From positions 1-64,000 of the forward strand of contig NW_026570280.1 of the NCBI RefSeq assembly GCF_019649055.1: a stretch of DNA of 64,000 nucleotides, read 5' to 3'. The position numbers and the translations under genes are program-made. Below are positions 1 through 64,000 of this stretch, piece after piece (within the stretch, counting starts at the first letter, position 1; the number at the start of each line of letters is the position of its first letter). The notes beneath the pieces were generated by a model. The model did no database searches and was not told the DNA's origin. It was given only the letters and a program-made list of their open reading frames with translations. The DNA comes from Paramacrobiotus metropolitanus (taxonomy: Eukaryota > Tardigrada > Eutardigrada > Parachela > Macrobiotidae).

Positions 1-1137
1 TCAGTATGGCATTGAGCCGATCGATTCCCGTTGTTGGATGGCGATGCCTTTGTTGGCGTCGGCCATTTCGCGTTCCCATTTGCTTCGTTCGAGCCGATGG
101 GTATCTTCCGAGTTTCGGAGCGATTTTCCCGCCGAGTCGATAATTCTGTCTGCCACGGCGATCTGAGTGATCAATCTACGGCATCTCGAGCGGAGTAGGT
201 CGACGTCTACGATCCTTTCGGGCGGTGTTGCCGCTATCCACCTCTCGGCCGTATATTCGAGTGTACTGGCCTGGTAGGTGAGGTCGTCCTGGTTGGACTT
301 CACCGGTGTTGTGAAGAATCCGTCCGCACTGTTCGGTCTTGACACCTTTGTTGTGTCAAAGACTTCGTCGTTCGGTGTCGTTCTTTCACTACCAAGTTCG
401 CCAGGTTCGAACATTAACGGTGATGGTCGGATCTTCAGGTCGACTGGTCGACTTTGTGTCGCCTTGGTCGGCTTCTCCGTTTGTTGAGCTTCGGTTACTC
501 GAGTCGACTCGCTTCCGGTTGGCGAAGGTCGGCTCAACGGTGAAATAACCCTTTCATTGGATGCTGGTATGCTGGTCGGCGATCCAGCTGGGCGAGGGCC
601 GCTTCGTGGCGGTACCTCGGAATCTTCCGTTCTGGTTGGTATTTTATTCGGCTGGACGGCCGTATCCGACTTTGTGTCGGTTGGTTGCCGTTCCAGGGAA
701 GTCGGTTGCTTGTTGCCGACTTCCTTTTCTCCGACTTTCGAGGTCGGTGAAATCCTTCCGACCTGTGTGGTCGGTTGGACATTGCCGCCTTCTGTTGTCG
801 GCTTATCCCTTCCGGTCGAAGTCGGTTGTTCGGTCCCTTGAGTTTGTGGCAGGTCGGCCTGCTGTTGACCGACTTCTTTTGCCGGCGGCTTGTCGACCAT
901 TTGTTGGTCGGCCGCTGTAGGTTGTTGTTCACCGACTTGCTTAGTCGGAGATTTTCGCTCGGCCTGTGTGGTCGGCGATTTCCTTCCGACTTGGTTAGTC
1001 GGAACGTCCATGTTAAGCGAAATCGGCTTCGGCACCTCTTCCGTCCTGTTGGGTGAATGCCGTCCGAGCTCGGTTGTCTTTGTGACTACCGAGCCCTGAG
1101 CTCTGTGTGAGCTCGACTCCAAGTCGGTATGAGACAA
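1..1137 (-). CDS. Low-complexity ORF of a motif-tagged retroelement-like unit, part 2
   Basis: A 378-residue frame whose stop codon is the complement of bases 1-3; the apparent start is TTG, so it more likely continues the ORF at 1145-1441. The first 230 residues are Pro/Thr/Ser/Gln/Lys-rich with recurring VG(R/E/K), SPT and QPT peptides. The last 90 residues are more helical and charged. The repeated peptides are the translation of a recurring DNA word, GTCGG or its complement CCGAC. The same word fills the untranslated leader at 2.0-2.35 kb, so the repetition is at DNA level. No known domain is visible. The rest of the unit would lie left of the window. Confidence 0.4.
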   Translation of the reverse strand: MSHTDLESSSHRAQGSVVTKTTELGRHSPNRTEEVPKPISLNMDVPTNQVGRKSPTTQAERKSPTKQVGEQQPTAADQQMVDKPPAKEVGQQQADLPQTQGTEQPTSTGRDKPTTEGGNVQPTTQVGRISPTSKVGEKEVGNKQPTSLERQPTDTKSDTAVQPNKIPTRTEDSEVPPRSGPRPAGSPTSIPASNERVISPLSRPSPTGSESTRVTEAQQTEKPTKATQSRPVDLKIRPSPLMFEPGELGSERTTPNDEVFDTTKVSRPNSADGFFTTPVKSNQDDLTYQASTLEYTAERWIAATPPERIVDVDLLRSRCRRLITQIAVADRIIDSAGKSLRNSEDTHRLERSKWEREMADANKGIAIQQRESIGSMPY

Positions 1138-1144
1138 TGTGGTC

Positions 1145-1441
1145 TCAGCTTGCGGCTGTTCCGCTTCCCTTGGTCGGGTGGGACGGGGCTACTGTGTCAG
1201 CTGGGGCTTCCAGGAATGTTTTATCCCGGGCGTCCTCGAAACTGTCATCCAGTCGGATTCGAGTCGGCAAGGAGGATCCGCTCGTTGCGCTTCTCCTTGC
1301 TTCGACCGACTTAGTCGAGTCGGTTGAGGACGGCTGACTTATCTTGACCGGCGTACCGGAGTGAGTACTTCCGATCATGTTCGCGCGCCGAGAATAGTCC
1401 GTGTTGAACTTTCTCGCGTACTGATCTTCTCGATTCGACAT
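1145..1441 (-). CDS. N-terminal ORF of a motif-tagged retroelement-like unit, part 1
   Basis: A 98-residue ORF starting at an ATG (complement of 1439-1441). It is rich in Ser, Thr, Arg and Asp, has no hydrophobic segment and matches no family I recognise. It ends just before the 378-residue ORF, which is open in another frame, and the two are probably one protein separated by a single frame break near 1145-1170. The word GTCGG occurs several times within it, as in the downstream ORF and the leader. Its position, first ORF after a long leader and reading leftwards, resembles that of the coiled-coil ORF of the 20-kb element at 35.4-37.4 kb. That comparison is inference. Confidence 0.4.
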   Translation of the reverse strand: MSNREDQYARKFNTDYSRRANMIGSTHSGTPVKISQPSSTDSTKSVEARRSATSGSSLPTRIRLDDSFEDARDKTFLEAPADTVAPSHPTKGSGTAAS

Positions 1442-2600
1442 TGTTGTCGAGTCAGGTCGGCTCTGGTGAGCCTTTAAAGTTTAATCAGTTAGAAGAGAAA
1501 GTCGAACAATCTTCTGTGTGAAGATGTTCGCAAAATCAGAAAATGTCTTTTTGTTCGGGAACTTCCAAGGTCAGGATCGTCCGGTGAGATGTTGTTGTTG
1601 TTGTTGATGTGTCTGTTGGTGACTCAGTACACAGGGTATTAGTATACAGTACTATGGTACAGTACAGTACGTAATAGTAGTACAGTGTAGTACGTCCTAT
1701 ATTACTGTGCTGACCAATCTGACGTAACAGGTTAAGTGGTCTTGCACTTCTGCCTACGTCACAGAATGCGAGCCGCGTGCAAAATTTATAAAAACGATGA
1801 ATCACGCCTATGTTAAGCTATGGAACTTTCCCTGCACGCTGATTGGCTGCCTCTAAGTACTGATAAGCGGTCGTTATGACGTCACAAGGAAGTTCGAGAA
1901 TTTTCGCGCTATTTCCCGTTAGAAAACAAATTATTTTTGCTCGGCTAGAAGGTCGATCTAGCTCGGATTTTGAAGTTTTTAACCGTTAGAAATTAATTTT
2001 ATTAATTAAGAAAATTTTCTGGTGGTCGAAACACCGTTAGAAATCAAAAATAAGAGAATTTCCGACCTGTTGCCGGTTAGCCTTTGTCTAACTGTCTAGA
2101 CAGGTTCGTTGACCTAGCAGGTCGGTTCTCGACCAAAAGCAAAATTCCGAGTCGGTTTCTCCGTCGAAAATTACTTTTAACCGTTAGAAATTTAAATCTT
2201 ACGGATAGAAATCGTTTTCTACCACTAGAAAGTGAAATGCCGACCTAGTTTCGGCCAAATCGACCTACAACCGACTTTTACCAGTGTCGGTGTCGGTGTT
2301 TGTTCGGTCGATTTCCTCCGTCCGAGGTCGGAAATCCGTCGTTTCCGTGCTGAAATCCAAGCGAGAGTAGGTTGCGGGTCGCTGTTCAAAGAAGGTCCCT
2401 GCATTATTGGAGTAATCCTATCGCGCCGCAGACTCTCGTTCGAGTCTGATCCGTCAGTTGGGAGAAGAAAATGTCCGTACGTTCGGGAAATGAGATTCCG
2501 CTCTTCAATGTGGAAGAGTCCAAGGAACTGTGCTCACCTAGCCAGGAATCACTTCAGTGATCCCGTTTTCCTCAGCTGTAAGACGATGCGACCGTTCTGA
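1442..2600 (-). other. Untranslated leader of the left-edge element, with repeated words
   Basis: No credible ORF. From about 1440 and again from 2040 to 2340 the stretch is dense in GTCGG/CCGAC. Between 1915 and 2200 a second word, CCGTTAGAAA, recurs four times with near copies. A GTT microsatellite lies near 1591-1605, and 1625-1700 is rich in GTAC/AGTAC palindromes. A 5' LTR and a primer-binding site should lie at the right end of this leader, but I could not identify either. Confidence 0.4.
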
Positions 2601-5600
2601 TCAAAGTCAAGGGCAGAGATTGCTTCAGCACCATCTGACAGTGACTTTCTGTGTTCCTCGTTCTCCCTGTGAATTGAGCCTTCACCGTCTCCTCAAAGGG
2701 TCCGTCGAAGGAAAACCAAACGATTCTGCTTACCATGTAACAGGCAAGCGCGAGGAGATCACGAGTGTGCTTTATTGACAAATAAAGGAAACAATGCTGC
2801 GTAATAGCAGGAAAGCAAAACAAAGCACTGATGGCTAAACAAGCAAGTGAATGCTAGAAAAGGCTCTTGAGCGTCCGTCAAGGCGTGAAAGAAGCAACTG
2901 GCGGCAAGCACGTGCTGTGTGCCATCAGCTAGGTGGATGATGCGCAGACTGGACTCAATCCAACGCGAGCGTACGCTGAGTCATACAGCGAGAGAGGGAC
3001 GAGAGCAAGTATGCTCAGTGTGTGCGCTGCATATATCCGCTTCAGCGGGTATGAGGCAGTGCAGGCACGTACGTACAGCGAGAGAGGTTATGGCAAGCAT
3101 GAGTGCTAATACGTCCACAGGCCGTATGCACCAGGCGCAGTCAAAAAAATTGACATGAGGTAATTAAAATAATTTTTTTCGAAAGAACTGAAGAAAACAG
3201 GTTAGGCCAATTATTTAACTACTACAACAAGGATTTATTACGCTCCTTAACCCAGGAAAACCGGGTACTAGAACGGATGGGACTACAGTTTTGAAAATTG
3301 GCAGTCTGGGACAGAAAAATTCAATTAAGAGAAAAACAATTTTTTCAAAATTTTAGCGACCATAGGTCAAGCAGGAGATGACCATGTCGGACTAACACGC
3401 ATGGTAACCATGTTGCACCGACATGTTTTCCCTTACCGTTTACAACAGCTGATAGAAAAATCGTGTAGAACATGCCAATAGCTCAAACGATAGATTTTAA
3501 CGAGCACTTTAACAAAGGTGCATTGTGATGGTCATCAAAGTGACCAGTGGTCAAGGAAAGCTAAAACACGAAATAAACACTAATGCACTAGCACATAAGT
3601 ACTACTTTAATATACGCAACAGTTGGTCACTTCAGCTCCACGTTTTGGACAATCGGTCATCGGCTTTTTTGTGGATCATAATTCGAGGGACATATACAAT
3701 GAAAGTGATACTATATCCGGTTTGTGCAACTGAATCATAGCGTGGAGGTAAAGCGCATAAAGCAGGGCTGACGTGATCACTGCCTTTGATCGACCGGTGG
3801 CCAATTCAAAGACATTGTACAATACAAGACGACAAGTGACCAATTGTTGAAAAAAGCGAAGTAACGCACTGATTCGCACAAGGGTTAGTAATGTTGTGCC
3901 AAAAAAGCCTGTTACTGTACCGAAGATCTAGAACGACTTTTAATTTTTAGACATTAATTTTTTAAAATTTGTGAGTGCTTTGTCTCAGACGGCACCGCTG
4001 CTAAATAGTGCTTAAGTTGGCGTTACCTACTGTATACTCAAAAACGCATTGTGAAATACCCCCTTCCGTTGTATTCACCGTTTTGCACACACCGATGCTA
4101 AAGGTTACGAGCGCTCATGGAGCGGACGGTCCGAATGGCGTGTTTGATGCAAGGGCAGACGTTTAATAACAAGGTATCTATGCGAAATTAGTGACTTTAA
4201 TAGTTGGTAACTCATTACTGTAGCTGAAGTTGCTGAACTCACTGGTCAGCTGAAATTTACAATGGATATACGAATTAGACTACGAGAATGGATTAGCCAT
4301 GTTGCCGTATGCCATCGGTATATGGAAATGATCGCTTTCAAAGCACACTCACCATGCATGAGATGCACTGGCCTATCTTCTGAGCTTTATCGTGGCTTTA
4401 GTGCTATTGAAAGAAGTCTTTTCAAAACTTCTTTGTATGAATTCACATTGATTGTAGAAGCGTTTAGTCAAAAATTTTATTGTTTTATATTTCCGGTCAG
4501 TGTTGACCGGTGGTCACTTTGCTGACCACTACGCTCACGTGAGTTAGTACAGCTTTTTATGGGCTTTCTTTTGATTGCTTATGGTACCGTGTCAGATAAT
4601 TCTTTTAATTGATATGAATTTTTAAAGAAAATTAATTAATTAGTACCATGCCCAACCGTGTCACAACCGACATGGCATTTTCAACTGACCGTGCCCGACC
4701 AGTGGGCGCTTATTCTCTGAACTTCGCTTTAGTCTTTTATAAGGCTTAGGGATTACTTCTCTTGTAATTTTTTTGGTAATTATCTGATGTGGCGGTGGCT
4801 GTAAAGGCAAGCAGGACCTCCGGGAGCCCAGTTTCGTCAGTTTTGACCATGTTTGGTCACCCGCCGGACCTTCCGGGCATGGTCCAGCTCACGATTATAT
4901 ATTTCGAACTGTAGCCTAACATCACTTCTTTGGAATAAAACCAATAAAAGCAACCTACGACCATAACAACGGACAGCAGAAAAGAAGTCCTCCACCATGT
5001 CGGTCTAACACGCATAGTGTGGAACGGGTTAACTCGTACAGTGGCCGTAAACTACGTGTATGGGTGTTATTTTCTAGCACATCGTTAGGGGGACTGCTAT
5101 CTTACGGTTTTCCACACAACGACAATGCATTTGCCGTCAAGAAGAGCCCGCCAAACGTGCAACGTGATTTAGCTGCGCGAAAGCAAGCGCGTACAAAATT
5201 AAGTTGTCAACTTGTCGACGACTGGTCTTGGTATAGAAGTAAATCCGACAGCGGAAGACACACAATCTTTATTTTACTTGGTGCCTGATCCTTATCGCGG
5301 TGAGAATGCGTAAAAATGTGTTCGCTATTGCTGTGGTCATCCATGGACACAAGAATAACTGGAAAATAAGATAACTTTTTTCCAGTAAGCACAACGGCTG
5401 CGGTTAATTGGATATTGTGTCAAAGCATCCTGTGCGTTATGCCGTAAGCGTAGAGTAATGGCGCAGCGAGTTTGATGTCGTCCGCTGTGGTTGCTTCGGT
5501 AACTGCGGTAGAGAGCCAAAATGCCATTAAATTTTTATGAAGCCATTATTTTTCGCTTTGGCTAATTTGCGTAAATTTTTTGTCTCAAACAATGCAATCA

Positions 5601-6968
5601 CGTTATGAATTCAACCATAAATACAATTGATACGAGTACATTGTCCATAACGAACAAGGCATGAGCTGCAGTTATGGATAGCAGCAGATTAAATATTCCC
5701 TCAAACGTGACGGAGTAAATATGTACCGTCGTACCGATACTGTTCTATTTGATAGTCACCGGTAAGACGTATTTCAGAGACTCTTCGTGATAACAATAAT
5801 TATACAATATACCACACCAGTGGGTAGGATTATTGACGATGATGGACCCAATAATATAATGCATATTTAAAATACAAGCTAAACGTTTGGTTAATGTTAC
5901 GAAAGAAAAGCATTCACCTTTATATAGTTTTCAGTAGCCACCGCTTTGCCGAAATGACAGTGATTTTTCACGATGCGCTCAAGACAGGTGCAGGCAAATT
6001 GCATTATTTGAATTTCGAATTACTAAGCAGAACTCGTGTTTGTTTTATAAACGGGCACGTGGACGTTAGACGGAGTTTACTTTAACTCGGAACACGCTTG
6101 ATGGTCGATCTTCGCGGAAGGATGCTATTAGCTAAGTCATTACGGTATTCACTATGCCCAACGCCACGGCTTGCCGCCATCATCTGGAGTGGTTTCAAGA
6201 TAGACAGGCGCGCGGTATGTAGTGTAGCACACGGGTAAAATAGTTGGAATACGGTAATACACTACCGGAAAATCGCAGTCATAAGAACTTGCAAAAGCGA
6301 ATTAATGGAAAGCATGCACCGTTATACGATCAAAGTATACAGAGTACATGGGATACACAGGAATACGTGGAATAATTTAGGTTAGAAAAAAATGGCCGTT
6401 TTTATTGGGTACACGTATAGGCCATTTAGATGTTGTTTTCGGTAGCAGTAACCTTCAATGTGTACATACGCTTTCGGTGGCTGATGAACGGATACCACGA
6501 CTGACAGGGGATGTGTATCATCGATCATGTACGGTAACTTGATTCAGGTGCAGGAGCTAACATACTGGTAACCCGTCACGACGTTTCGTATTAACCATAG
6601 AGATTCGCTATGGTAATACGTAGTTGTCGCTAGCCGATGCATTTTCCGTATCGGTACCGTACCCATATCGCTTCATAGAAGTGCGGTACATGATCTGTAT
6701 CGTGACTACAACTACAGTCAGTGCAAAAAAGGTCTTTGCCGTTCTAAGTGCAAACCGGCCTGTAAATCAAAGTACTATGCGTACGGTATGTTGAATGTTC
6801 GTGATCACCCCGATGGTGTATTCCAGTCCCATCACGGCTCTTCCAGGTAGCGTCCGGTCAGAAACTGTGTTTCGCCATCTTGTGTTGTATACTGAGGTAG
6901 GCACAAAACCGATCGTCCAGCGCACCATCTCAGTGGACTGTTGTCAGGTTGGCGTAGAATTCCCCCAA
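2601..6968. other. No gene recognised
   Basis: Only short ORFs without family resemblance or repeats between them. Two diverged copies of a short segment, sharing ACCATGTCGG followed by CTAACACGCAT, lie near 3383-3403 and 4997-5017, so old repeat debris is likely. No RNA gene was seen. Confidence 0.5.
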
Positions 6969-7165
6969 TGGGGAATTCTGTGGCTGAGGCAAGCACTCCC
7001 TGTACTGGCTGCCGTCACCTGGCTGGAGTTTGGGACTTGTGGCTAAACATGGTGCTTGCGTACCGCGCCTCATTTAACCATATGTAGTGCCGTAACGTCA
7101 CACTCCAGCCAAGTGACGGCAGCAAGTACAGGGAATCCTTGCCTGCGCCTCTGAAAGCCCCTTAT
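6969..7165. repeat. Degenerate inverted repeat (small foldback element)
   Basis: Left arm about 6969-7029 and right arm about 7101-7165 are imperfect reverse complements. The best matched part is CTGCCGTCAC(C/T)TGGCTGGAG on the left, at about 7010-7028, against its complement at 7102-7120. The spacer is about 70 bp. No clear target-site duplication was found. The arms probably form an old foldback MITE or a transcribed hairpin. Confidence 0.45.
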
Positions 7166-7887
7166 ATGGCAACACTAACGCCTTACTGCGCATGCATGTT
7201 GTAAGATGCAAGTAAGGCACATGACGGACAGCCTTGATGCATAAACAAATTACCTTAGGTATCATGTACCGGGTTATTTCCCATAAGCGTGGTAAGCCGT
7301 AAATGCAACAAAGCTCATGCGGAAACGCGACTATCTTAACACTTAGCGTAAGGTTTTTGTACCTTCAGCAGTCGGCATGCACGCGTGCTCTAATGTTGCA
7401 TTTATCGATCGGTCAAAACGAGAGCGAGAGTACTCCTGCCATGGATCTGTTCAAGTACTTCATTAGGTATTGCACAATCCCGCCTACAAATACACATCAG
7501 TGCGTGCAATAGTCAGTCAGGCGCACTGATCATTTTGCTTGTGTCTAGTCAACCGTAGAAATTACAGTCGTACCGTCACGGCAATATCTTGCATTTAATG
7601 CTGTTCATCGATGCATCTATAACTTTTCAACACGATCGCATACTTTGTTCTTTCCCAGCTTTGCGAAGTAGGAACCTGTTCTCACAAAAAAATCTTACGA
7701 TGACACAGCTTGTACCTTAATTGATGCACCTCATAAGTCTAAAAGACGGTACGGTAACCGAACGTGTTACTTTCTTATATTTTTACCTTTTTGTTAATCA
7801 ATTGGTGCGCATCGGTTTTTCAGTTTCTGAGCTGGTTTATGCAGGTTTTACGAGAATTAAGCTGCATCAGCATATTATCGTTAGAAA
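7166..7887. other. No gene recognised
   Basis: Stretch upstream of the EEP-fold gene. No convincing exon, promoter motif or repeat was seen. Confidence 0.4.
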
Positions 7888-10196
7888 ATGAAATTGCCTC
7901 TCCCAAGGTTTATTGTTATCAACATGGGTTATTACGGCGGTTTCGACAAACACCACTGGGAATTTTTGAAGAGCAGTAAATGCATGAAGAAAAGCGGTTA
8001 CATTATTGCCATATCTGAAATCAAGATGACGGAACGGCAAGTTAAATCAGCTTACCAAGATATAGAGAAGGTATGCAAGGTTGATTACCAGCCATCCTGT
8101 TGTCTGGCCAAGGGACACCAGCAGCAATATGGACTATTGCTGCTGGTAGACAGCTGCTTCGAAGATGTGACGTTCGAAAAAGAGGAAAAGCAAGAAAAAG
8201 AGAACAAGGACACGACCGAAGAGGAAGGAGAACAGGTTAAGGCAAATGACGAATTGCTTTTTCAGTACATAAAGTTATTTTTCAAATCGGATGAAAAGTG
8301 GGCCTGCCTCTTTGCGTACCGAAAATCGGACTACACCAGCTTTCGGGTGAACACATTTGCTAGTTTCCTAAAACAATTTTGTGACGATAATAATAAGGAC
8401 GGCAATAATTTAGCCATATTTGGGGATTTCAACATACTGCGTAAAGTGTCACCATTGTCAGATGTGTAGTGATGTGCTACTAAATAAAACTAAATAAATG
8501 CTATTTAATTAGTAAAAGCTTCCCTAAAATTAAATGTGTAGTAAACAGTAAAGTTTTACAGGCAAAATTAGTAAAAGTAAGTAAATGTTCGGTTACAATA
8601 GTAAATAGTAAGTAAATAGTAAGATTTGGCTTTCATTAAATAAAAGTTATTTACTAATTCATTTACTAATCGAATTTTAGCGAATAACCAGGAAAGACTC
8701 ATTGCTGTACTGAGGTTTATCATTAACGGTGTTGCATAGTAGCCTTAACAGACGGTGGTATTGCTGTTCACGTAAACGCAACGTACCGCCAACCCGAAAC
8801 TGCGGTTACGTTACGTATAATTATAGAAATTTACACTGCAGTGCATTAGCAGCCTGGCAAGCCGATTGTGCAGCCCAGTTGAACTGCTAGATTTTGCCTT
8901 CACACCATAGATTCGCATAAAGTAAAGTATATTTTGATTCCTTCATGAAATGCACAAGCGTATTTAATAATAACAATAAATTAAAAATTAAATTTATTTA
9001 GTATAATTAGTAAGTAATTGGATGGCAAAAATGGGAATAGTAAGTAATAGTAAGTATTTGAAAAAATTTGGGGTTAATAGTAAGTAATAGTAAGTAAAAG
9101 TTTTGGAAGATTAGTAAATAGTAAGTAAGGTAGCAGGAAGCTGTAGTAGCACATCACTACAGATGTGTTTAACTGGGGCTGCTTTGAATATAACAACAAG
9201 CAATATGGGGGAACTGTTGCAAAACTGATTCACCACGCCGTGAAGGAGGCAAAAGTTTACGACACTATTTTCACACCAACAAAGGTCATGGGCAGAGACG
9301 CACCAGATTACTTTGGCATGTCACATCATGTCAATTATTTTGACGCCAAGACCGAAGAATTAAAATTTGGAGAATACGAAGGCGATGTCTCGGATCACCT
9401 CGTGCTTTGTCAATTTCCGCTGATGGAACCGGAAAAATACCGAAAATGCTCTCATCGTTCTTGTAACAAAATGTTATATATGGGAATCTTGTTTCCTGAA
9501 GCAGACTTGGGCATCCAGGGAAGTCACTGCTCAGGCCACCGTCAGACAGAGAAAAAAAGGAATATTTGTCGGTACTGTTTGCGGTATTTTGACGGTTCGG
9601 CGAAAAACAGCGAACACCAAAAAGAACATCGGCCGACATGGCGAGTCAACGTTGAAGAACGAAATCAACTGAGGTTGAATCGAAACCCAAACTTCAGCTT
9701 AAAATGCCAGTATAAAGGTAAAAAGACTCAGTCGTACTGTGCGGAGAAGGTGAGCAATGCCATAGCACTTGAGGTACATCAACGCAACATTCACGCAAAA
9801 ACTTCGTGGAAAAAATTTGTGTGTGAGGCGACACCGGTGGATGACTATTCATCCGGTGATGATGAATTACCAGCTGACCTGTGTCTGGTCCACGATCCGT
9901 CACGGAAAGTGTTCGAATTCGAAAAAAATCATATCAGGCACATGGAGCACCATAAGCCGGCCTATAAGCCTGGAAAATAACAAGAACAGTGCAGGTACTG
10001 CTTGTTGTTTTTCTCTCGGCAGGGTAAACATGCTGCCACCTGCAGTTATAGAAATGCGGAAAAACCTGACAAAGAATTCCTGGCAACACCCGAGCAAATA
10101 AAAAAATGTGAGAAATGGCAGGAGGCTACAAATAGTAAGAAAGCGCAAGGCCGCGCTATCGCCAGCACAAGCGGAACCTCCAAGCATCCGAAGTAG
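7888..10196 (+). pseudogene. EEP-fold nuclease/phosphatase-like protein with Cys/His clusters, split by a transposon
   Basis: Bases 7888-8465 and 9161-9980 form one frame once the 695-bp insertion and one copy of its duplication are ignored. The first part has the features of the endonuclease/exonuclease/phosphatase fold: an N-terminal 'VINMGYYGG' strand, 'IIAISE' with a Glu in the metal-binding position, a 'GLLLLVD' strand and 'LAIFGDFNI', the GDFN motif. The second part has the closing 'SDHLVL' motif. After that come Cys/His clusters: CSHRSCNK, CRYCLRYF..H..H and CQY..C..H..H. A TAA stop at 9978-9980 is followed in the same frame by 71 more codons. These begin with another CRYC..H..C cluster and run to 10196, so the stop looks premature or is read through. 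An acidic Lys/Glu stretch (8180-8260) sits inside the EEP domain. Substrate unknown. EEP domains also occur in LINE retroelements, but no reverse transcriptase is nearby. Confidence 0.65.
8466..9160. mobile_element. 695-bp MITE with 17-bp terminal inverted repeats and 6-bp target duplication
   Basis: The ends are perfect inverted repeats: GTAGTGATGTGCTACTA at 8466-8482 and its complement at 9144-9160. The host 6-mer AGATGT is present on both sides (8460-8465 and 9161-9166). The interior is AT-rich and repeats the word AGTAAGTAA/AATAGTAAGTAA near both ends. It has no coding capacity. It sits inside the EEP reading frame, and removing the element with one copy of AGATGT leaves the frame continuous (LSD|VFNW), so the insertion is recent relative to the decay of the gene. 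Confidence 0.9.
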
Positions 10197-10201
10197 TTTA
10201 A

Positions 10202-11261
10202 GGTTCTGATGTCATTGGGTCATACAAGTTGATCACCTTCCATATTAATTACTTTAACGACTTATTAATGTTACTTTCCACAAATTGTATCTTACCGGTG
10301 TTCGACTTTTTATTAACAATGAAGTAGCAAAAGTACTTGAAATTCGTCTTTGTGCTTACTTTCCTAACGGTCTGCAAATTTTATGCAGATATTTTACTAA
10401 TACTGTATTACAAATTAATTGGACCTCTTCAGACTATCTGTAGCACAATAAACCGAAACGAAACCGGTATCTCGCGTGTCGTACGTACGTTCAGTCATTT
10501 TGAGGTGTTTTCTCATGCTGTTTCATGTATTGTGGTTCGTGTGTCGCTTGTTGCAAATATCTCGCACCTTGGAATTGAACATCAGAAGACAATTCTGCGT
10601 ACATATGAGGAGCTATACCGTGCTACCAAAATTCCTGTGGAGCGCTTTGTTGCTTTCTTTCGCACACTACTTTAAAAATTTTGTATCGGTTCCCAGCAAA
10701 AGTAACAACAGAAAAATTTACAGCACTAATTTGACTTTCAACAGGCTCGTATAAACTACGCTACCGACTGGCAAGGCGGAAAATTGTTGTGTGAACGATC
10801 ACCACCGGTGTAGAGCACCCAGGGAAGATCATCATATTCAGTAAAAAAACCACTGGTCTTGCTCTTGTACTCGTGAACGAGCCAGTTACGTAAGACTGGC
10901 TGGGACTGTGGACGTTCGTCCCAGTCGCATAATCACCATGGGCACCTGGTGATTATTCGTCTACCGTTAATGGATGCTTCTTTTCTCCTCCCCGACTGCC
11001 TACCGGGAACGCCCAATCCCATCCCACTAGAAACTTCTCGTGTAAATGGGGCGTTCGCTCGGAGGGCAGCAGTCTAGCCAGTTACTTGGCGGTGTCAAAT
11101 TCACACCATTCGCAGCTGAACTAGCAGGCAGAAGGCGGGGGCACATTTGCCGCCAGCGCGACTATGGATCCTACGTACCCGAACACTTTCAGTTTTCTTA
11201 ACCTTGTTCTTGATGGCTCGCTTTTTATTTCAAACTTCACTTGTACACGTGTTAAGAACAT
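10202..11261. other. No gene; three adjacent perfect hairpins at 10880-10956
   Basis: No supported ORF. Within 80 bases there are three consecutive perfect stems: AGCCAGT/ACTGGCT (10880-10886 with 10895-10901), TGGGAC/GTCCCA (10901-10906 with 10918-10923) and ATAATCACC/GGTGATTAT (10929-10937 with 10948-10956). Nothing else was recognised. Confidence 0.5.
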
Positions 11262-11825
11262 TTATTGAAACAAAAGTTCATTAAACATTTCCGCTCTCTC
11301 AACGGTACCCATAACAGAAGCGGCATTACCCCGCTGCATCTCTAAAGACAGCCGCTGGCGAAGAAATTCGTGTGAGCGGGCTTCACCTGAATGAGTCCGT
11401 TAGGCGCTTTCCCAGTTCTTTTATGATGGCGATGGCCGAAGGTCCCCACGGGCCCATAGTTTCAAAAGCAATAGGTGCGAAAATGTACCGACCGTTTAAG
11501 TAAAAATGTAACCTCGTCTTCTTTTCTTCTGCCTGAATGGCGGCCGATCCCGCGTGTAACGAAGTGGTTTTGATACTAGTATGGGAAGCAGCGACTGTAT
11601 CGACACATGTGACATCCCAGGCCAAACACATTCCGCTTTGCCACGCGAACGTTGTACTCCGTCTGGACGTTGATCACTTGTGTGAGATGTGCCGCGAAGC
11701 TCGAGTTTTGCGGGAATTCCGGCTGAGACGAGAGCGCGGCATACGATGCTGTTAAGCTCACCATGCCGTGGATGCCTGCCGGCGGAAAAAGGACATGAAA
11801 GACCGTGATGGGCGTAACAATCCAC
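11262..11825 (-). pseudogene. C-terminal remnant of a non-LTR retrotransposon polyprotein
   Basis: Reading leftwards, the pieces follow the order seen in the C-terminal region of many invertebrate retrotransposon polyproteins: HHGLSCPFSAGRHPRHGELN, then RALVSAGIPAKLEL, RPDG, GMCLAWDVTCVDT, AGSAA.QAE, FAPIAFETMGPWG, IIKELGKRL, and finally SHEFLRQRLSLEMQRGNAAS. The frame changes near 11640 and again near 11383, and the open frame after that runs to a TAA at 11262-11264. It is a dead fragment. A second copy lies at 40.8-41.6 kb on the plus strand and a third short one at 49.0 kb. Identification rests on remembered family pattern. Confidence 0.7.
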
Positions 11826-13160
11826 TGGCGGCGTGGCGTAACAAGCCTTGTTCTTAGTTTTTAGTAGTCTTTCATAGAATTTTTTAGGTCATCTTACGCT
11901 TTCTTAGATTTACTAGCTGACCCCGCGCAAATTGCGCGGAATATTTCTTGAAATGGACAGATCATAAGCCGTACAGAAATTAAAACCCCTGAGTGCAAGT
12001 AAGACTGGTAGGTGCTGTATGGGTTTTATGGAAGAAGCATAAACTCGACAAACATGCATGCAGGTACAATTAAACATAAAGAAACCCGTAACGTCATTTT
12101 TCGAGCGCTTCATGCACTGAAAATTATGGTATGTAGTTATGTATAGAAATTATGTGTTTCTTATACAGAAATCGGATGCATGTCTCGCTTGCTTCTCTGC
12201 GAGCTCCGCTCTCGCCGCATCTCGGCGTCGCCTGCAGCTCCGCCTCCTAATACGCTATATAACGAAGAGGAAAAGTTCGAATTTTCAAAAATCCCTTGTT
12301 ACTTAAAGATAATGAAGGATTCCACCTTATTTAATGATTCATGCAATTCGCGCCATATTCAACTTCAAAACGAACATACTCTGTACTGTAATTTGGATTC
12401 TGCTGCACCATAGTGGGCAATGGGCATGCAGTGTCATGAACAAATTACGTACTGTAGAAGTTGTAGAAGTACACTGTACACTCCAAACACCATGCGGATA
12501 AAACAGGACGCTGTACTTTGAAGCACTTATTTTAAAGACGTCAAGTTACCTTATTTGCCCTTTCTCGGACTGCGCTTTTACTGAAAACAAAAAATTTAAA
12601 AAATTTTCCTTTCCTTTCATAAAATTTATTCGCAACACTTCAGCAAGAAAGACAACCGCGCACGCCCGTAAATGCGCCTAACTGTATAACTACGCAAAAA
12701 TTGAATAACCACTACGGAGGCATCTACTTGAAAACAGATTTTCGAAACGTTCCACTCTCTGCAGAATCTTGTCGGTTTGTAGCTTTATTTTCTTTCTCAA
12801 AACAAATTGCGATGAGAAATGTACAAACGTAGCACAGTGGCATATTATCTGTTATGGAACATAAAGTTCCATCCATGTTCCAGCTGATGAAATCGCGAAA
12901 AATGTTTGATGCCATGTTGAGACAGTGGTGGGGTGGTCGGTTTAGCAGTGGTGGGTTCCTGGCTTTTCCCATAGACTTTGTATACCAAATTTTACAAAAG
13001 TTTTCTTTCAAATGCAACTTTTTCTCTAAAAACTGATTTGTGATGGCAAATCTACACGTTTAGGGCTATCGAATGATGCATAGACAGATCTGTCTGGATC
13101 AGTGCGTCGAGCTGACGAACTCAACAAAGATTAAGGCTTACGCGATTATTATATAGAGAT
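11826..13160. other. No gene recognised
   Basis: Only unconnected short ORFs. A perfect palindromic stem CCGCGCAA/TTGCGCGG lies at about 11922-11938 within CTAGCTGACCCCGCG, a string resembling ends of some dispersed invertebrate repeats. No terminal repeats confirm that. Confidence 0.4.
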
Positions 13161-13390
13161 TAAGTTTCCTTAGGTTTCCTAGTTTTCTTAGTTTTCTTTG
13201 CTTTCCTAGGTTTCTTAGGTTTCTTGGATTCTTTGGGTTTCTCGGGTTTCTTGGGTTCCCTGGGTTTCTTCGATTTCTTAAGTCTCTTAGGTTCCTTGGG
13301 TTTCTTGGGTTTCTTCGATTTCTTAAGTCTCTTAGGTTCCTTGGGTTTCTTGGGTGTCATGGGTTTCTTAGGTTTTTCGTTTGGTTTTGT
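13161..13390. repeat. Minisatellite of the 9-mer TTTCTTAGG and variants
   Basis: About 25 degenerate copies of a 9-base unit, GGTTTCTTA with variants GGTTCCTTG, AGTCTCTTA and GGTTTCTTG. A 45-bp block is duplicated in tandem (about 13266-13310 and 13311-13355). On the minus strand it would encode a KKPKEPKR polymer, which I take to be an artefact. The same 9-mer occurs at 18.25 and 47.18 kb, next to the same kind of second module. Confidence 0.8.
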
Positions 13391-13444
13391 TTCCAAGCTT
13401 TCCATTTTCTGGCTCTTTTATTTGGCTTAGTAAGTCATTCATCT

Positions 13445-13660
13445 GATAGGCGAAATGTCGCTTCGTCGAGATATCCTTGCGGCGAAATTTCCTTGCGCCG
13501 AAACGTCCATGCAACGGAAAATTCGCGCGGCAAAAAGTCCTACCGACAAAATGTCCTGCGATGAAGCGTCGCGCGGCGAGATGGCCTTGCGGTGGAATGT
13601 CTGCGACCAAAACTTCTGCCACTAGTTGTCCGCGGCGAAATATCGCGGTGCGCTTCCCCG
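13445..13660. repeat. Degenerate 16-bp tandem repeat, consensus near CGGCGAAATGTCCTTG
   Basis: Thirteen or so units of about 16 bp, nearly all different from one another, keep the frame CG.CGAAATGTCC.TG. It starts about 55 bp after the TTTCTTAGG minisatellite. The same two-module order is seen at 18,251-18,565, and related modules at 47,181-48,065. Confidence 0.75.
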
Positions 13661-14095
13661 CACACTTAATAAAAAAACTTTTGGATCAAATTCTAAACAT
13701 GCAGTGCTTACCTTGGGTTGCTTGCTTCTTGACAGGGTAAAGAATGTGATCATTAACCCCATATATGTAGTCTATGCCATTTAGCAGCTAAATAAACGTG
13801 TACAATGAAATACTCAGAATATAATATATCTAGAAAATTACTGCATTCGAAAAAGACGACAAAATGTAACGCCGGACGAATGGTTTTACATTTACATTAC
13901 GACAAAGGCGGGTTACCAACTTGTTTCGGTTTAGAACTTATTTTTCTCGTTACATTATTGACGAAGCCAGTCAGCAGTCGATGCCAACGGCGATAGCCCT
14001 TGCTTTTTCTTGCCGTCTAATAAATCTTTTAAAAGAACAGCGGGCTGTATGTGCAACTGCACGATGTTTGTTACTATTATAATTTACACGTACGC
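13661..14095. other. No gene recognised
   Basis: Short AT-rich spacer between the degenerate repeat and the foldback transposon. Nothing supported. Confidence 0.4.
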
Positions 14096-14103
14096 ATTTT
14101 TAT

Positions 14104-15428
14104 AAGTCGGCCAAGTTTACCTTCGCCTTTTCTTTGCCTTTCTCAATATTACCTTTACCTTTGCCTTTGCCGCCGCGAACACCTTACCGTCCTACTTAGC
14201 CTTACCAAAATGCCGTTCAAAATAACCTTTAACCGTTGCATAACACAAAGCCGCCAAACACTTTACCATTTTCGGAATTTTTAGCGCTGTTGTATCTTCA
14301 CCGTGAACGTTTACGAAATTATTGTTTCAGTAATACATAAGGCACGAAAAGAAAACACGGCAACCATTTTATGTTGTATGTGTTATCAATTTCTCATAGC
14401 ATGATAATAGAATTAACAAGACGGATACTCGCTGGCACAGAGTCCTGGCTAGATAGAAATAACTGCTCGCAACTTGGTAGTCATACAGAACTGTGACCTG
14501 TATGATATATGTTGAGATGGTGATGCTTCAAGAACTCTATAATTATTATAGAGTAGATATTATAATTATTATAGAGTTATAGATAATTATTATAGAGTTC
14601 TTGGACGACTGCAAAAACGATTTACCTTCACGAAAAATCACGAAACACCGTTGCCGGCACGGCTGAGTAACTGAACAATTCTCTGCGCTAAGTGCTGTCC
14701 ATATTGCGGTCATTCAGCTTTCGTTACTACGCAGAGGACTCTAGTTTCCCCCTAATACAGAGAGAAATTAACTAGAATTAAATGGAATTACTATAAATTA
14801 ATTAAAATTAAGTAGAATTAATTTGCTCAGAATTCTATTGTCAGAGCTATCCTGAATGTATCCTGGTCCTAGCTTGCCGTCTGTAATAATGCCGCTTGTG
14901 TTCAGCTTTTAACAAACTATTATTGTGGTCGCTTTTAAGGGGCCTTCTTCCCTATAAAGATGTGAAACCATTAGGCATTTGGCCGGATTATAAATGAATT
15001 ATGATGTAATTATTTTAATTGTAATATGAATTTTGATTGCCGATTTACCTGAAATAATGCCTACCCGTATGTACTCTGTAAATACTGAAGTGCAAATTAG
15101 TGTTTGAGAAGGCTAATTTATATTGAATATTTTTTTATGCTAGAACTACCACAAATTTTTGTTTTACAGTATTCAAGTCTGAAACTAAACTATTCAATAA
15201 GCTGTGTCAATGCTAACAAAGTCCAGAAAAGATATAAAGTGTATGACGGCAGTCTGCTATGCAACGGTTAAAGCCAACGGTAAAGGTTATTTCAAACGGC
15301 TTTTTGGGACGGCTAATTAGGACGGTAAGGTGTTCGCGGCGGCAAAGGCAAAGGTAAAGGCAATGTTGAAAAAAGCAAAGCGGTAAGGCAAAGGCAAAGA
15401 AAAGGCAAATGTAAACTTGGCCGACCCC
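14104..15428. mobile_element. 1.3-kb foldback transposon with about 150-bp imperfect inverted repeats
   Basis: The left arm (14104-14250) reappears as reverse complement at 15250-15428. Both begin GTCGGCCAAGTTTAC from the outside and share runs of TTTGCC and CCGCCGCGAACACC. Both ends are flanked by ATTTTTAT (14096-14103 and 15429-15436), a candidate 8-bp target duplication, though a low-complexity one. The interior has no ORF but contains a nest of AT palindromes (14532-14601, TATAATTATTATAGAG in both directions). An 8-bp duplication would fit a hAT-type or foldback element. The superfamily is inference. Confidence 0.7.
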
Positions 15429-15489
15429 ATTTTTATTTGTCGTGCAACAACCACCGGATATTCTCTCTGCGCAGTGTGGCCCAGGTGTT

Positions 15490-15785
15490 ATATGACGGAG
15501 TTGCGCGTTATTGAATTGAATGCATGCGTAACGTCAAGCAGATTGACAGTCTGCTGATTACTGCACTCATCGCTCTGGCACCATCACTCCACGATGCGTC
15601 CGCCACTGCTCCCGTCTGCCCCGAACCCCGCAGGGCGGTGGTAGTGACGCAGCGGTTGCCCGCCTCCGAGGAGTGGGAGTAACTGGCGCCAACCACCGAC
15701 GCTTTATAGGCTGAGGGACCACGCCCACATTCCTAGGCGTGCCCGTGATACTCCTAGCAGCGACGGCGTTCAGACTGTGCATCAG
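15490..15785 (-). pseudogene. Ly6/uPAR-like pseudogene (C-terminal exon copy)
   Basis: This is a diverged copy of the second exon of the Ly6-like gene at 55.6 kb. It keeps VGASYSHSSEAGNRCVTTT in one frame and WCQSDECSNQ in another, with a TGA where the first Cys of the ECWCQSDECNN signature stands in the 55.6-kb copy. At least one frame change separates the two parts. It lies just right of the foldback transposon. The missing Cys and broken frame make it non-functional. Confidence 0.7.
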
Positions 15786-16117
15786 TTCAAGTTTCTACGC
15801 ACTAGCGAATAAACAATATTTATTAGCATTTATGCTTTATTTCAAAACATTAACTCTTGCTCAGTATAAAAACTACACAGAGTAAATTTTGTTTTATTTA
15901 TTACACACGAATTTCGCGGCAAGATGTGGCTTTAATTTTTACATAAGTTTCCCTAGATCGTAGTTTATGATGACTTTACCTAATGACCCCGGTAACAGCC
16001 ACACAACGCCCAACATCAAAGCCTTCTGGAAAACAATAGACTGGGGTCACTGTCACTCAGGAGAAGTACATCCACGTACTTTATTACTTTTCAGTGCAGC
16101 GTGCATTGGTAATTGGT
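15786..16117. other. No gene recognised
   Basis: AT-rich spacer without supported features. An ORF running from 15967 into the neighbouring foldback element is not credible, because its second half is one arm of an inverted repeat. Confidence 0.4.
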
Positions 16118-16793
16118 TTAAGGACAATGGCCCGGTACATGGTGTCAAAAATGGGGTACATGCACTAAAACTTTTGCTTTCGCGCACTCCAAGTCACCTT
16201 TTTGTTGAACTTTATGTCGTTCTAAAGCAAAATTACTTGTATATTATTGTTTTGAACATAGGTTGCAAGATATGGTTGTTAAAATGGGCGAAAAGTTTAA
16301 ATGCATTGTGGTGTACCAAAAGTCTGACTATTACCCGATCTTCTTGAAACTTTGCTATAAAAGACACATAGCCATGACGACGTAAGTGAACCAATTCCAG
16401 ATCCATAGCATTTTTTGCCGATTTTAAAACGAATTTCAAAAATTTTAAAATCCATTTTAAAATTATGGGAAAGTGCTAGGAACCTGAAATTGGTTCTCTT
16501 ACGTCTTCATGGCTATGTGTCTGTTATAGCAAAGTTTCAGGACGATCGGATAATAATCAGACTTTTCGGTACTCGTACACAACAATGCATTTAAACTTTT
16601 CGCCCATTTTAGTACGCCATATCTCGGCAACCTTATGTTGCGAGCGCAAACGGTTTTCAGAACAGTGTATACAAATCATTTAGCTTTAGTATGATATAAA
16701 GTAATACAAAAAAGTGATTCGGAGTGCGCGAAAGCAAACGTTTTAGTGTATTTATCCCATTTTTGACGCTATGTACCGGGCCGTTGTCCTTAA
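16118..16793. mobile_element. 676-bp foldback MITE flanked by TTAA
   Basis: Two arms of roughly 270 bp, about 16122-16400 and 16480-16789, are diverged reverse complements. Both start GGACAA(T/C)GGCCCGGTACAT from the outside. TTAA stands at both outer ends (16118-16121 and 16790-16793), the target site of piggyBac-type transposition. There is no transposase. ORFs in the arms are mirror images of each other and are not genes. Confidence 0.75.
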
Positions 16794-17189
16794 TACTCAA
16801 AGTGAGAAAATGATGATAGTATCGATTCGGATTTTGGTTGCCATCCCCGGTCAGTAGAGCACCTGTGACTAGCCGCGGGAATTTAAGCGAACCGACGGCT
16901 GCTTTTCTCCCCCTTTCTGGAATGTAGCACCAGCATGTGTGCCAGCGAATCGCGTGCCTTTCCTGTTTGCGTACTGTACGCACACTGCCATTTCTCCTGC
17001 GGATTACTTACTTAGCAGTCAGTTCTATCTCGTGCTGGCTTAGTTGCATTATTAATCGCATTCGTATTTTTCGGCATGTGCGAATCCTTGCCTTTTATGC
17101 TCACATTGTTATGTGTCAGAAACTGGATGTTGATCAGTGGAGTTAACGTTTGTAATATTCCTGTTAGCCCTACCATAACAACCTTGGCG
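16794..17189. other. No gene recognised
   Basis: Spacer between the foldback MITE and the recombinase fragment. No convincing feature. Confidence 0.4.
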
Positions 17190-17212
17190 CCGGTGACCTT
17201 CTCGCCGCCCGA

Positions 17213-17944
17213 GTGGCCACTTCTACCCGAAGAGCGTACGCAAATGGAAAGCGAAGCTCCGAGCAGTTTTGCAGATCAGTAATTAACCAACCATGGCCAG
17301 CCATTCTGGAAACAGTCGAAGATTTTGTGGCATACATCTTCAAGCGAAAGTCGTCATCCTCAATTATAAACGTGGATATATCCGCTGACGCCAGACGTCA
17401 CATATCGCAAAAAATGGCCGATCCGACGGCCGATCCCAGACTGAAGCAGATTATTACAGGCGCCCGCCGACTGATTGGAACGCAACCAGATCAGCGATTT
17501 CCGGTTACTTCCGAGCTATTGGGACGCCTTCCAAGCCGATTACACCTTACCTTCCTGACACAATACGACCAACAGATGATTTGGGCCGCCTTCACGATGG
17601 CTCATCATTTCATGCTGCGCGCTCGGCTTAGTGCTCTCAAAGCTCGTTGTGGAGAAAATTTGTCTTTGAAGAAAAGAAAATCGCAGACGGCAGAAAGCCA
17701 GCAAAGCACCGTGTGTAGCGCTGAACCTTTCCTCTTCCCGCAGCAAGGGTATCCCCGCCAAGGTCAAGAACGCTGTATCCAAGCCCAACTTAGAATCTCA
17801 ACTATAAGTTGGATAAGAGACCCAGGATTTCCCTACTGCATGGATGGGAAAGCTAACATGGATGCGCATAATTTTGCAAACCAGATTTTATCCGACGCTG
17901 AAAAATATATTGAACAATGCAAAATCAACCGGAAACCGTTATAG
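17213..17944 (+). pseudogene. N-terminal half of a tyrosine recombinase (DIRS/Crypton-type transposon remnant)
   Basis: The first 145 residues follow the SAM-like core-binding domain of metazoan transposon-borne tyrosine recombinases in order: STRRAYANGKRSSEQFC, then a W..P..ETVEDFVAYI stretch, ISADARRH, DPRLKQIITGARRLIGT, RFPVTSELLGRL, and YDQQMIWAAFTMAHHFMLR. After residue about 150 the resemblance is lost. The catalytic part with the Arg..His-x-x-Arg..Tyr residues is not visible, so the gene is truncated or scrambled. Neighbouring reverse transcriptase is absent. Which element family it came from cannot be decided from this piece. Confidence 0.65.
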
Positions 17945-18250
17945 ACCTAAACACCTAATGCTCGCATTCCAGTTGGTAGAATTTTTAACGCAGCGACAAG
18001 TGGAGTTCTTTAGTCCCCTATCGAAACCCGCCTAGATTCGCCCGTTACATGTAGCGTGAATATATATGCGGCCACCGTGCATGAGTGCATCCGTTAACAA
18101 ACACCATCGGGAAAATGTGCATTTGTGGCGGTGACCGGCCCAAAGATACCACATTCCGTTATTTGTGGGGTATTAAAATAATTGGAATTTATTATGTAGT
18201 TCAACAAAAATCAAATGAATCCTTCTTTATGCTATTTAATATTTATATAA

Positions 18251-18565
18251 TTCTTAGGTTTCTTAGTTTTTCTTTCGCTTTCTTAGGTTTCTTATACTTT
18301 CTTCAGTTATTCTTAGACCTTCTTAAATTTTTGACTTTTTAGCAAGCTGAGAAAAAGGCGAGGTGTCACTTTGTCGAAACTTCCTTGCGACGAAATGTCC
18401 TGGCGTCGAAATGCCTACAAGACGGAATGTCTTGCGATGTGATGCCCTGTCGACCAATTGTAACGCGACGAAACATCGCGCCCGAAATGAATTTGCGGTG
18501 AAATATTTGCGAGCAATAGCCCTGCGACTGGTTGCCCTAGGCGAATCGTCGCGCTGCCAAAAGGT
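18251..18565. repeat. Second copy of the composite TTTCTTAGG + 16-bp degenerate repeat
   Basis: The TTTCTTAGG-type minisatellite runs 18251-18330. After a short spacer, about thirteen degenerate 16-bp units (near CGACGAAATGTCCTTG) run 18359-18565. Order, spacing and unit lengths match 13,161-13,660, although individual units differ. The pair therefore looks like one diverged element family. Confidence 0.75.
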
Positions 18566-18795
18566 TATTAGTTGAAGCAGTGAACGAAGTGGTTAATGGA
18601 ATTGCGTTGTAGGAAATTTTCTAATTAACTGCTTATTATTTAGCACTTGCAAAGCAGTTTACAGTTCGCAGTTGAATAGTCGACAGCGCAAGCGGGGGAT
18701 ATGAAACGGGAAACCGGCATCGTGATTTACATGTACTTATGCTTCAATAACCCGAACTGACCGCTCATTCTGACTGTCTAGCTCGTCAATACGCT
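18566..18795. other. No feature recognised
   Basis: Short spacer 3' of the Kelch fragment. It may hold that gene's 3' untranslated region, but no polyadenylation signal was assigned. Confidence 0.35.
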
Positions 18796-18975
18796 TTACG
18801 ATCTCTTGATGGTGAGTGTGACGCATCCAAACGCATCCCTTGCCTTGGGTAGCCGTACATCTTGCATGACCCATAAATCCGACGTTTCATCGTATATTTC
18901 AATGGAACTTTTGCATTCATCGTCAAGTCCTCCTAATGCGTAAATTTGTCCATTAATAACCGAAATTCCGAGAAG
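18796..18975 (-). pseudogene. Kelch-repeat gene, C-terminal fragment (left of the LTR insertion)
   Basis: Reads SLLGISVINGQIYALGG, then DDECKSSIEIYDETSDLWV and ends TLTIKRS-stop at 18796. This is one Kelch blade, with the characteristic G(I/V)xVxxGxIYAxGG and YDxxxxxW pattern. The frame continues exactly from the fragment at 39,112-39,216 if the 20-kb retrotransposon and one copy of its ACTA target duplication are ignored. Kelch propellers are protein-interaction modules, often substrate adaptors of Cullin-3 ligases. No BTB domain is visible here. The insertion breaks the gene. Confidence 0.8.
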
Positions 18976-18979
18976 ACTA
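18976..18979. repeat. Target-site duplication ACTA, left copy
   Basis: ACTA directly precedes the left LTR and is repeated at 39,108-39,111 directly after the right LTR. A 4-bp duplication is typical of Ty3/gypsy integration. Confidence 0.85.
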
Positions 18980-19339
18980 TCTAATGCTAGATCCAACTGT
19001 AATCCAGATACGGAGACCTAAACGGAATAGATCCCGTGGAAGCGAGCGATACGATATGGATCGCGAGCTATGCGGAAACACAAACGTCGCACCGTAAATC
19101 GCTGACTTTTTAATATTGAAAAGTCTGGAGAACAGAAAAATCAATAATGATCGGCGCAGCTCGATCGTAAAGCGTGGAGCCCGTTCAACAGTGTGTAACA
19201 CTGTGCAGCACGTGCTATGCCGCGCCCACTAACACAACTCAAGCCAATCAGAAGAGACACAACACAGACACGTAATCCTAAGGCGTAGCGCCACAGGCAT
19301 AGCGCCACTGACGTGAACGCTAGTGATCCCGGTCTCACA
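18980..19339 (-). repeat. 3' LTR (360 bp)
   Basis: Identical base for base, on reading, to 38,748-39,107. In sense orientation it starts TGTGAGACC and ends CATTAGA, so the usual terminal CA is not seen. No clear polypurine tract precedes it in the sense strand; the adjacent bases read CCCCCCAGAGGCA. Confidence 0.93.
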
Positions 19340-20777
19340 TGCCTCTGGGGGGATGCCGAGCTCCTGTGAGGCTGGACACACTCCCGAATCCACGAGAAGA
19401 CGACGGTCGCCGGTGTCTGTGCGTGCTCAAAAACATCAAATTCTCTTAATCCATTTTATCACATCAATTCCGTAAAGGCACAATTCCATTTAATACAATG
19501 TGAATAAAGAGATCCAACTATAAAAATACTATCAAATCATTAGGAACAGATCAACAGTAACAGATCAACAAAAGTTTTAATCAAATGTAGACTAGGATCC
19601 TCCATTTCTGACTCGTAAAGGTCACAGGTCCTGTCCACCGTTTTCCGCACGTTGGCCCATTCCGCTCCGTTGAGCAATCCTGCGCATCCGTAATGCGACT
19701 TTCATCACAATCCGCTTTGAGAATCGGGTGCGTATCAAGTACGACTTAAGAATACTGCTTCAGTCTTTGGAATAAGGTGCGTATCAATTGTACGACTTCA
19801 AATGAGATCCATAAAGGTCATGGAGGGACGTCAATGAAGACAAGCGTGATTTGCTTCCTCCCTGGTAAAGGTCATCCTTTGTTAAGACAATCCGTTGAGA
19901 TGTGCGACTCAATTTGGGTTAATGGTCCCAAAGGTCATGCGACTTGAATTCCATTACGGTGACTCTGTTGGGCAATTAATGATCCCAAAGGTCATCCCAC
20001 TCGTCAAACCTTCCATTAAAGGTCATGGAGGGACTTAGCCAATTTTCTGCGGCTTCAAGCACTTCTTTGCTTGCCTCCCTGGTAAAATTTGCAGTTTGAC
20101 CTTTCCGTCACACATCCAACTTCAATATGCCTCGAGCGGCCAGAGTGCCGGCAAGTTTACCGTAGCATCTCTGATGGGGCCGGCTAATTACCGCATTAAG
20201 TTTACCCCATGAAATTTCCACCTTAAATCTTTGACTCTTGTTCGCCGCTTGTGGCTTACGTTAGTACGAGAAATCCGGCTTGATTACCGTAGTTTTTCTC
20301 GTTTTAATTATAACACTGAATCGCTTGAAAAGAGTGCCGGCATAGTTTACCGTAACAACTCTAATGAGGCCGGCTAATTGCCGCATTAAGTTAACCTCAT
20401 CAATATTCCACCTGTTGTCTTTCTCTTTTTCGCCGCTTGTGGCCCCGTTTCGTATTCAAGAGATCCGGCTTGATTACCGTAGTTTCTCTTGTCAATTTAT
20501 AACACTGAATCGCGTAAGGAGGAGAGCCGGCTAACTGCCGTAACTGCTCCCTTGGGGCCGGCTTTATAGACCGAATCAATTTCAACCCCAATAGATATTC
20601 CACATGATTTCTTTTAGGCAATTCTGTGCTATAAACGCTGCAAACAACAAATACACAAATACAGTTAATGTTAATATGTCATATGTCACGGCCTTTATAC
20701 AACACCATTTTCATCTTTGTGACGTACCGACAAATGCCGTAGACGTCCTTTCAATAGTGTGATCCTAAAGGTCAACA
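19340..20777 (-). other. 3' untranslated region of the LTR element
   Basis: Contains six plus-strand AAAGGTCA copies (starts 19617, 19813, 19867, 19930, 19987, 20018), five of them as AAAGGTCAT, plus TGACCTTT at 20098, then the hairpin array at 20,141-20,591. No ORF. CGCCGCTTGTGG occurs at about 20,243 and 20,431, shared with the 5' leader. Confidence 0.7.
20141..20591 (-). repeat. Array of eight hairpins with a shared loop and different stems
   Basis: Hairpins at 20141-20173, 20174-20210, 20266-20302, 20331-20362, 20364-20400, 20457-20491, 20521-20550 and 20552-20591. Each is a perfect 4-8 bp stem around a 20-28 base loop with CCGGC near one side and ACCG(T/C)A or GCCG near the other. Stem pairs include ATGGGG/CCCCAT, ATGAGG/CCTCAT, ACGAGAAA/TTTCTCGT, CAAGAGA/TCTCTTG and CAGAG/CTCTG. 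In sense strand the loop core reads TACGGTAA..AGCCGG. Part of the array is a tandem duplication of about 190 bp (20,141-20,330 and 20,331-20,518), so the paired hairpins are paralogous. Confidence 0.8.
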
Positions 20778-22547
20778 CTATTCCATTTCATTTGAATCGC
20801 CCTCGCCATCTCTCGGCGGGCGTTTCTTAGCGCTTTCTGGTTGGTTTCGATCGGAAGTTCGGTCAACTGGTTCCGTCGAGTCAACTTCCATGACCTTTGT
20901 CGGATCAACTTCGCGCTGGCCACGACCCTTACCTTGGCGACTTCGCTTAACCGCCTCAAGTCGATGGCGTGCGTCATTTTCTTCGAGTCGCAGTCTTCGA
21001 TTATCAGGGTCTTCCGCCAATCGACGCTGCACGTCGGCGAGATTATCCCGCAGCTGTTGGTTTCGTATGCCGCGTCGTCCCATCTGGTTAGGCGCACGGT
21101 CTGGGCGACGGTCACTTTTCTTCACCAAGAATTCATCAATGTAAGTTTCGATTCCGTCCACCGGTTCGACGTAGTCGCTTCCCAGAGAATCTTTGATCTT
21201 ATTAATCCTTTCTTCTACTTGGGATGCGTGGCGCTGTGTCAAGTTGCCCTTTTCCATTCGTGTCTTACACTTTTTCAGCGCCTTTCGAGCTGTGTGCGCT
21301 ATGCTGATATGTTCCATCGGTTGTCCCAATTTAGCGACATGAGCTCGGAAGAACGGTGGAATGTCGTCCTTCATAGTATTAGACACCAATTGATTCTGTG
21401 TCTTATAATGTGCCAGTCTCGCAGCAAAGACCTTTTGCCCCATCCTTTTTGCGGCATAGTCCTTAGGATCCACCTGTAGTCCTATCGATGCCCTTGCTGC
21501 AAGCAACTTGAAAGCTGGATTCACATGTCGTAGAACAAACTGAGCCACGTATTCTTGGCGTTCGGGATAGTCTCTGTAGTAGAACTGTGTCATCCCGATT
21601 GGGTCAGTTGTGTCCAGCGGTACATCCAATAAACTTAAATCCACCAAACTGTGTAGCCCATTCCGTCGGATAGGGAGATAACAGTCCCGTACTGAATCGC
21701 GGTGGATGAATAACCGACGGAAAAGTCCTTGTTCGACTCCTTGTTTAATCTCTCTCGCGTATCCCGAGTCAAGTAAGAAATGGCTCAGCTGTCTCAGAAT
21801 TGTGCCAATTTTGTTGGCTTCAACCGAATCCGGCTCGAGTCCAAAGTATCGACAAATTTCGACCGTTTGTTCATCAATATCAGTCGTCTTGTATTCCATG
21901 TCGATACTTTCTGGTTGTCGGTTATTAAATCTGGAGTTTAATCGCTGGTCACCTTGGCGACGATTATCCGGTTCGCCTTGACCTTCCAGTTCACGTCGGT
22001 CTGCTGATGCTGGCTGCGACGGTTCATTACTCATTGATGAAGCCGGTTGAAGGTCACTATCCAAGATCACATTTCGTCGGTGAGTCACATTCTCTTGAGA
22101 CGTGGTTTCGACAACTGAGCCAGTGCCTTCCATCGCGTCATCTTCTTGTACGGCGCTCACAATTGGATCCACAACGTGAACCACTGACTCCACCCGCTGA
22201 TACTTTGGGGGTGAATCTTCCCGTTCAGTGCTTGATGACCTTTTACTTGCGCCCGAGTCAAAGGTCGCATAAAATGCGGCTCTCTGTTGCCATCTCTTAT
22301 CCTGTGGGTCAGGCGTTCGATTTCGCGTATGTTCACGTCTTATCCCATGACCTTTCGGTGTTGACATCCTGACGTTGCGATTCCGGAATGCAACTCCCAT
22401 CGGCACCTGATGCCCTTGTTTTTCAGGCTCTGTACGGAACGTCTCCGCACGCCGTTTTTCTTCACGTCCTCTTGTGGTTGCCAAGATCTTTGCCGTATCG
22501 ATTTTCCTTTGAATACTCGTTTCTGTAACTTCGTCTCCATGGCGCAC
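20778..22547 (-). CDS. 589-residue unknown protein at the 3' end of the LTR element
   Basis: Open from 22547 to 20778. Residues 1-220 are polar linker. Residues about 225-430 are an ordered, mostly helical region with conserved-looking hydrophobics (HFLLDSGYAREIKQ, LHSLVDLSLLDVPLDTTDP, EYVAQFVLRHVNPAFKLLA). Residues 430-589 are Arg/Glu-rich. There is no signal peptide or membrane segment, so it is not an envelope protein. It sits where env or accessory genes sit in other LTR elements. It is word-poor, which suggests stronger protein constraint than in the linkers. Function unknown. Confidence 0.6.
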   Translation of the reverse strand: MRHGDEVTETSIQRKIDTAKILATTRGREEKRRAETFRTEPEKQGHQVPMGVAFRNRNVRMSTPKGHGIRREHTRNRTPDPQDKRWQQRAAFYATFDSGASKRSSSTEREDSPPKYQRVESVVHVVDPIVSAVQEDDAMEGTGSVVETTSQENVTHRRNVILDSDLQPASSMSNEPSQPASADRRELEGQGEPDNRRQGDQRLNSRFNNRQPESIDMEYKTTDIDEQTVEICRYFGLEPDSVEANKIGTILRQLSHFLLDSGYAREIKQGVEQGLFRRLFIHRDSVRDCYLPIRRNGLHSLVDLSLLDVPLDTTDPIGMTQFYYRDYPERQEYVAQFVLRHVNPAFKLLAARASIGLQVDPKDYAAKRMGQKVFAARLAHYKTQNQLVSNTMKDDIPPFFRAHVAKLGQPMEHISIAHTARKALKKCKTRMEKGNLTQRHASQVEERINKIKDSLGSDYVEPVDGIETYIDEFLVKKSDRRPDRAPNQMGRRGIRNQQLRDNLADVQRRLAEDPDNRRLRLEENDARHRLEAVKRSRQGKGRGQREVDPTKVMEVDSTEPVDRTSDRNQPESAKKRPPRDGEGDSNEME

Positions 22548-22620
22548 CCATCCTCTTCCGCCACGGTAATTCTGTCATGAGATGTCTGCGTGACCTTTCA
22601 CAGGGTAGTCACGTGTCCTC

Positions 22621-23460
22621 TCACGAGAGTGTTCGCGGACCTTTCCCTCTGTCGTTCAGAAGTTCGCTCATATTCTCGTGAATGTCCGCGTGACCTTTCT
22701 CTATGCGGGGCGAACGTGGTCGTATAGCCTTCGTCCCGTTTAAAATTCTGAATGCCTGCAGCACATCGCTTTCGGTTCGGCGAGATTTACGTAGGTCATC
22801 CATACGTCTTTCGATCTCCTTCTTTATAGGGTGCCGGCGCGAACCCGTCTTGAAGTCGTTTCTTCTCCCGCAACAGCATTTTGAATACCTCGTCTGACAT
22901 GGCAGCTGGATCTTTCGTTAACGTTTCAATTTGTATGATAAGTGACTGTCGTACAAGTTGCATTTCGTCTGTTAAGGCTGGCCATGCCTGTAGGTGCAAC
23001 TAAACTTGATGTGCTGGGCAGCCCCTCTCGTGCAGCCTGTTCACTTGCTCTCTTATTTTCCGCATTAATTTTCGCGCGGATTTCGTCTTCCATCTGCTGA
23101 GCTCGCATCTTCGCTTGGTCTTCTTCAAATTTCTTCCGATACACGTCTGTTCAGGACACTTCAACGGCTCCAAGGTGTCATCCCAGCCAGGTTCGTTGTT
23201 TCGGATCGCTTCTCGATAACGATCTTCGAATAGCATCTGCTCTTCTACTGGGATGCTGCCGTAATTTCTTGCGCTTATGAGATTTCGAAAACGTCCGTTC
23301 CCACGTTTGGCTTCCATGATCCCAACAAGCGTGACGGTATGTGGGTCTTCCAGCTTGTGAAGCAAGTGTAGCAAGGGAATTTCGTCAACCTTTTGTTGTT
23401 CCTTAAGCAGTCCGGACACTTTGGATTATAGCCCGTAAACTGATCGATGTCTGCCGCCAT
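22621..23460 (-). CDS. Unknown ORF cluster in overlapping frames
   Basis: Several short frames overlap: 23460-23275, 23419-23000, 23144-22926, 22999-22796 and 22803-22621. The plausible protein path hops between them: a Leu/Glu-rich segment (VEEQMLFEDRYREAIRNNEP), a helical Glu/Gln/Arg stretch, an AMSDEVFKMLLREKKRLQDG helix and a Ser/Arg end. Either several bases are missing in the sequence or these are exons. An acceptor-like site precedes the first one. No domain recognised. Confidence 0.35.
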
Positions 23461-23682
23461 TCCCGAACGTTTAGAAGGGCTTGACCTTTTGTGCCATCTT
23501 TCTCTTCAATCTGCAATTATAAAACAATCCATCATAGTAACCTTTTCGACGTTAATCCTTTCCATGTTAAGGCTTTCATCATTTTTACGCCTATTCCGTT
23601 ACTGAGCTGAGACTTTCCAGTCTCTGTTGCCTTTCTATCACTGTAACGTGGTGACCTTTCACGTTATCAGCACTTCTGACTG

Positions 23683-24210
23683 TCAGACCTTTTCTATTAG
23701 TCCTAGTACTGCTTTCAGTTGACCTTTCGTAACACTTTTCGCTTTCGTTTTAAACTGCAAGCCTCCTGTCTCCGAAAAGGCGGTAATATCGAGATGACCT
23801 TTGTGATCGTGGTGGAGTTCCGCTGAATCCACCATGTCCCATCTTGTGGGTTGCGGTCCCATTCTTGGTGGGGTATACGATCCTGGATACGGTTGATACG
23901 GGGCGCCCGTTACTTGTCCCGAATACTGGGTTCCGGCAGGTGAGCCGTGGTGCACCCAGTTAACCGTGTCCTGATAACTCGTCTGCTGTCCTGGATCGTG
24001 ATACACGTAATATCCCTGGCCGCCATAGTAACCTCCTTGACCTGTTCCAGGTTCATTCTGAGCCGTTCCCACTGACGACGTCGACCCTTCACCATATGAG
24101 GTGTCATAACCGTATTCACCTTCCATTCTTATAGGTGTTGATGCTTTTAGTGGGTTTCCGATACTTTCAGAGTCTGAATTATCCGAGTTTTGTCGTTCCA
24201 ATCTGTCCAT
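23683..24210 (-). CDS. Unknown ORF, Gly/Tyr/Gln-rich
   Basis: 175 residues from ATG at 24210. The middle is Tyr/Gly/Gln-rich (GGYYGGQGYYVYHDPGQQ) like prion-type low-complexity domains, and the end is Lys-rich. A good splice donor (AAG|GTAAGC in sense) lies just upstream near 24,226. An acceptor-like TTTTATAATTGCAG lies near 23,507-23,520. The downstream ORFs of the element may therefore be made from spliced RNA. No family recognised. Confidence 0.5.
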   Translation of the reverse strand: MDRLERQNSDNSDSESIGNPLKASTPIRMEGEYGYDTSYGEGSTSSVGTAQNEPGTGQGGYYGGQGYYVYHDPGQQTSYQDTVNWVHHGSPAGTQYSGQVTGAPYQPYPGSYTPPRMGPQPTRWDMVDSAELHHDHKGHLDITAFSETGGLQFKTKAKSVTKGQLKAVLGLIEKV

Positions 24211-24336
24211 TAACTGTGCTTACCTTCTATAAAACGAAACAATAAAGGTTAGCTTTTTGCACAGTGGTGACCTTTCTTTTTGCCTTCCCAACTCCTATTT
24301 TTAATTAAGTGTGACCCCTTATTTATGTCTATGTGG

Positions 24337-25019
24337 TTATTTGTTCTCTCGTCCTTTAGTTATCCGATCAAGGAGTTCTTTCTCGGCTGCGTCCTCAGGT
24401 TCGCCTTTCTGGGTCAATAAGTCCGTAGAAGTTGGTTTCTTCTTCTTCTGTTTAACCTTCCGCTCGTTAATTGCTTTCGCTATATCACGGCCCAATTGTT
24501 CAGCTTTTGATTTGACCGCTTCTATCTCCTCTTCTCTCTTTTTTATGAGGTCATTCTCATAACCGGTAGCAGTGCGTGGTTCGAAAAAATTCGGGTCACG
24601 CTCTGACATCTCAGCGTCCGTTCGCTGTTTCAAAAGGTCATCTTTATCTGCGGTAGCAGTGCGTGGTTCGAAAAAGGATTGTTGCAAGTCCTTTTGGAGG
24701 AACGCTCTGGTACTTTGGAGCTCGTTTCGGTATCTTTTTCCAGTGACCTTTCTGCCAAATTACCAGCTTCTGCGTTCAACTTAATTGTGACTGCAGTTTC
24801 AAAGTCTTTGTCCTCTTTCCTTTTCCTTCCTCGCTTCTGTTTCGGTTTATCTCCGTTTAACCCATTCGTTTGACCTTCTCCCATTTCAGGTAGCGGAGGT
24901 GGTTCGAAAAATGGCTTCTGTTGTGTGACTGAGTCATTTTTCGACTCCGCCTCGATCTTTTTTCCGTTAGCTTTCTCCGTTTCTGGGTAGCAGAGGTGGT
25001 TCGAAAAAAGATTTTCCAA
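24337..25019 (-). CDS. C-terminal tail after integrase with FFEP repeats
   Basis: Two overlapping frames (24630-25019 and 24337-24687) continue past integrase. Each carries (F)FEP(R/P) peptides (PFFEPPPLPEMG, FFEPRTATA, FFEPRTATG) separated by Lys/Glu-rich sequence. The peptide is the translation of a roughly 24-base DNA repeat present six times in the element, four of them here. Frame changes make the true protein uncertain. No known domain. Confidence 0.45.
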
Positions 25020-26878
25020 ATCTTTTGAGTACGCTCTGTTGCCTTTTCCTCATCTGGTAATGGAGGGTGCCATGGTTTCAACCGGTCGATCGAAACCACC
25101 TTTAAGTCTGCTTCCTTCTTCGGGTTCTGCTCAATTACCTCGGCTTCGTTTGGTCGCGGGAAACTGAGAATCTTCCACACTTTGTCGTATTTGGACTTAA
25201 AGTCCGATTGGTTTTCTTTCTTCCCTTGTTTCGTGTCTTTCGGTAATCGTATCAATACGAAATCTCCCACTTTGAAGTTCGGTTCTGATTTCTTCCTATT
25301 ATAAATTTCCGCATTTTTCTCATAAGCATCTTTAATGTTACATCTCGCCACTTCTTCTGCAAAGGTCAAGTTCTTTTTCATGGTCTCTACCCATTCATCG
25401 GGAGTCCCATAATCATCGGGTATATTCGTTTTTGTAACCACATCTTCCGGCATTGTCATTTCTCTGCCGTGTAGCATATAGTATGCTGAATATCCCGTTG
25501 TGGCGTGTACGACTCTGTTCATCGCTGAAATAACATATGGGAGGTACTTGTTAAACTTTCTTTCATTTCCCGCTTTCAGGTATTGCGCCAAGCCATCCGC
25601 AATTGTCTGCATCTGTCTCTCCACTTGGCCTTGACCTTCTGGGTGATACGCCGTTCCAAATGTGTGTTTAATTTTAAACACATTGGTGACCTTTGCCAGT
25701 ACTTCTGCTGTAAAGTGTCGTCCGCGGTCCGTATGAAGGATGTGCGGTGCACCGTGTACCAGTATCACGTGCTTCACGAACACTTTAGCGAATTCTTTAG
25801 CCGTCGCCGTTTTCATTGGTACCGCAATCACATATTTCGTCAGTTGGTCGATGAATACCGCTATATACTTGTATCCACGTTTCTTCGTCGGTAACAACGG
25901 TCCTTTCAGATCAGCGTACACTCGGAAGAACGGATGTCCCACTTTAATCTCTTGCAGTTTTCCAGGTGGACATTTCCTCGGTGTTTTACGGAACTGGCAT
26001 CCTTGACAGGCGAGTATGTAATTCTTCACGTCTGTACTCATCCTGTCCCAGTAATATCGGAGTCTTATTGCTGACAATGTTTTCTCGAATCCCAAATGTC
26101 CCGCTGCTTTCTCGTCGTGCAATGCGTGGATTATTGCTCTTCGCATGGACAACGGAACAACATATGACCTTTCAAGTTTTCCATTTTTATCCTTTACTCG
26201 GTATAATATACCATTCCATAACTGGTAATGCACTTCAAATTTCGATCTTGTTTCCGCGTCTGGTAGGTGTTCCAATTCGTCTATGATCATTGCCAGATGG
26301 GGATCTTTCAATTGTTTGTTTCGCAATTGTAGATTGGAGTCATCCTCCTCTTCTTCGTCACCTTGCAGGTTAACGATGCGCACTGTTGCTGTACTGAGTT
26401 CGTTCCAATCTCTGATGACCTTGCATCGCGGTAGCGGTTTGTACCTCTTTTTCGTCTGTTTTGGGAATCTCAGCAACTTTATTGGACACTCGTTCAACGC
26501 TTGTGTAACTTTGTCCGTTTCCCAAAGGTCATCTCCTTTCTCCGCTGCTTTATCAAGTCCAGTGACCTTTCCATTATGAACTTCGGCCTCTGCTTCAAGT
26601 CCGGTGACCTTTAAGTCACTAACGGTGGGCAACCAACTTTTTACACGATTCACATTAGCTTCTATTTCAGCCGACTCATTCGCCGTAGCTGAAGTAACCT
26701 TTAATCGTTTCCCCCTCTGTTCCACCATCTGCAGGAACAGCTGTCCAACTTCAATTGCTGGTTCCTTCGTATCAAACTCCTTCTTGTAATCCTCGAAGTT
26801 TGGAATCTCATCGAATTCCTCTTCTTGACACGTCGGGCCTTCGATTGGCGTTTTGATAACGCGTCCGCGTTGTCGCAA
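24857..26878 (-). CDS. Integrase
   Basis: 673 residues. The zinc-binding domain is HALHDEKAAGHLGFEKTLS followed by CQGCQ (HHCC). The rve catalytic core shows D,D-35-E: VYADLKGPLL (Asp), ILHTDRGRHFTAEV (Asp) and YHPEGQGQVERQMQ (Glu). A C-terminal part FKVGDFVLIRLP resembles the GPY/F-type module, and there is no clear chromodomain. The first 30 residues overlap the end of RNase H. The last 60 residues run into a frame-confused zone with FEPP repeats. Confidence 0.92.
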   Translation of the reverse strand: MRQRGRVIKTPIEGPTCQEEEFDEIPNFEDYKKEFDTKEPAIEVGQLFLQMVEQRGKRLKVTSATANESAEIEANVNRVKSWLPTVSDLKVTGLEAEAEVHNGKVTGLDKAAEKGDDLWETDKVTQALNECPIKLLRFPKQTKKRYKPLPRCKVIRDWNELSTATVRIVNLQGDEEEEDDSNLQLRNKQLKDPHLAMIIDELEHLPDAETRSKFEVHYQLWNGILYRVKDKNGKLERSYVVPLSMRRAIIHALHDEKAAGHLGFEKTLSAIRLRYYWDRMSTDVKNYILACQGCQFRKTPRKCPPGKLQEIKVGHPFFRVYADLKGPLLPTKKRGYKYIAVFIDQLTKYVIAVPMKTATAKEFAKVFVKHVILVHGAPHILHTDRGRHFTAEVLAKVTNVFKIKHTFGTAYHPEGQGQVERQMQTIADGLAQYLKAGNERKFNKYLPYVISAMNRVVHATTGYSAYYMLHGREMTMPEDVVTKTNIPDDYGTPDEWVETMKKNLTFAEEVARCNIKDAYEKNAEIYNRKKSEPNFKVGDFVLIRLPKDTKQGKKENQSDFKSKYDKVWKILSFPRPNEAEVIEQNPKKEADLKVVSIDRLKPWHPPLPDEEKATERTQKIWKIFFRTTSATQKRRKLTEKRSRRSRKMTQSHNRSHFSNHLRYLKWEKVKRMG

Positions 26879-27537
26879 TATTTCCCCGGTTTATATTCAA
26901 TTTTAAACTGGTGACCTTGTAGTGCCATTGCCCATCTTGTCAAACGCGGGTTCATTCCAACTTTGTTCGTCTCTGACCTCAGCAGATTGGTCAGCGCCTG
27001 ATGATCCGTCCTTACGGTGAACTCTGCGTAATCAATGTACGGCTTGAATTTCCTGACAGCGAACACAACTGCCAGACATTCCCATTCCGTTACACCGTAA
27101 TTTTTCTCCGCTCCATGTAAGACACGACTGGCGTACGCGATCGGATGTCCATCTTGTGACAGTACGGCTCCGATTCCTTCTTTGCTCGCGTCGCATTCAA
27201 TGACGGTCGGTTTCGCGGGGTCAAACTTTGCCAGTACTGGACCTTCACACAACAACTTCTTCAAACTATTGAACTCTTCTTCATGTACTGCCATCCAGTC
27301 CTTTTTCACGTGCTTATCTTGTCTCAGCAGTTCATATAAGTGGGAAGTCTTCTGTGCGTATCCCATTATGAATTTGCGATAATAGTTCGCCAGTCCAAGG
27401 AATGACCTTAGTTGTCTTTCAGTCTGAGGCCGTTTGAATTCGGAGACCGCGGTGACCTTTTCCGGGTCCATACGAATATTCCGTCTTCGCTGAGTATATG
27501 ACCCAGAAATCCCATTTGTCTCATTCCAAATTCGCAC
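26701..27537 (-). CDS. RT connection domain and RNase H
   Basis: After about 20 out-of-frame residues it picks up the RT-linked pattern KVTAVSEFKRPQTERQLRSF followed by GLANYYRKFI. The RNase H domain follows: VIECDASKEGIGAVLSQ (first Asp), YGVTEWECLAVVFAV (Glu), FTVRTDHQAL (Asp), and HQFKIEYKPGKYCDNADALS (final Asp). It degrades the RNA template. The frame departs from the homologous path at an AAAA run after DALSK (about 26,862), after which the continuation is the integrase frame. Confidence 0.9.
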   Translation of the reverse strand: MRIWNETNGISGSYTQRRRNIRMDPEKVTAVSEFKRPQTERQLRSFLGLANYYRKFIMGYAQKTSHLYELLRQDKHVKKDWMAVHEEEFNSLKKLLCEGPVLAKFDPAKPTVIECDASKEGIGAVLSQDGHPIAYASRVLHGAEKNYGVTEWECLAVVFAVRKFKPYIDYAEFTVRTDHQALTNLLRSETNKVGMNPRLTRWAMALQGHQFKIEYKPGKYCDNADALSKRQSKARRVKKRNSMRFQTSRITRRSLIRRNQQLKLDSCSCRWWNRGGND

Positions 27538-28412
27538 TTGGTTGGTTTAATCGTGAATCCCGCTTCAACCAGACTCATTAAGACATTTCGCAGATTCTGC
27601 ATGAAGATCGCCCAAGTCTTTCCGGCGAAGATTACGTCGTCAATGTACCCGAAAACGCAACCCTTTCTTTTCGCTTTCGAGAGAACTTTATCCATACACA
27701 ATTGAAATGTTGCTGGTCCGTTGCAAACTCCAAATGGCATTCTTTTGAACCGGTACATTCCATCTTGCGTTACAAAGGTCGTCTTATTGATTGACGCTGG
27801 ATCCATTGGGATCTGCCAGAATCCACTTTGCAAGTCCATTTTCCCGTAATATTTGTTGCCTGCGCATGCATCGAGCAATTCATCTGGGTTCGGTAGCGGA
27901 TAATTGTTCTTTCTTGTTAACTTATTAAGCATGATATAGTTGACGCAAAATCGCGTTCCCATTGTTCCGTCGCCATTTTTCTTTACTGCCAGCACGACTG
28001 GGAAACTCCACTCGGCGTCTGACGGCTCGATTACATCTTGTGCCAACATCTCTTCGATATGCTTCGTTATAAACTCACGGCCTGTCCAACTCGTTCTGGC
28101 CGGGTTACATTTTACTGGTTTCGCATCTCCCGTATCGATTACGTGGGTGACCCCTTTCACATCTCCATACGGTTTCTTTGATGTGGGTAAGACCTTCCAG
28201 AATTCCCAGAATGCGTTGTACACGTCGTTTTTCTGCTCTTGGGTAAGGTCAGGTCCCAATTTCAAGTTTTCGATTATCTTTGTAAGTTCAGCTTTCGTTG
28301 TATCGTCCACCTCAGGGTCTTCGAGTACGTTCTTTACTGTCCCTGCGTTGACCTTTACATTCTCCATATGTTCATACGGCTCAACATAGCCGAGAAGCTG
28401 ATTTTTCTTCAC
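27408..28412 (-). CDS. Reverse transcriptase (Ty3/gypsy type)
   Basis: The fingers and palm motifs are present in order: HIEEMLAQDVIEPSDAEWSF, then TRFCVNYIMLNKLTRKNNYP, YYGKMDLQSGFWQIPM, FKRMPFGVCNGPATFQ, GYIDDVIF with the catalytic pair DD, and MGFLGHILSEDGI. This RNA-dependent DNA polymerase copies the element in the particle. The frame breaks at a TT pair just after SEDGI, and the homologous continuation is the next ORF in another frame, so the last 20 residues of this frame are spurious. Confidence 0.93.
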   Translation of the reverse strand: MKKNQLLGYVEPYEHMENVKVNAGTVKNVLEDPEVDDTTKAELTKIIENLKLGPDLTQEQKNDVYNAFWEFWKVLPTSKKPYGDVKGVTHVIDTGDAKPVKCNPARTSWTGREFITKHIEEMLAQDVIEPSDAEWSFPVVLAVKKNGDGTMGTRFCVNYIMLNKLTRKNNYPLPNPDELLDACAGNKYYGKMDLQSGFWQIPMDPASINKTTFVTQDGMYRFKRMPFGVCNGPATFQLCMDKVLSKAKRKGCVFGYIDDVIFAGKTWAIFMQNLRNVLMSLVEAGFTIKPTKCEFGMRQMGFLGHILSEDGIFVWTRKRSPRSPNSNGLRLKDN

Positions 28413-30763
28413 GATTCGGTATTTGCTACTATGATTCGCGATGACGATTTCGAAGTATTTTCCCTGTGGTCCGTCACCCCTGCCAATGGTTGCACTTCCG
28501 TTTCCACTTGTGGGACCGGTGTAAACATCAACTTGTTTTGAGCCGGTGCATATTTTCCCATCTTGACCTTTACACGTGTGCAGTTTGACGGTTTCAGTTT
28601 AATTCTTTGATCACTGTAGACTTTAATCACGTCTTTCGACATTCTAGCTTTTTCCACTTTCAATCTTCTGACTTTAATATCCTTTTCTTTTTCTTCATCT
28701 ACTTCGTCATCCTCATCCAAGTCCATTAAATCCTCTTGCTCCGAAAGGTCACTTACACCTGAATCTTCCGAAGTTGTTGAATTGTCACTTGAACTCGTCC
28801 ACTCTGAATCCGAATTACTGCTCTCATATTCCTGTGCAGTGGCTTGACCTTTGTCAGCCTTTTCGAGTGGGCGTTCATCAACTCCCTCGTCTTCCGATGA
28901 AAGGTCACTTTCTCGCGAATCGCTAAGTTTTTTCGTTTTCGAATTTTTGAGCAGAGGTTTGTCCCCTTCTTTTGCCTTTCGTCCATTTCGTGCAGCGACT
29001 CTTGGGTGACTCCTTACTACTCGAATTCTCGTTGGTGACCTTTCTGATTGGTCGGAGTTTGACCTTTCTTCGTCCGATTTTGACTTTTCCAGTTCATTTA
29101 TTTCTTCGGGACTCGTTAATGGCTTTTCGGTCCACTCGACCGGCGGACATTCCTCACCGTTATCGAGTGACCTTTCCCCGTTTTTTGCCTCAGTTACTGG
29201 GTTTTGCTGTTCATTCGATATTCGTTCAACTTCTTCTTTAAACTTCTTCCACATTTCGCCTCTGTCCGTTAACATCTGCGCAATGTCGAAAGCCGACTTT
29301 GAACTTTCTTCTGTTTCGTTCGATTGTCCTTCGGCTATCTCTTGAGCTGGTTCCTCTTTCTCTGCTTCTTTGACAGTCCCTTTATTGGTTTCATCCTGTT
29401 GAACTGTTTCGTAACCTTTAGGTCGGTTAGGACCAACAAAGATGCAGTTTGCCATCAGCTCTTCGGTGACCCATTCATCATTTGGAATCGTTTCATACAT
29501 GCACCATGTATCACCGCCTCGTTCGGGGTAGTCCACTCCATCTGGATCTGGTGCAAAGGTCACCTTTTTCTTTTGCACTAATCCCGGTAACCTTCTTTTC
29601 CGGGTAACCTGTAGTTCTCGCATCTCTTTTACGTCAAATTTGGGGATTTCTTCCTCGAATTTCTTCCAGTATTTCTCGAATGCTTTTTCGTTTCCCTCTT
29701 TTAACGCGTTGTAGTACACTTCAAGTGATTCGTAGACGGGTGTGCCAAGTCCTGCCGGGAAAATAATCGTTCTCCCTTCTCCTTTATACATGTGGTTCAC
29801 ACGGAAGTCCCAGAAAAGGTCAACTCTCGCTTCTTCCCACATTTCTCCTTCCTCGGTCATTTCTTCTATCTCTCGTTCAAATCTCCTTTCTGTTGCTACC
29901 GGATCGAGAGGATCTTGGATTCCTTTCTCGACACGTTGCAACCAATGGTTTAGCCATCTGCCTCTTCCAATTATAAAACTTTCCACACATGACAACCACG
30001 TTCGATATCTATTCCAGTGATACCGTTCGATGTGTGGTTTCCACATTTCGTTTGTCCGCATGATGCTTTTCGCTTTCTTTTGGGCATGACCTTTAAGGTC
30101 TGCTAATGCGGCATTACATCTTGGCCATTCTGAAGGGTCATCTTGAGAGGCATTTTCACAACACTCCGCGCATTCCCATTGTGGTTGCACTCTACACGGA
30201 TCCTCAAAGTAACCGTGGTGACAACTCCCGGCTCGTTCTTCTGGAGTTAATGTCCTTTGACTCGCTTCAGGTTTAACCTGTTCCTGTACTGTGGTATCTT
30301 CCTCACATTCGATTGGAGTCACGCTTTTATCCTCAGAGGATATTTCAATAACCTCTGGTTCTTTTTCTGTTCGGTGACCTTTCAATTGTTCGAGTGCCTT
30401 GTCGCGGATTTCGCTTGTAAACATCTGTTTCTCTTCAACTATTCGTTTCAAAACTCGTAACCTTTCACTCTTTTTATCCTTCCCCACTTTAGCCGTCTTT
30501 ATTTCCAGTGCCTCTGGTACTGGGATAGGCTTTGCCCACTCCATGTCTGGCACAAGAGATTGTTTCGCTGCAACTGCCGCTTCTTTCTGTGTGGCAATTA
30601 TCTCTTCAATCGTTGGTGACCTTTCGGTAGCAGGTCGTGGTTCGAAAAAGGGTTCCTTTTGAGATTCACGTTCTGTTACTTCCTCTTTGGTTTTATCTGG
30701 TAGCCTTTCATTTTGGGTAGCAGATCGTGGTTCGAAAAGGTTCGAATTACGCTCTCGTTCCAA
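28409..30763 (-). CDS. 784-residue acidic linker between protease and reverse transcriptase
   Basis: Very long for this position, since gypsy protease and reverse transcriptase are normally almost adjacent. It starts with two FEPR.AT repeats. It then has a Cys/His cluster (SCHHGYFEDPCRVQPQWECAE, about residues 180-205) and helical, charged sequence, then long Glu/Ser/Asp-rich stretches. The last 70 residues (IKLKPSNCTRVKVKMGKYAP) look like the ordinary strand-rich lead-in to reverse transcriptase. The final codons overlap the RT frame by 4 bases. More than a dozen AAAGGTCA words lie in it. Role of the inserted 700 residues unknown. Confidence 0.6.
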   Translation of the reverse strand: MERERNSNLFEPRSATQNERLPDKTKEEVTERESQKEPFFEPRPATERSPTIEEIIATQKEAAVAAKQSLVPDMEWAKPIPVPEALEIKTAKVGKDKKSERLRVLKRIVEEKQMFTSEIRDKALEQLKGHRTEKEPEVIEISSEDKSVTPIECEEDTTVQEQVKPEASQRTLTPEERAGSCHHGYFEDPCRVQPQWECAECCENASQDDPSEWPRCNAALADLKGHAQKKAKSIMRTNEMWKPHIERYHWNRYRTWLSCVESFIIGRGRWLNHWLQRVEKGIQDPLDPVATERRFEREIEEMTEEGEMWEEARVDLFWDFRVNHMYKGEGRTIIFPAGLGTPVYESLEVYYNALKEGNEKAFEKYWKKFEEEIPKFDVKEMRELQVTRKRRLPGLVQKKKVTFAPDPDGVDYPERGGDTWCMYETIPNDEWVTEELMANCIFVGPNRPKGYETVQQDETNKGTVKEAEKEEPAQEIAEGQSNETEESSKSAFDIAQMLTDRGEMWKKFKEEVERISNEQQNPVTEAKNGERSLDNGEECPPVEWTEKPLTSPEEINELEKSKSDEERSNSDQSERSPTRIRVVRSHPRVAARNGRKAKEGDKPLLKNSKTKKLSDSRESDLSSEDEGVDERPLEKADKGQATAQEYESSNSDSEWTSSSDNSTTSEDSGVSDLSEQEDLMDLDEDDEVDEEKEKDIKVRRLKVEKARMSKDVIKVYSDQRIKLKPSNCTRVKVKMGKYAPAQNKLMFTPVPQVETEVQPLAGVTDHRENTSKSSSRIIVANTES

Positions 30764-30842
30764 GTTCTCAGTTGCTGGTGACCTTTCGTCTTCCTTTCCC
30801 AGTGCCTCTGGTACTGGGATAACTTTTCCGACTTTTCCATTT

Positions 30843-32459
30843 TCATTTCGTTTCCAGTGCCTCTGGTACTGGGATAATTTCTTCCTGCTGCACTTTTGTC
30901 ATTCCTGGTGCCTCTGGTACTGGGATGACCTTTTCTCTTCCCTTCTGTGTCAGCAAGGTCCGATTTAATGTCTTTTCGATCTCCTGCTGGATTACTTGCA
31001 ACTGCTCAAATGGTGACAATTCTTTTCGCGTCATCTTTTTCTTTTCGTTTCCCGGTGCCTCTGGTACTGGGATTAGCGCTTTATTAACAGTTTGAGCCTT
31101 TTCCTGTTTTGCAAGTTCGGTGACCTTTCCGACTTGCACTTTGGCAACTGGTTTTGGGTCATCTTCTTTTTCTTCTTCACCTTCATTATCCATCAGTACA
31201 AATTTCTTTTCCAAGAAATCAAATCCCAATAGGACTTGTACGTCATCACATTTCGGTCGGACGTAGAATGAATGTTCGCTTGTCTTCTTTCTTAAGGTCA
31301 CCGGTGCTACACAGTAGTGCGTCACCAGGAATCCCGACGTTCCGCTAATTCCGTTTATCTTTACCAGTCTGTCTGGTGGCAACGGAAGCATATGAAGTCC
31401 ATTCTTCTCGCAAAACGGTTTGCTGATCAGCGACGTCTCAGCGCCGGTGTCCAACATTGCGTTGACCTTTATGTCTCCCACTTTCACTTCGTGTGTATAT
31501 GCTTCAATTCTCTTGGGCAGTTTTCCATTTTGAATTTTCAACGTGTGAATCTTACATTTCACAGGGATGAGCGATACTGGTCCCGGATCCATATCGGAAA
31601 GCACTTGTCCTTTTGCTGGAGTGCTATGACCTTTCAGTATTTCGCTCAGCTTATCAATCCTGTGTGGAACGTTAGTCCGAACATCGTAATATTTTCGCGG
31701 CTTTTCTTTATTTGTTCGCTTCTCTGTAGCCATTTTATCACCGGTGACCTTTTCCACATTCTGCACTTGCTCATTTGCTTTTGTGCTATCCATGTGACCT
31801 TTAGTCACTTCATTTATCGTCTGATGGATCAATTCCTCTTTACGGTTTTCATTTCGTTTATCTCTCAGCTTCTCAATGACTTCATTTGTTATTTGGTCAG
31901 CTCGGTTCAATTCGTCTTCTTCACCATCTCTCATCTCCTCTGGTGACCTTTCATATGTGACCATATTATATCCCTTTTCGGTCATCCATTCAATCACCTT
32001 TGCAGACACTTCATTGTTCGTTTTCGTCGGATCGATTTGTGAAGACATTCCGTCTGTTCGGGCTGGTGACTTGTCATTGGCATCCTTTTGCAGTGCCTCC
32101 GATAAGTCCCGTGACCTTTCAACTGCGCCACCCTGTTGCATTTGCGCCATCTCGTTTGACCGTCCTTTTTGTGCATTTTGCGCTAAGTCCTGTGACCTTT
32201 CGTTGCGCTTCATGACAAATCCGCCGTTTGTCAGCTTTTGTAAGGGGACTTTTTCTCCGTAATTCGGCGGTTTATCCTGTGGCGGAGCATTACGTGAATA
32301 ATTCCAGTCAGCAAGTGTCTTCTTATATTCCTCTGGATTGAATGCTGGGACTGGGTTCGGTGACCCTTGCGCTGGTTTCCCGGTAACCAACTCTTCTAGT
32401 CGCTTTCTTTCACATTGCGTTCGCAACTGTTGCATGTCCCAGTAGTCCTCTTGTGACAT
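30843..32459 (-). CDS. Aspartic protease region of the polyprotein
   Basis: 538 residues. Residues about 320-430 hold the retropepsin: VGDIKVNAMLDTGAETSLIS with the catalytic DTG, then a KINGISG flap-like segment and VQVLLGFDFLEKKF, matching the (I/V)LG.DFL motif. The protease would cut the polyprotein in the particle. The N-terminal 300 residues are charged spacer with many (E/Q)RS and KGH/KVT peptides from the embedded word. The C-terminal part repeats IPVPEA(P/L) four times, and a fifth copy lies in the next ORF. Confidence 0.85.
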   Translation of the reverse strand: MSQEDYWDMQQLRTQCERKRLEELVTGKPAQGSPNPVPAFNPEEYKKTLADWNYSRNAPPQDKPPNYGEKVPLQKLTNGGFVMKRNERSQDLAQNAQKGRSNEMAQMQQGGAVERSRDLSEALQKDANDKSPARTDGMSSQIDPTKTNNEVSAKVIEWMTEKGYNMVTYERSPEEMRDGEEDELNRADQITNEVIEKLRDKRNENRKEELIHQTINEVTKGHMDSTKANEQVQNVEKVTGDKMATEKRTNKEKPRKYYDVRTNVPHRIDKLSEILKGHSTPAKGQVLSDMDPGPVSLIPVKCKIHTLKIQNGKLPKRIEAYTHEVKVGDIKVNAMLDTGAETSLISKPFCEKNGLHMLPLPPDRLVKINGISGTSGFLVTHYCVAPVTLRKKTSEHSFYVRPKCDDVQVLLGFDFLEKKFVLMDNEGEEEKEDDPKPVAKVQVGKVTELAKQEKAQTVNKALIPVPEAPGNEKKKMTRKELSPFEQLQVIQQEIEKTLNRTLLTQKGREKVIPVPEAPGMTKVQQEEIIPVPEALETK

Positions 32460-33492
32460 TTTCGCTTTTCTGCTTTGCCTTCGGCGTTACGGGTATCCAC
32501 ATCCCGTGATTCCCATTCGGTCTGTAGGCCACTTTTGCCAGATTTCCTTCCTGTTGCAGCGTTATTGCATCTACAAGTGAGTCATCGGAGTTCTGTTGTG
32601 CCAATTCGCCATTCTTTTGCTGCGCTGTTCGCAGTGTCAAGTCTGTTTCTTGACCTTTTAACACGACGCTGTCGCCGTGACCTTTCGCATTCGCACTCGC
32701 TCCTTGACCTTTAACTTGGACTTTTCCAACAGAAGGTGACCTTTCATCTTTACTAATGGCGGTGATGTTTTGCTTAATCCATTCTTGCCTTATTCGCTTC
32801 TCTTCTTCGGATTCTGAACAATTCCAAAACTTTGGCTTTGGCTCCCCGTAACAATCGCAACTTGGCTCATTCGCTTTATCATTTCCTGCCAAGTATTTCC
32901 GGAATTTCGCGTGTTGCTCATTTCCCTCTTGCGCAGTATCGTTCTGCGGTGGTGAATTTTGGTCTTTCGATTTGCCATTTATCTGTTTCCGGAACCATTC
33001 GTGGTGCATTTCCACTTCTTCTGCGGTATCAGTTTGTGGTTTCTTCTGGTTTAACAGCGCTTGTTGAATCTTGGCATTACGTAATGCACGACGTTCAGCT
33101 AGCACTTTCTCGCTGCAATACGGTGACCTTTCATTTTGCTGCACTTTTTGCAGTGTCGCGCTACCGTCACGACAATTTCCACTCGCAGTACCATTCTGCG
33201 GTGACCTTTGGTCCCGTTGCGCGCTTCCACTCGCAGTACCATTCTGCGGTGACCTTTTATCCACTTGAACATTTCCACTCGCAGTACCATTCTGCGGTGA
33301 CCTTTCACCTTGTGACGGTATCCCCATAACCGTTCCATTTCCTTTTTGCGATGACGGCATCCATATAGCCGTTTCTCTTTGCTGTGGCGGCATCCATCTA
33401 GCCGTTTCTTGTGGTTGCGGCATCCATATAGCCGGTCCACTTTGCTTTTTCGCTGACGGCATCCATATAGCCGTCGCAGTGGTCACATTCAC
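32410..33492 (-). CDS. Low-complexity repeat protein between Gag and protease
   Basis: 360 residues of short peptide repeats: AIWMP(S/Q) four times, then (E/K/Q)RSPQNGTASG three times, then Glu/Gln/Lys-rich sequence. No known domain. The RSPQNGTASG units lie around copies of AAAGGTCAC (33,200, 33,248, 33,296), so the DNA word has been amplified with the peptide. It overlaps the next ORF by about 50 bases in another frame. Function unknown; probably a polyprotein spacer. Confidence 0.55.
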   Translation of the reverse strand: MNVTTATAIWMPSAKKQSGPAIWMPQPQETARWMPPQQRETAIWMPSSQKGNGTVMGIPSQGERSPQNGTASGNVQVDKRSPQNGTASGSAQRDQRSPQNGTASGNCRDGSATLQKVQQNERSPYCSEKVLAERRALRNAKIQQALLNQKKPQTDTAEEVEMHHEWFRKQINGKSKDQNSPPQNDTAQEGNEQHAKFRKYLAGNDKANEPSCDCYGEPKPKFWNCSESEEEKRIRQEWIKQNITAISKDERSPSVGKVQVKGQGASANAKGHGDSVVLKGQETDLTLRTAQQKNGELAQQNSDDSLVDAITLQQEGNLAKVAYRPNGNHGMWIPVTPKAKQKSENVTRGLLGHATVANAM

Positions 33493-33572
33493 TGCAGTAC
33501 CATTCTGCAGTGGTGACCTTTCCCTTTTATCCGGTGGTTTAGGGTCGGGTCGATCAGTAGGCTCACCGGTGC

Positions 33573-34109
33573 CTACTGATCTTGCCCGTTTCCCTGAACC
33601 GGCGCCCCACCTTGTTGTACGCCTTGCACATTTGCTTGTTGTTGTCCGATATTATTTGCCGGGTTAGGATTCTGTCCGCCGCCGTTATTATATTGGCCGC
33701 CACCCTGTTGGTAGTTTCCTTGGCCGCCGCCATTGTTCTGGCCTCCTCTGAAGTTTCCGCGGCCGAAGCCTCTGTTTCTTCCTCTGAAGCCGCCGCGGCC
33801 GAAGCCTCCACGGCCGAAGCCGCCATTCTGGCCACCGCCATTTCCATTTCCGTAGTTCCCGTTTCCATTCCCTTGTTGGTTTTGGAAGTTTGCCTTATGT
33901 TGGTACCATTGGGTGATGAGGTCATATCCGTTTGCGACCGCTGGGCGCCAGCCACCTATAGCTCGGAGGCGTTGCCACTCGTTAAAGGCAAACAGATTCG
34001 GGTTCTGTTCTGGTGGTGTATTGGCGAACTTGCACCCCTGTGTCTGATGGTTGCCGTACATACAGTACTGGCACATCTGCACGTTGTTCGCCACCCATCC
34101 ATCAATCAT
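33573..34109 (-). CDS. Gag, nucleocapsid region with CCHC zinc knuckle
   Basis: Contains CQYCMYGNHQTQGCK, a C-x2-C-x4-H-x4-C zinc knuckle, the nucleic-acid-binding signature of Gag, at residues about 14-27. A Gly/Asn/Gln/Arg-rich tail with FGRGGFRGRNRGFGRGNF-type RGG repeats follows. Both features fit RNA binding and packaging. Opening ATG at 34107-34109 is inside the frame of the true upstream Gag continuation, so this is likely part of one Gag polyprotein. Confidence 0.7.
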   Translation of the reverse strand: MIDGWVANNVQMCQYCMYGNHQTQGCKFANTPPEQNPNLFAFNEWQRLRAIGGWRPAVANGYDLITQWYQHKANFQNQQGNGNGNYGNGNGGGQNGGFGRGGFGRGGFRGRNRGFGRGNFRGGQNNGGGQGNYQQGGGQYNNGGGQNPNPANNIGQQQANVQGVQQGGAPVQGNGQDQ

Positions 34110-34684
34110 CTGGAACTTGAACTCTGTTCGTGATCCTTGATTCTGCTGTTGATTCCCTCTGAAGTTTCCTTGACCTTGACCTCGTCCCTGGTTCTGGAAG
34201 TTCCCTGACCTCCATTCCAGTTTCCATTTCCGTATCCGTTTCCGCCGAAGTTTCCGTTACCCCCTCCTTGTTGTGGTAACCCCATATTCGGAGGCATATT
34301 CTGAGGTGGCGGCTGGGCTACATTCTGGGGAGCCACATTCTGGGCTACTGGCCTCACCTGGGCCGCTGCCTGTATCGCTGCCACCATTGCGTATGTTAAC
34401 GGTTGCCCGGTCTGACTGTCGATAAAGGTCACTTCCTTTGTGACCTCTTGGGCCGGCGCCTCTCTACGGTACTCGACTGGCTGTTGGACTGGTGCAGCCG
34501 CCATCCTCTGTTGCGGTACATTTTCAACTTGGCCTTGGCGGATGGTCACGTATTCCTGATTACGTTGACCTTTAGGCGCCTTATATTTATCTTCTCCCGC
34601 TGACCAGTGACGGAAGAAATCTTTGATTTCGGTTGGAGTCCTGCACTGTTGCGTGCGTAGTGCCTTATAAAGGTCACCATCCAC
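34106..34684 (-). CDS. Gag, middle region (Pro/Gln/Asn-rich)
   Basis: A 192-residue frame continuing Gag: a helical start (ALRTQQCRTPTEIKDFFRHW) followed by Ala/Pro/Gln and then Gly/Asn-rich sequence (NGNFGGNGYGNGNWNGGQ). From about 34,200 the compositionally matching continuation is in the next frame, so the C-terminal 35 residues of this frame are probably spurious. The break lies at a short run of G and A. Confidence 0.6.
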   Translation of the reverse strand: MDGDLYKALRTQQCRTPTEIKDFFRHWSAGEDKYKAPKGQRNQEYVTIRQGQVENVPQQRMAAAPVQQPVEYRREAPAQEVTKEVTFIDSQTGQPLTYAMVAAIQAAAQVRPVAQNVAPQNVAQPPPQNMPPNMGLPQQGGGNGNFGGNGYGNGNWNGGQGTSRTRDEVKVKETSEGINSRIKDHEQSSSSR

Positions 34685-34742
34685 TCTACATCCTTCGATC
34701 AGGAATCCGACTGCCTGCTTTTCAGTTATGATCCTCTTCGCC

Positions 34743-35558
34743 TTAGAGTTTCATAATCGCTTGATAAAACTGATCAAGCGATTCCTTTCCGAGGTCAAAT
34801 TTCCTTGCCATGGCTTCTCGTAAGCCAAGAACTTCCTCGTCACGGTCTCCATATTCATCTTTAAACTTGGCCATCCATTCTGTAATGGTGTATTCCGTTT
34901 CTTCTTGGAGTGCGATTTCTCTCTCTCCTTCGAACCAGGTCTTCGCCGGTCCTTTGACTGCGCTGGCTATTTCAATCAAAATCTGATCGTCAGTGAGATG
35001 ATATGTCCGTTGGGTGTCTTTGACCAATTGTGTCCACCCATTCACTGCGTCGCGACTTCCATCAAAGGTCACTAGGTTTGTCTTGCGCCCCATCGATTGG
35101 AGTGCGTTCACTAATCTCTGTGTCGCATCATTGTCTTCTGCCGTACTGGAGTCACTATCGTCATCGTCCTTATTTCGCTTCGCTTTTCCGTAGCGGGACT
35201 TCCTTGGGCGTTCTTGCCGGCTAGACGGTCTATCCTGTTTCCTTTCATCAATGAAGATTTTCGTTTCAATATGTGGATGAAATTGGGTGGGATCACCACG
35301 ATTCGAATGGGAATAAGTTTCCGATGGTGGCTCCTTGTCATCCTTGACCTTTTCCCCGTCCTTTTCGTTTTTGACACTTCCTCTGCCAGTACCGGTTCGT
35401 AGCGGCATATCAAAGTGGAAGCTTTGCCCGTGCCCGTTTCGTGCGCCTTGCTGTAACTGGGCGGGGCGACTCCACTGTTGAAGTCCTGACTCCATATTGC
35501 AGAAGCTGTTCATCTTTGTGCTTATTAGACATAACAAGCGCCTTATTCTCATCCTCAA
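34743..35558 (-). CDS. Gag, capsid region
   Basis: After a charged, Asp/Glu/Arg-rich N-terminal half, residues about 150-271 match the retrotransposon Gag pattern: LVTFDGSRDAVNGWTQLV, then the WFEGEREIALQEETEYTITEW region, KFKDEYGDRDEEVLGLREAM and ESLDQFYQAI. This region forms the capsid shell. The frame stops at TAA (34743-34745), and the continuation of Gag is in another frame from about 34740. The site could be a frameshift (CTC TAA G) or an error. The word AAAGGTCAC is read here as VTF on the opposite strand. Confidence 0.75.
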   Translation of the reverse strand: MRMRIRRLLCLISTKMNSFCNMESGLQQWSRPAQLQQGARNGHGQSFHFDMPLRTGTGRGSVKNEKDGEKVKDDKEPPSETYSHSNRGDPTQFHPHIETKIFIDERKQDRPSSRQERPRKSRYGKAKRNKDDDDSDSSTAEDNDATQRLVNALQSMGRKTNLVTFDGSRDAVNGWTQLVKDTQRTYHLTDDQILIEIASAVKGPAKTWFEGEREIALQEETEYTITEWMAKFKDEYGDRDEEVLGLREAMARKFDLGKESLDQFYQAIMKL

Positions 35559-37407
35559 GGCGACGGACTTTGAACTGGACTTCCTCTTTCTCCGTTTTCA
35601 AGTTCTGATTCTCCTCCTTGACCTTTAACATATGTTGGTGGAGTTGGAAAGTCTTCTCCTGAATGACCTTTTCAGTGTCATTCTCCACCTTTTTAATGTG
35701 TTCCGCCAACTGGGTCACATCCCTTTCCAGCTTCGTGTATTCCTCGACTGCTGCTTTCAGTTGGTTTTTCGTCTGGGTGACCTCATCTTCTCTTGTCATC
35801 ACCGTTTGGGTCATATCAATCAGCTCCGTGTTGAGCTTGATAATCTCCTGCGTCTTCTGGTGGACTGATTGTTGCCACTCCTTATCTTTCAATTCAAGTA
35901 CCGTGACCTTTTCATCCAGGAGGTGTGCCTCGTGTTCCCACCTCATGCCTTGCTCGGCAATTGTCTTAGCAGTCTTTTTCAACTCGGTATTCTCTTCGGT
36001 GACCTTTTGAACATCTTCTTTCAACGACTTGTTCTCTTCCATCACCTGCTTAATTTCGTTCTTCAACCGCACACCTTCAGTGGCTGTAAGCTCCCTCAGG
36101 TCCTTAGCCACTTTGACAGCGTCGTCGGCTCTCCTCTGATGATCCTGTGATTCTTTTTGAAGGGTTCCGATGTTCTCGTCCCGTAACTTCAATTCGTTTC
36201 TCAGCTTAAACACCTCATTGGTGTTTGTCAACAATCGTTGAGTAGCGTCGACGAGTTTGGCCGCGTATTCATCTCGCTTGGCTTCCGCTTCGGTGACCTT
36301 AAGTTTCAGTGAGTCACATTCATCCTTCAATTCGGCTAAGTGCCGTGACCTTTCCGCTGATTCTTCTGACATGCTCTCATTAAGGTCACTAACTGCAAGA
36401 TGACCTTCCATTTCTCTGTCATCTGCCATTTTCAAATATTCATCAGCCAATTCCTTCTGTCTTTCATATTTCACTTTCCAACCGTCTGCGGCACTTTGAA
36501 GGTCACCCTGTTGCTGCTCCAGATCGAACAGGCGTGCTTCAAGTGTCGTCAGTCTTTCCCGATATTCCTGTTTTCGCTTATCCGCTTGACGTTCATTGAC
36601 TTCAAGTTCATTTTCCAATTCACTGACACGTCTCCTCAAAGTTGACGTGGGACTGTTCGGTGACGGTGGTCGTACACTGATGACCTTTCCAGTTTTTGTC
36701 CGTTCAATGAGGTGCTCCGGTATGTCCTTGAATGGTATCATACCTTCAGCCCGGTCAGCTTCCTTCATGGCAGTTTGAAAAGACATATTCATCGTTGCTT
36801 CATCATCCGTGAAGTAGGACTCGTTCGATTCGTCTGAGACCATTGGAGTTGCCCAAAGGTCATCACCTGCGGTCTTATCGTCCAATGAAAGGTCATCCAG
36901 TCCCAGTTCAGCCAAATTCTCTTCGGTGACCTTTATGTTTCCATCTTCCACTTGGGCCAGGTTTACATTTTTATCCTGCTCGTTTGTTCCGCTGGTGGTA
37001 GCATCCAGCTGTGATGCTGCCACTGCTTCCGCTCTTCTTTCTGTGGATTTTTCCTCCCCAGTGACCTTTGTCTGGTTCATCGGGTCACTTCCCGCTGTGG
37101 GCGCGGGAGTGTGTTTCTGGTCGTCACTAGAGCTTTCCTGATTGGCGACCGCCTCGAGCGCCTTCTGATAAGTACTATCAGAGCCTCGTGAATCCTTCTT
37201 TTCAAATGCCTTGGGCGCTCGAGTATTCCGCTCGTGTCCAACTGGACGCGAGTACGGGTACAAATCTTTTTTGTACGGATTTGGTGCACCTTGCTGTGAG
37301 CTTCGGGAGCTTTTGCTTCCCTGACTGCTGTTAGATGTCGGTTCCTCTTGGTCTTTATCCATGTTGATCGGATAACTTGGACGCTCCTGCCAATTGTTCT
37401 CACACAC
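35410..37407 (-). CDS. 665-residue coiled-coil protein of the LTR element
   Basis: Open from 37407 to 35410 (apparent start codon ATG). Residues 1-250 are polar and low-complexity (Ser/Gln/Glu/Asp). Residues about 265-630 are almost continuous heptad coiled coil, with long Glu/Lys/Leu runs such as RRRVSELENELEVNERQ. No catalytic motif, membrane segment or known domain is seen. It precedes Gag and overlaps the next ORF by 149 bases in a different frame, so Gag could be made by frameshift, reinitiation or splicing. About ten AAAGGTCA words are embedded, read as KVT, KGH or RS. Coiled-coil ORFs are not standard in gypsy elements. A structural or RNA-binding ORF1-like role is a guess. Confidence 0.7.
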   Translation of the reverse strand: MCENNWQERPSYPINMDKDQEEPTSNSSQGSKSSRSSQQGAPNPYKKDLYPYSRPVGHERNTRAPKAFEKKDSRGSDSTYQKALEAVANQESSSDDQKHTPAPTAGSDPMNQTKVTGEEKSTERRAEAVAASQLDATTSGTNEQDKNVNLAQVEDGNIKVTEENLAELGLDDLSLDDKTAGDDLWATPMVSDESNESYFTDDEATMNMSFQTAMKEADRAEGMIPFKDIPEHLIERTKTGKVISVRPPSPNSPTSTLRRRVSELENELEVNERQADKRKQEYRERLTTLEARLFDLEQQQGDLQSAADGWKVKYERQKELADEYLKMADDREMEGHLAVSDLNESMSEESAERSRHLAELKDECDSLKLKVTEAEAKRDEYAAKLVDATQRLLTNTNEVFKLRNELKLRDENIGTLQKESQDHQRRADDAVKVAKDLRELTATEGVRLKNEIKQVMEENKSLKEDVQKVTEENTELKKTAKTIAEQGMRWEHEAHLLDEKVTVLELKDKEWQQSVHQKTQEIIKLNTELIDMTQTVMTREDEVTQTKNQLKAAVEEYTKLERDVTQLAEHIKKVENDTEKVIQEKTFQLHQHMLKVKEENQNLKTEKEEVQFKVRRLEDENKALVMSNKHKDEQLLQYGVRTSTVESPRPVTARRTKRARAKLPL

Positions 37408-38746
37408 ACGTTATTGTATGGTTTATTCAATAATCCTAAAGGTCACTCTGTACCTCCGAAATTTTCTAAGTCCTTATTAAAGGTCACTTTTTGACTGAAA
37501 AATTTCGACTAAGTCCCGTGTAAAGGTCACTTTTTCGATAAAAAGTTCGAGCGATTTGCCCTAAAAGGTCACTTTCGGACAAAACTTCGAAACAGCTTTT
37601 ACAGTTTGGAACACGTTAGCGAATGAAGTCCAACAGCTGCTGATATCGCTGTGCCACTATTCGGTTCAATTTCACTTCGGTAAAGGTCACCGTTTGTCAA
37701 TTTCGAATCATAAAGGTCACTTAAATAGGTCAATCCGATCAATTCCAACTTTTTGGTAAAGGTCACTTTTCTAAGTCAAAGGTCAACTTCTGGTCCCAAA
37801 GGTCACTTTCTGACTCAACTCAACTCAAAAGGTCACTTTCCAGCTCAATTTCGAGTTAAAGGTCACTTTTCATCTCAATTATCTCATCTCAGATCAAATT
37901 TCCCATTACTGCTAAAGTTCAACGGAAAATCCCGATTCGGGTTGTTTACGTCGTTCTGATTGGTCAGCTAGTTCAAATTATTCAGTTCAAATTTCGACCA
38001 ATCACAGCTCAGATAACTGACCAATTACGTCGTTCCTCTTAAAATCTATATCTGCCTGACGTCACGGTCAACGGCCAGACATGCGCGCCGTGTGCAAAAC
38101 TCCGCCTACATCTACGCTCAGCTCAGTACGGACCAATGAAAATTGAGAATTTTACCATCTAACCAATCCCGTAATTAATAACGGGTTTTCTACCTGTTTC
38201 CTCGTCCTTTCCACGAGAATCGATCCAGATGATCCAGATTCTTCTTCCACTGTCCGTTCCCGCGCTGCCGCCGGTTTTACCGTAACGGTTGTGCCGCACG
38301 CTTTTTGGTCGGTTACTGTGCCGGCTGACTGCCGTAGCAACAGTAGTTACGCTCTACTCCAGTTTGGAGGAGTCTGATCTGGTCTTTTCCCGTGCGCCCC
38401 TTTTAGCGCTTCGCCGCTTGTGGCCCACGGCTTAGGATTCGCTGAATCCTTGCCGAGTATCAGCGACACCAGTGTAGGTCTTCGCTGAAGACTCTACACC
38501 GAGGAACGCTGACGACTGAACTCTTGGACTCTTGCTCAGCTGAGGAAACAGCACAGGTCTTCGCTGAAGACACTGTACCGAAAACCAGAGCTGGAAATCC
38601 ACGTCAAATGAGGCAGTTCACCGCTTGTGGTGTGCGCTTTGCTGTCGGATAGACCTGTGCCTTACTGGTCGGGTTTCCACATCAAATAACAGGCCAACTT
38701 TGCCTGACACAAATCAAATCAGAGAACCGCTGTCGGCTCTGCTACC
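37408..38746 (-). other. Long 5' leader of the LTR element
   Basis: 1.3 kb between primer-binding site and first ORF. The LTR-proximal 900 bases lack AAAGGTCA. They contain a hairpin of the same type as the 3' array (TACTGT 38,314-38,319 with ACAGTA 38,340-38,345, loop GCCGGCTGACTGCCGTAGCA) and two shared strings CGCCGCTTGTGG/CACCGCTTGTGG. They also contain two GGTCTTCGCTGAAGAC palindromes (about 38,475 and 38,552). The ORF-proximal part carries the dense word cluster listed separately. Packaging or translation signals would be expected here. Which string does what is unknown. Confidence 0.6.
37438..37865 (+). repeat. Eleven same-strand copies of AAAGGTCA in the leader
   Basis: AAAGGTCA starts at 37438, 37479, 37522, 37564, 37682, 37712, 37758, 37778, 37798, 37828 and 37858, all on the plus (antisense) strand, and ten continue as AAAGGTCAC. 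Intervals are 41, 43, 42, 118, 30, 46, 20, 20, 30 and 30, mostly near multiples of a DNA helical turn. The word is the extended nuclear-receptor half-site type (A-rich flank plus AGGTCA), a resemblance only. Confidence 0.85.
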
Positions 38747-38747
38747 A
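38735..38747 (-). other. Primer-binding site for initiator tRNA-Met
   Basis: In sense orientation TGGTAGCAGAGCC begins at the first base after the 5' LTR. The first 11 bases are complementary to the 3' end of animal initiator methionine tRNA (CTCTGCTACCA), the primer also used by yeast Ty1 and Ty3. The abutting position fixes the inner LTR boundary. Confidence 0.85.
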
Positions 38748-39107
38748 TCTAATGCTAGATCCAACTGTAATCCAGATACGGAGACCTAAACGGAATAGAT
38801 CCCGTGGAAGCGAGCGATACGATATGGATCGCGAGCTATGCGGAAACACAAACGTCGCACCGTAAATCGCTGACTTTTTAATATTGAAAAGTCTGGAGAA
38901 CAGAAAAATCAATAATGATCGGCGCAGCTCGATCGTAAAGCGTGGAGCCCGTTCAACAGTGTGTAACACTGTGCAGCACGTGCTATGCCGCGCCCACTAA
39001 CACAACTCAAGCCAATCAGAAGAGACACAACACAGACACGTAATCCTAAGGCGTAGCGCCACAGGCATAGCGCCACTGACGTGAACGCTAGTGATCCCGG
39101 TCTCACA
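38748..39107 (-). repeat. 5' LTR (360 bp)
   Basis: Identical to the 3' LTR, so the insertion is too young for LTR divergence. It should carry the promoter. No TATA box or initiator was assigned with confidence. Confidence 0.93.
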
Positions 39108-39111
39108 ACTA
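39108..39111. repeat. Target-site duplication ACTA, right copy
   Basis: Matches 18,976-18,979 and lies inside the Kelch reading frame. Confidence 0.85.
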
Positions 39112-39216
39112 CGTTCCGTGTTCATTGCGCCTGAAAAGAGTTTCGAATCGTTTCTCAGTTTTTCAGATTTCAGTACACCAAAACGTCGAATAGGTGAAAT
39201 AGACTTTTCTAACCAG
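39112..39216 (-). pseudogene. Kelch gene, middle fragment (right of the LTR insertion)
   Basis: Reads LEKSISPIRRFGVLKSEK and ends MNTERS at the LTR insertion site. The next codons of the gene are at 18,975 and below. It is bounded on the right by an inverted-repeat element. Its phase matches the C-terminal fragment exactly once the target duplication is counted once, so the exon was intact before the LTR element arrived. Confidence 0.7.
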
Positions 39217-39893
39217 GGCCCGGTCACCGGCTCCCGGCTCCAAAAAATTTAATTTTTTGCTGGAAGACAGAGTAACCCTTGTGCAAACTTAAAAAAATAT
39301 TTTCATCGGCCATGGTGAAGTGGACAGCTAAACTTAATTGCAGTGCGTTAATACATTCAGCACTATGTATTGGGAATAGCGTAACAGTGTAGCTTACAAA
39401 TGTCAGAGATTTGCAACAGATACGTGTTATCAGTAGTCCGACCCTTTCTAATTCTTCTAAAATTACTGGTGTTAATAACTGAGAAAAATTTAATAAAAAT
39501 AGTGAAACTAGTGGGTAGTGACAACGCGTGTGTGCCAACACATATGTATGATACTCTATCGTGGGGTGTATTCCCATTTCCCAATACAAACTAGTACTTA
39601 TTGTACTATATGATTCTTCTCGGTGATTTGCTTAACTGTAATTCTTAGAAGAATCCAAAAGTCTGACTACTGATTACACGTATTGGTCAAAAACCTCGGA
39701 CATTATACTGTACAATATTAAGGTATTCCCAATACGTAGTGCTGTTATGTATTAACGAACTGGAATTAAGTTTAGCCACGCCCACTTAAACCATGGCCGA
39801 TGAAAATATTTTTTTAAAGCATACCCAAGGGTTACTCTGTCTTCCTCCAAGAAATGAAATTTTTCGGAGCCGGTGACCGGACCTTGGTCAGTC
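39217..39893. mobile_element. 677-bp foldback element in the Kelch gene
   Basis: Arms of about 130 bp: 39217-39345 and 39765-39893 are reverse complements with some divergence, starting CCA(G/A)GG(C/T)CCGGTCACCGG from the outside and sharing GACAGAGTAACCCTTG and TTCATCGGCCATGGT. No convincing target duplication. It lies between two Kelch fragments, so it either interrupts the exon or fills an intron. Confidence 0.75.
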
Positions 39894-40146
39894 TGATTGG
39901 CATTGTTGAAAACTGACTTTGTAGCACCGAAAAATCCTCACATTTTGTGATCCATCGATCTGCACTGGGATCATATGCTTCAACATAAGAAAGACAGTCA
40001 CCATCATCGAACCTCCGTTCCCCCTGAAATTGATCTTCAAGAAAGACCAGCAACAGCTTGGATATCAACCGGTGTAGATTACTAGCGTAGAGAAGTGGCT
40101 CGTCTAGTCCAAAACGTGTTGAACGCGTTACGCATGGGAATCTCAT
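39894..40146 (-). pseudogene. Kelch gene, upstream fragment
   Basis: Contains FDDGDCLSYVEAYDPSADRWI, the end of a Kelch blade, followed by QSQFSTMPIRLT where the foldback element starts. The upstream part (LLVFLEDQFQGERR) is less certain. No BTB or BACK domain is seen in the 600 bases upstream, so further exons are missing or unrecognised. Confidence 0.6.
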
Positions 40147-40790
40147 CTTCGTTAGTCTTTAGCTTTAGAGTTTTACATTCGTTTTTTTAATGGTCAGGCA
40201 TCCGAGTGCATCTGATTTCTAAAATCTTTGGGAGCTGGAGTAAAAATTCGGCAAAATCTTTATAACAACGGACAGATAATATTATTACAGATAATACAGA
40301 GATAAGAATATTATCTGCAGGTTACAGATAATATTATGGAATTATTTCATAGCATTTCGACATATACTGTAGTAATAATTTTTTCTTCGATCAAACGGCG
40401 TATATAAAATTAATGGTCTTCGCTAAAACAGCTGAATGCGCTTATTTGAAATCAGATTGTACCAAGGTGATAGGTCAGTCCAGATGCTACGTTGCCATAT
40501 GGTATGCTTAATTACTTCGGGTAGTCTCGTTACCGACAGCTGATGCCAGCGCTGGCGATATGCAGCCGCCGCGCGTTGTTTACGCTAACTTGTAAATCAA
40601 TGTCACTCTACCTTTATTTGCAAGTCGTTTTCCTGGTTTTCCTGGATAAATTCTGGCTTGGATCTTGGTAACAAATGGCTAGCTGTCCTGCCACAAATAG
40701 TTTTCTTTGTATACGAAGTGCACACTGACCTGTAAGAAGGGTGTTGAAAGCATTTTTCTGGCATGCAGTTGCAATCGTTAGTAAACAGAC
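40147..40790. other. No gene recognised
   Basis: Holds an AT-rich cluster of CAGATAATATTAT repeats and palindromes at about 40,272-40,340. Otherwise nothing supported. Confidence 0.4.
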
Positions 40791-40796
40791 AGCAAA

Positions 40797-41599
40797 GTGC
40801 CAAAGTCAATATATTCAAGAATAGCGAACATCGTAGGACAATACAATGGCTGTATCGGCATACGTCGAGCGGAAGAATTAGCATTCCCTGCCTTCTTGGC
40901 ATCGATTCACTCCGCATCCGATATAATGTCGAAGCTGCTTCCTGATTACCCCTCCGTCAACGTTTCTGAAGCTCTAGAGGTGTGGAAAGGCAACACGGGT
41001 CTCACTGATCTTCCAGAATCCAGTTTTCGAAAGACACAACGGACCCGGGATTTACCGCTCTGAAAACGCATCGCTGTCTACGCTTCTGGGTGTTTTTCGT
41101 GATGGTGATGTAAACAGGGCTCGACTCCTGGCTCAATCAACGCCAGAACCCGGCGGAAAAACTGGAACCCCGAGGAACATCCCACACGTCGGAGCGTCGC
41201 CCCGATGGGTGCACCACGTTCGCATGGAAACGCGGCATGTGTTTAGCATGGGACGTGACCCGTGTGGACACCTTAGCTAAATCCCATTTAAAGTCCACGT
41301 CGGTAACCGCGGGATCGGCAGCCGAGCAGGCGGAAAATAAGAAACGCCAGCTGTACTCGTACCTGGAAGGACGATATGACTTCGCAGCATTAGCCTTTGA
41401 AACACACGGACCATGGTGCAAGTCATCCATCAGCATAGTAAAAGAAATCGGTAAGCGGCTCGCACAACAAACGGGTGAACCTCGCTTTCACGAGTTTCTT
41501 CGTCAACGCTTGTCCTTGGAAATCCAACGGGGCAACGCCGCTTCCGTACTCAGTACCATGGAAGGAGCGGCAGCGTTAAATGAACTGTTTTTGTTGTGA
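40797..41599 (+). pseudogene. C-terminal remnant of a non-LTR retrotransposon polyprotein, copy 2
   Basis: Segments in order: IRRAEELAFPAFLASIHSAS, an ALEVWKG segment, then after a stop and frame change RRPDGCTTFAWKRGMCLAWD, DTLAKSHL, AGSAAEQAE, FAALAFETHGPWC, IVKEIGKRLAQQTGEPRFHE and RLSLEIQRGNAAS, ending at 41599. It is the same family as 11,262-11,825 (minus strand), extends further upstream, and lacks the GLSC..RH segment found there. Not functional. Confidence 0.75.
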
Positions 41600-42020
41600 T
41601 AAGTTGTATTTGATTCTCAATTGTATCCGTGTTTTGTGAAATAACCCAAGTCAAAAAGTAGTACCGGTTTCGACACTGTTTCAAAGACCTAATTGGTACT
41701 TAGAACTTCCAGTTTGCACCTCGTGTAGTTACTAAATTGGCAGTGTTTTCCGTACCGCTTTGCGTACTTGTTCGGGTTTTTTAACGAACAAACGGAGGAA
41801 CAATACTAGATGTTGTTTGAAACTTTTCGGTACGTTCGCGCAGCGCCGCATCGAACATCCTTAACCAGTAAAGCATGGAAATAGAAACAATGAAAAACAG
41901 AATAATAATAACATCAGCGAAATATCAAGGGGTAACAGAAAATACAGATACATCCATATACAAATAATACAGTAAATGGCAGAAACAAAATGCAAAACAA
42001 TCGAAAAAATTTATTTCTAT
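41600..42020. other. No gene recognised
   Basis: Probably the 3' flank of the retroelement remnant. No repeat end or gene was assigned. Confidence 0.35.
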
Positions 42021-42130
42021 CGACCGACCACTCCGCGCCGTTCACCTGAAGATGTGTTACTCCTCCGTCATGATGACTCCCTGCCCTCGGGGTCCAGATG
42101 CGCCAGATACGCTGCAGAATGCAGATGCAC
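42021..42130 (-). pseudogene. Partial duplicate of an XPO1 exon
   Basis: About 100 bases resemble 44,090-44,180 (the exon encoding [10 protein letters not shown]), sharing GACCACTCCGCGCCGTTCAC. Frame is lost upstream of that. It lies downstream of the last XPO1 exon and is a scrap of exon duplication. Confidence 0.6.
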
Positions 42131-42489
42131 TTTAATTTACAAGAATATTCAGTGTGTGATCATTTAAAATTCTAAACAAAATCTCCGAAATAATGCTACG
42201 AACTGAAGATGTAAGGGAACAATATTAATTCTTATACAAATTAATAAATAATAAAATATTTATCTTAACAGAAGTTCAACCAGCACGCGTAAATATTCGG
42301 AAATTTTATAAATTAATTTTAATAAATTACATAAACAAAAACTTAAATGAAATATAAGATAAATCAATTAATTAACACCGAAATTCCAAAAAAATGTTGA
42401 CTAATTTTCAGTTAATTCTAATTAATCTGTAATAAATTGATAATTAATTTCCAATTAATCTTCAATAAATGGCAGCTTAAACGGACAGG

Positions 42490-45400
42490 GAATGAGTGAG
42501 AAGAGGGCGGTACCTGGTGACATATACGTTGCTGCGGGAAGTGCAGGCGCGGTAGTTGGTGCGTAATAAGAAGGCGCACTGCTTGAGGCACTCAACGTCC
42601 TTCAACGTCTCGGCGTTGGCCTTGACCCGCTTCACGGCCTCGTCCCAGATGGCGTTCGGCATGGACATGAGCCGCTCGATCAGCGAGGCCTGCTGGCTGT
42701 CGTGCACTTCCGAGGAGATCAGGTAGCCCATAGCTTCGTAAAACGTTTGCACTTTGCACCTGAACGCAGTACAAAAAAACCGCCAATTATTCACTGAGTC
42801 GTCTGAATGCCATTGACTACTGATGTGAAATTATTTTCGCCTCTCAAAGAATTCGTGTGAACCTTGAAACATTTCTATTGGTTAATTCCTATTTTTTCCA
42901 ATCCTTGAGAAAATAATTCAACATTCTACCGATTAATTTTTTATTTCTTTCCAAATTATTTGAAAAACTATTACTTGAGAATGTAAATAAATTTACGGAT
43001 TTATTCTTTATAAAAATTGTTTGTGAACCATTTTACGAATTATCTGTACGTCTATTGAATTACGAGGCAAGCGACAACTCTTTCCCATCGCTTGAGTAAA
43101 TTTTATCACTTTCCCTGCTGCATCTTACCCGTGTGCAGGCGCTCACGTGATACTTGATTTTAGCCGTCACGTCGGTTTGCAGCTATAGTTGATTGTGCAA
43201 ACTGATAAAGAATATAGAGAAGAGCACGGCAGGCGAGATTTTATCGCCGGCTCAGTAAGCGGTGATTACAATGGATACGATATCAGTATCACGTGAGCGC
43301 CTGCACACGGGTAAGATGCAGCAGGGAAAGTGATAAAATTTACTAAAGCGATGGGAAAGAGTTGTCGCTTGCCTCGTACATATTTCAAATGGCTTATTTG
43401 ATGGGAAATAATTTTAATTTTTTCAGAAATTGTTATGGAATTATTTTAACATTAATGACAAATTTTTTTCGAATATTTTTCGACTGGTAACTAAGCTGAG
43501 TGGCATGCCTGTTGGTGGCCAAGATCACAGATGGCTGAGCGGAGATTGAGGAGGATCTCGTCGATGAAGGGCATGGACTCGTCCACCTGCACCGTCACGC
43601 AGTGCCGCCGGCATTTCTGCGCGATATTGATGAACGTGTCACAGGCCATGCCCAGCACGCTGTCGTGCGTATCTAATCAACACACAACAACGATCCAGTC
43701 GTCTCCATCAAAAGATACGCAGGCTGATTCCTCACTGTGCATAATCTTGAAGATGTTTTTGATGTCGGTGTTCAAAAACGTCCAGTGGGCGCGCAGGAAA
43801 CGCGTATACTGGCCGACAATGTTCATGATGTTGGAGGCGATGACGGCCTTGTTGTTCACCGCTTCTGCTCGCACAGCCCCAACAGCTTCTAAACATCAAC
43901 ACGATATATTTATTTGCTAATTAATTGTCATTTATTGCAGAATTTATTTGCATTTAATTGTATCAGCATAATTTGTGGGAATTGTGTGCTAACCTTGATG
44001 ACTGTGACGAGGAAGCGCATCTCGTCCTCCTCGTGCTTGGCCCTTATGATGGAGGCGATGCCCAGCACAGCGTGTTCAGGTTCTTCCGCGACCACTCCGC
44101 GCCGTTCACCTGCAGATGCAGCTTCTTAGTCATGATCCCCTCCGTGTCCATTGGATCCAGATGCGTCAGGTATACTGCACAATCAAACCAGAATTTACAG
44201 CGCTTCAATTTTAATTTAACGACCCATAAAAATTCAGCTATAAAATTTAAATCCAATTAAATATCCATAACAACGTTATTGACGGGAATTCACTGTAGAG
44301 TTATTTGTCTACAATTATATCAAAATATTCTGTCATATGAGCATTATAACGCCGTTAAAAGATACATCACCCTGATGATCACAGTACATCAATACTGAAA
44401 ACTTTTTTTCAAAAAATACGAAAATTAATTCCCACAAAAGAATATCATTTCTATCTTGCTAATAACTGGAAATTAATTCATGAACAACTTCTTCCGTATC
44501 CATTAATTTTAACAATAATTATCACGGCATTACCAGGCAAAATACACAAAACGGCAAAATACACAAATAAAAATAATAATTCAATTCAGCTAAAAAAATA
44601 AAATAAAAATGTACAACAAAGTAAATGAGATCAAAATTAAATGGAAAAATTGTTGCTGTACGTACCGAGCGTCTCGCGCAAAAATTTGTACATATTTATG
44701 GAGTCAATGTTCTTCATGAACTCCCGCACCACCTCACCCTGCTCGTTCTCCACCACCAGGACCTCCTCCGGCTTGGCCATCCGCGCGATCATAATGCCTC
44801 TGACGTCCGCGAGCACCCCGTCGTAGAATTTACGCTGCGTGAGCTGCGCTTGAAATTCCAATCCGTCGCTCTTCATCAACGAGGGCGGGAAGAAGATGGT
44901 GCCGTGGGAGGTGGAGTAAGCGTTGAAGGGATGCTCCAGGTACAGCTCGGAGGCCAGGGTGTTCCAGAATTCCAGGCAGATCTTGAAGATCTGAATCTCC
45001 TCCACCGGCGAGATGAGCAGCACGTAGCGCAGCGTCTCCAGCAGCTGTGGATGCAGCTCGGCGTCTTCTCGATCAGCTGGCCGTGCTCCTTGGTGCAGGT
45101 GGTCAGGAAGAGCGCCAGATTTTGGATGAACTTCTACTCGCCGTCCGTTCCTCTGTCGTACGCGGCGCGGATGCCCGTTTCCAGAGAAAAAATCTGCAGA
45201 ACTCCCAGTAAATTAATGCCACCAATAATTCACCAGCAAAGCAAAGAAAATAAATTAAAACTGTCTCAAATTCAAAAAAATTCACCAGCAAGTAATAAAC
45301 AAAAATTCGTTCTCAGGAAGTGCAGGCTTTGTACCACAATTCTTTGTTTGCACTAGCAAAACTATTAAAATCCATGAGATTATTAATAACAATAATAAAT

Positions 45401-45813
45401 GTCAAAATATGAAAAAGCGCTAGAATAAGAGATGAAAACTAGTGAAGTATTGTACAGCATAAAAAAATCTTCTGACGGTAACTTCATCGTGCCCGTGCAC
45501 TACGAAATCAAGGACATACACTACGGATCCATAATAACGTTACTGGCAGCGCCTTCCACCGGCCTTGAAGACATTCTCGAGGATCTGCAGAGCAAAATAC
45601 TTGGTGCCAGGGCTCTGCGAGTACTCCAGTACAGCGTGGATTGACGTCAACGCGTCGGAATGCTGCTTCAGCTCCGTCAGCGCCTCCGACTGTTCATACT
45701 TGGCGCCTCGAAACATGACGTCCACCACCTTGTCAAACAGCGCAACGTCTAGGCGCTCGGAAAAGTTGTATAGCTTGCTGGCCTCCAAAGAAAAGTCGAG
45801 GCTGAAGCAGCCA
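42490..45813 (-). pseudogene. XPO1: Exportin-1 (CRM1), damaged intron-bearing copy
   Basis: Exon-like blocks read leftwards. 45795-45545: KLYNFSERLDVALFDKVVDV to KYFALQILENVF, the importin-beta N-terminal region. 45195-44645: IRAAYDRG, FIQNLALFLTTCTKEHGQLI, EVLVVENEQGEVVREFMKN. 44180-43985: [20 protein letters not shown]. 43890-43505: VIASNIMNIVGQYTRFLRAH and GMACDTFINIAQKCRRH, with a 63-base GT..AG intron. 42765-42490: VQTFYEAMGYLISS. Exportin-1 carries leucine-rich export-signal cargo out of the nucleus with Ran-GTP. Damage: residues corresponding to about 60-300 of the family are missing, a TAG stands before KFIQNLALF, and four one-base losses break the frame, each in a run of one base. 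Real introns mean it is not a processed copy. Some breaks may be assembly errors. Confidence 0.8.
43061..43378. mobile_element. 318-bp MITE with about 90-bp inverted repeats and TA ends
   Basis: The left arm starting CGAGGCAAGCGACAACTC (from 43063) matches the reverse complement of the right arm ending at 43376 with one mismatch over about 90 bp. TA stands on both outer sides, as for Tc1/mariner-type insertion. It lies in an intron of the XPO1 copy. No ORF. Confidence 0.85.
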
Positions 45814-47180
45814 TCTCAAGCTGGCCGTTGCTCACCCTTGCTGAAGTCCTCTTCAGTATTACCCGTAGAAAACACGAAATCTACAACCACGACCTCAAAC
45901 TGACGGTTACTGACCAGTTTTTAAATGAAGTTGTTAATAACCACACTCGTAATTCACGAAAAGTGAAGGCGATTTCTAGTTTTCCACGCCATATTTGCAA
46001 AATATAACTCAGATTATTAAGCTCAGAAGAGTGAGACGACGTTGTAAATTTTTATGCCGTTGGAAACAGAATGTTGTGAAGACGCAGCGCACGAGATGCT
46101 CCTTCGCGTGAGTTAGGTGCGCATATGCGGTATCCTGTACAGATGGCGCTGCGCACTATTCGCTTTTCTGACGTGCTGCCCAGTATGGAAAATACTTACG
46201 TTAACAATAAGTAATTTAATTCAAACACTTTTTCCTATGTATCTGTACTTCCGTAATTGTACAGTAATTTTTTCTACAAGCACTTAGTTTACAAAACTCT
46301 AAGCAGAGAAAATGAGAATTTATTTTTTCCAGTCAATGAATTACTGAATATATTGTATTAAATTATCCAGCGGTGGCCTGTACCTGTTGTTCAATATTGC
46401 TTCGTTTATCGTTTAATAATTAGTAATTAAGTTCGCTTTAATCGAAACGAAGATATTTATATTTATTTCTAGGTAAAATAGGTAGTGTTTTTGGGATGGC
46501 TGGCATCCGACGATAAAACTGGCGCATAATTACGGTCGATTTTCTGAAATCAATTGCAAATGGCAACAAACTTCCTCTGAGTAAGACACTTTCTATTTTT
46601 TTCTCAACAAACTTTCTCTCTTCCTCGTCTCTTTCTTTACTTTACTTCAGTGCTATTCGGCAACGATTAGCTGGAAACCGTAACAGTAGCTCGACGCCGT
46701 GCATTGTTTAAGGCAATTTTTTAATGCATCGTTGCATGGATACAAGAAGTGCATGGAAGACTTAGAGCGCCCGATAAGGTGAAGCGTTCAATATTTTAAA
46801 AGATATTCTTTTACAATTTTTTAACACGTATTCTGTACAGTTGAGCACAGGCTAACTATCTGTCATCTGAAAAACTCATTTCCAAGGATACTAGCAACTT
46901 CCGGTTGGAACTTGGAACTGGCTGAGACCTTTGGTCCAATCAGGTACGATTATTACCATTCGGAAAAAAATGACACCCAATTCGAACTCGTATGGAGCTT
47001 TTGTGTGTACTTTGCAAGTACGAGTACGACATTTTGACATTTTGACTTTACTTATAAGTAAAGTAATACATTACAACGGCTTTCTCACCAAGATATGGGT
47101 CACCGTCTCACTGCAAGTCTGATAACAAATTTTACAAACGAATCAGCAAGACGCCTGTAGATACCGGGAAGATAACACAC
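45814..47180. other. No gene recognised
   Basis: Upstream of the XPO1 N-terminal block; its promoter may be here but no motif was assigned. No repeat end was identified. Confidence 0.4.
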
Positions 47181-47278
47181 GAAACCTAAGAACTTAAGAA
47201 ACCTAAGATAATATTAGAAAACAAAGAACCTAAGAAACCTAAGAAACCTAAGGAAACCTAAGAAAACATAAGAAACCG
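47181..47278. repeat. Minisatellite of AAACCTAAG units (third composite locus, module 1)
   Basis: About ten units of AAACCTAAGA and variants, the reverse complement of the TTTCTTAGG units at 13.2 and 18.25 kb. A short further patch (GAAACCTAAGAAAACCTAAG) lies at about 47,911-47,930. Confidence 0.75.
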
Positions 47279-47424
47279 GTGTAATTATAATAGTTAACAG
47301 ACTAGAACATACTCGTTAACTTAATACGGCGTAATAAATGGCAAAAAGTTGCATTTCAGTTATAACTGTCACAGTATTGCTTCCTTTATATGAAACCAAC
47401 GTGATTCCTGTTTTCGCCTAAATA

Positions 47425-48065
47425 TCCATAATGTTCGTTGAACTGGTCAGCAAATTGTCAGTCGTCAAGTTTTCGCCTTTTACAAGTTGTCGGTCAGCGA
47501 AATGTCGGTAATCGACAAGTCGCTGACCGACATTTCGCTGACCGGCAAGTAAGCTGTCGTTCAGCAAATTAGTTTCAGCAAGATGTCGGAAAGCCAGTTT
47601 GTCGAAAGGCGAACTGTCGGTCCGCGATTTGTCGGTCAGCAAGTTGTGGTAGTCAGAAACATGTCGGTCATCAAATTGTCGGTCAGCGAAATGAAGGTAA
47701 TAGAGTTGTCGTGCTACCATGACGGAGACCAATGACGGATCGGCGACATTAAGGGAGATTGTGTTGTACTTCTACACGTAATAACTAGCAGTTATTTGTT
47801 TCCGTTTTACGTGTAAAGCTGTCGCTATCAGCTGAGGGCTCACCGATATTCCGTGGACTAAAATTTCGTCGACCGACGCAATGTCGACCGCACTAGGTCG
47901 ACCGTAACGAGAAACCTAAGAAAACCTAAGAAATCAAAGAAAACTACGGAGAATGAGATGGTTTAAGTAATCGCAAGTTGGACACCGTGACGGGTCGCCA
48001 TCGTGTCTGTTCGACGAATTGACGGTCGACGAATTTTCGTCGACAAAATGGCGGGTCACTACCGC
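47425..48065. repeat. Degenerate 15-17 bp repeat, consensus near CAGCGAAATGTCGGT (module 2)
   Basis: Roughly seventeen varied units between 47425 and 47715 contain GTCGGTCAGCGAAATG and the complementary form CGACATTTCGCTGAC. A second cluster based on TCGTCGAC/CGACGAA lies at 47,820-48,065 around the AAACCTAAG patch. It is the same architecture as at 13.2-13.7 and 18.25-18.57 kb. ORFs through it are artefacts of the repeat. Confidence 0.7.
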
Positions 48066-48990
48066 AGCCATATCGTCTGACCAGCAGAAGTTGATTTTGC
48101 GTTCCGTGCCACAATGATCACTGGAAGAAAACAGCTTGTCATTTTAAAGGCAATCCGGGACCGGCATCTTGTAGCGTAATGTGCGAGGTAAGTTTTATTC
48201 TGTCAAAACGTAACTAGAGTTAGAAATATGTGCTTCGTAGAAATATGTGCATTTAAAATTGTTGCTGAAGAGCTCAAATGGTGCATGGATCAGCGGTCAC
48301 TTCCCTGAACATCTTTGTTTCGCAGGATCTATTATATAGCTTCTTTCTGGTACAGTAAAATGTACAAAATAAAGAAATTGTGCAGATTGTGCATCCGGAA
48401 ACTAGGAAACATCAATAAAAAAACGATGCAAAACAAATCATTATTACGTATGTCAACGCGCATTATACAGATATTTGGCGGCTTTTCGGTGAGTTCACTT
48501 TGAACGTTACCCATCCATTTTTGAGCTCGTTCAGTGCCTAACGCCGGCTACTAAATTAAATGAAACTTTTTTCATAAATAAAATTCTACGGATTCTTTAT
48601 CAAATTTTAAAATAATTCTGGCACGGAAGTTACGAAACACAGGCTTTTGTAAATGTTTGTACGTGTAGGAATACGAGTAGCTCTCAACCTTTTAGGGTTG
48701 CTCTCGTGCGCGCGGCTAGGCGGCGGAAATCCGGCAGAAAACAACTGGACTAACAAGAGCAAATAAGTTTCCAAGAAAACCAATCTCTCGGCAGTTATTT
48801 TTGATAAATAAGAAAACACGTTTCAGCAATCAAAGTTTAGAAAATTGTCTTTTTCCCTTGACACCAAGTTATTATTTTTGCTGACGAGACATTTACCAGT
48901 CTGTGAAAAATGAACTATTCTCGACACTGTAATGTCACTTTCATTTCAATTATTTTTAAGAAACCAGACAGCGTTATCAAAGAGCGTTAT
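48066..48990. other. No gene recognised
   Basis: AT-rich. No convincing ORF, repeat end or RNA gene. Confidence 0.4.
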
Positions 48991-48995
48991 CAGCG

Positions 48996-49160
48996 TTTAT
49001 CAAAGAACTGGGGAAGAGACTTCAGCAGCAAACTGGCGAAGCACGCTCGCATGAATTTTTAAGACAGCGCTTGTCGATAGAGATTCAGCGGGGTAACGCG
49101 GCGTCAGTGCTTGGCACGATGGAAGGGCTGGATAAATTAAATGAGATTTTCTTGTTGTAG
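48996..49160 (+). pseudogene. Non-LTR retrotransposon C-terminal scrap, copy 3
   Basis: Encodes IKELGKRLQQQTGEARSHEF and QRLSIEIQRGNAASVLGTME, ending in TAG at 49158-49160. It is the last 55 codons of the family seen at 41.6 and 11.3 kb, and is 5'-truncated as is usual for non-LTR elements. Confidence 0.75.
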
Positions 49161-50129
49161 TTTGCATGTTTCTTTCTTTACTTTGCCCCCAAGTATGATT
49201 TGACCAATAAAAGTACAGCAGACAGCGTTTGTAGATTTTCGATTATCGATGAATGGCGATGCTTTTATGGAGATGGGAAAAACAGCGCAAAAATAAAACA
49301 GAAATAGCCCAATCTAATAATAATTCGATACGGAGAAACGCCTGAAGAGCAAAAGAAAAACACAGCGAATCGTTTCCGGCCGCATTTCGAAGTCCCGTCG
49401 TTTCTACCTAGGATTTTTTGGTTTTGACGACAAACGTAAAAAAAATGCAACAGTTCATTAAACCAAACACAATTCTTTACGTATTTCCCATTCGGAACAC
49501 GTGCAACCGATTCCATTTTCTTACGCAGCCACCGATCTACACTTTTATGCAAAAATGAGGGTGCTAGCGCAGCGCCAAAACATTTGATAGCGCTCTACAG
49601 ATATAAAGCTCAGTATCGGGTATTTCCGCGTATAAATGCCATGGACACCAGTTGATTTTTGATAACAGATAATTTTCGTACAAGACGTGAAATGGGCGCT
49701 TTTCAAAAAGCAGCAGGTAACGGTACACTTATTGCGATATTATTATTTTAAAAATTAACCTGCAAAATTGTTATTTAAAAATTAATCTTTACTTAAAAAT
49801 TTATTAAGATTGGACGTAAACAAGAGTAGTACCGTAAAATCACGTTGCAATAATGAGATACTAATAAAATTTGAATAAATGAAAAATAACAGAATATAAT
49901 GAATCAGATGACGAAACGGCCGGCCTTCGAAATAAAATGGTGTCTGCAAGAAATTAAGGGAAGTGACCCGGCAAATGCTACCAAAAAAAACTGTCTGACC
50001 GGCCGCAACGCGGACGCAAACAGTCTGCCTGCTCGGAAAACGCATTGCCTCCTGAATAATAATCACTTGGACAGATGGACACATCCGGATCCATGCGATA
50101 ATTCACTGTGGATTCGGACGATTAACGTA
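49161..50129. other. No gene recognised
   Basis: Only isolated ORFs, without known relatives or intron signals. No repeat ends assigned. Confidence 0.4.
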
Positions 50130-50285
50130 GGGTAGTGGCTCAGTTTGAGCGCGATAAATGGAGTTTCTCATGAGAACCCGATGGCCGTTAGGCCATAATC
50201 TATGAACTACGCAAAGTTAGATTTTCCATATTTTTTTAATTTTTCCGGTATACTCGCATCATGGCACTAGAATTTTGAATGATTA
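50130..50285. repeat. Duplicate of the region next to the Ly6-like gene (matches 55,353-55,507)
   Basis: Shares AGTGGC, GGCCGTT(A/G)G(G/C)CC, TTTTTCC(A/G)GTATACTCG and TTGAATGATTA in the same order and spacing as 55,353-55,507, diverged. With the Ly6 fragment that follows, it shows that a segment containing the gene and its 3' flank was duplicated. Confidence 0.65.
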
Positions 50286-50429
50286 GGCGTCTTTTTTTCG
50301 GTGATTTCGTAAAGGAGTCCCATAGAAACTCCTAAAATTTCAAATAAGACTGCAATTTTCACCGGATAATACAGCGATAAAATATACTTGGTTACTTAAA
50401 AAAATTTATATTATGATCTTGCATTTGGT

Positions 50430-50556
50430 TGGCGGTGACGCAGCAGATGACCGCATCCGAGAAGTGAGGATAACTGCTCCCCGGTACCCAGGCTTCCTAC
50501 GCTAAATGATCGCGCCCATACTGACGCACGACGTTGTAACCTGTATCACAGTCCCC
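50430..50556 (-). pseudogene. Ly6/uPAR-like pseudogene, second copy
   Basis: Reads DCDTGYNVVRQYGRDHLA-stop-EAWVPGSSY in one frame, against the CEHDAGYNVVRQCGRGPLAY segment of the 55.6-kb gene. It has lost a Cys and gained a stop. It lies in the same position relative to the duplicated flank at 50,130-50,285. Confidence 0.65.
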
Positions 50557-51427
50557 CTGACCGGTTATATGTATCATTCGAACCTTAGCTTTTCGCGCAG
50601 CTACCGTTGCTTTCGGCATGCTTGGAGCCATATTCCGTGTTTTACTGTGTTATCTTTTGCTGTATAAAGCCATACTAAAGGTGCTTACAGTTGCGTGCTT
50701 CACCATACGAAGACAAGTAGTTCCTCCAAATTAATACCTTACCGCTGTAATTAATTCTCTTACGCCAACTCAAAAACGTTCCTACGGTAAGCAGTAGAAC
50801 GTGCTTGGCTAGGTTTTTTAATATTATGACACACCACATGGAATGATGACACGTCGTCCTGAAAGTGGACGTAAAGGTTTTTGAAAGCTGCGAGACAATG
50901 CATTAAATACGCCTTAATTTTGGTTAGAATGCTAGCATTAATTTATGTCGAGTCAACTGCAGAGAAGAGTAAATTAACATTGTCGTATTAATAAGGTTCG
51001 GACGAGCTTTATTAACCACTTCCCAGCCACGCTTAGCGGTATGAGCAATCTTCTTTCTCAAACTGGTATGGCGAAAACAACTTGGAGGATCGATGGAGAT
51101 ATTCGTACAAATACTGGAACCAGGAATCCCTCTCAGGAGCCCTGCGAAACACGAATGAATGCCTTACATCTACTTCCGGTCTCGGTTCTTACGTGGATTA
51201 GATAAAGACAATGGTCTGTGCGACGCGAGTATACTGCGGTAACCCAAAGCTAAGATTAGACAAGAATCCTGAACTTCTAGGTAACCTTTAGAAAATACTG
51301 CCCTTTAATCCAATGCACATCGTAATCCTCGATACATGAAAGTCAGAAAAGTAAGAATGCCAGATATCAGAAGACTAAGGCCTCGTCCCGAATCTGTAGC
51401 GCATCTCGTTCCGATACAACACCGTAG
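50557..51427. other. No gene recognised
   Basis: No credible exon. It may contain the 3' end of the collar-domain gene to its right. Confidence 0.35.
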
Positions 51428-52437
51428 CTAGCTTCGCTGCAGCACAGAAATAGGACACTCTTTGGTGTGCGCCACCAAAGTACAGTACAGGCTACGCATA
51501 TTGAAACGGGGTTCGCTTTCGGTTTCCTGTATCGAATCTTCAGCTTTGGCCCCGTATCGCTGTATTTGCGTACCATCGCTCCGATCACTTATCGCACTAC
51601 TTACCAGTTTTTGTGTGGTGACAAATTCGAAGTTTGTTTGAGGAATTTCGATTCTTGGGTTGATTGTTTTTATGCCATCACTCTGATTAGTTCCTGGTCT
51701 GAACTGTGAAATGTTTGTTCCCCGGATTGAAAGTTTTTTGTTTAGCATCGGGGTTAGTACCCCGTAGTTGGTGATGCACTGATGACGCAAGTCAGTTGCA
51801 CTCATTTCGTGTACGGTTAGATTATGTTCCATTTCGCCTCCCGTGCTGCCTCCAACAAACGTTGCATTGGCGCCCACAAGAAAACGACCTTCCAAATCAG
51901 GTGTTTTCCCAGTGGGTAGCAGACTGGCTAGCTGCCGATAAGTGGTGACGTTGAAAGGCTGTCCATTGCAGCGCAACCAGCACGGAGCATTCAGGCCCAC
52001 CGCCACCGCTTGGATGGATCCAATAGGTGGATCCGCTGCGCGCAGCATCTTGATTTCCTTCTGCATGGGCAACACCGCGGCTTCCAACCGGTTAATCTGA
52101 TGCTGCAAGGAACTGGTCAGTGGTGCAGCCTTTACGTTGGCAGCCAGACTGTAATTGACAGCTAATCTGCTGACGCGGACGGTAAGCTTTTGAAAGTCGG
52201 CTTGTGCACGCAGTCTGTCCAAATCCAGGCGGTACATTCTCATTGGCATAATAACGAATTTGTGTCCATTCCACTGCACAGCGCTAGTAGGGGATCGCAG
52301 CCGGGACAGCGCATCAGCCACCGATTGTGGAAGGTCATCGGGTAAACCACTGGCATTACTGCGTCTTAGTTCCTTCTCCAACCACTTGTTACCGTCGCTG
52401 AAGATGTTCCTGTAATGATTCAGTTGTTCGTCCGGAC
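51428..52437 (-). CDS. Protein with a phage tail-collar-like domain (C-terminal part)
   Basis: 317 codons from 52381, with the frame open to about 52,437 upstream. Residues about 65-115 are a coiled-coil-like stalk. Residues about 120-175 match the phage tail-collar/microcystin-dependent protein pattern: PIGSIQAVAVGLNAPCWLRC, NGQPFNVTTYRQLASLLP, then TPDLEGRFLVGA. A Gly-rich turn and MEHNLTVHEMSA follow. Collar domains are fold-and-trimerise modules of phage tail fibres and are also found in scattered bacterial and eukaryotic secreted proteins. The frame continues that of 52,659-53,426 across a 235-bp insertion. Horizontal origin is possible but not shown. No signal peptide was found, and the first exon may be missing. 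Confidence 0.65.
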
Positions 52438-52442
52438 GGTAA

Positions 52443-52678
52443 TGTTACTAGTTTATTTCTCAATATGTACAAGGCGAGCTTCGCTCAACAAATATCATCA
52501 AATGAAGAATTTGTCCCAATTAACATGAGAAGGGACCGTGCACAAAACGCTCATAGCGTTACCACGCATAATCTCCAAACTTAAACGTTGAAACAAAAAA
52601 CAAGTAGAGCGACTCTCACCCGTCCTTAAAAACAACTTCTTACCGATCTCCTTTAACGTTACAATGCCGGACGGTAAT
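52443..52678. repeat. 235-bp insertion between 12-bp direct repeats inside the collar gene
   Basis: CCGGACGGTAAT occurs at 52432-52443 and 52667-52678. In sense both read ATTACCGTCCGG in the same codon phase. Collapsing the two copies joins the two ORFs without a frame change (DDDYRP|DEQLNHY). No GT..AG pair fits at the repeat, so it is not an ordinary intron, and no terminal inverted repeats were found. Confidence 0.6.
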
Positions 52679-53458
52679 CGTCATCTGGCCAATAGGTCGA
52701 CTGCCACATGGCATCGGTGAACTCTCCGGACGACGTTATGTTCTTGCAAAACGCCGGTAACAGTAGCGCCAGCTGTTGCAGGAATTCTTCGTGATCGATG
52801 AACTCATCGGCTTCCAGAATGGCATCGAAGCTGTTGGTTAAAACTTGCTTCACCATTGCCGAATAATCTTGCTGGCGAAGGAAGACGTAACCGGAAAACC
52901 GATCGGTAAGGGAGCGAAACGTCGGCGAGTCGGTTAAGTGATTACCAGTAATGCTGATGCCAGCTTTCCTGGGATAGCTCGGCAGAGAGTACGCGAAATG
53001 CAATCGAACCGAAATAGAAGTGTTGGTGGCGCTTTGTAGCGTGCGCTGCGCATCCGCGCAGGCCGCACCCGTGGGATAGTGGATGCGAAACTGCAGCGTT
53101 TCCGGGAGATTGGTTACTGGTTGCCACGGTGTGCGGGCCTCTTGATTAGCCAAAGCGTACTCGGCATGTACCCATCGAAACGGAAGTGGGAGTATGCGGA
53201 TTTTTTCGTGCTCTGTTTCTTGGGAAATATGTGATTTTGCCTGCTGCATGTAATCGTCATCCCACATTTTGATCTTCATGTCCAGGTAGGTGGAACCCGT
53301 TATGCGGTCATGCCTGGTTTCCGTTGAATCGGACAGTATAGTGGCCATAGGTGCAATGAAGAACACCGAATGCGCTGAGTCTGACGGCGCATGAAAGAGC
53401 TCGATCTGGCGGCCATCGTATGGCATAGCAATGCCGGTGAAGACACGTTGACAAATGC
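52659..53458 (-). CDS. Unknown N-terminal part of the tail-collar gene
   Basis: 255 residues from ATG at 53426. The same frame is open to an acceptor-like TTCTTGTTCGCAG at about 53,459, so the true exon probably starts there. It has mixed alpha/beta composition (MATILSDSTETRHDRITGST, ILPLPFRWVHAEYALANQEA, FRIHYPTGAACADAQR) without transmembrane segments. It matches no family I know. It stops at 52659 just inside the 235-bp insertion, and without that insertion it would run straight into the collar-domain ORF. Confidence 0.55.
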
Positions 53459-53469
53459 TGCGAACAAGA

Positions 53470-55350
53470 ACACAACTTCCAGACCGCTATGGCTTTATTG
53501 ATCAATATCAAAAAAGTTCACTCAGTTTATAAAGTGATATTTTATTTTTCAAATTTTTAATACACGAAATCTTCTATACCTGGTTACCATTCTAATATAA
53601 GCCGACCACATGTTTACGAACGCAGCATAAAAAAATGCTGACCAGTAGCAGAGAGCCAGAGGCTTACTAGTAAAAAGTAAATATCGTGCATCCACGATTA
53701 CCCAGTGCTGCAATATTAACAAAAAATCATTATTAATTAACCCTTTTAAAATGTGTTTACTACATCAGTTATCTATCCGGTTTTCAATTGCCGTCGTAGT
53801 TGCCGATGACGTACCATATCCTGAATAACTACTAAAATTAATAATTATTTAAGTAACTGTTTTTTCGTTAACTTTTGTATTTCGTTATTGCCTGTTTTGT
53901 TCATTTGTCTGTCAATAAGTATAAACTTTCTCACGGCTGTCGCCGTGCGAGGTCATGAGACCTTTCCGCCGAATGGAAACAGGAACCCTAATATGTAGAT
54001 TAAAAGTTTTCAGCTAAATAAAATTGTACTCGTGAGCGCGCCACTGCAGCGGTAACCCATTAATGCTCCTAACAAACTGGCAGAACATGTACGAGTGATT
54101 TTGCAAGAAACCTTAAAATCTGTCCTAAACCTAAAAACCATTCTACTAAAACAATAACACGGTCTTATGCAGCGGAAACAATATTCATGACAAACACCGG
54201 AAAACATTTTCAAAAAGGCAGGTTAAATCTGTATATGAAAAGGGTAAAAAATTTTTTGAACAAGAAAACAAAACAAGAAAAGTTTTTCGACGCTCCCAGC
54301 TTTCTGTATAGCGCATGAATATGGAAGATCAAACGTATTTAATAACGGTGTCTGTCTGCTATCATTTTAGTCAGCACCCTAACATGAATTGCGCCTGCTG
54401 ATTTTTGTGATGTAACACAGGGGCAGTAATTCAAGGCCTTTTCGCAAGAGAAGGCGCATAAAACGTTGTGCCACCGAACTGATTCGGCACGGGCACTTCA
54501 TTATTTATCATATTTCCTCAAACTTTGTTATGTTTTCTTATATTTTGCAACTGCCTTACCTGCATTTGAAAAAGCGCCGCGCACGCGTGCCTCAGTGACC
54601 AACAAAGAAATCATGACCTTTTTTTATTGTTCTGCATATTACTTTGCCCAGGTCGATTTATTAAAAAAGTCATACTTATTGTTTACCTTTATTTAATTAT
54701 TATTAACTAATTTATTATTATTAGGTACTTGTTAAATTAATTATTAAGTTAGTTTTTTGAGACTTTCAGCGCTCAGTAGACGGTATTTCCGCATAAACTT
54801 GGCCTTGACTCCAGCTTATTTTTGCCGATAGGCAGTTTTTCGTACTAGTTGTGAATGCATATATTTGGAGAATTAATTAATAAAGGTAAAGTATTCTTTT
54901 TCCAATATTCAAGAATAAACCTGTATATTGTCTTTATTTCAGAAATACAGATACAAATATTGTCGTTAGTTCAGAAATTAATGCAGCTGGTGAGGTTTTC
55001 TAGACGGAAAATCTAGACAAAAACAACAACTGCAAGATTAAAATCATGGTAAACTAATGAAATATTAACGTAATTTAAAATTCAGTTGAAATAATAAGAC
55101 ATACAGAATCGGATAATAAAAACTGATACACGGTGTGCTTTCCGGAATGAGCAACTGTTCCCGTTCGTGCACGTTGAAGCCAGGTCAATTTACGCCAACA
55201 AAACAAATGCCAACAATTTACGTTGAAAGCGTTACGGTCGCATAAAGGCACGTATGCGATGGAAGAACACATCTGGATTTGCAGTCGGTATAAATGGAGC
55301 ATGGAGACAATATCGTTCCTATGACTGACAACGAATTCAGCAGATTAACG
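53470..55350. other. No gene recognised
   Basis: AT-rich intergenic or intronic sequence, the likely upstream region of the collar gene. Nothing else supported. Confidence 0.4.
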
Positions 55351-55578
55351 TAGAGAAGTGGCGTATTAAAACTCGCGGGTTCGGTTATCTCTGAGGACCC
55401 GAAGGCCGTTGGCCGGCAGTCTCTGACGTGCGTAAATTAAATTTCCCTTAATTTTTAAGATTTTTCCAGTATACTCGTCTCCCGGTACTTAAGCTTTGAA
55501 TGATTACTTTAAATTTCATTCACACACTGCACGGCAGTGTCCAAATACTATGTAAAATGTTACAGGTACAACACAGAA

Positions 55579-56223
55579 TTATACATAATGATCCAGTGTG
55601 TCGTCCGCTGGCGCGAGGTAAATCTGCGTGCCGTCGGGCAGATTGACCGTCGGCTGGTTATTGCACTCATCGCTCTGGCACCAGCACTCCACGATCCGTC
55701 CACCACTACTCCCTTCCGCCTCGAACTCGTCGTCCTGCATTTGGGTGGTGTTGACGCAGCGGGTGCCCGCCTCCGAGGAGTGGGCGTAACTGGCGCCCGC
55801 CACCCACGCTCTGTAGGCTAAGGGACCCCGCCCACACTGCCGTACCACATTGTAACCTGCATCATGTTCACACTCATGGATACTTCTGGCAGAAATGTGG
55901 AATACGCGATTCCATAATTACTTCAAAATTGTCCGGAATGCGACAAACATCGCAGCATATGGGGATTTTGGTACAATGTACGGACTTTTAACATGGGAAT
56001 GCTGCGGGTTGGTGGTCTCGGTAACGATGGTGGAGCAGGTGGTTTCGTGCACGAGGCACTCGGCTACGTTGCACGTTGTGGCGCTTTCCTGGCCGTGTCC
56101 GTGACAGTCGAAACAGCGCCGACATTCCTCCAGTGCTTCACCGCCCGCCATAAAGACGAAATCGCTTGGTTTCTTTTTACATATAGTCAGGCGGGATTTT
56201 TTTTCTATTCCCAATAATTGCAT
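55579..56223 (-). CDS. Ly6/uPAR three-finger domain protein
   Basis: Two exon-like blocks read leftwards. The first (about 56,160-56,010) encodes ECRRCFDCHGHGQES, TTCNVAECL and TTCSTIVTETTN. The second (about 55,888-55,579, after the acceptor TTTCTGCCAG) encodes HECEHDAGYNVVRQCGRGPL, GASYAHSSEAGTRCVNTT, and VECWCQSDECNN before a stop. The cysteine spacing and the closing CxCxxDxCN are the Ly6/uPAR signature: small secreted or GPI-anchored disulfide-rich domains. The signal peptide exon was not found. The last 25 residues are polar, with no obvious GPI-attachment tail. Decayed copies lie at 15.5 and 50.4 kb. Of the three this is the only one with an intact cysteine set. Confidence 0.75.
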
Positions 56224-56725
56224 TTGTTTGGATTCATTATTAGTAAAATGATTTTTTTATAATCATAAAATCAAAATTTTACAAATATCTAAGTTATTAT
56301 AATTATCATTTTCAATTATGGGATCATACTACAGCATGTTCGGCGCATAAGCGCATTTAATTTCTAATAATTGCAATCTCATAATATACATAATGTTATT
56401 TTTTATTGACACTTTCCGCAGCCAGCTTGACCTTACCTAATGCTGCTGATAAAAGAGCCAAACTTTCATTTTAACATCCAAACCTATTCACTTAACATCC
56501 TTTTCACATCCTTTCCACTTAACATACAAACTTCATTTTTCAGTCCGTTTTCCGCGCAACAGTGATAAATGTTTCGGTAATCCGTATAAAAATAATTGGC
56601 AGCAGTTCAACTAACTGCAATCAACTGTGTTCACTACTGAAATTGTCGAGCGTAACTGACATTTCCATAAGGTATCGAAGAAAGATTCATTAATGCAGAT
56701 TTCGCTACTCGATCCTAAGCAGACG
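56224..56725. other. No gene recognised
   Basis: AT-rich upstream flank of the Ly6-like gene. Missing 5' exons could be here, but none was identified. Confidence 0.35.
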
Positions 56726-57088
56726 TCCGATGCTAGCGATAATCTCCTTATGAAGATGGATTCTGGAAGAATCCACAGGCGGAGACCAAGACGGAAATGA
56801 TCCCGCTGAGTGAGCAGTGTTGTATACTACGAGCTATGCGGAAAGGCAGAACACTCGGCAACCACCTGCACACTTTATATCCCGCTCACATGATACTACA
56901 GATGCTCCCGCAGCAGAATGTTACGGGGGCTAAAAAGGACAGCAAGTAGCTCGGGCGATGAAATCTAGCAACTGAAGAATCTACCAGATTGAAGATCTGG
57001 TAGATGAAGAAAAATACCATCAACATACAGTGAAACAACTTAGCACCCGCTCCAGTGCGGGTGTGCGGGGAGGCCACTCCTCCTCACA
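56726..57088 (-). repeat. Candidate solo LTR related to the LTRs of the 20-kb element
   Basis: About 363 bp beginning (plus strand) TCCGATGCTAG and ending CTCCTCACA, against TCTAATGCTAG..TCTCACA in the 360-bp LTR. Shared internal strings in the same order are GGAGACC(T/A)A, ACGGAA, GATCCCG and GAGCTATGCGGAAA. The rest has diverged. Candidate flanking tetramers (TCCG/TCCT) do not match exactly, so the insertion boundary is uncertain. Confidence 0.55.
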
Positions 57089-57289
57089 TCCTCTTTAACA
57101 GACAAAACACCGAACTGTCCCAACATTGCGTAATTTCCGCATATATACAACTAATACAAGCAATGGCAAAAACGGGTGTCCCATTAAAAACAAAACAAAT
57201 AAGGGGCCGTCGCGCTCCACATATACAAATATATGAAGCCAAAGCGAATACAATGTATATTAAGCTGCGCAGTTGGGCACGCCCCGATG

Positions 57290-57790
57290 CTGCCCTTTCT
57301 TCCCGCCACTCCCCCGCCACTCCCCGTTCTCGGCGTACTACTGGATCGTCGCCTGGATGCTCTCCTCGAACCCGAGTTTCGGCGTTCACCCCAGTTTCTC
57401 CAGCTTCCCGCTATCCACGGCATACCGCGCGTCATTATACGGGCGATCCTTGACCTCCTTCACCCACTCCTCCAGATTCCGCCCCTTCCCCACGACCTTC
57501 TCCAACAGCACCCGGCACAACTCCCTCACACTGACCTCCGTCGTCGTCCCAATATTATACACCTCCCCGACCGTCCCGCCGTGAATCAGGACGTCCAGCG
57601 CGCCGCACTCGTCCGGAACGTGGAGGAACCGCCGGGTGACGGTTCCCCGGCCCTGCACTGGCATCGGGCGCCCCCGCAGAAGGTGGGTGACGAAGCGGGG
57701 GATGACCTGTGATGGGTACTGTCCCGGACCAATACGTGGGCGCGACAGTGCGCATGGAGTAGGTATTAATTGTATATTTTGTATACAAGA
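57290..57790 (-). pseudogene. TGDS: dTDP-D-glucose 4,6-dehydratase-like, C-terminal fragment
   Basis: Reads IGPGQYPSQVIPRFVTHLLR, then RRFLHVPDECGALDVLIHGG, VGEVYNIGTTTEVSVREL and DRPYNDARYAVDSGKLEKLG: the substrate-binding end of the NAD-dependent epimerase/dehydratase family, closest to dTDP-glucose dehydratases of nucleotide-sugar (rhamnose-type) synthesis. The GxxGxxG and YxxxK parts are absent. Two tryptophan positions of the family read TGA and TAG (LG-stop-TPKLGF and IQ-stop-YAENG), each one G-to-A change. An incomplete N-terminus with two stops means a dead copy. Confidence 0.75.
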
Positions 57791-57858
57791 TTGAAGAATG
57801 ACTTTCATACCTACCTTCATACCTTGGCGCGCCACACCACGCTGTTTAGTTAGGCGTT

Positions 57859-57891
57859 AGATGCTTTTGGCATGGCTGTTGCATGCCAAAA
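57859..57891. other. Perfect 13-bp hairpin
   Basis: TGCTTTTGGCATG and its complement CATGCCAAAAGCA flank a 7-base loop. No further context, and too short on its own to call a microRNA. Confidence 0.5.
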
Positions 57892-59717
57892 GCACTACGT
57901 AATCATTTCCGTGTGGACGGGGCTAGGTGGAAGACAATGCAGTAAGGGACGATGTAACTGCGGAGTAAAGAAAAGTTCCGCTAAGTGCAGCGCAGTGCGC
58001 ATCTTCAAGTGTTAATATAGCACTTATTGCACTCTGCCGGTTCGTTTACATCCTCAATTTAATTCGGCCTTGTGCAGGCCGAATCTCGGCCTTGTGCAGG
58101 CCGAATCTCGGCCTCTGGTTGGGTTTCCGTTATGGCGAACGTGACGTATTCTTAAGCTTTTCTTTGCTGTGACCCAGTACTAGTATCACTATAACCGAGT
58201 GCCAGCATAGAAATCGGACATTAAGCCAGCCAATGGTGATCATTCTCATAAAGGGGGTTCCCAGAATTGTTCCGATTGTAGTCTCACATTCGGGAAAGAT
58301 TTTTTCGGTTTGTGCGATAGTCATTTCAGACATCGATGCAAAGCCAGTTCCTGTGTCTTTTCCAAATTTCATGTTCACATGGCTAAGACGCTGAAAGCAA
58401 TGGGGAGCAAACAAAGGTCACGCAGTCGCTCGACTGTCGGCTCACACGCAGCCAGTGCAGTTACAGAGTATACTGTGATTGAAAAGTGCTTTAAACATAC
58501 GATATATTGCTGCGATGGCTTGAACTACAAAGTACGTTTGGCCGAAACACGGTTTACTACGAGACTGCGTGACGGAGTATGGAATGGCTGTTATGGATAA
58601 AATACAACGTTTCACTTTGCTTTGCGCGCTTTTGCATTTGTAACACTGACTCAGTGACCAATCGCTTTTGGCGGGACTTAGCCTGGTCTGGGGGACTGTA
58701 ATATTCTTTACACGCCCCACCAGCAGCCAGCAGCCTTCCCTGCAAAGATTTATTTGCACACCCATTGCACAGCTGTAAACGCAAATGCACCCGAACCGAG
58801 TTCGCTGAATTCGTGTGTATATCGTAGAACAGCGGCTACAACTGCGGGAATAGCATCGGTTATTTAAGTGGCTGTGAGACGAAATGTACAAATAATGAAA
58901 ACGGTAACAAATAATTATGGTGAGAAATTTTTCTATTGAATACCAGTTCGTTCCACTACCGATGCTGATCAGAATTAGCGTGTTTTTCAAGTCAGTTCAT
59001 CGGATGGTCGTATGACGCCGTAGAGCTGAGCTATTACCACCACTGCATTATTTTTGCACGGCCACAACCTGTGTTAAAATTTTGCAGGTTGTAACGTGGT
59101 TTAGTATTGTCCACATTGCCTTCTCCTGGCTTGTAAAACGCTTGGCTTTGGCTTATACTCCGTAAAGCGTAAACGGCAAATATAATTTTGTGCGGCGTTT
59201 GTCCCTTAATTCGCACTGTTCATTTTTTCATTTGTTTGTACTGTAGCTTGCTGATTATTTTCAAAATAATTTAGCGAACGGATCGTAGAGCACTGGCTTT
59301 AGGGTTCACGCTTTTGATTCGCTAGTGCGTTGAAGAGTAGCTCAGTTCACAGAGATTACCCATAATCGCTAGAGTAAGAATTTGATGGAACTTTTTCAGG
59401 CATGCAAGTATGAAACACATAGTTGGTAAGCCGCTCTTTACTTTCCGGTGTTTGAATGACTGAATCGTTTTTTTACCTCTACACCAAGCGGGCGCCGAAT
59501 GCGAGACATCTTTAAGTCTGAGCAACTCATTCATCACTCATTCATGTGATCTGTTCCCCGTGCTCCCCTCGGATGGCTCCCTCTACTCCCGGGGATAAAG
59601 AAATGCTAATTAGTCTATCAAAAGACGAACTCGCTCCCATAGCCACGCAGTACTTACAGAGGTTTCCTTCCTTCTTTGCGCGACACATCCACCACCAAGT
59701 CTGACCACTCTGACGCG
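57892..59717. other. No gene recognised
   Basis: Contains a 22-bp tandem duplication (CCTTGTGCAGGCCGAATCTCGG, whose half-units are palindromic GGCC-centred) near 58,063-58,107. ORFs here have no visible family features. Confidence 0.4.
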
Positions 59718-59962
59718 ATCCATCATCCTAACGATTGCGCTCTGATCCAACATCCTAACGACTGAAGACCAGAAAGGTCACAGGGCTATTACGGTTGCAA
59801 AACGCATCCACCCAGGAGCGCCATGATAAATGAACGTTTCTCCTACATTATACACAACGGAGAATACTGCTGAATCCCATTGACGAGTTCACAACAATTG
59901 CATAAACACTTGTTTACCAGTGAACGCAACTGTATACGCACGTGACTGCACGTCACATAACA
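59718..59962. repeat. Duplicated 245-bp segment, copy A
   Basis: GATCCATCATCCTAACGA to CACGTCACATAACA, near-identical to 61,035-61,391. Copy A has an extra 27-bp internal partial repeat of CATCCTAACGA and lacks the 146 bp present in copy B. Confidence 0.85.
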
Positions 59963-61034
59963 CTCCCTTTCTTGAGTTTGAAGCACTGCGAGAACCAAAA
60001 CATTGCATCGCTTCGCAAAACAAAGCCACAATAAAACCATAGCAAATCACGAACAAAAATTAAAACAAACGTTATGGCACGGAAAGGTTACGGTCACGCA
60101 TTCCGCTTGTATGGTCCCGGTGCGAAGGCATTTGATCGCGGTTTGGTCGGAATCCTCCAAGACAGCACGCTGCTAATGAGTTTGGAAAAGCGGAAACTGC
60201 TCCGTTGATCCCATTACCAATGAACGAACCATGGGAGGCGACGAGGCGTTGCACAGGTGGAAATTAAAACCAATGGATACTGACATGTTCCAATATGCGC
60301 ACTTAACATATTGGCTTATGGCAAACTGCGAAACAGCTCAGTTTCCGATTTAACATGATCAGAAAATCAGGCTACGTTCAGCTTGACGTTCACCCACGCC
60401 ATGTGGCCAGCAGGATATTTTACTTTGCAACACGCAATACAATTCCATGCAATAAACGGCCATCTTTGTTTTAACCACAAAGGTCATCAAAGTGCACAAC
60501 ACGACTTGCGGTACAATGCAACTCGATTCCCAATAGAAAATCAGCATTTTACAATTTGCGATCGTTCCACACTGATCTTTAGAAATATTCTGCCGCCATT
60601 AAATCAGGACACATAATGCCGACCGCTGGAAGTTTGGCCGATAATAATTTTAACGGACTGCCCAGTACGTATATGGCTGGATGGAAATGCGCACCGCAAA
60701 CGCTCATAACTGTTACAGCAGAACCCATGATATAGATGCAGTTGATACGGTTGCACCAGCAACATGCAATGCAAAAAGCATGAAGCAGTTCGACAACGAA
60801 CCCGTCTTGACGAGAAGAATAACCACGAATTAGTTTACGAATGTACATTCCGAACCATTCGCGAACGCAATGATTTTAATTAATCATTAAGAATGTTACG
60901 TTCACCAAAACCATTACGACAACGAGGATTACATACCATGGTTATCTCCGCATCGGTCAGCCGCACAACATAATCGTTGACACGCTGACTGTGGGTATCC
61001 CAGAAAATCGAATACAGGTAAAACAAATCAATGA
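59963..61034. other. No gene recognised
   Basis: Spacer between the two copies of the duplicated segment. No supported gene. Confidence 0.4.
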
Positions 61035-61391
61035 GATCCATCATCCTAACGACTGAAGACCAGAAAGGTCACTGGGCTATTACGGTTGCAAACGCATCAC
61101 AGGGCGCCATGATAAATAAACGTTTCTCCTACATTATACACAACGGAGAATACTGCTGAATCCCATTGACGATCTTTACTGTACACGCTCATGACAGATA
61201 CTGAATCGCTCAAACACAACTTCAACCTAACGCTAAGAAATCAGCATCAGCATAGAACGCTAAGAAATCAGCATAGAAAACAGACTACTTTAGACACGAT
61301 TAACTACGTGAAGATAGTTCACAACAATTGCATAAACACTTGTTTACCAGTGAACGCAACTGTATACGCACGTGACTGCACGTCACATAAC
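61035..61391. repeat. Duplicated segment, copy B, with 146-bp insertion
   Basis: Same order as copy A, interrupted between GACGA and GTTCACAAC by about 146 bp (61,171-61,316). That insert contains a short tandem (AACGCTAAGAAATCAGCAT twice). No terminal inverted repeats were seen on it. Confidence 0.8.
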
Positions 61392-64000
61392 AAATACGCT
61401 TGCAAAAACTGATGCAAATGACCGGTGACCATGAATGACTAATGCTATAAGGAAAGCTGTTGTTAAAGAAAAGGTCGACGCTCCGCCCACGGGAGAATAC
61501 GGGCGTTGGCTGCTTACAGAGTACAAGGCAGTTTTCACGGGGTTTGGGAACGGGTTTTAGTACACGGATAAGTTTGTTCTGCTTAAAAGCGCTCTCTGCA
61601 AAACCGAGTTTCGGGGCGGAATGCAACGGCGAAAACAAAAGCCTAATTGGTCATACGATGAGGGCAACCAGCACCCGTCGTTCCACGAGGCAACGTCGTT
61701 GTAGATCACCGATTTGCAGACATTTTCCTGCAGTTCGGCTGTACTGTTATCGCTGAATCATAGATGCCGGTCGGCCAACGAACCATTCCTAATTCCATGC
61801 TTTTTTCACTTTGTTTTCTTAATTAAAATCACATATGTTTTAATGAAATGATTTAGTGTTCATTATTTTGACCTGAAACTGTTGAGCGGTTAATATCAAA
61901 AGTTGTTCTTACAAGAAAGTTATAAAATTTACAAAATTACGAGTGTAGGCTAGCCGCGCTCTTACCTAGGAATTTTCGTTATTGGTTGCAACGAAGAATA
62001 AAATCGCATAATTTCATATGAATATAAGTAAGTGCAAAATAATCCTCCTTTTATACTGTTTAATTTATCCCTGCTTTGAGGACGACAAAAAAACTTTGGA
62101 TAACAATATTGTAAATTTATACACGAAATATCGCCAGTGGTTTCTGTAATGGCATCACAACATCTGCATATGTACAGATCGGAATTGACCTAGGAACTAC
62201 TGAGCCCGTACACTACGATTCCCATTAATTTTGATATCTCACACTTTCCCGCAGGTAGGTTTGGCTGCAACGTTCTAATTTCAAATGTGGTAATAAATAC
62301 TGGAAGAAGCAACAAAATCGTTCTTTGTAGAAAGTCGTTATTAAAATGTGCCGCCGTCAAAATTTATTTTCTATCGAAAATTACAACATGCAGTTGACAA
62401 CATACTTTCTAGCTATTCGAAGATGCATGGCTATGACAGTTCACTGATTTACTGAAGGTCTTTCTTTTCATAGCAAACGGAAACCGAAGGTCATAATTTT
62501 TTATAAAATTTTGTGTTATTTTTCAGTTTCCATGGATCACATCATCACAGTGTATTCCTTCCCGGTCCGGTAATTTCAAGATATCCTTTAATTTCCAGCA
62601 CTTAATAATATTGTTATTGTTATCGGCGTTTTCCATGAAAGTATTTGAGACAGCGCTTTATTTTCCCAACCATCAAGGATGGATGAACACTCACGTTGTA
62701 CTTACGAAGCAATACTGACTTACAAAAGGGAGTTGAATTTGAAAACGTTTTTCGGCTGTGCAGTTGTACTCGTAGATAAACAGATACAAATCCAAAAATA
62801 GTCAGAAATACAGAAAAGCGTAGCACAACGGCTGTTTCCACCAGACTACATACTCGTACCACTGCAAGTGTCATAACAAATATTACGAACATGGTCACGT
62901 GTTAGTTTTTATTCAAATGCCAGTAGAAACCTGGCCTTGCGTGTAAAATTAACTACAGCGTAAAGTGGGAAAAAACGGTTCCCGTGTTTACTATTACAGT
63001 ACATTTACCGTACTCTCTTGTGCTGGAATTTTTGCTACATCTTTGTATAATGCGTGTAGCGGCGATGCCACTTAAGCATGTACGAGTGCAGTTGTATGAG
63101 ACGTACGGGTAGTACAGATTGCCCAGTTTAGGCTATTTAAGCGCAGCGACGACTAATGTGAGGAGGGCAGTCTCTGGCTTTCTTGGATTACGGTCTTGAA
63201 TTAAAGGGAATCTGGCCCGTAGTCTGGGTTTCTCGTGTTTCTATCCTCCTAGTTCTAATAGAATGTAAGGAAATAGGGACTCGTTTATCCAACTACGCTA
63301 CATGCGTTTATAGACGTTCAGATTTTACGCACTTGGTTCAGTAGTCTCTACTATGCGACCACATCCGGGCATCCCACAATAAATTACTGGGTGTTACACT
63401 GCACTTGCAGCAATGACATAGCTTCTGGCAAATACTTTGTGCACTTTGATCTTGCATATTGTATCAGAGTGATATCTTTATTAGCACAAACCAGTCACAC
63501 TGCGATTTTTGTTAACAAAAAACACGATTAATTACTGTATATCAGAAAAATTTCGCTCATGTTGCCCGTTTCATCCATAGTTCCAAGAACGGACACCACG
63601 TTGCCCCGTTGAACTTCGATAGATAGAGCTGACGTAAAAATTCCTGTGATCGAGGTTCATCAGAGTGCCGCTGCATAATGCTTATTGAGATAGATCAGGT
63701 TACGCTTACTTAAAGGGTACTAACTCTGAATCAAGATATTGGAGGTAATCTGTGCAAAAGCACTCAAGTGCGAGAATAATACTGTATGTATGTCAAACAC
63801 CTACTCAAGAAAAACAGTTTCGTAGCTTATTTATGTAAATAACCAAAATGTTTTTTTTTTAAGTGAACAAAATAAAAGAATTTTTTCGACTGTTCCTTGC
63901 TTCCGTAACTGCATGATTTCCGGTAGAATAGCAAAGGTCAAACGTATGATATTGACCAATTCACATAAAGGACGGACTAGCATACTATTGGCCGATTGTC
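61392..64000. other. No gene recognised
   Basis: AT-rich, with short ORFs only. A minus-strand ORF at 62,620-62,898 begins with a hydrophobic stretch, but it has no family resemblance and no supporting splice or promoter context. Confidence 0.4.

What the first reader, a model, noticed from the sequence alone, without database searches (positions are those of the whole stretch)
19617..37865. An 8-base word, AAAGGTCA, is scattered about 85 times through one retrotransposon, across coding and non-coding sequence
By hand count AAAGGTCA/TGACCTTT occurs about 85 times in 18.3 kb; random expectation for both strands is about 0.6. It is in the leader, the 3' untranslated region and most ORFs. In ORFs it is read in all three frames (AAA GGT CAC = KGH; xAA AGG TCA C = (E/Q)RS(P); AAG GTC AC = KVT) and also in reverse (VTF, DDL). 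No peptide-level repeat explains that. It is nearly absent from the LTRs and sparse in the 589-residue ORF. The word is the type bound by monomeric nuclear receptors (A/T-rich flank plus AGGTCA). Alternatives are a binding site for an element-encoded protein, an RNA packaging or export signal, or a self-recognition or anti-silencing tag.
Basis: partly seen in the sequence, partly recalled or inferred. Interest (0 to 1): 0.92.

Follow-up and report, generated by a model that had tools for sequence, protein, structure and literature searches.

The report
Conserved 8-base word across tardigrade retrotransposon
A jumping gene of a tardigrade carries the same eight-letter DNA word 85 times, inside and outside its genes, and related copies have kept most of these words while the letters around them changed, which points to an unknown DNA-recognition system spread along the element.

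Summary
AAAGGTCA occurs exactly 85 times in 19617-37865 (30 +, 55 -), inside a 20-kb Ty3/gypsy-type LTR retrotransposon of the tardigrade Paramacrobiotus metropolitanus. Thirty other RT-bearing loci of this genome hold 0.17/kb against 4.7/kb here. In four diverged relatives (18-26% DNA divergence) 18/22, 14/15, 14/16 and 23/28 aligned words are kept, other 8-mers 10-23%. Divergence is 0-6% inside the word and mostly 13-47% around it: a footprint of eight bases. Either orientation is kept alike (53/62, 16/19). Codon and frame tests exclude a peptide cause. A nested clade lost the words (0 in 6 kb of L072, 2 in 3 kb of L003) and its sites drift at about the flank rate. So the word is kept by selection, yet dispensable in one lineage. 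Best reading: a double-stranded DNA binding site whose protein coats the element, probably to keep it expressed. The word equals the NR4A monomer site NBRE and the host has an NR4A-like gene, but the binder is unproven and may be element-encoded. No precedent found, within limited searches.

The parts
18976..18979 (.). target-site duplication ACTA, left copy
18980..19339 (-). 3' LTR, 360 bp, identical to the 5' LTR; contains no word
19617..20774 (-). 3' non-coding stretch with 8 words (7 antisense to the element, 1 sense)
20778..22574 (-). 598-codon stop-to-stop ORF, C-terminal part of the lineage-specific 3' gene (relatives up to 913 aa); 3 words
23000..23425 (-). 141-codon ORF, by eye similar to the N-terminal part of the same 3' gene, apart from it in this copy because of frame breaks; no words
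24857..26890 (-). integrase ORF (H2C2 zinc domain, rve core); 6 words
26701..27546 (-). RNase H ORF; 1 word (in the overlap with the RT ORF)
27408..28598 (-). reverse transcriptase ORF; 3 words (overlap words counted in both ORFs)
28409..30898 (-). 829-codon region between protease and RT with a conserved Cys/His-rich stretch (by eye); 13 words
30843..32486 (-). protease ORF (aspartyl protease); 9 words
32410..33651 (-). repeat-rich ORF between gag and protease; 9 words
33573..37410 (-). gag region in four ORFs: coiled-coil-like N-terminus, capsid-like part, glycine-rich part with a CCHC knuckle (knuckle read by eye; capsid only by a weak Ty3_capsid match, E 0.012, in relative L069); 15 words
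37438..37865 (-). leader array: 11 words in 428 bp, all antisense to the element, often TAAAGGTCACTTT on the + strand
38736..38747 (-). likely primer-binding site TGGTAGCAGAGC; fit to the 3' end of initiator Met tRNA is recalled, not searched
38748..39107 (-). 5' LTR, 360 bp; contains no word
39108..39111 (.). target-site duplication ACTA, right copy

Best explanation
AAAGGTCA is a recognition site for a sequence-specific protein that binds double-stranded DNA. It is kept by purifying selection at some 85-90 places along the internal part of this retrotransposon, whatever the reading frame or strand. The protein would coat the integrated copy at about one site per 200 bp on average, plus a dense array in the leader, and keep it open for transcription (an anti-silencing or insulator-like role). 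Shown: DNA-level conservation beyond peptide and background, the 8-bp size, indifference to strand and frame, a shortage of close-set words, and loss in one clade. Inferred: that a protein reads it as DNA (about 0.7), and that the effect is on chromatin or expression (about 0.4). Binder: a host monomeric nuclear receptor of NR4A type, because the word is its exact site (about 0.3), level with an element-encoded protein (about 0.3). The receptor figure was lowered from 0.35 on re-checking which base of the word changes most.
For: Words are kept at the same places in diverged relatives: 18 of 22 (L069/70), 14 of 15 (L073), 14 of 16 (L074), 23 of 28 (L071), against 10-23% for other 8-mers. With the encoded peptide unchanged, the word's DNA is kept in 10/11, 9/9, 8/9, 16/16 cases against 19-37% for other peptide-conserved 8-mers. 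Divergence is 0-6% at the eight positions; of the 20 flanking positions 19 lie at 13-47% and one at 7%. Both orientations are kept alike, 53/62 and 16/19. Gaps of 8-19 bp between neighbouring words number 2 in five stretches where about 19 are expected after local shuffling, as if each bound protein needs about 20 bp. The word equals NBRE, which Nur77 binds as a monomer (PMC3386274, passages; also PMC12539977, one passage). The host has a gene on C45 with three ordered pieces matching an NR4A DNA-binding domain at 83, 76 and 67%. Among one-mismatch variants in the element those with another first base are commonest (14 of 38 listed), and they were found unchanged in 10 of 18 far comparisons, as an AAGGTCA core would give.
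Against: No binding, chromatin or expression data. The clade of the wordless L072 has many copies by RT, several with long open frames (of these only L072 and L003 were read for words), so the word is not needed by every lineage in this host. Where words do change in relatives, base 2 changes most (5 far and 11 near substitutions, against 1 and 4 at base 1), which a simple AAGGTCA core does not predict. Words avoid a following G (0/85, 3/91, 3/37, 1/35, 2/32) and the leader form is longer (TAAAGGTCACTTT), which plain NBRE does not predict. The one-sided orientation in the leader (11/11 here, 7/7 in L069) is unexplained by an orientation-blind site. The shortage of close words is absent in two short stretches, L004 (0 vs 0.4 expected) and L006 (2 vs 1.6), is weak in L074 and L071 for 8-19 bp (P 0.06 and 0.09), and the five stretches share ancestry.
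Confidence: 0.5

Rival explanations
1. An element-encoded protein binds the word and so recognises copies of its own family (VANC-like self-recognition). The wordless clade lost or changed that protein and its sites then decayed.
For: Of the DNA read here the word is dense only in this family, runs along the internal region and is absent from the LTRs. One clade lost it and its sites drift at about the flank rate (0.33 vs 0.29 in L072; 0.25 vs 0.26 in L003). A precedent exists: VANC21 and its motif YAGTATTAY in VANDAL21 (PMC5735166, passages).
Against: No DNA-binding domain was recognised in the accessory ORFs searched (Pfam; PDB sequences); fold prediction never ran. The 3' genes of two word-bearing lineages show no similarity by tblastn or single-sequence hhalign, so the binder would more likely sit in gag-pol. 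In the 6 kb of L072 that were read, the gag-pol pieces that fall in that stretch still have matches; its gag, integrase and 3' gene were not seen.
Confidence: 0.3
2. An RNA-level signal: the sense and antisense words are read in the genomic RNA, either by the nucleocapsid protein or by pairing of UGACCUUU in the leader and 3' end with AAAGGUCA in the body, for packaging, dimerisation or circularisation.
For: Non-coding words are 18 of 19 antisense and coding words 54 of 66 sense, so the two ends are complementary to the body. The L069 leader repeats this, 7 of 7. Dispersed packaging signals are known in RNA viruses (PMC6281560, listing and start of abstract only).
Against: Antisense words that could be aligned are kept as well as sense ones (16/19 vs 53/62). 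The sense bias in coding DNA is partly explained because an antisense word brings a TGA stop in one frame. Variants of base 1 are T, G and C alike (7, 6, 5 in L069/70), not G.U wobbles only.
Confidence: 0.15
3. No function at the DNA level: the word follows from repeated peptides, tandem duplication, biased mutation or chance.
For: Some words do sit in short repeats (33146-33305), and leader flanks look alike.
Against: All frames and both strands are used, and codon shuffles do not reproduce the counts in the word-rich ORFs. Synonymous conservation and an 8-bp footprint are not peptide effects. The words decay in the wordless clade, so the word is not a mutational cold spot.
Confidence: 0.02

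Closest known systems
VANDAL transposons and their VANC anti-silencing proteins (Arabidopsis), PMC5735166 (passages) and PMC10398659 (abstract, outline)
   Same: A short motif at high density is specific to one transposon family and rare elsewhere; a family-level recognition system is implied.
   Different: VANC21 motifs lie mainly in non-coding regions, in same-orientation tandem arrays that vary much between related elements. Here most words are in the coding span, in all frames and both strands, and the same word is kept across relatives 18-26% diverged. No binder is known here, and the element is an LTR retrotransposon, not a DNA transposon.
[quoted passage not shown]
   Same: A Ty3/gypsy-type element with about a dozen sites clustered in the leader (11 words in 428 bp here; 12 sites in 340 bp in gypsy).
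   Different: The sequence differs (consensus YRYTGCATAYYY in gypsy), and here 74 further words run through the rest of the element.
NGFI-B response element (NBRE) bound by NR4A nuclear receptors, PMC3386274 and PMC12539977 (passages)
   Same: Identical 8-bp sequence; a host gene with an NR4A-like DNA-binding domain exists.
   Different: Described in the passages read as a site in host gene promoters, not as 85 sites along a transposon; flanking preferences here go beyond NBRE; binding untested.
Bacterial DNA uptake sequences (recalled, no call)
   Same: A short word scattered through coding DNA in all frames and kept by a recognition system.
   Different: Bacterial chromosomes and transformation; here a mobile element family in an animal.

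Membership tests
Ty3/gypsy-type LTR retrotransposon | two LTRs, short target-site duplication, primer-binding site | tested here: met
   360-bp LTRs with 0 differences, ACTA on both sides, TGGTAGCAGAGC next to the 5' LTR (tRNA identity recalled)
Ty3/gypsy-type LTR retrotransposon | pol order protease, RT, RNase H, integrase | tested here: met
   Pfam matches in that order on the - strand
Ty3/gypsy-type LTR retrotransposon | RT groups with named Ty3/gypsy clades in a tree | not tested
   only relatives from this genome were placed in trees
VANC/VANDAL sequence-specific anti-silencing | element-encoded protein binding the motif | tested here: inconclusive
   no recognisable binder; structure prediction never ran
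VANC/VANDAL sequence-specific anti-silencing | motif mainly in non-coding tandem repeats | tested here: not met
   66 of 85 words lie in the coding span, 61 wholly in listed ORFs
VANC/VANDAL sequence-specific anti-silencing | motif varies much between related elements | tested here: not met
   same word, same places, in four relatives 18-26% diverged; one clade lost it
VANC/VANDAL sequence-specific anti-silencing | loss of silent chromatin marks on bound copies | not testable with these tools
   no chromatin data held
gypsy/Su(Hw) insulator | array of about 12 sites in the leader | tested here: met
   11 words at 37438-37865; 7 in the L069 leader
gypsy/Su(Hw) insulator | Su(Hw) consensus sequence | tested here: not met
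   word is AAAGGTCA, consensus given in PMC2374998 is YRYTGCATAYYY
NBRE / NR4A receptor site | sequence AAAGGTCA | tested here: met
   identical
NBRE / NR4A receptor site | NR4A receptor present in the host | tested here: inconclusive
NBRE / NR4A receptor site | receptor bound to the sites | not testable with these tools
   needs binding assays or ChIP

The most novel reading that the evidence does not exclude
A mobile element has written one protein-recognition word through its whole internal text, bending its codons and even its amino acids (ERSP, KGH and KVT motifs, by eye) to fit, so that a protein coats every copy end to end and marks it as self and open. One daughter lineage has since dropped the system and gone on multiplying. 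That would be a distributed, coding-embedded self-tag, a kind I do not know to be described for eukaryotic transposons.
Probability: 0.35. Interest if true: 0.95.

Novelty: new variant of a known kind. Interest (0 to 1): 0.86.

Why it matters
It is a clean case in which selection on a DNA word overrides freedom of codon choice along a transposon, in several lineages at once, with a natural wordless sister lineage in the same genome as a control. That pairing makes a long-standing question, how transposons keep themselves expressed in a silencing host, directly testable by comparing word-bearing and wordless copies. It also offers a simple route to the binder: one 8-bp probe.

Tried and rejected
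Rejected: peptide repeats as the cause. Composition (letter permutations average 1.4 in the internal region). A word equally dense elsewhere: thirty other RT-bearing loci hold 18 in 107.9 kb, the window outside the element 7 in 43.8 kb. These backgrounds are themselves about 4 times their permutation means (4.1 and 1.7), though the reversed word also occurs 5 times outside the element, so a mild genome-wide excess may exist and is unexplained. A changed word in the wordless clade: no 8-mer reaches comparable density in L072 (best 5 in 6 kb) or L003 (best 5 in 3 kb), and aligned former sites differ from each other. Helical phasing: no 10.5-bp signal. Regular long-range spacing: gap CVs fall within the random range. 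Led nowhere: Rfam at gathering thresholds, tRNA scan with the bacterial setting, homologues of the L070 727-codon ORF, PDB sequence searches with three queries. Papers: AAAGGTCA with retrotransposon (2 papers) or with NBRE and transposable element (1 paper, the same as one; its one passage is about NR4A1 and NBRE in general; the other, on rice, was not opened); this species with retrotransposon (none). Structure prediction did not complete, so no fold search was made.

Results against the reading: L003 shares 1 of 11 words with the window, or 1 of 8 ungapped sites by the stricter count. L004 shares 5 of 9. L004 and L006 show no shortage of close words. In the near group some words are lost (e.g. 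L026 keeps 11 of 15, L034 11 of 14). Word changes fall most on base 2. Read for words were 29 family loci besides the window's own (L010-L038), six further loci at word or relative places (L003, L004, L069/70, L071, L073, L074) and one wordless stretch (L072); of 105 RT matches scored (1622 first-look candidates) most were not read. Of the loci, L001, L002 and L005-L008 gave no alignment over 800 bases to the element and were dropped from the comparison. The wordless clade's leader, gag, integrase and 3' gene were not seen.
Full report
What it is. The window lies in a 169.8-Mb genome of 533 contigs. Proteins of this element match NCBI proteins of Paramacrobiotus metropolitanus, the best at 97% over 35% of the RT query and 96% over 90% of the 598-codon query. 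The contig lengths given for three of those proteins (4484719, 680294, 30675) equal those of contigs C1, C76 and C387 here, so the host is that tardigrade. The element is on the - strand: two 360-bp LTRs without a difference, at 18980-19339 and 38748-39107, flanked by ACTA, with protease, RT, RNase H and integrase in Ty3/gypsy order. The copy looks young by its LTRs, yet its frames are broken into overlapping ORFs. Relatives carry long continuous frames.

The count. AAAGGTCA occurs 85 times in 19617-37865, 30 on + and 55 on -: 4.66 per kb. The rest of the window has 7. Thirty other RT-bearing loci of the genome have 18 in 107.9 kb, 0.17 per kb. Genome-wide there are 42,562 on both strands against 15,522 for the word read backwards; how much of that excess lies in this family was not counted. 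No second word is comparably enriched after masking it.

Not a peptide effect. In ORFs the word is read in all frames, and synonymous-codon shuffles give on average 0.9-1.3 words in the four richest ORFs, where 9-13 are seen. In codons whose amino acids are unchanged between window and relative, the word's DNA is kept in 10 of 11, 9 of 9, 8 of 9 and 16 of 16 cases (L069/70, L073, L074, L071), against 19, 23, 19 and 37% for other 8-mers with unchanged amino acids; in the wordless L072 it is 0 of 3 against 21%.

Conservation. Four word-bearing relatives were compared over the parts that align by DNA. Words kept: 18 of 22, 14 of 15, 14 of 16, 23 of 28, while other 8-mers are kept at 12, 12, 10 and 23%, and 8-mers of the same letters at 37/222, 14/132, 16/136 and 53/228. 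One search, which treats overlaps and gaps differently, gave 17 of 20 for the first and 24 of 27 for the last. Over 78 ungapped site comparisons, divergence per position is 0.01, 0.06, 0.00, 0.05, 0.04, 0.03, 0.01, 0.00 inside the word. It is 0.13 and 0.19 at the two bases next to it and up to 0.47 further out; the one low flank position, ten bases upstream, is 0.07. This is a footprint of eight bases. Words in either orientation are kept alike, 53 of 62 and 16 of 19. Among 29 close copies (L010-L038) divergence in the word is 0.00-0.03 over 431 comparisons and 0.01-0.18 in the flanks, a weaker contrast, as expected of close copies.

A lineage without the word. L072 (RT 91% identical to the window in protein) has 0 words in 6 kb, and L003 from the same clade has 2 in 3 kb. 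Two relatives less alike in RT, L073 and L074 (85 and 82%), have 37 and 35 in 6 kb. In a protein tree of 18 rows rooted on three outgroup sequences from the same genome (L065, L067, L068; 42-45% identical), L003 and L072 form a clade (100/98) inside a group of 12 (99/100) that excludes the word-bearing L073, L074 and L069/70; a DNA tree of the 15 ingroup rows, rooted at its midpoint, agrees (100/99). Words on both sides of the deepest split, at the same places, make loss in that clade the simplest history. Its former word sites differ from the window by 0.33 per base against 0.29 in the flanks (L072, 20 sites, none kept) and 0.25 against 0.26 (L003, 8 sites, 1 kept). So they drift like anything else, and the word is not a mutational cold spot. 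By RT the clade is abundant and includes long open frames, but only these two copies were read for words.

Shape of the signal. Leader words are 11 of 11 antisense to the element here and 7 of 7 in L069; 3' non-coding words 7 of 8 antisense; coding words 54 of 66 sense. Part of the coding bias follows from TGACCTTT carrying a stop in one frame. The leader form is often TAAAGGTCACTTT; a G after the word is rare (0 of 85 in the window, 3 of 91 in L069/70). Words are rarely 8-19 bp apart: 0, 1, 0, 1, 0 in the window, L069/70, L073, L074, L071, where local shuffling expects 5.1, 6.3, 2.9, 2.9, 2.2 (P 0.004, 0.002, 0.05, 0.06, 0.09). Gaps of 25-49 bp are in excess (short repeats contribute to that excess). 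Two short stretches, L004 and L006, do not show the shortage. Overall spacing is within the random range and without helical phase.

How it may work. A site kept regardless of strand and frame, eight bases long, with few close neighbours, is what a protein reading duplex DNA would leave; that step is inference. The word is the NBRE, which Nur77 binds as a monomer (PMC3386274, passages; PMC12539977, one passage). The genome has 63 nuclear-receptor zinc-finger matches, exon by exon, and one gene on C45 matches a recalled NR4A domain in three ordered pieces at 83, 76 and 67%. Against a simple host-receptor story stand the preference beyond the eight bases, the changes falling most on base 2, and the abundant wordless clade. 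The other main option is an element-encoded binder. The 3' genes show no similarity between the window's lineage (a 913-residue protein in relatives) and L069/70 (949- and 727-codon ORFs), so such a binder would more likely be in gag-pol. No DNA-binding domain beyond the usual retroelement zinc domains was recognised. Structure prediction was requested but never ran. I take a role in keeping copies open or expressed as most likely because density along the body, and a dense leader array, resemble VANC targets (PMC5735166, passages; PMC10398659, abstract and outline) and the gypsy insulator (PMC2374998, passages).

Novelty. Searches for the word with retrotransposon or transposable element, for VANDAL/VANC, for gypsy insulators, for dispersed packaging signals and for short motifs in retrotransposons listed no paper whose title or abstract start, as shown, describes such a word through the coding sequence of a eukaryotic transposon; the library is open-access only and most listed papers were not opened. 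The parts are of known kinds (binding-site arrays in transposons), but the extent, the coding load and the constancy are not known to me, hence 'new variant of a known kind'.

Noticed in passing
window 18980-39107: LTRs are identical over 360 bp yet gag-pol and the 3' gene are broken into many overlapping frames; relatives show continuous pol frames. Either very recent damage or assembly indels.
   Followed up: partly
window 20778-23425; L070 5081-9885: The gene after pol is lineage-specific: a 913-residue protein with a CxxC...CxxC start in relatives of the window's copy, but a 949-codon ORF with a threefold repeated domain (by eye) and a 727-codon ORF in L070.
   Followed up: partly
window 28409-30898: A Cys/His-rich stretch and a block KKKVTFAPDPDGV(E/D)YPERGGDTWCMYET (or close to it) lie between protease and RT in the lineages read, with no Pfam or PDB sequence match.
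   Followed up: partly
window 51428-52381: ORF with a Phage Tail Collar domain match (E 1e-7) in an animal genome.
   Followed up: no
window 16118-16793 and 39227-39880: Inverted repeats of 71-126 bp, 82-85% complementary, near both ends of the element; perhaps small DNA transposons.
   Followed up: no
window outside the element; L008: A short string AAACCTAAGAAA and its complement recur dispersed in both flanks; its 8-mers occur 7-8 times in 3 kb of L008.
   Followed up: no
L067 (C321): A distant Ty3-type element (RT about 45%) has 3 words in 3.5 kb, above its background; a possible earlier trace of the system.
   Followed up: no
contig C1, first 830 kb: Outside the dense clusters the word seems about twice as frequent as its reversed control (estimated by eye from the 100 listed places).
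   Followed up: partly
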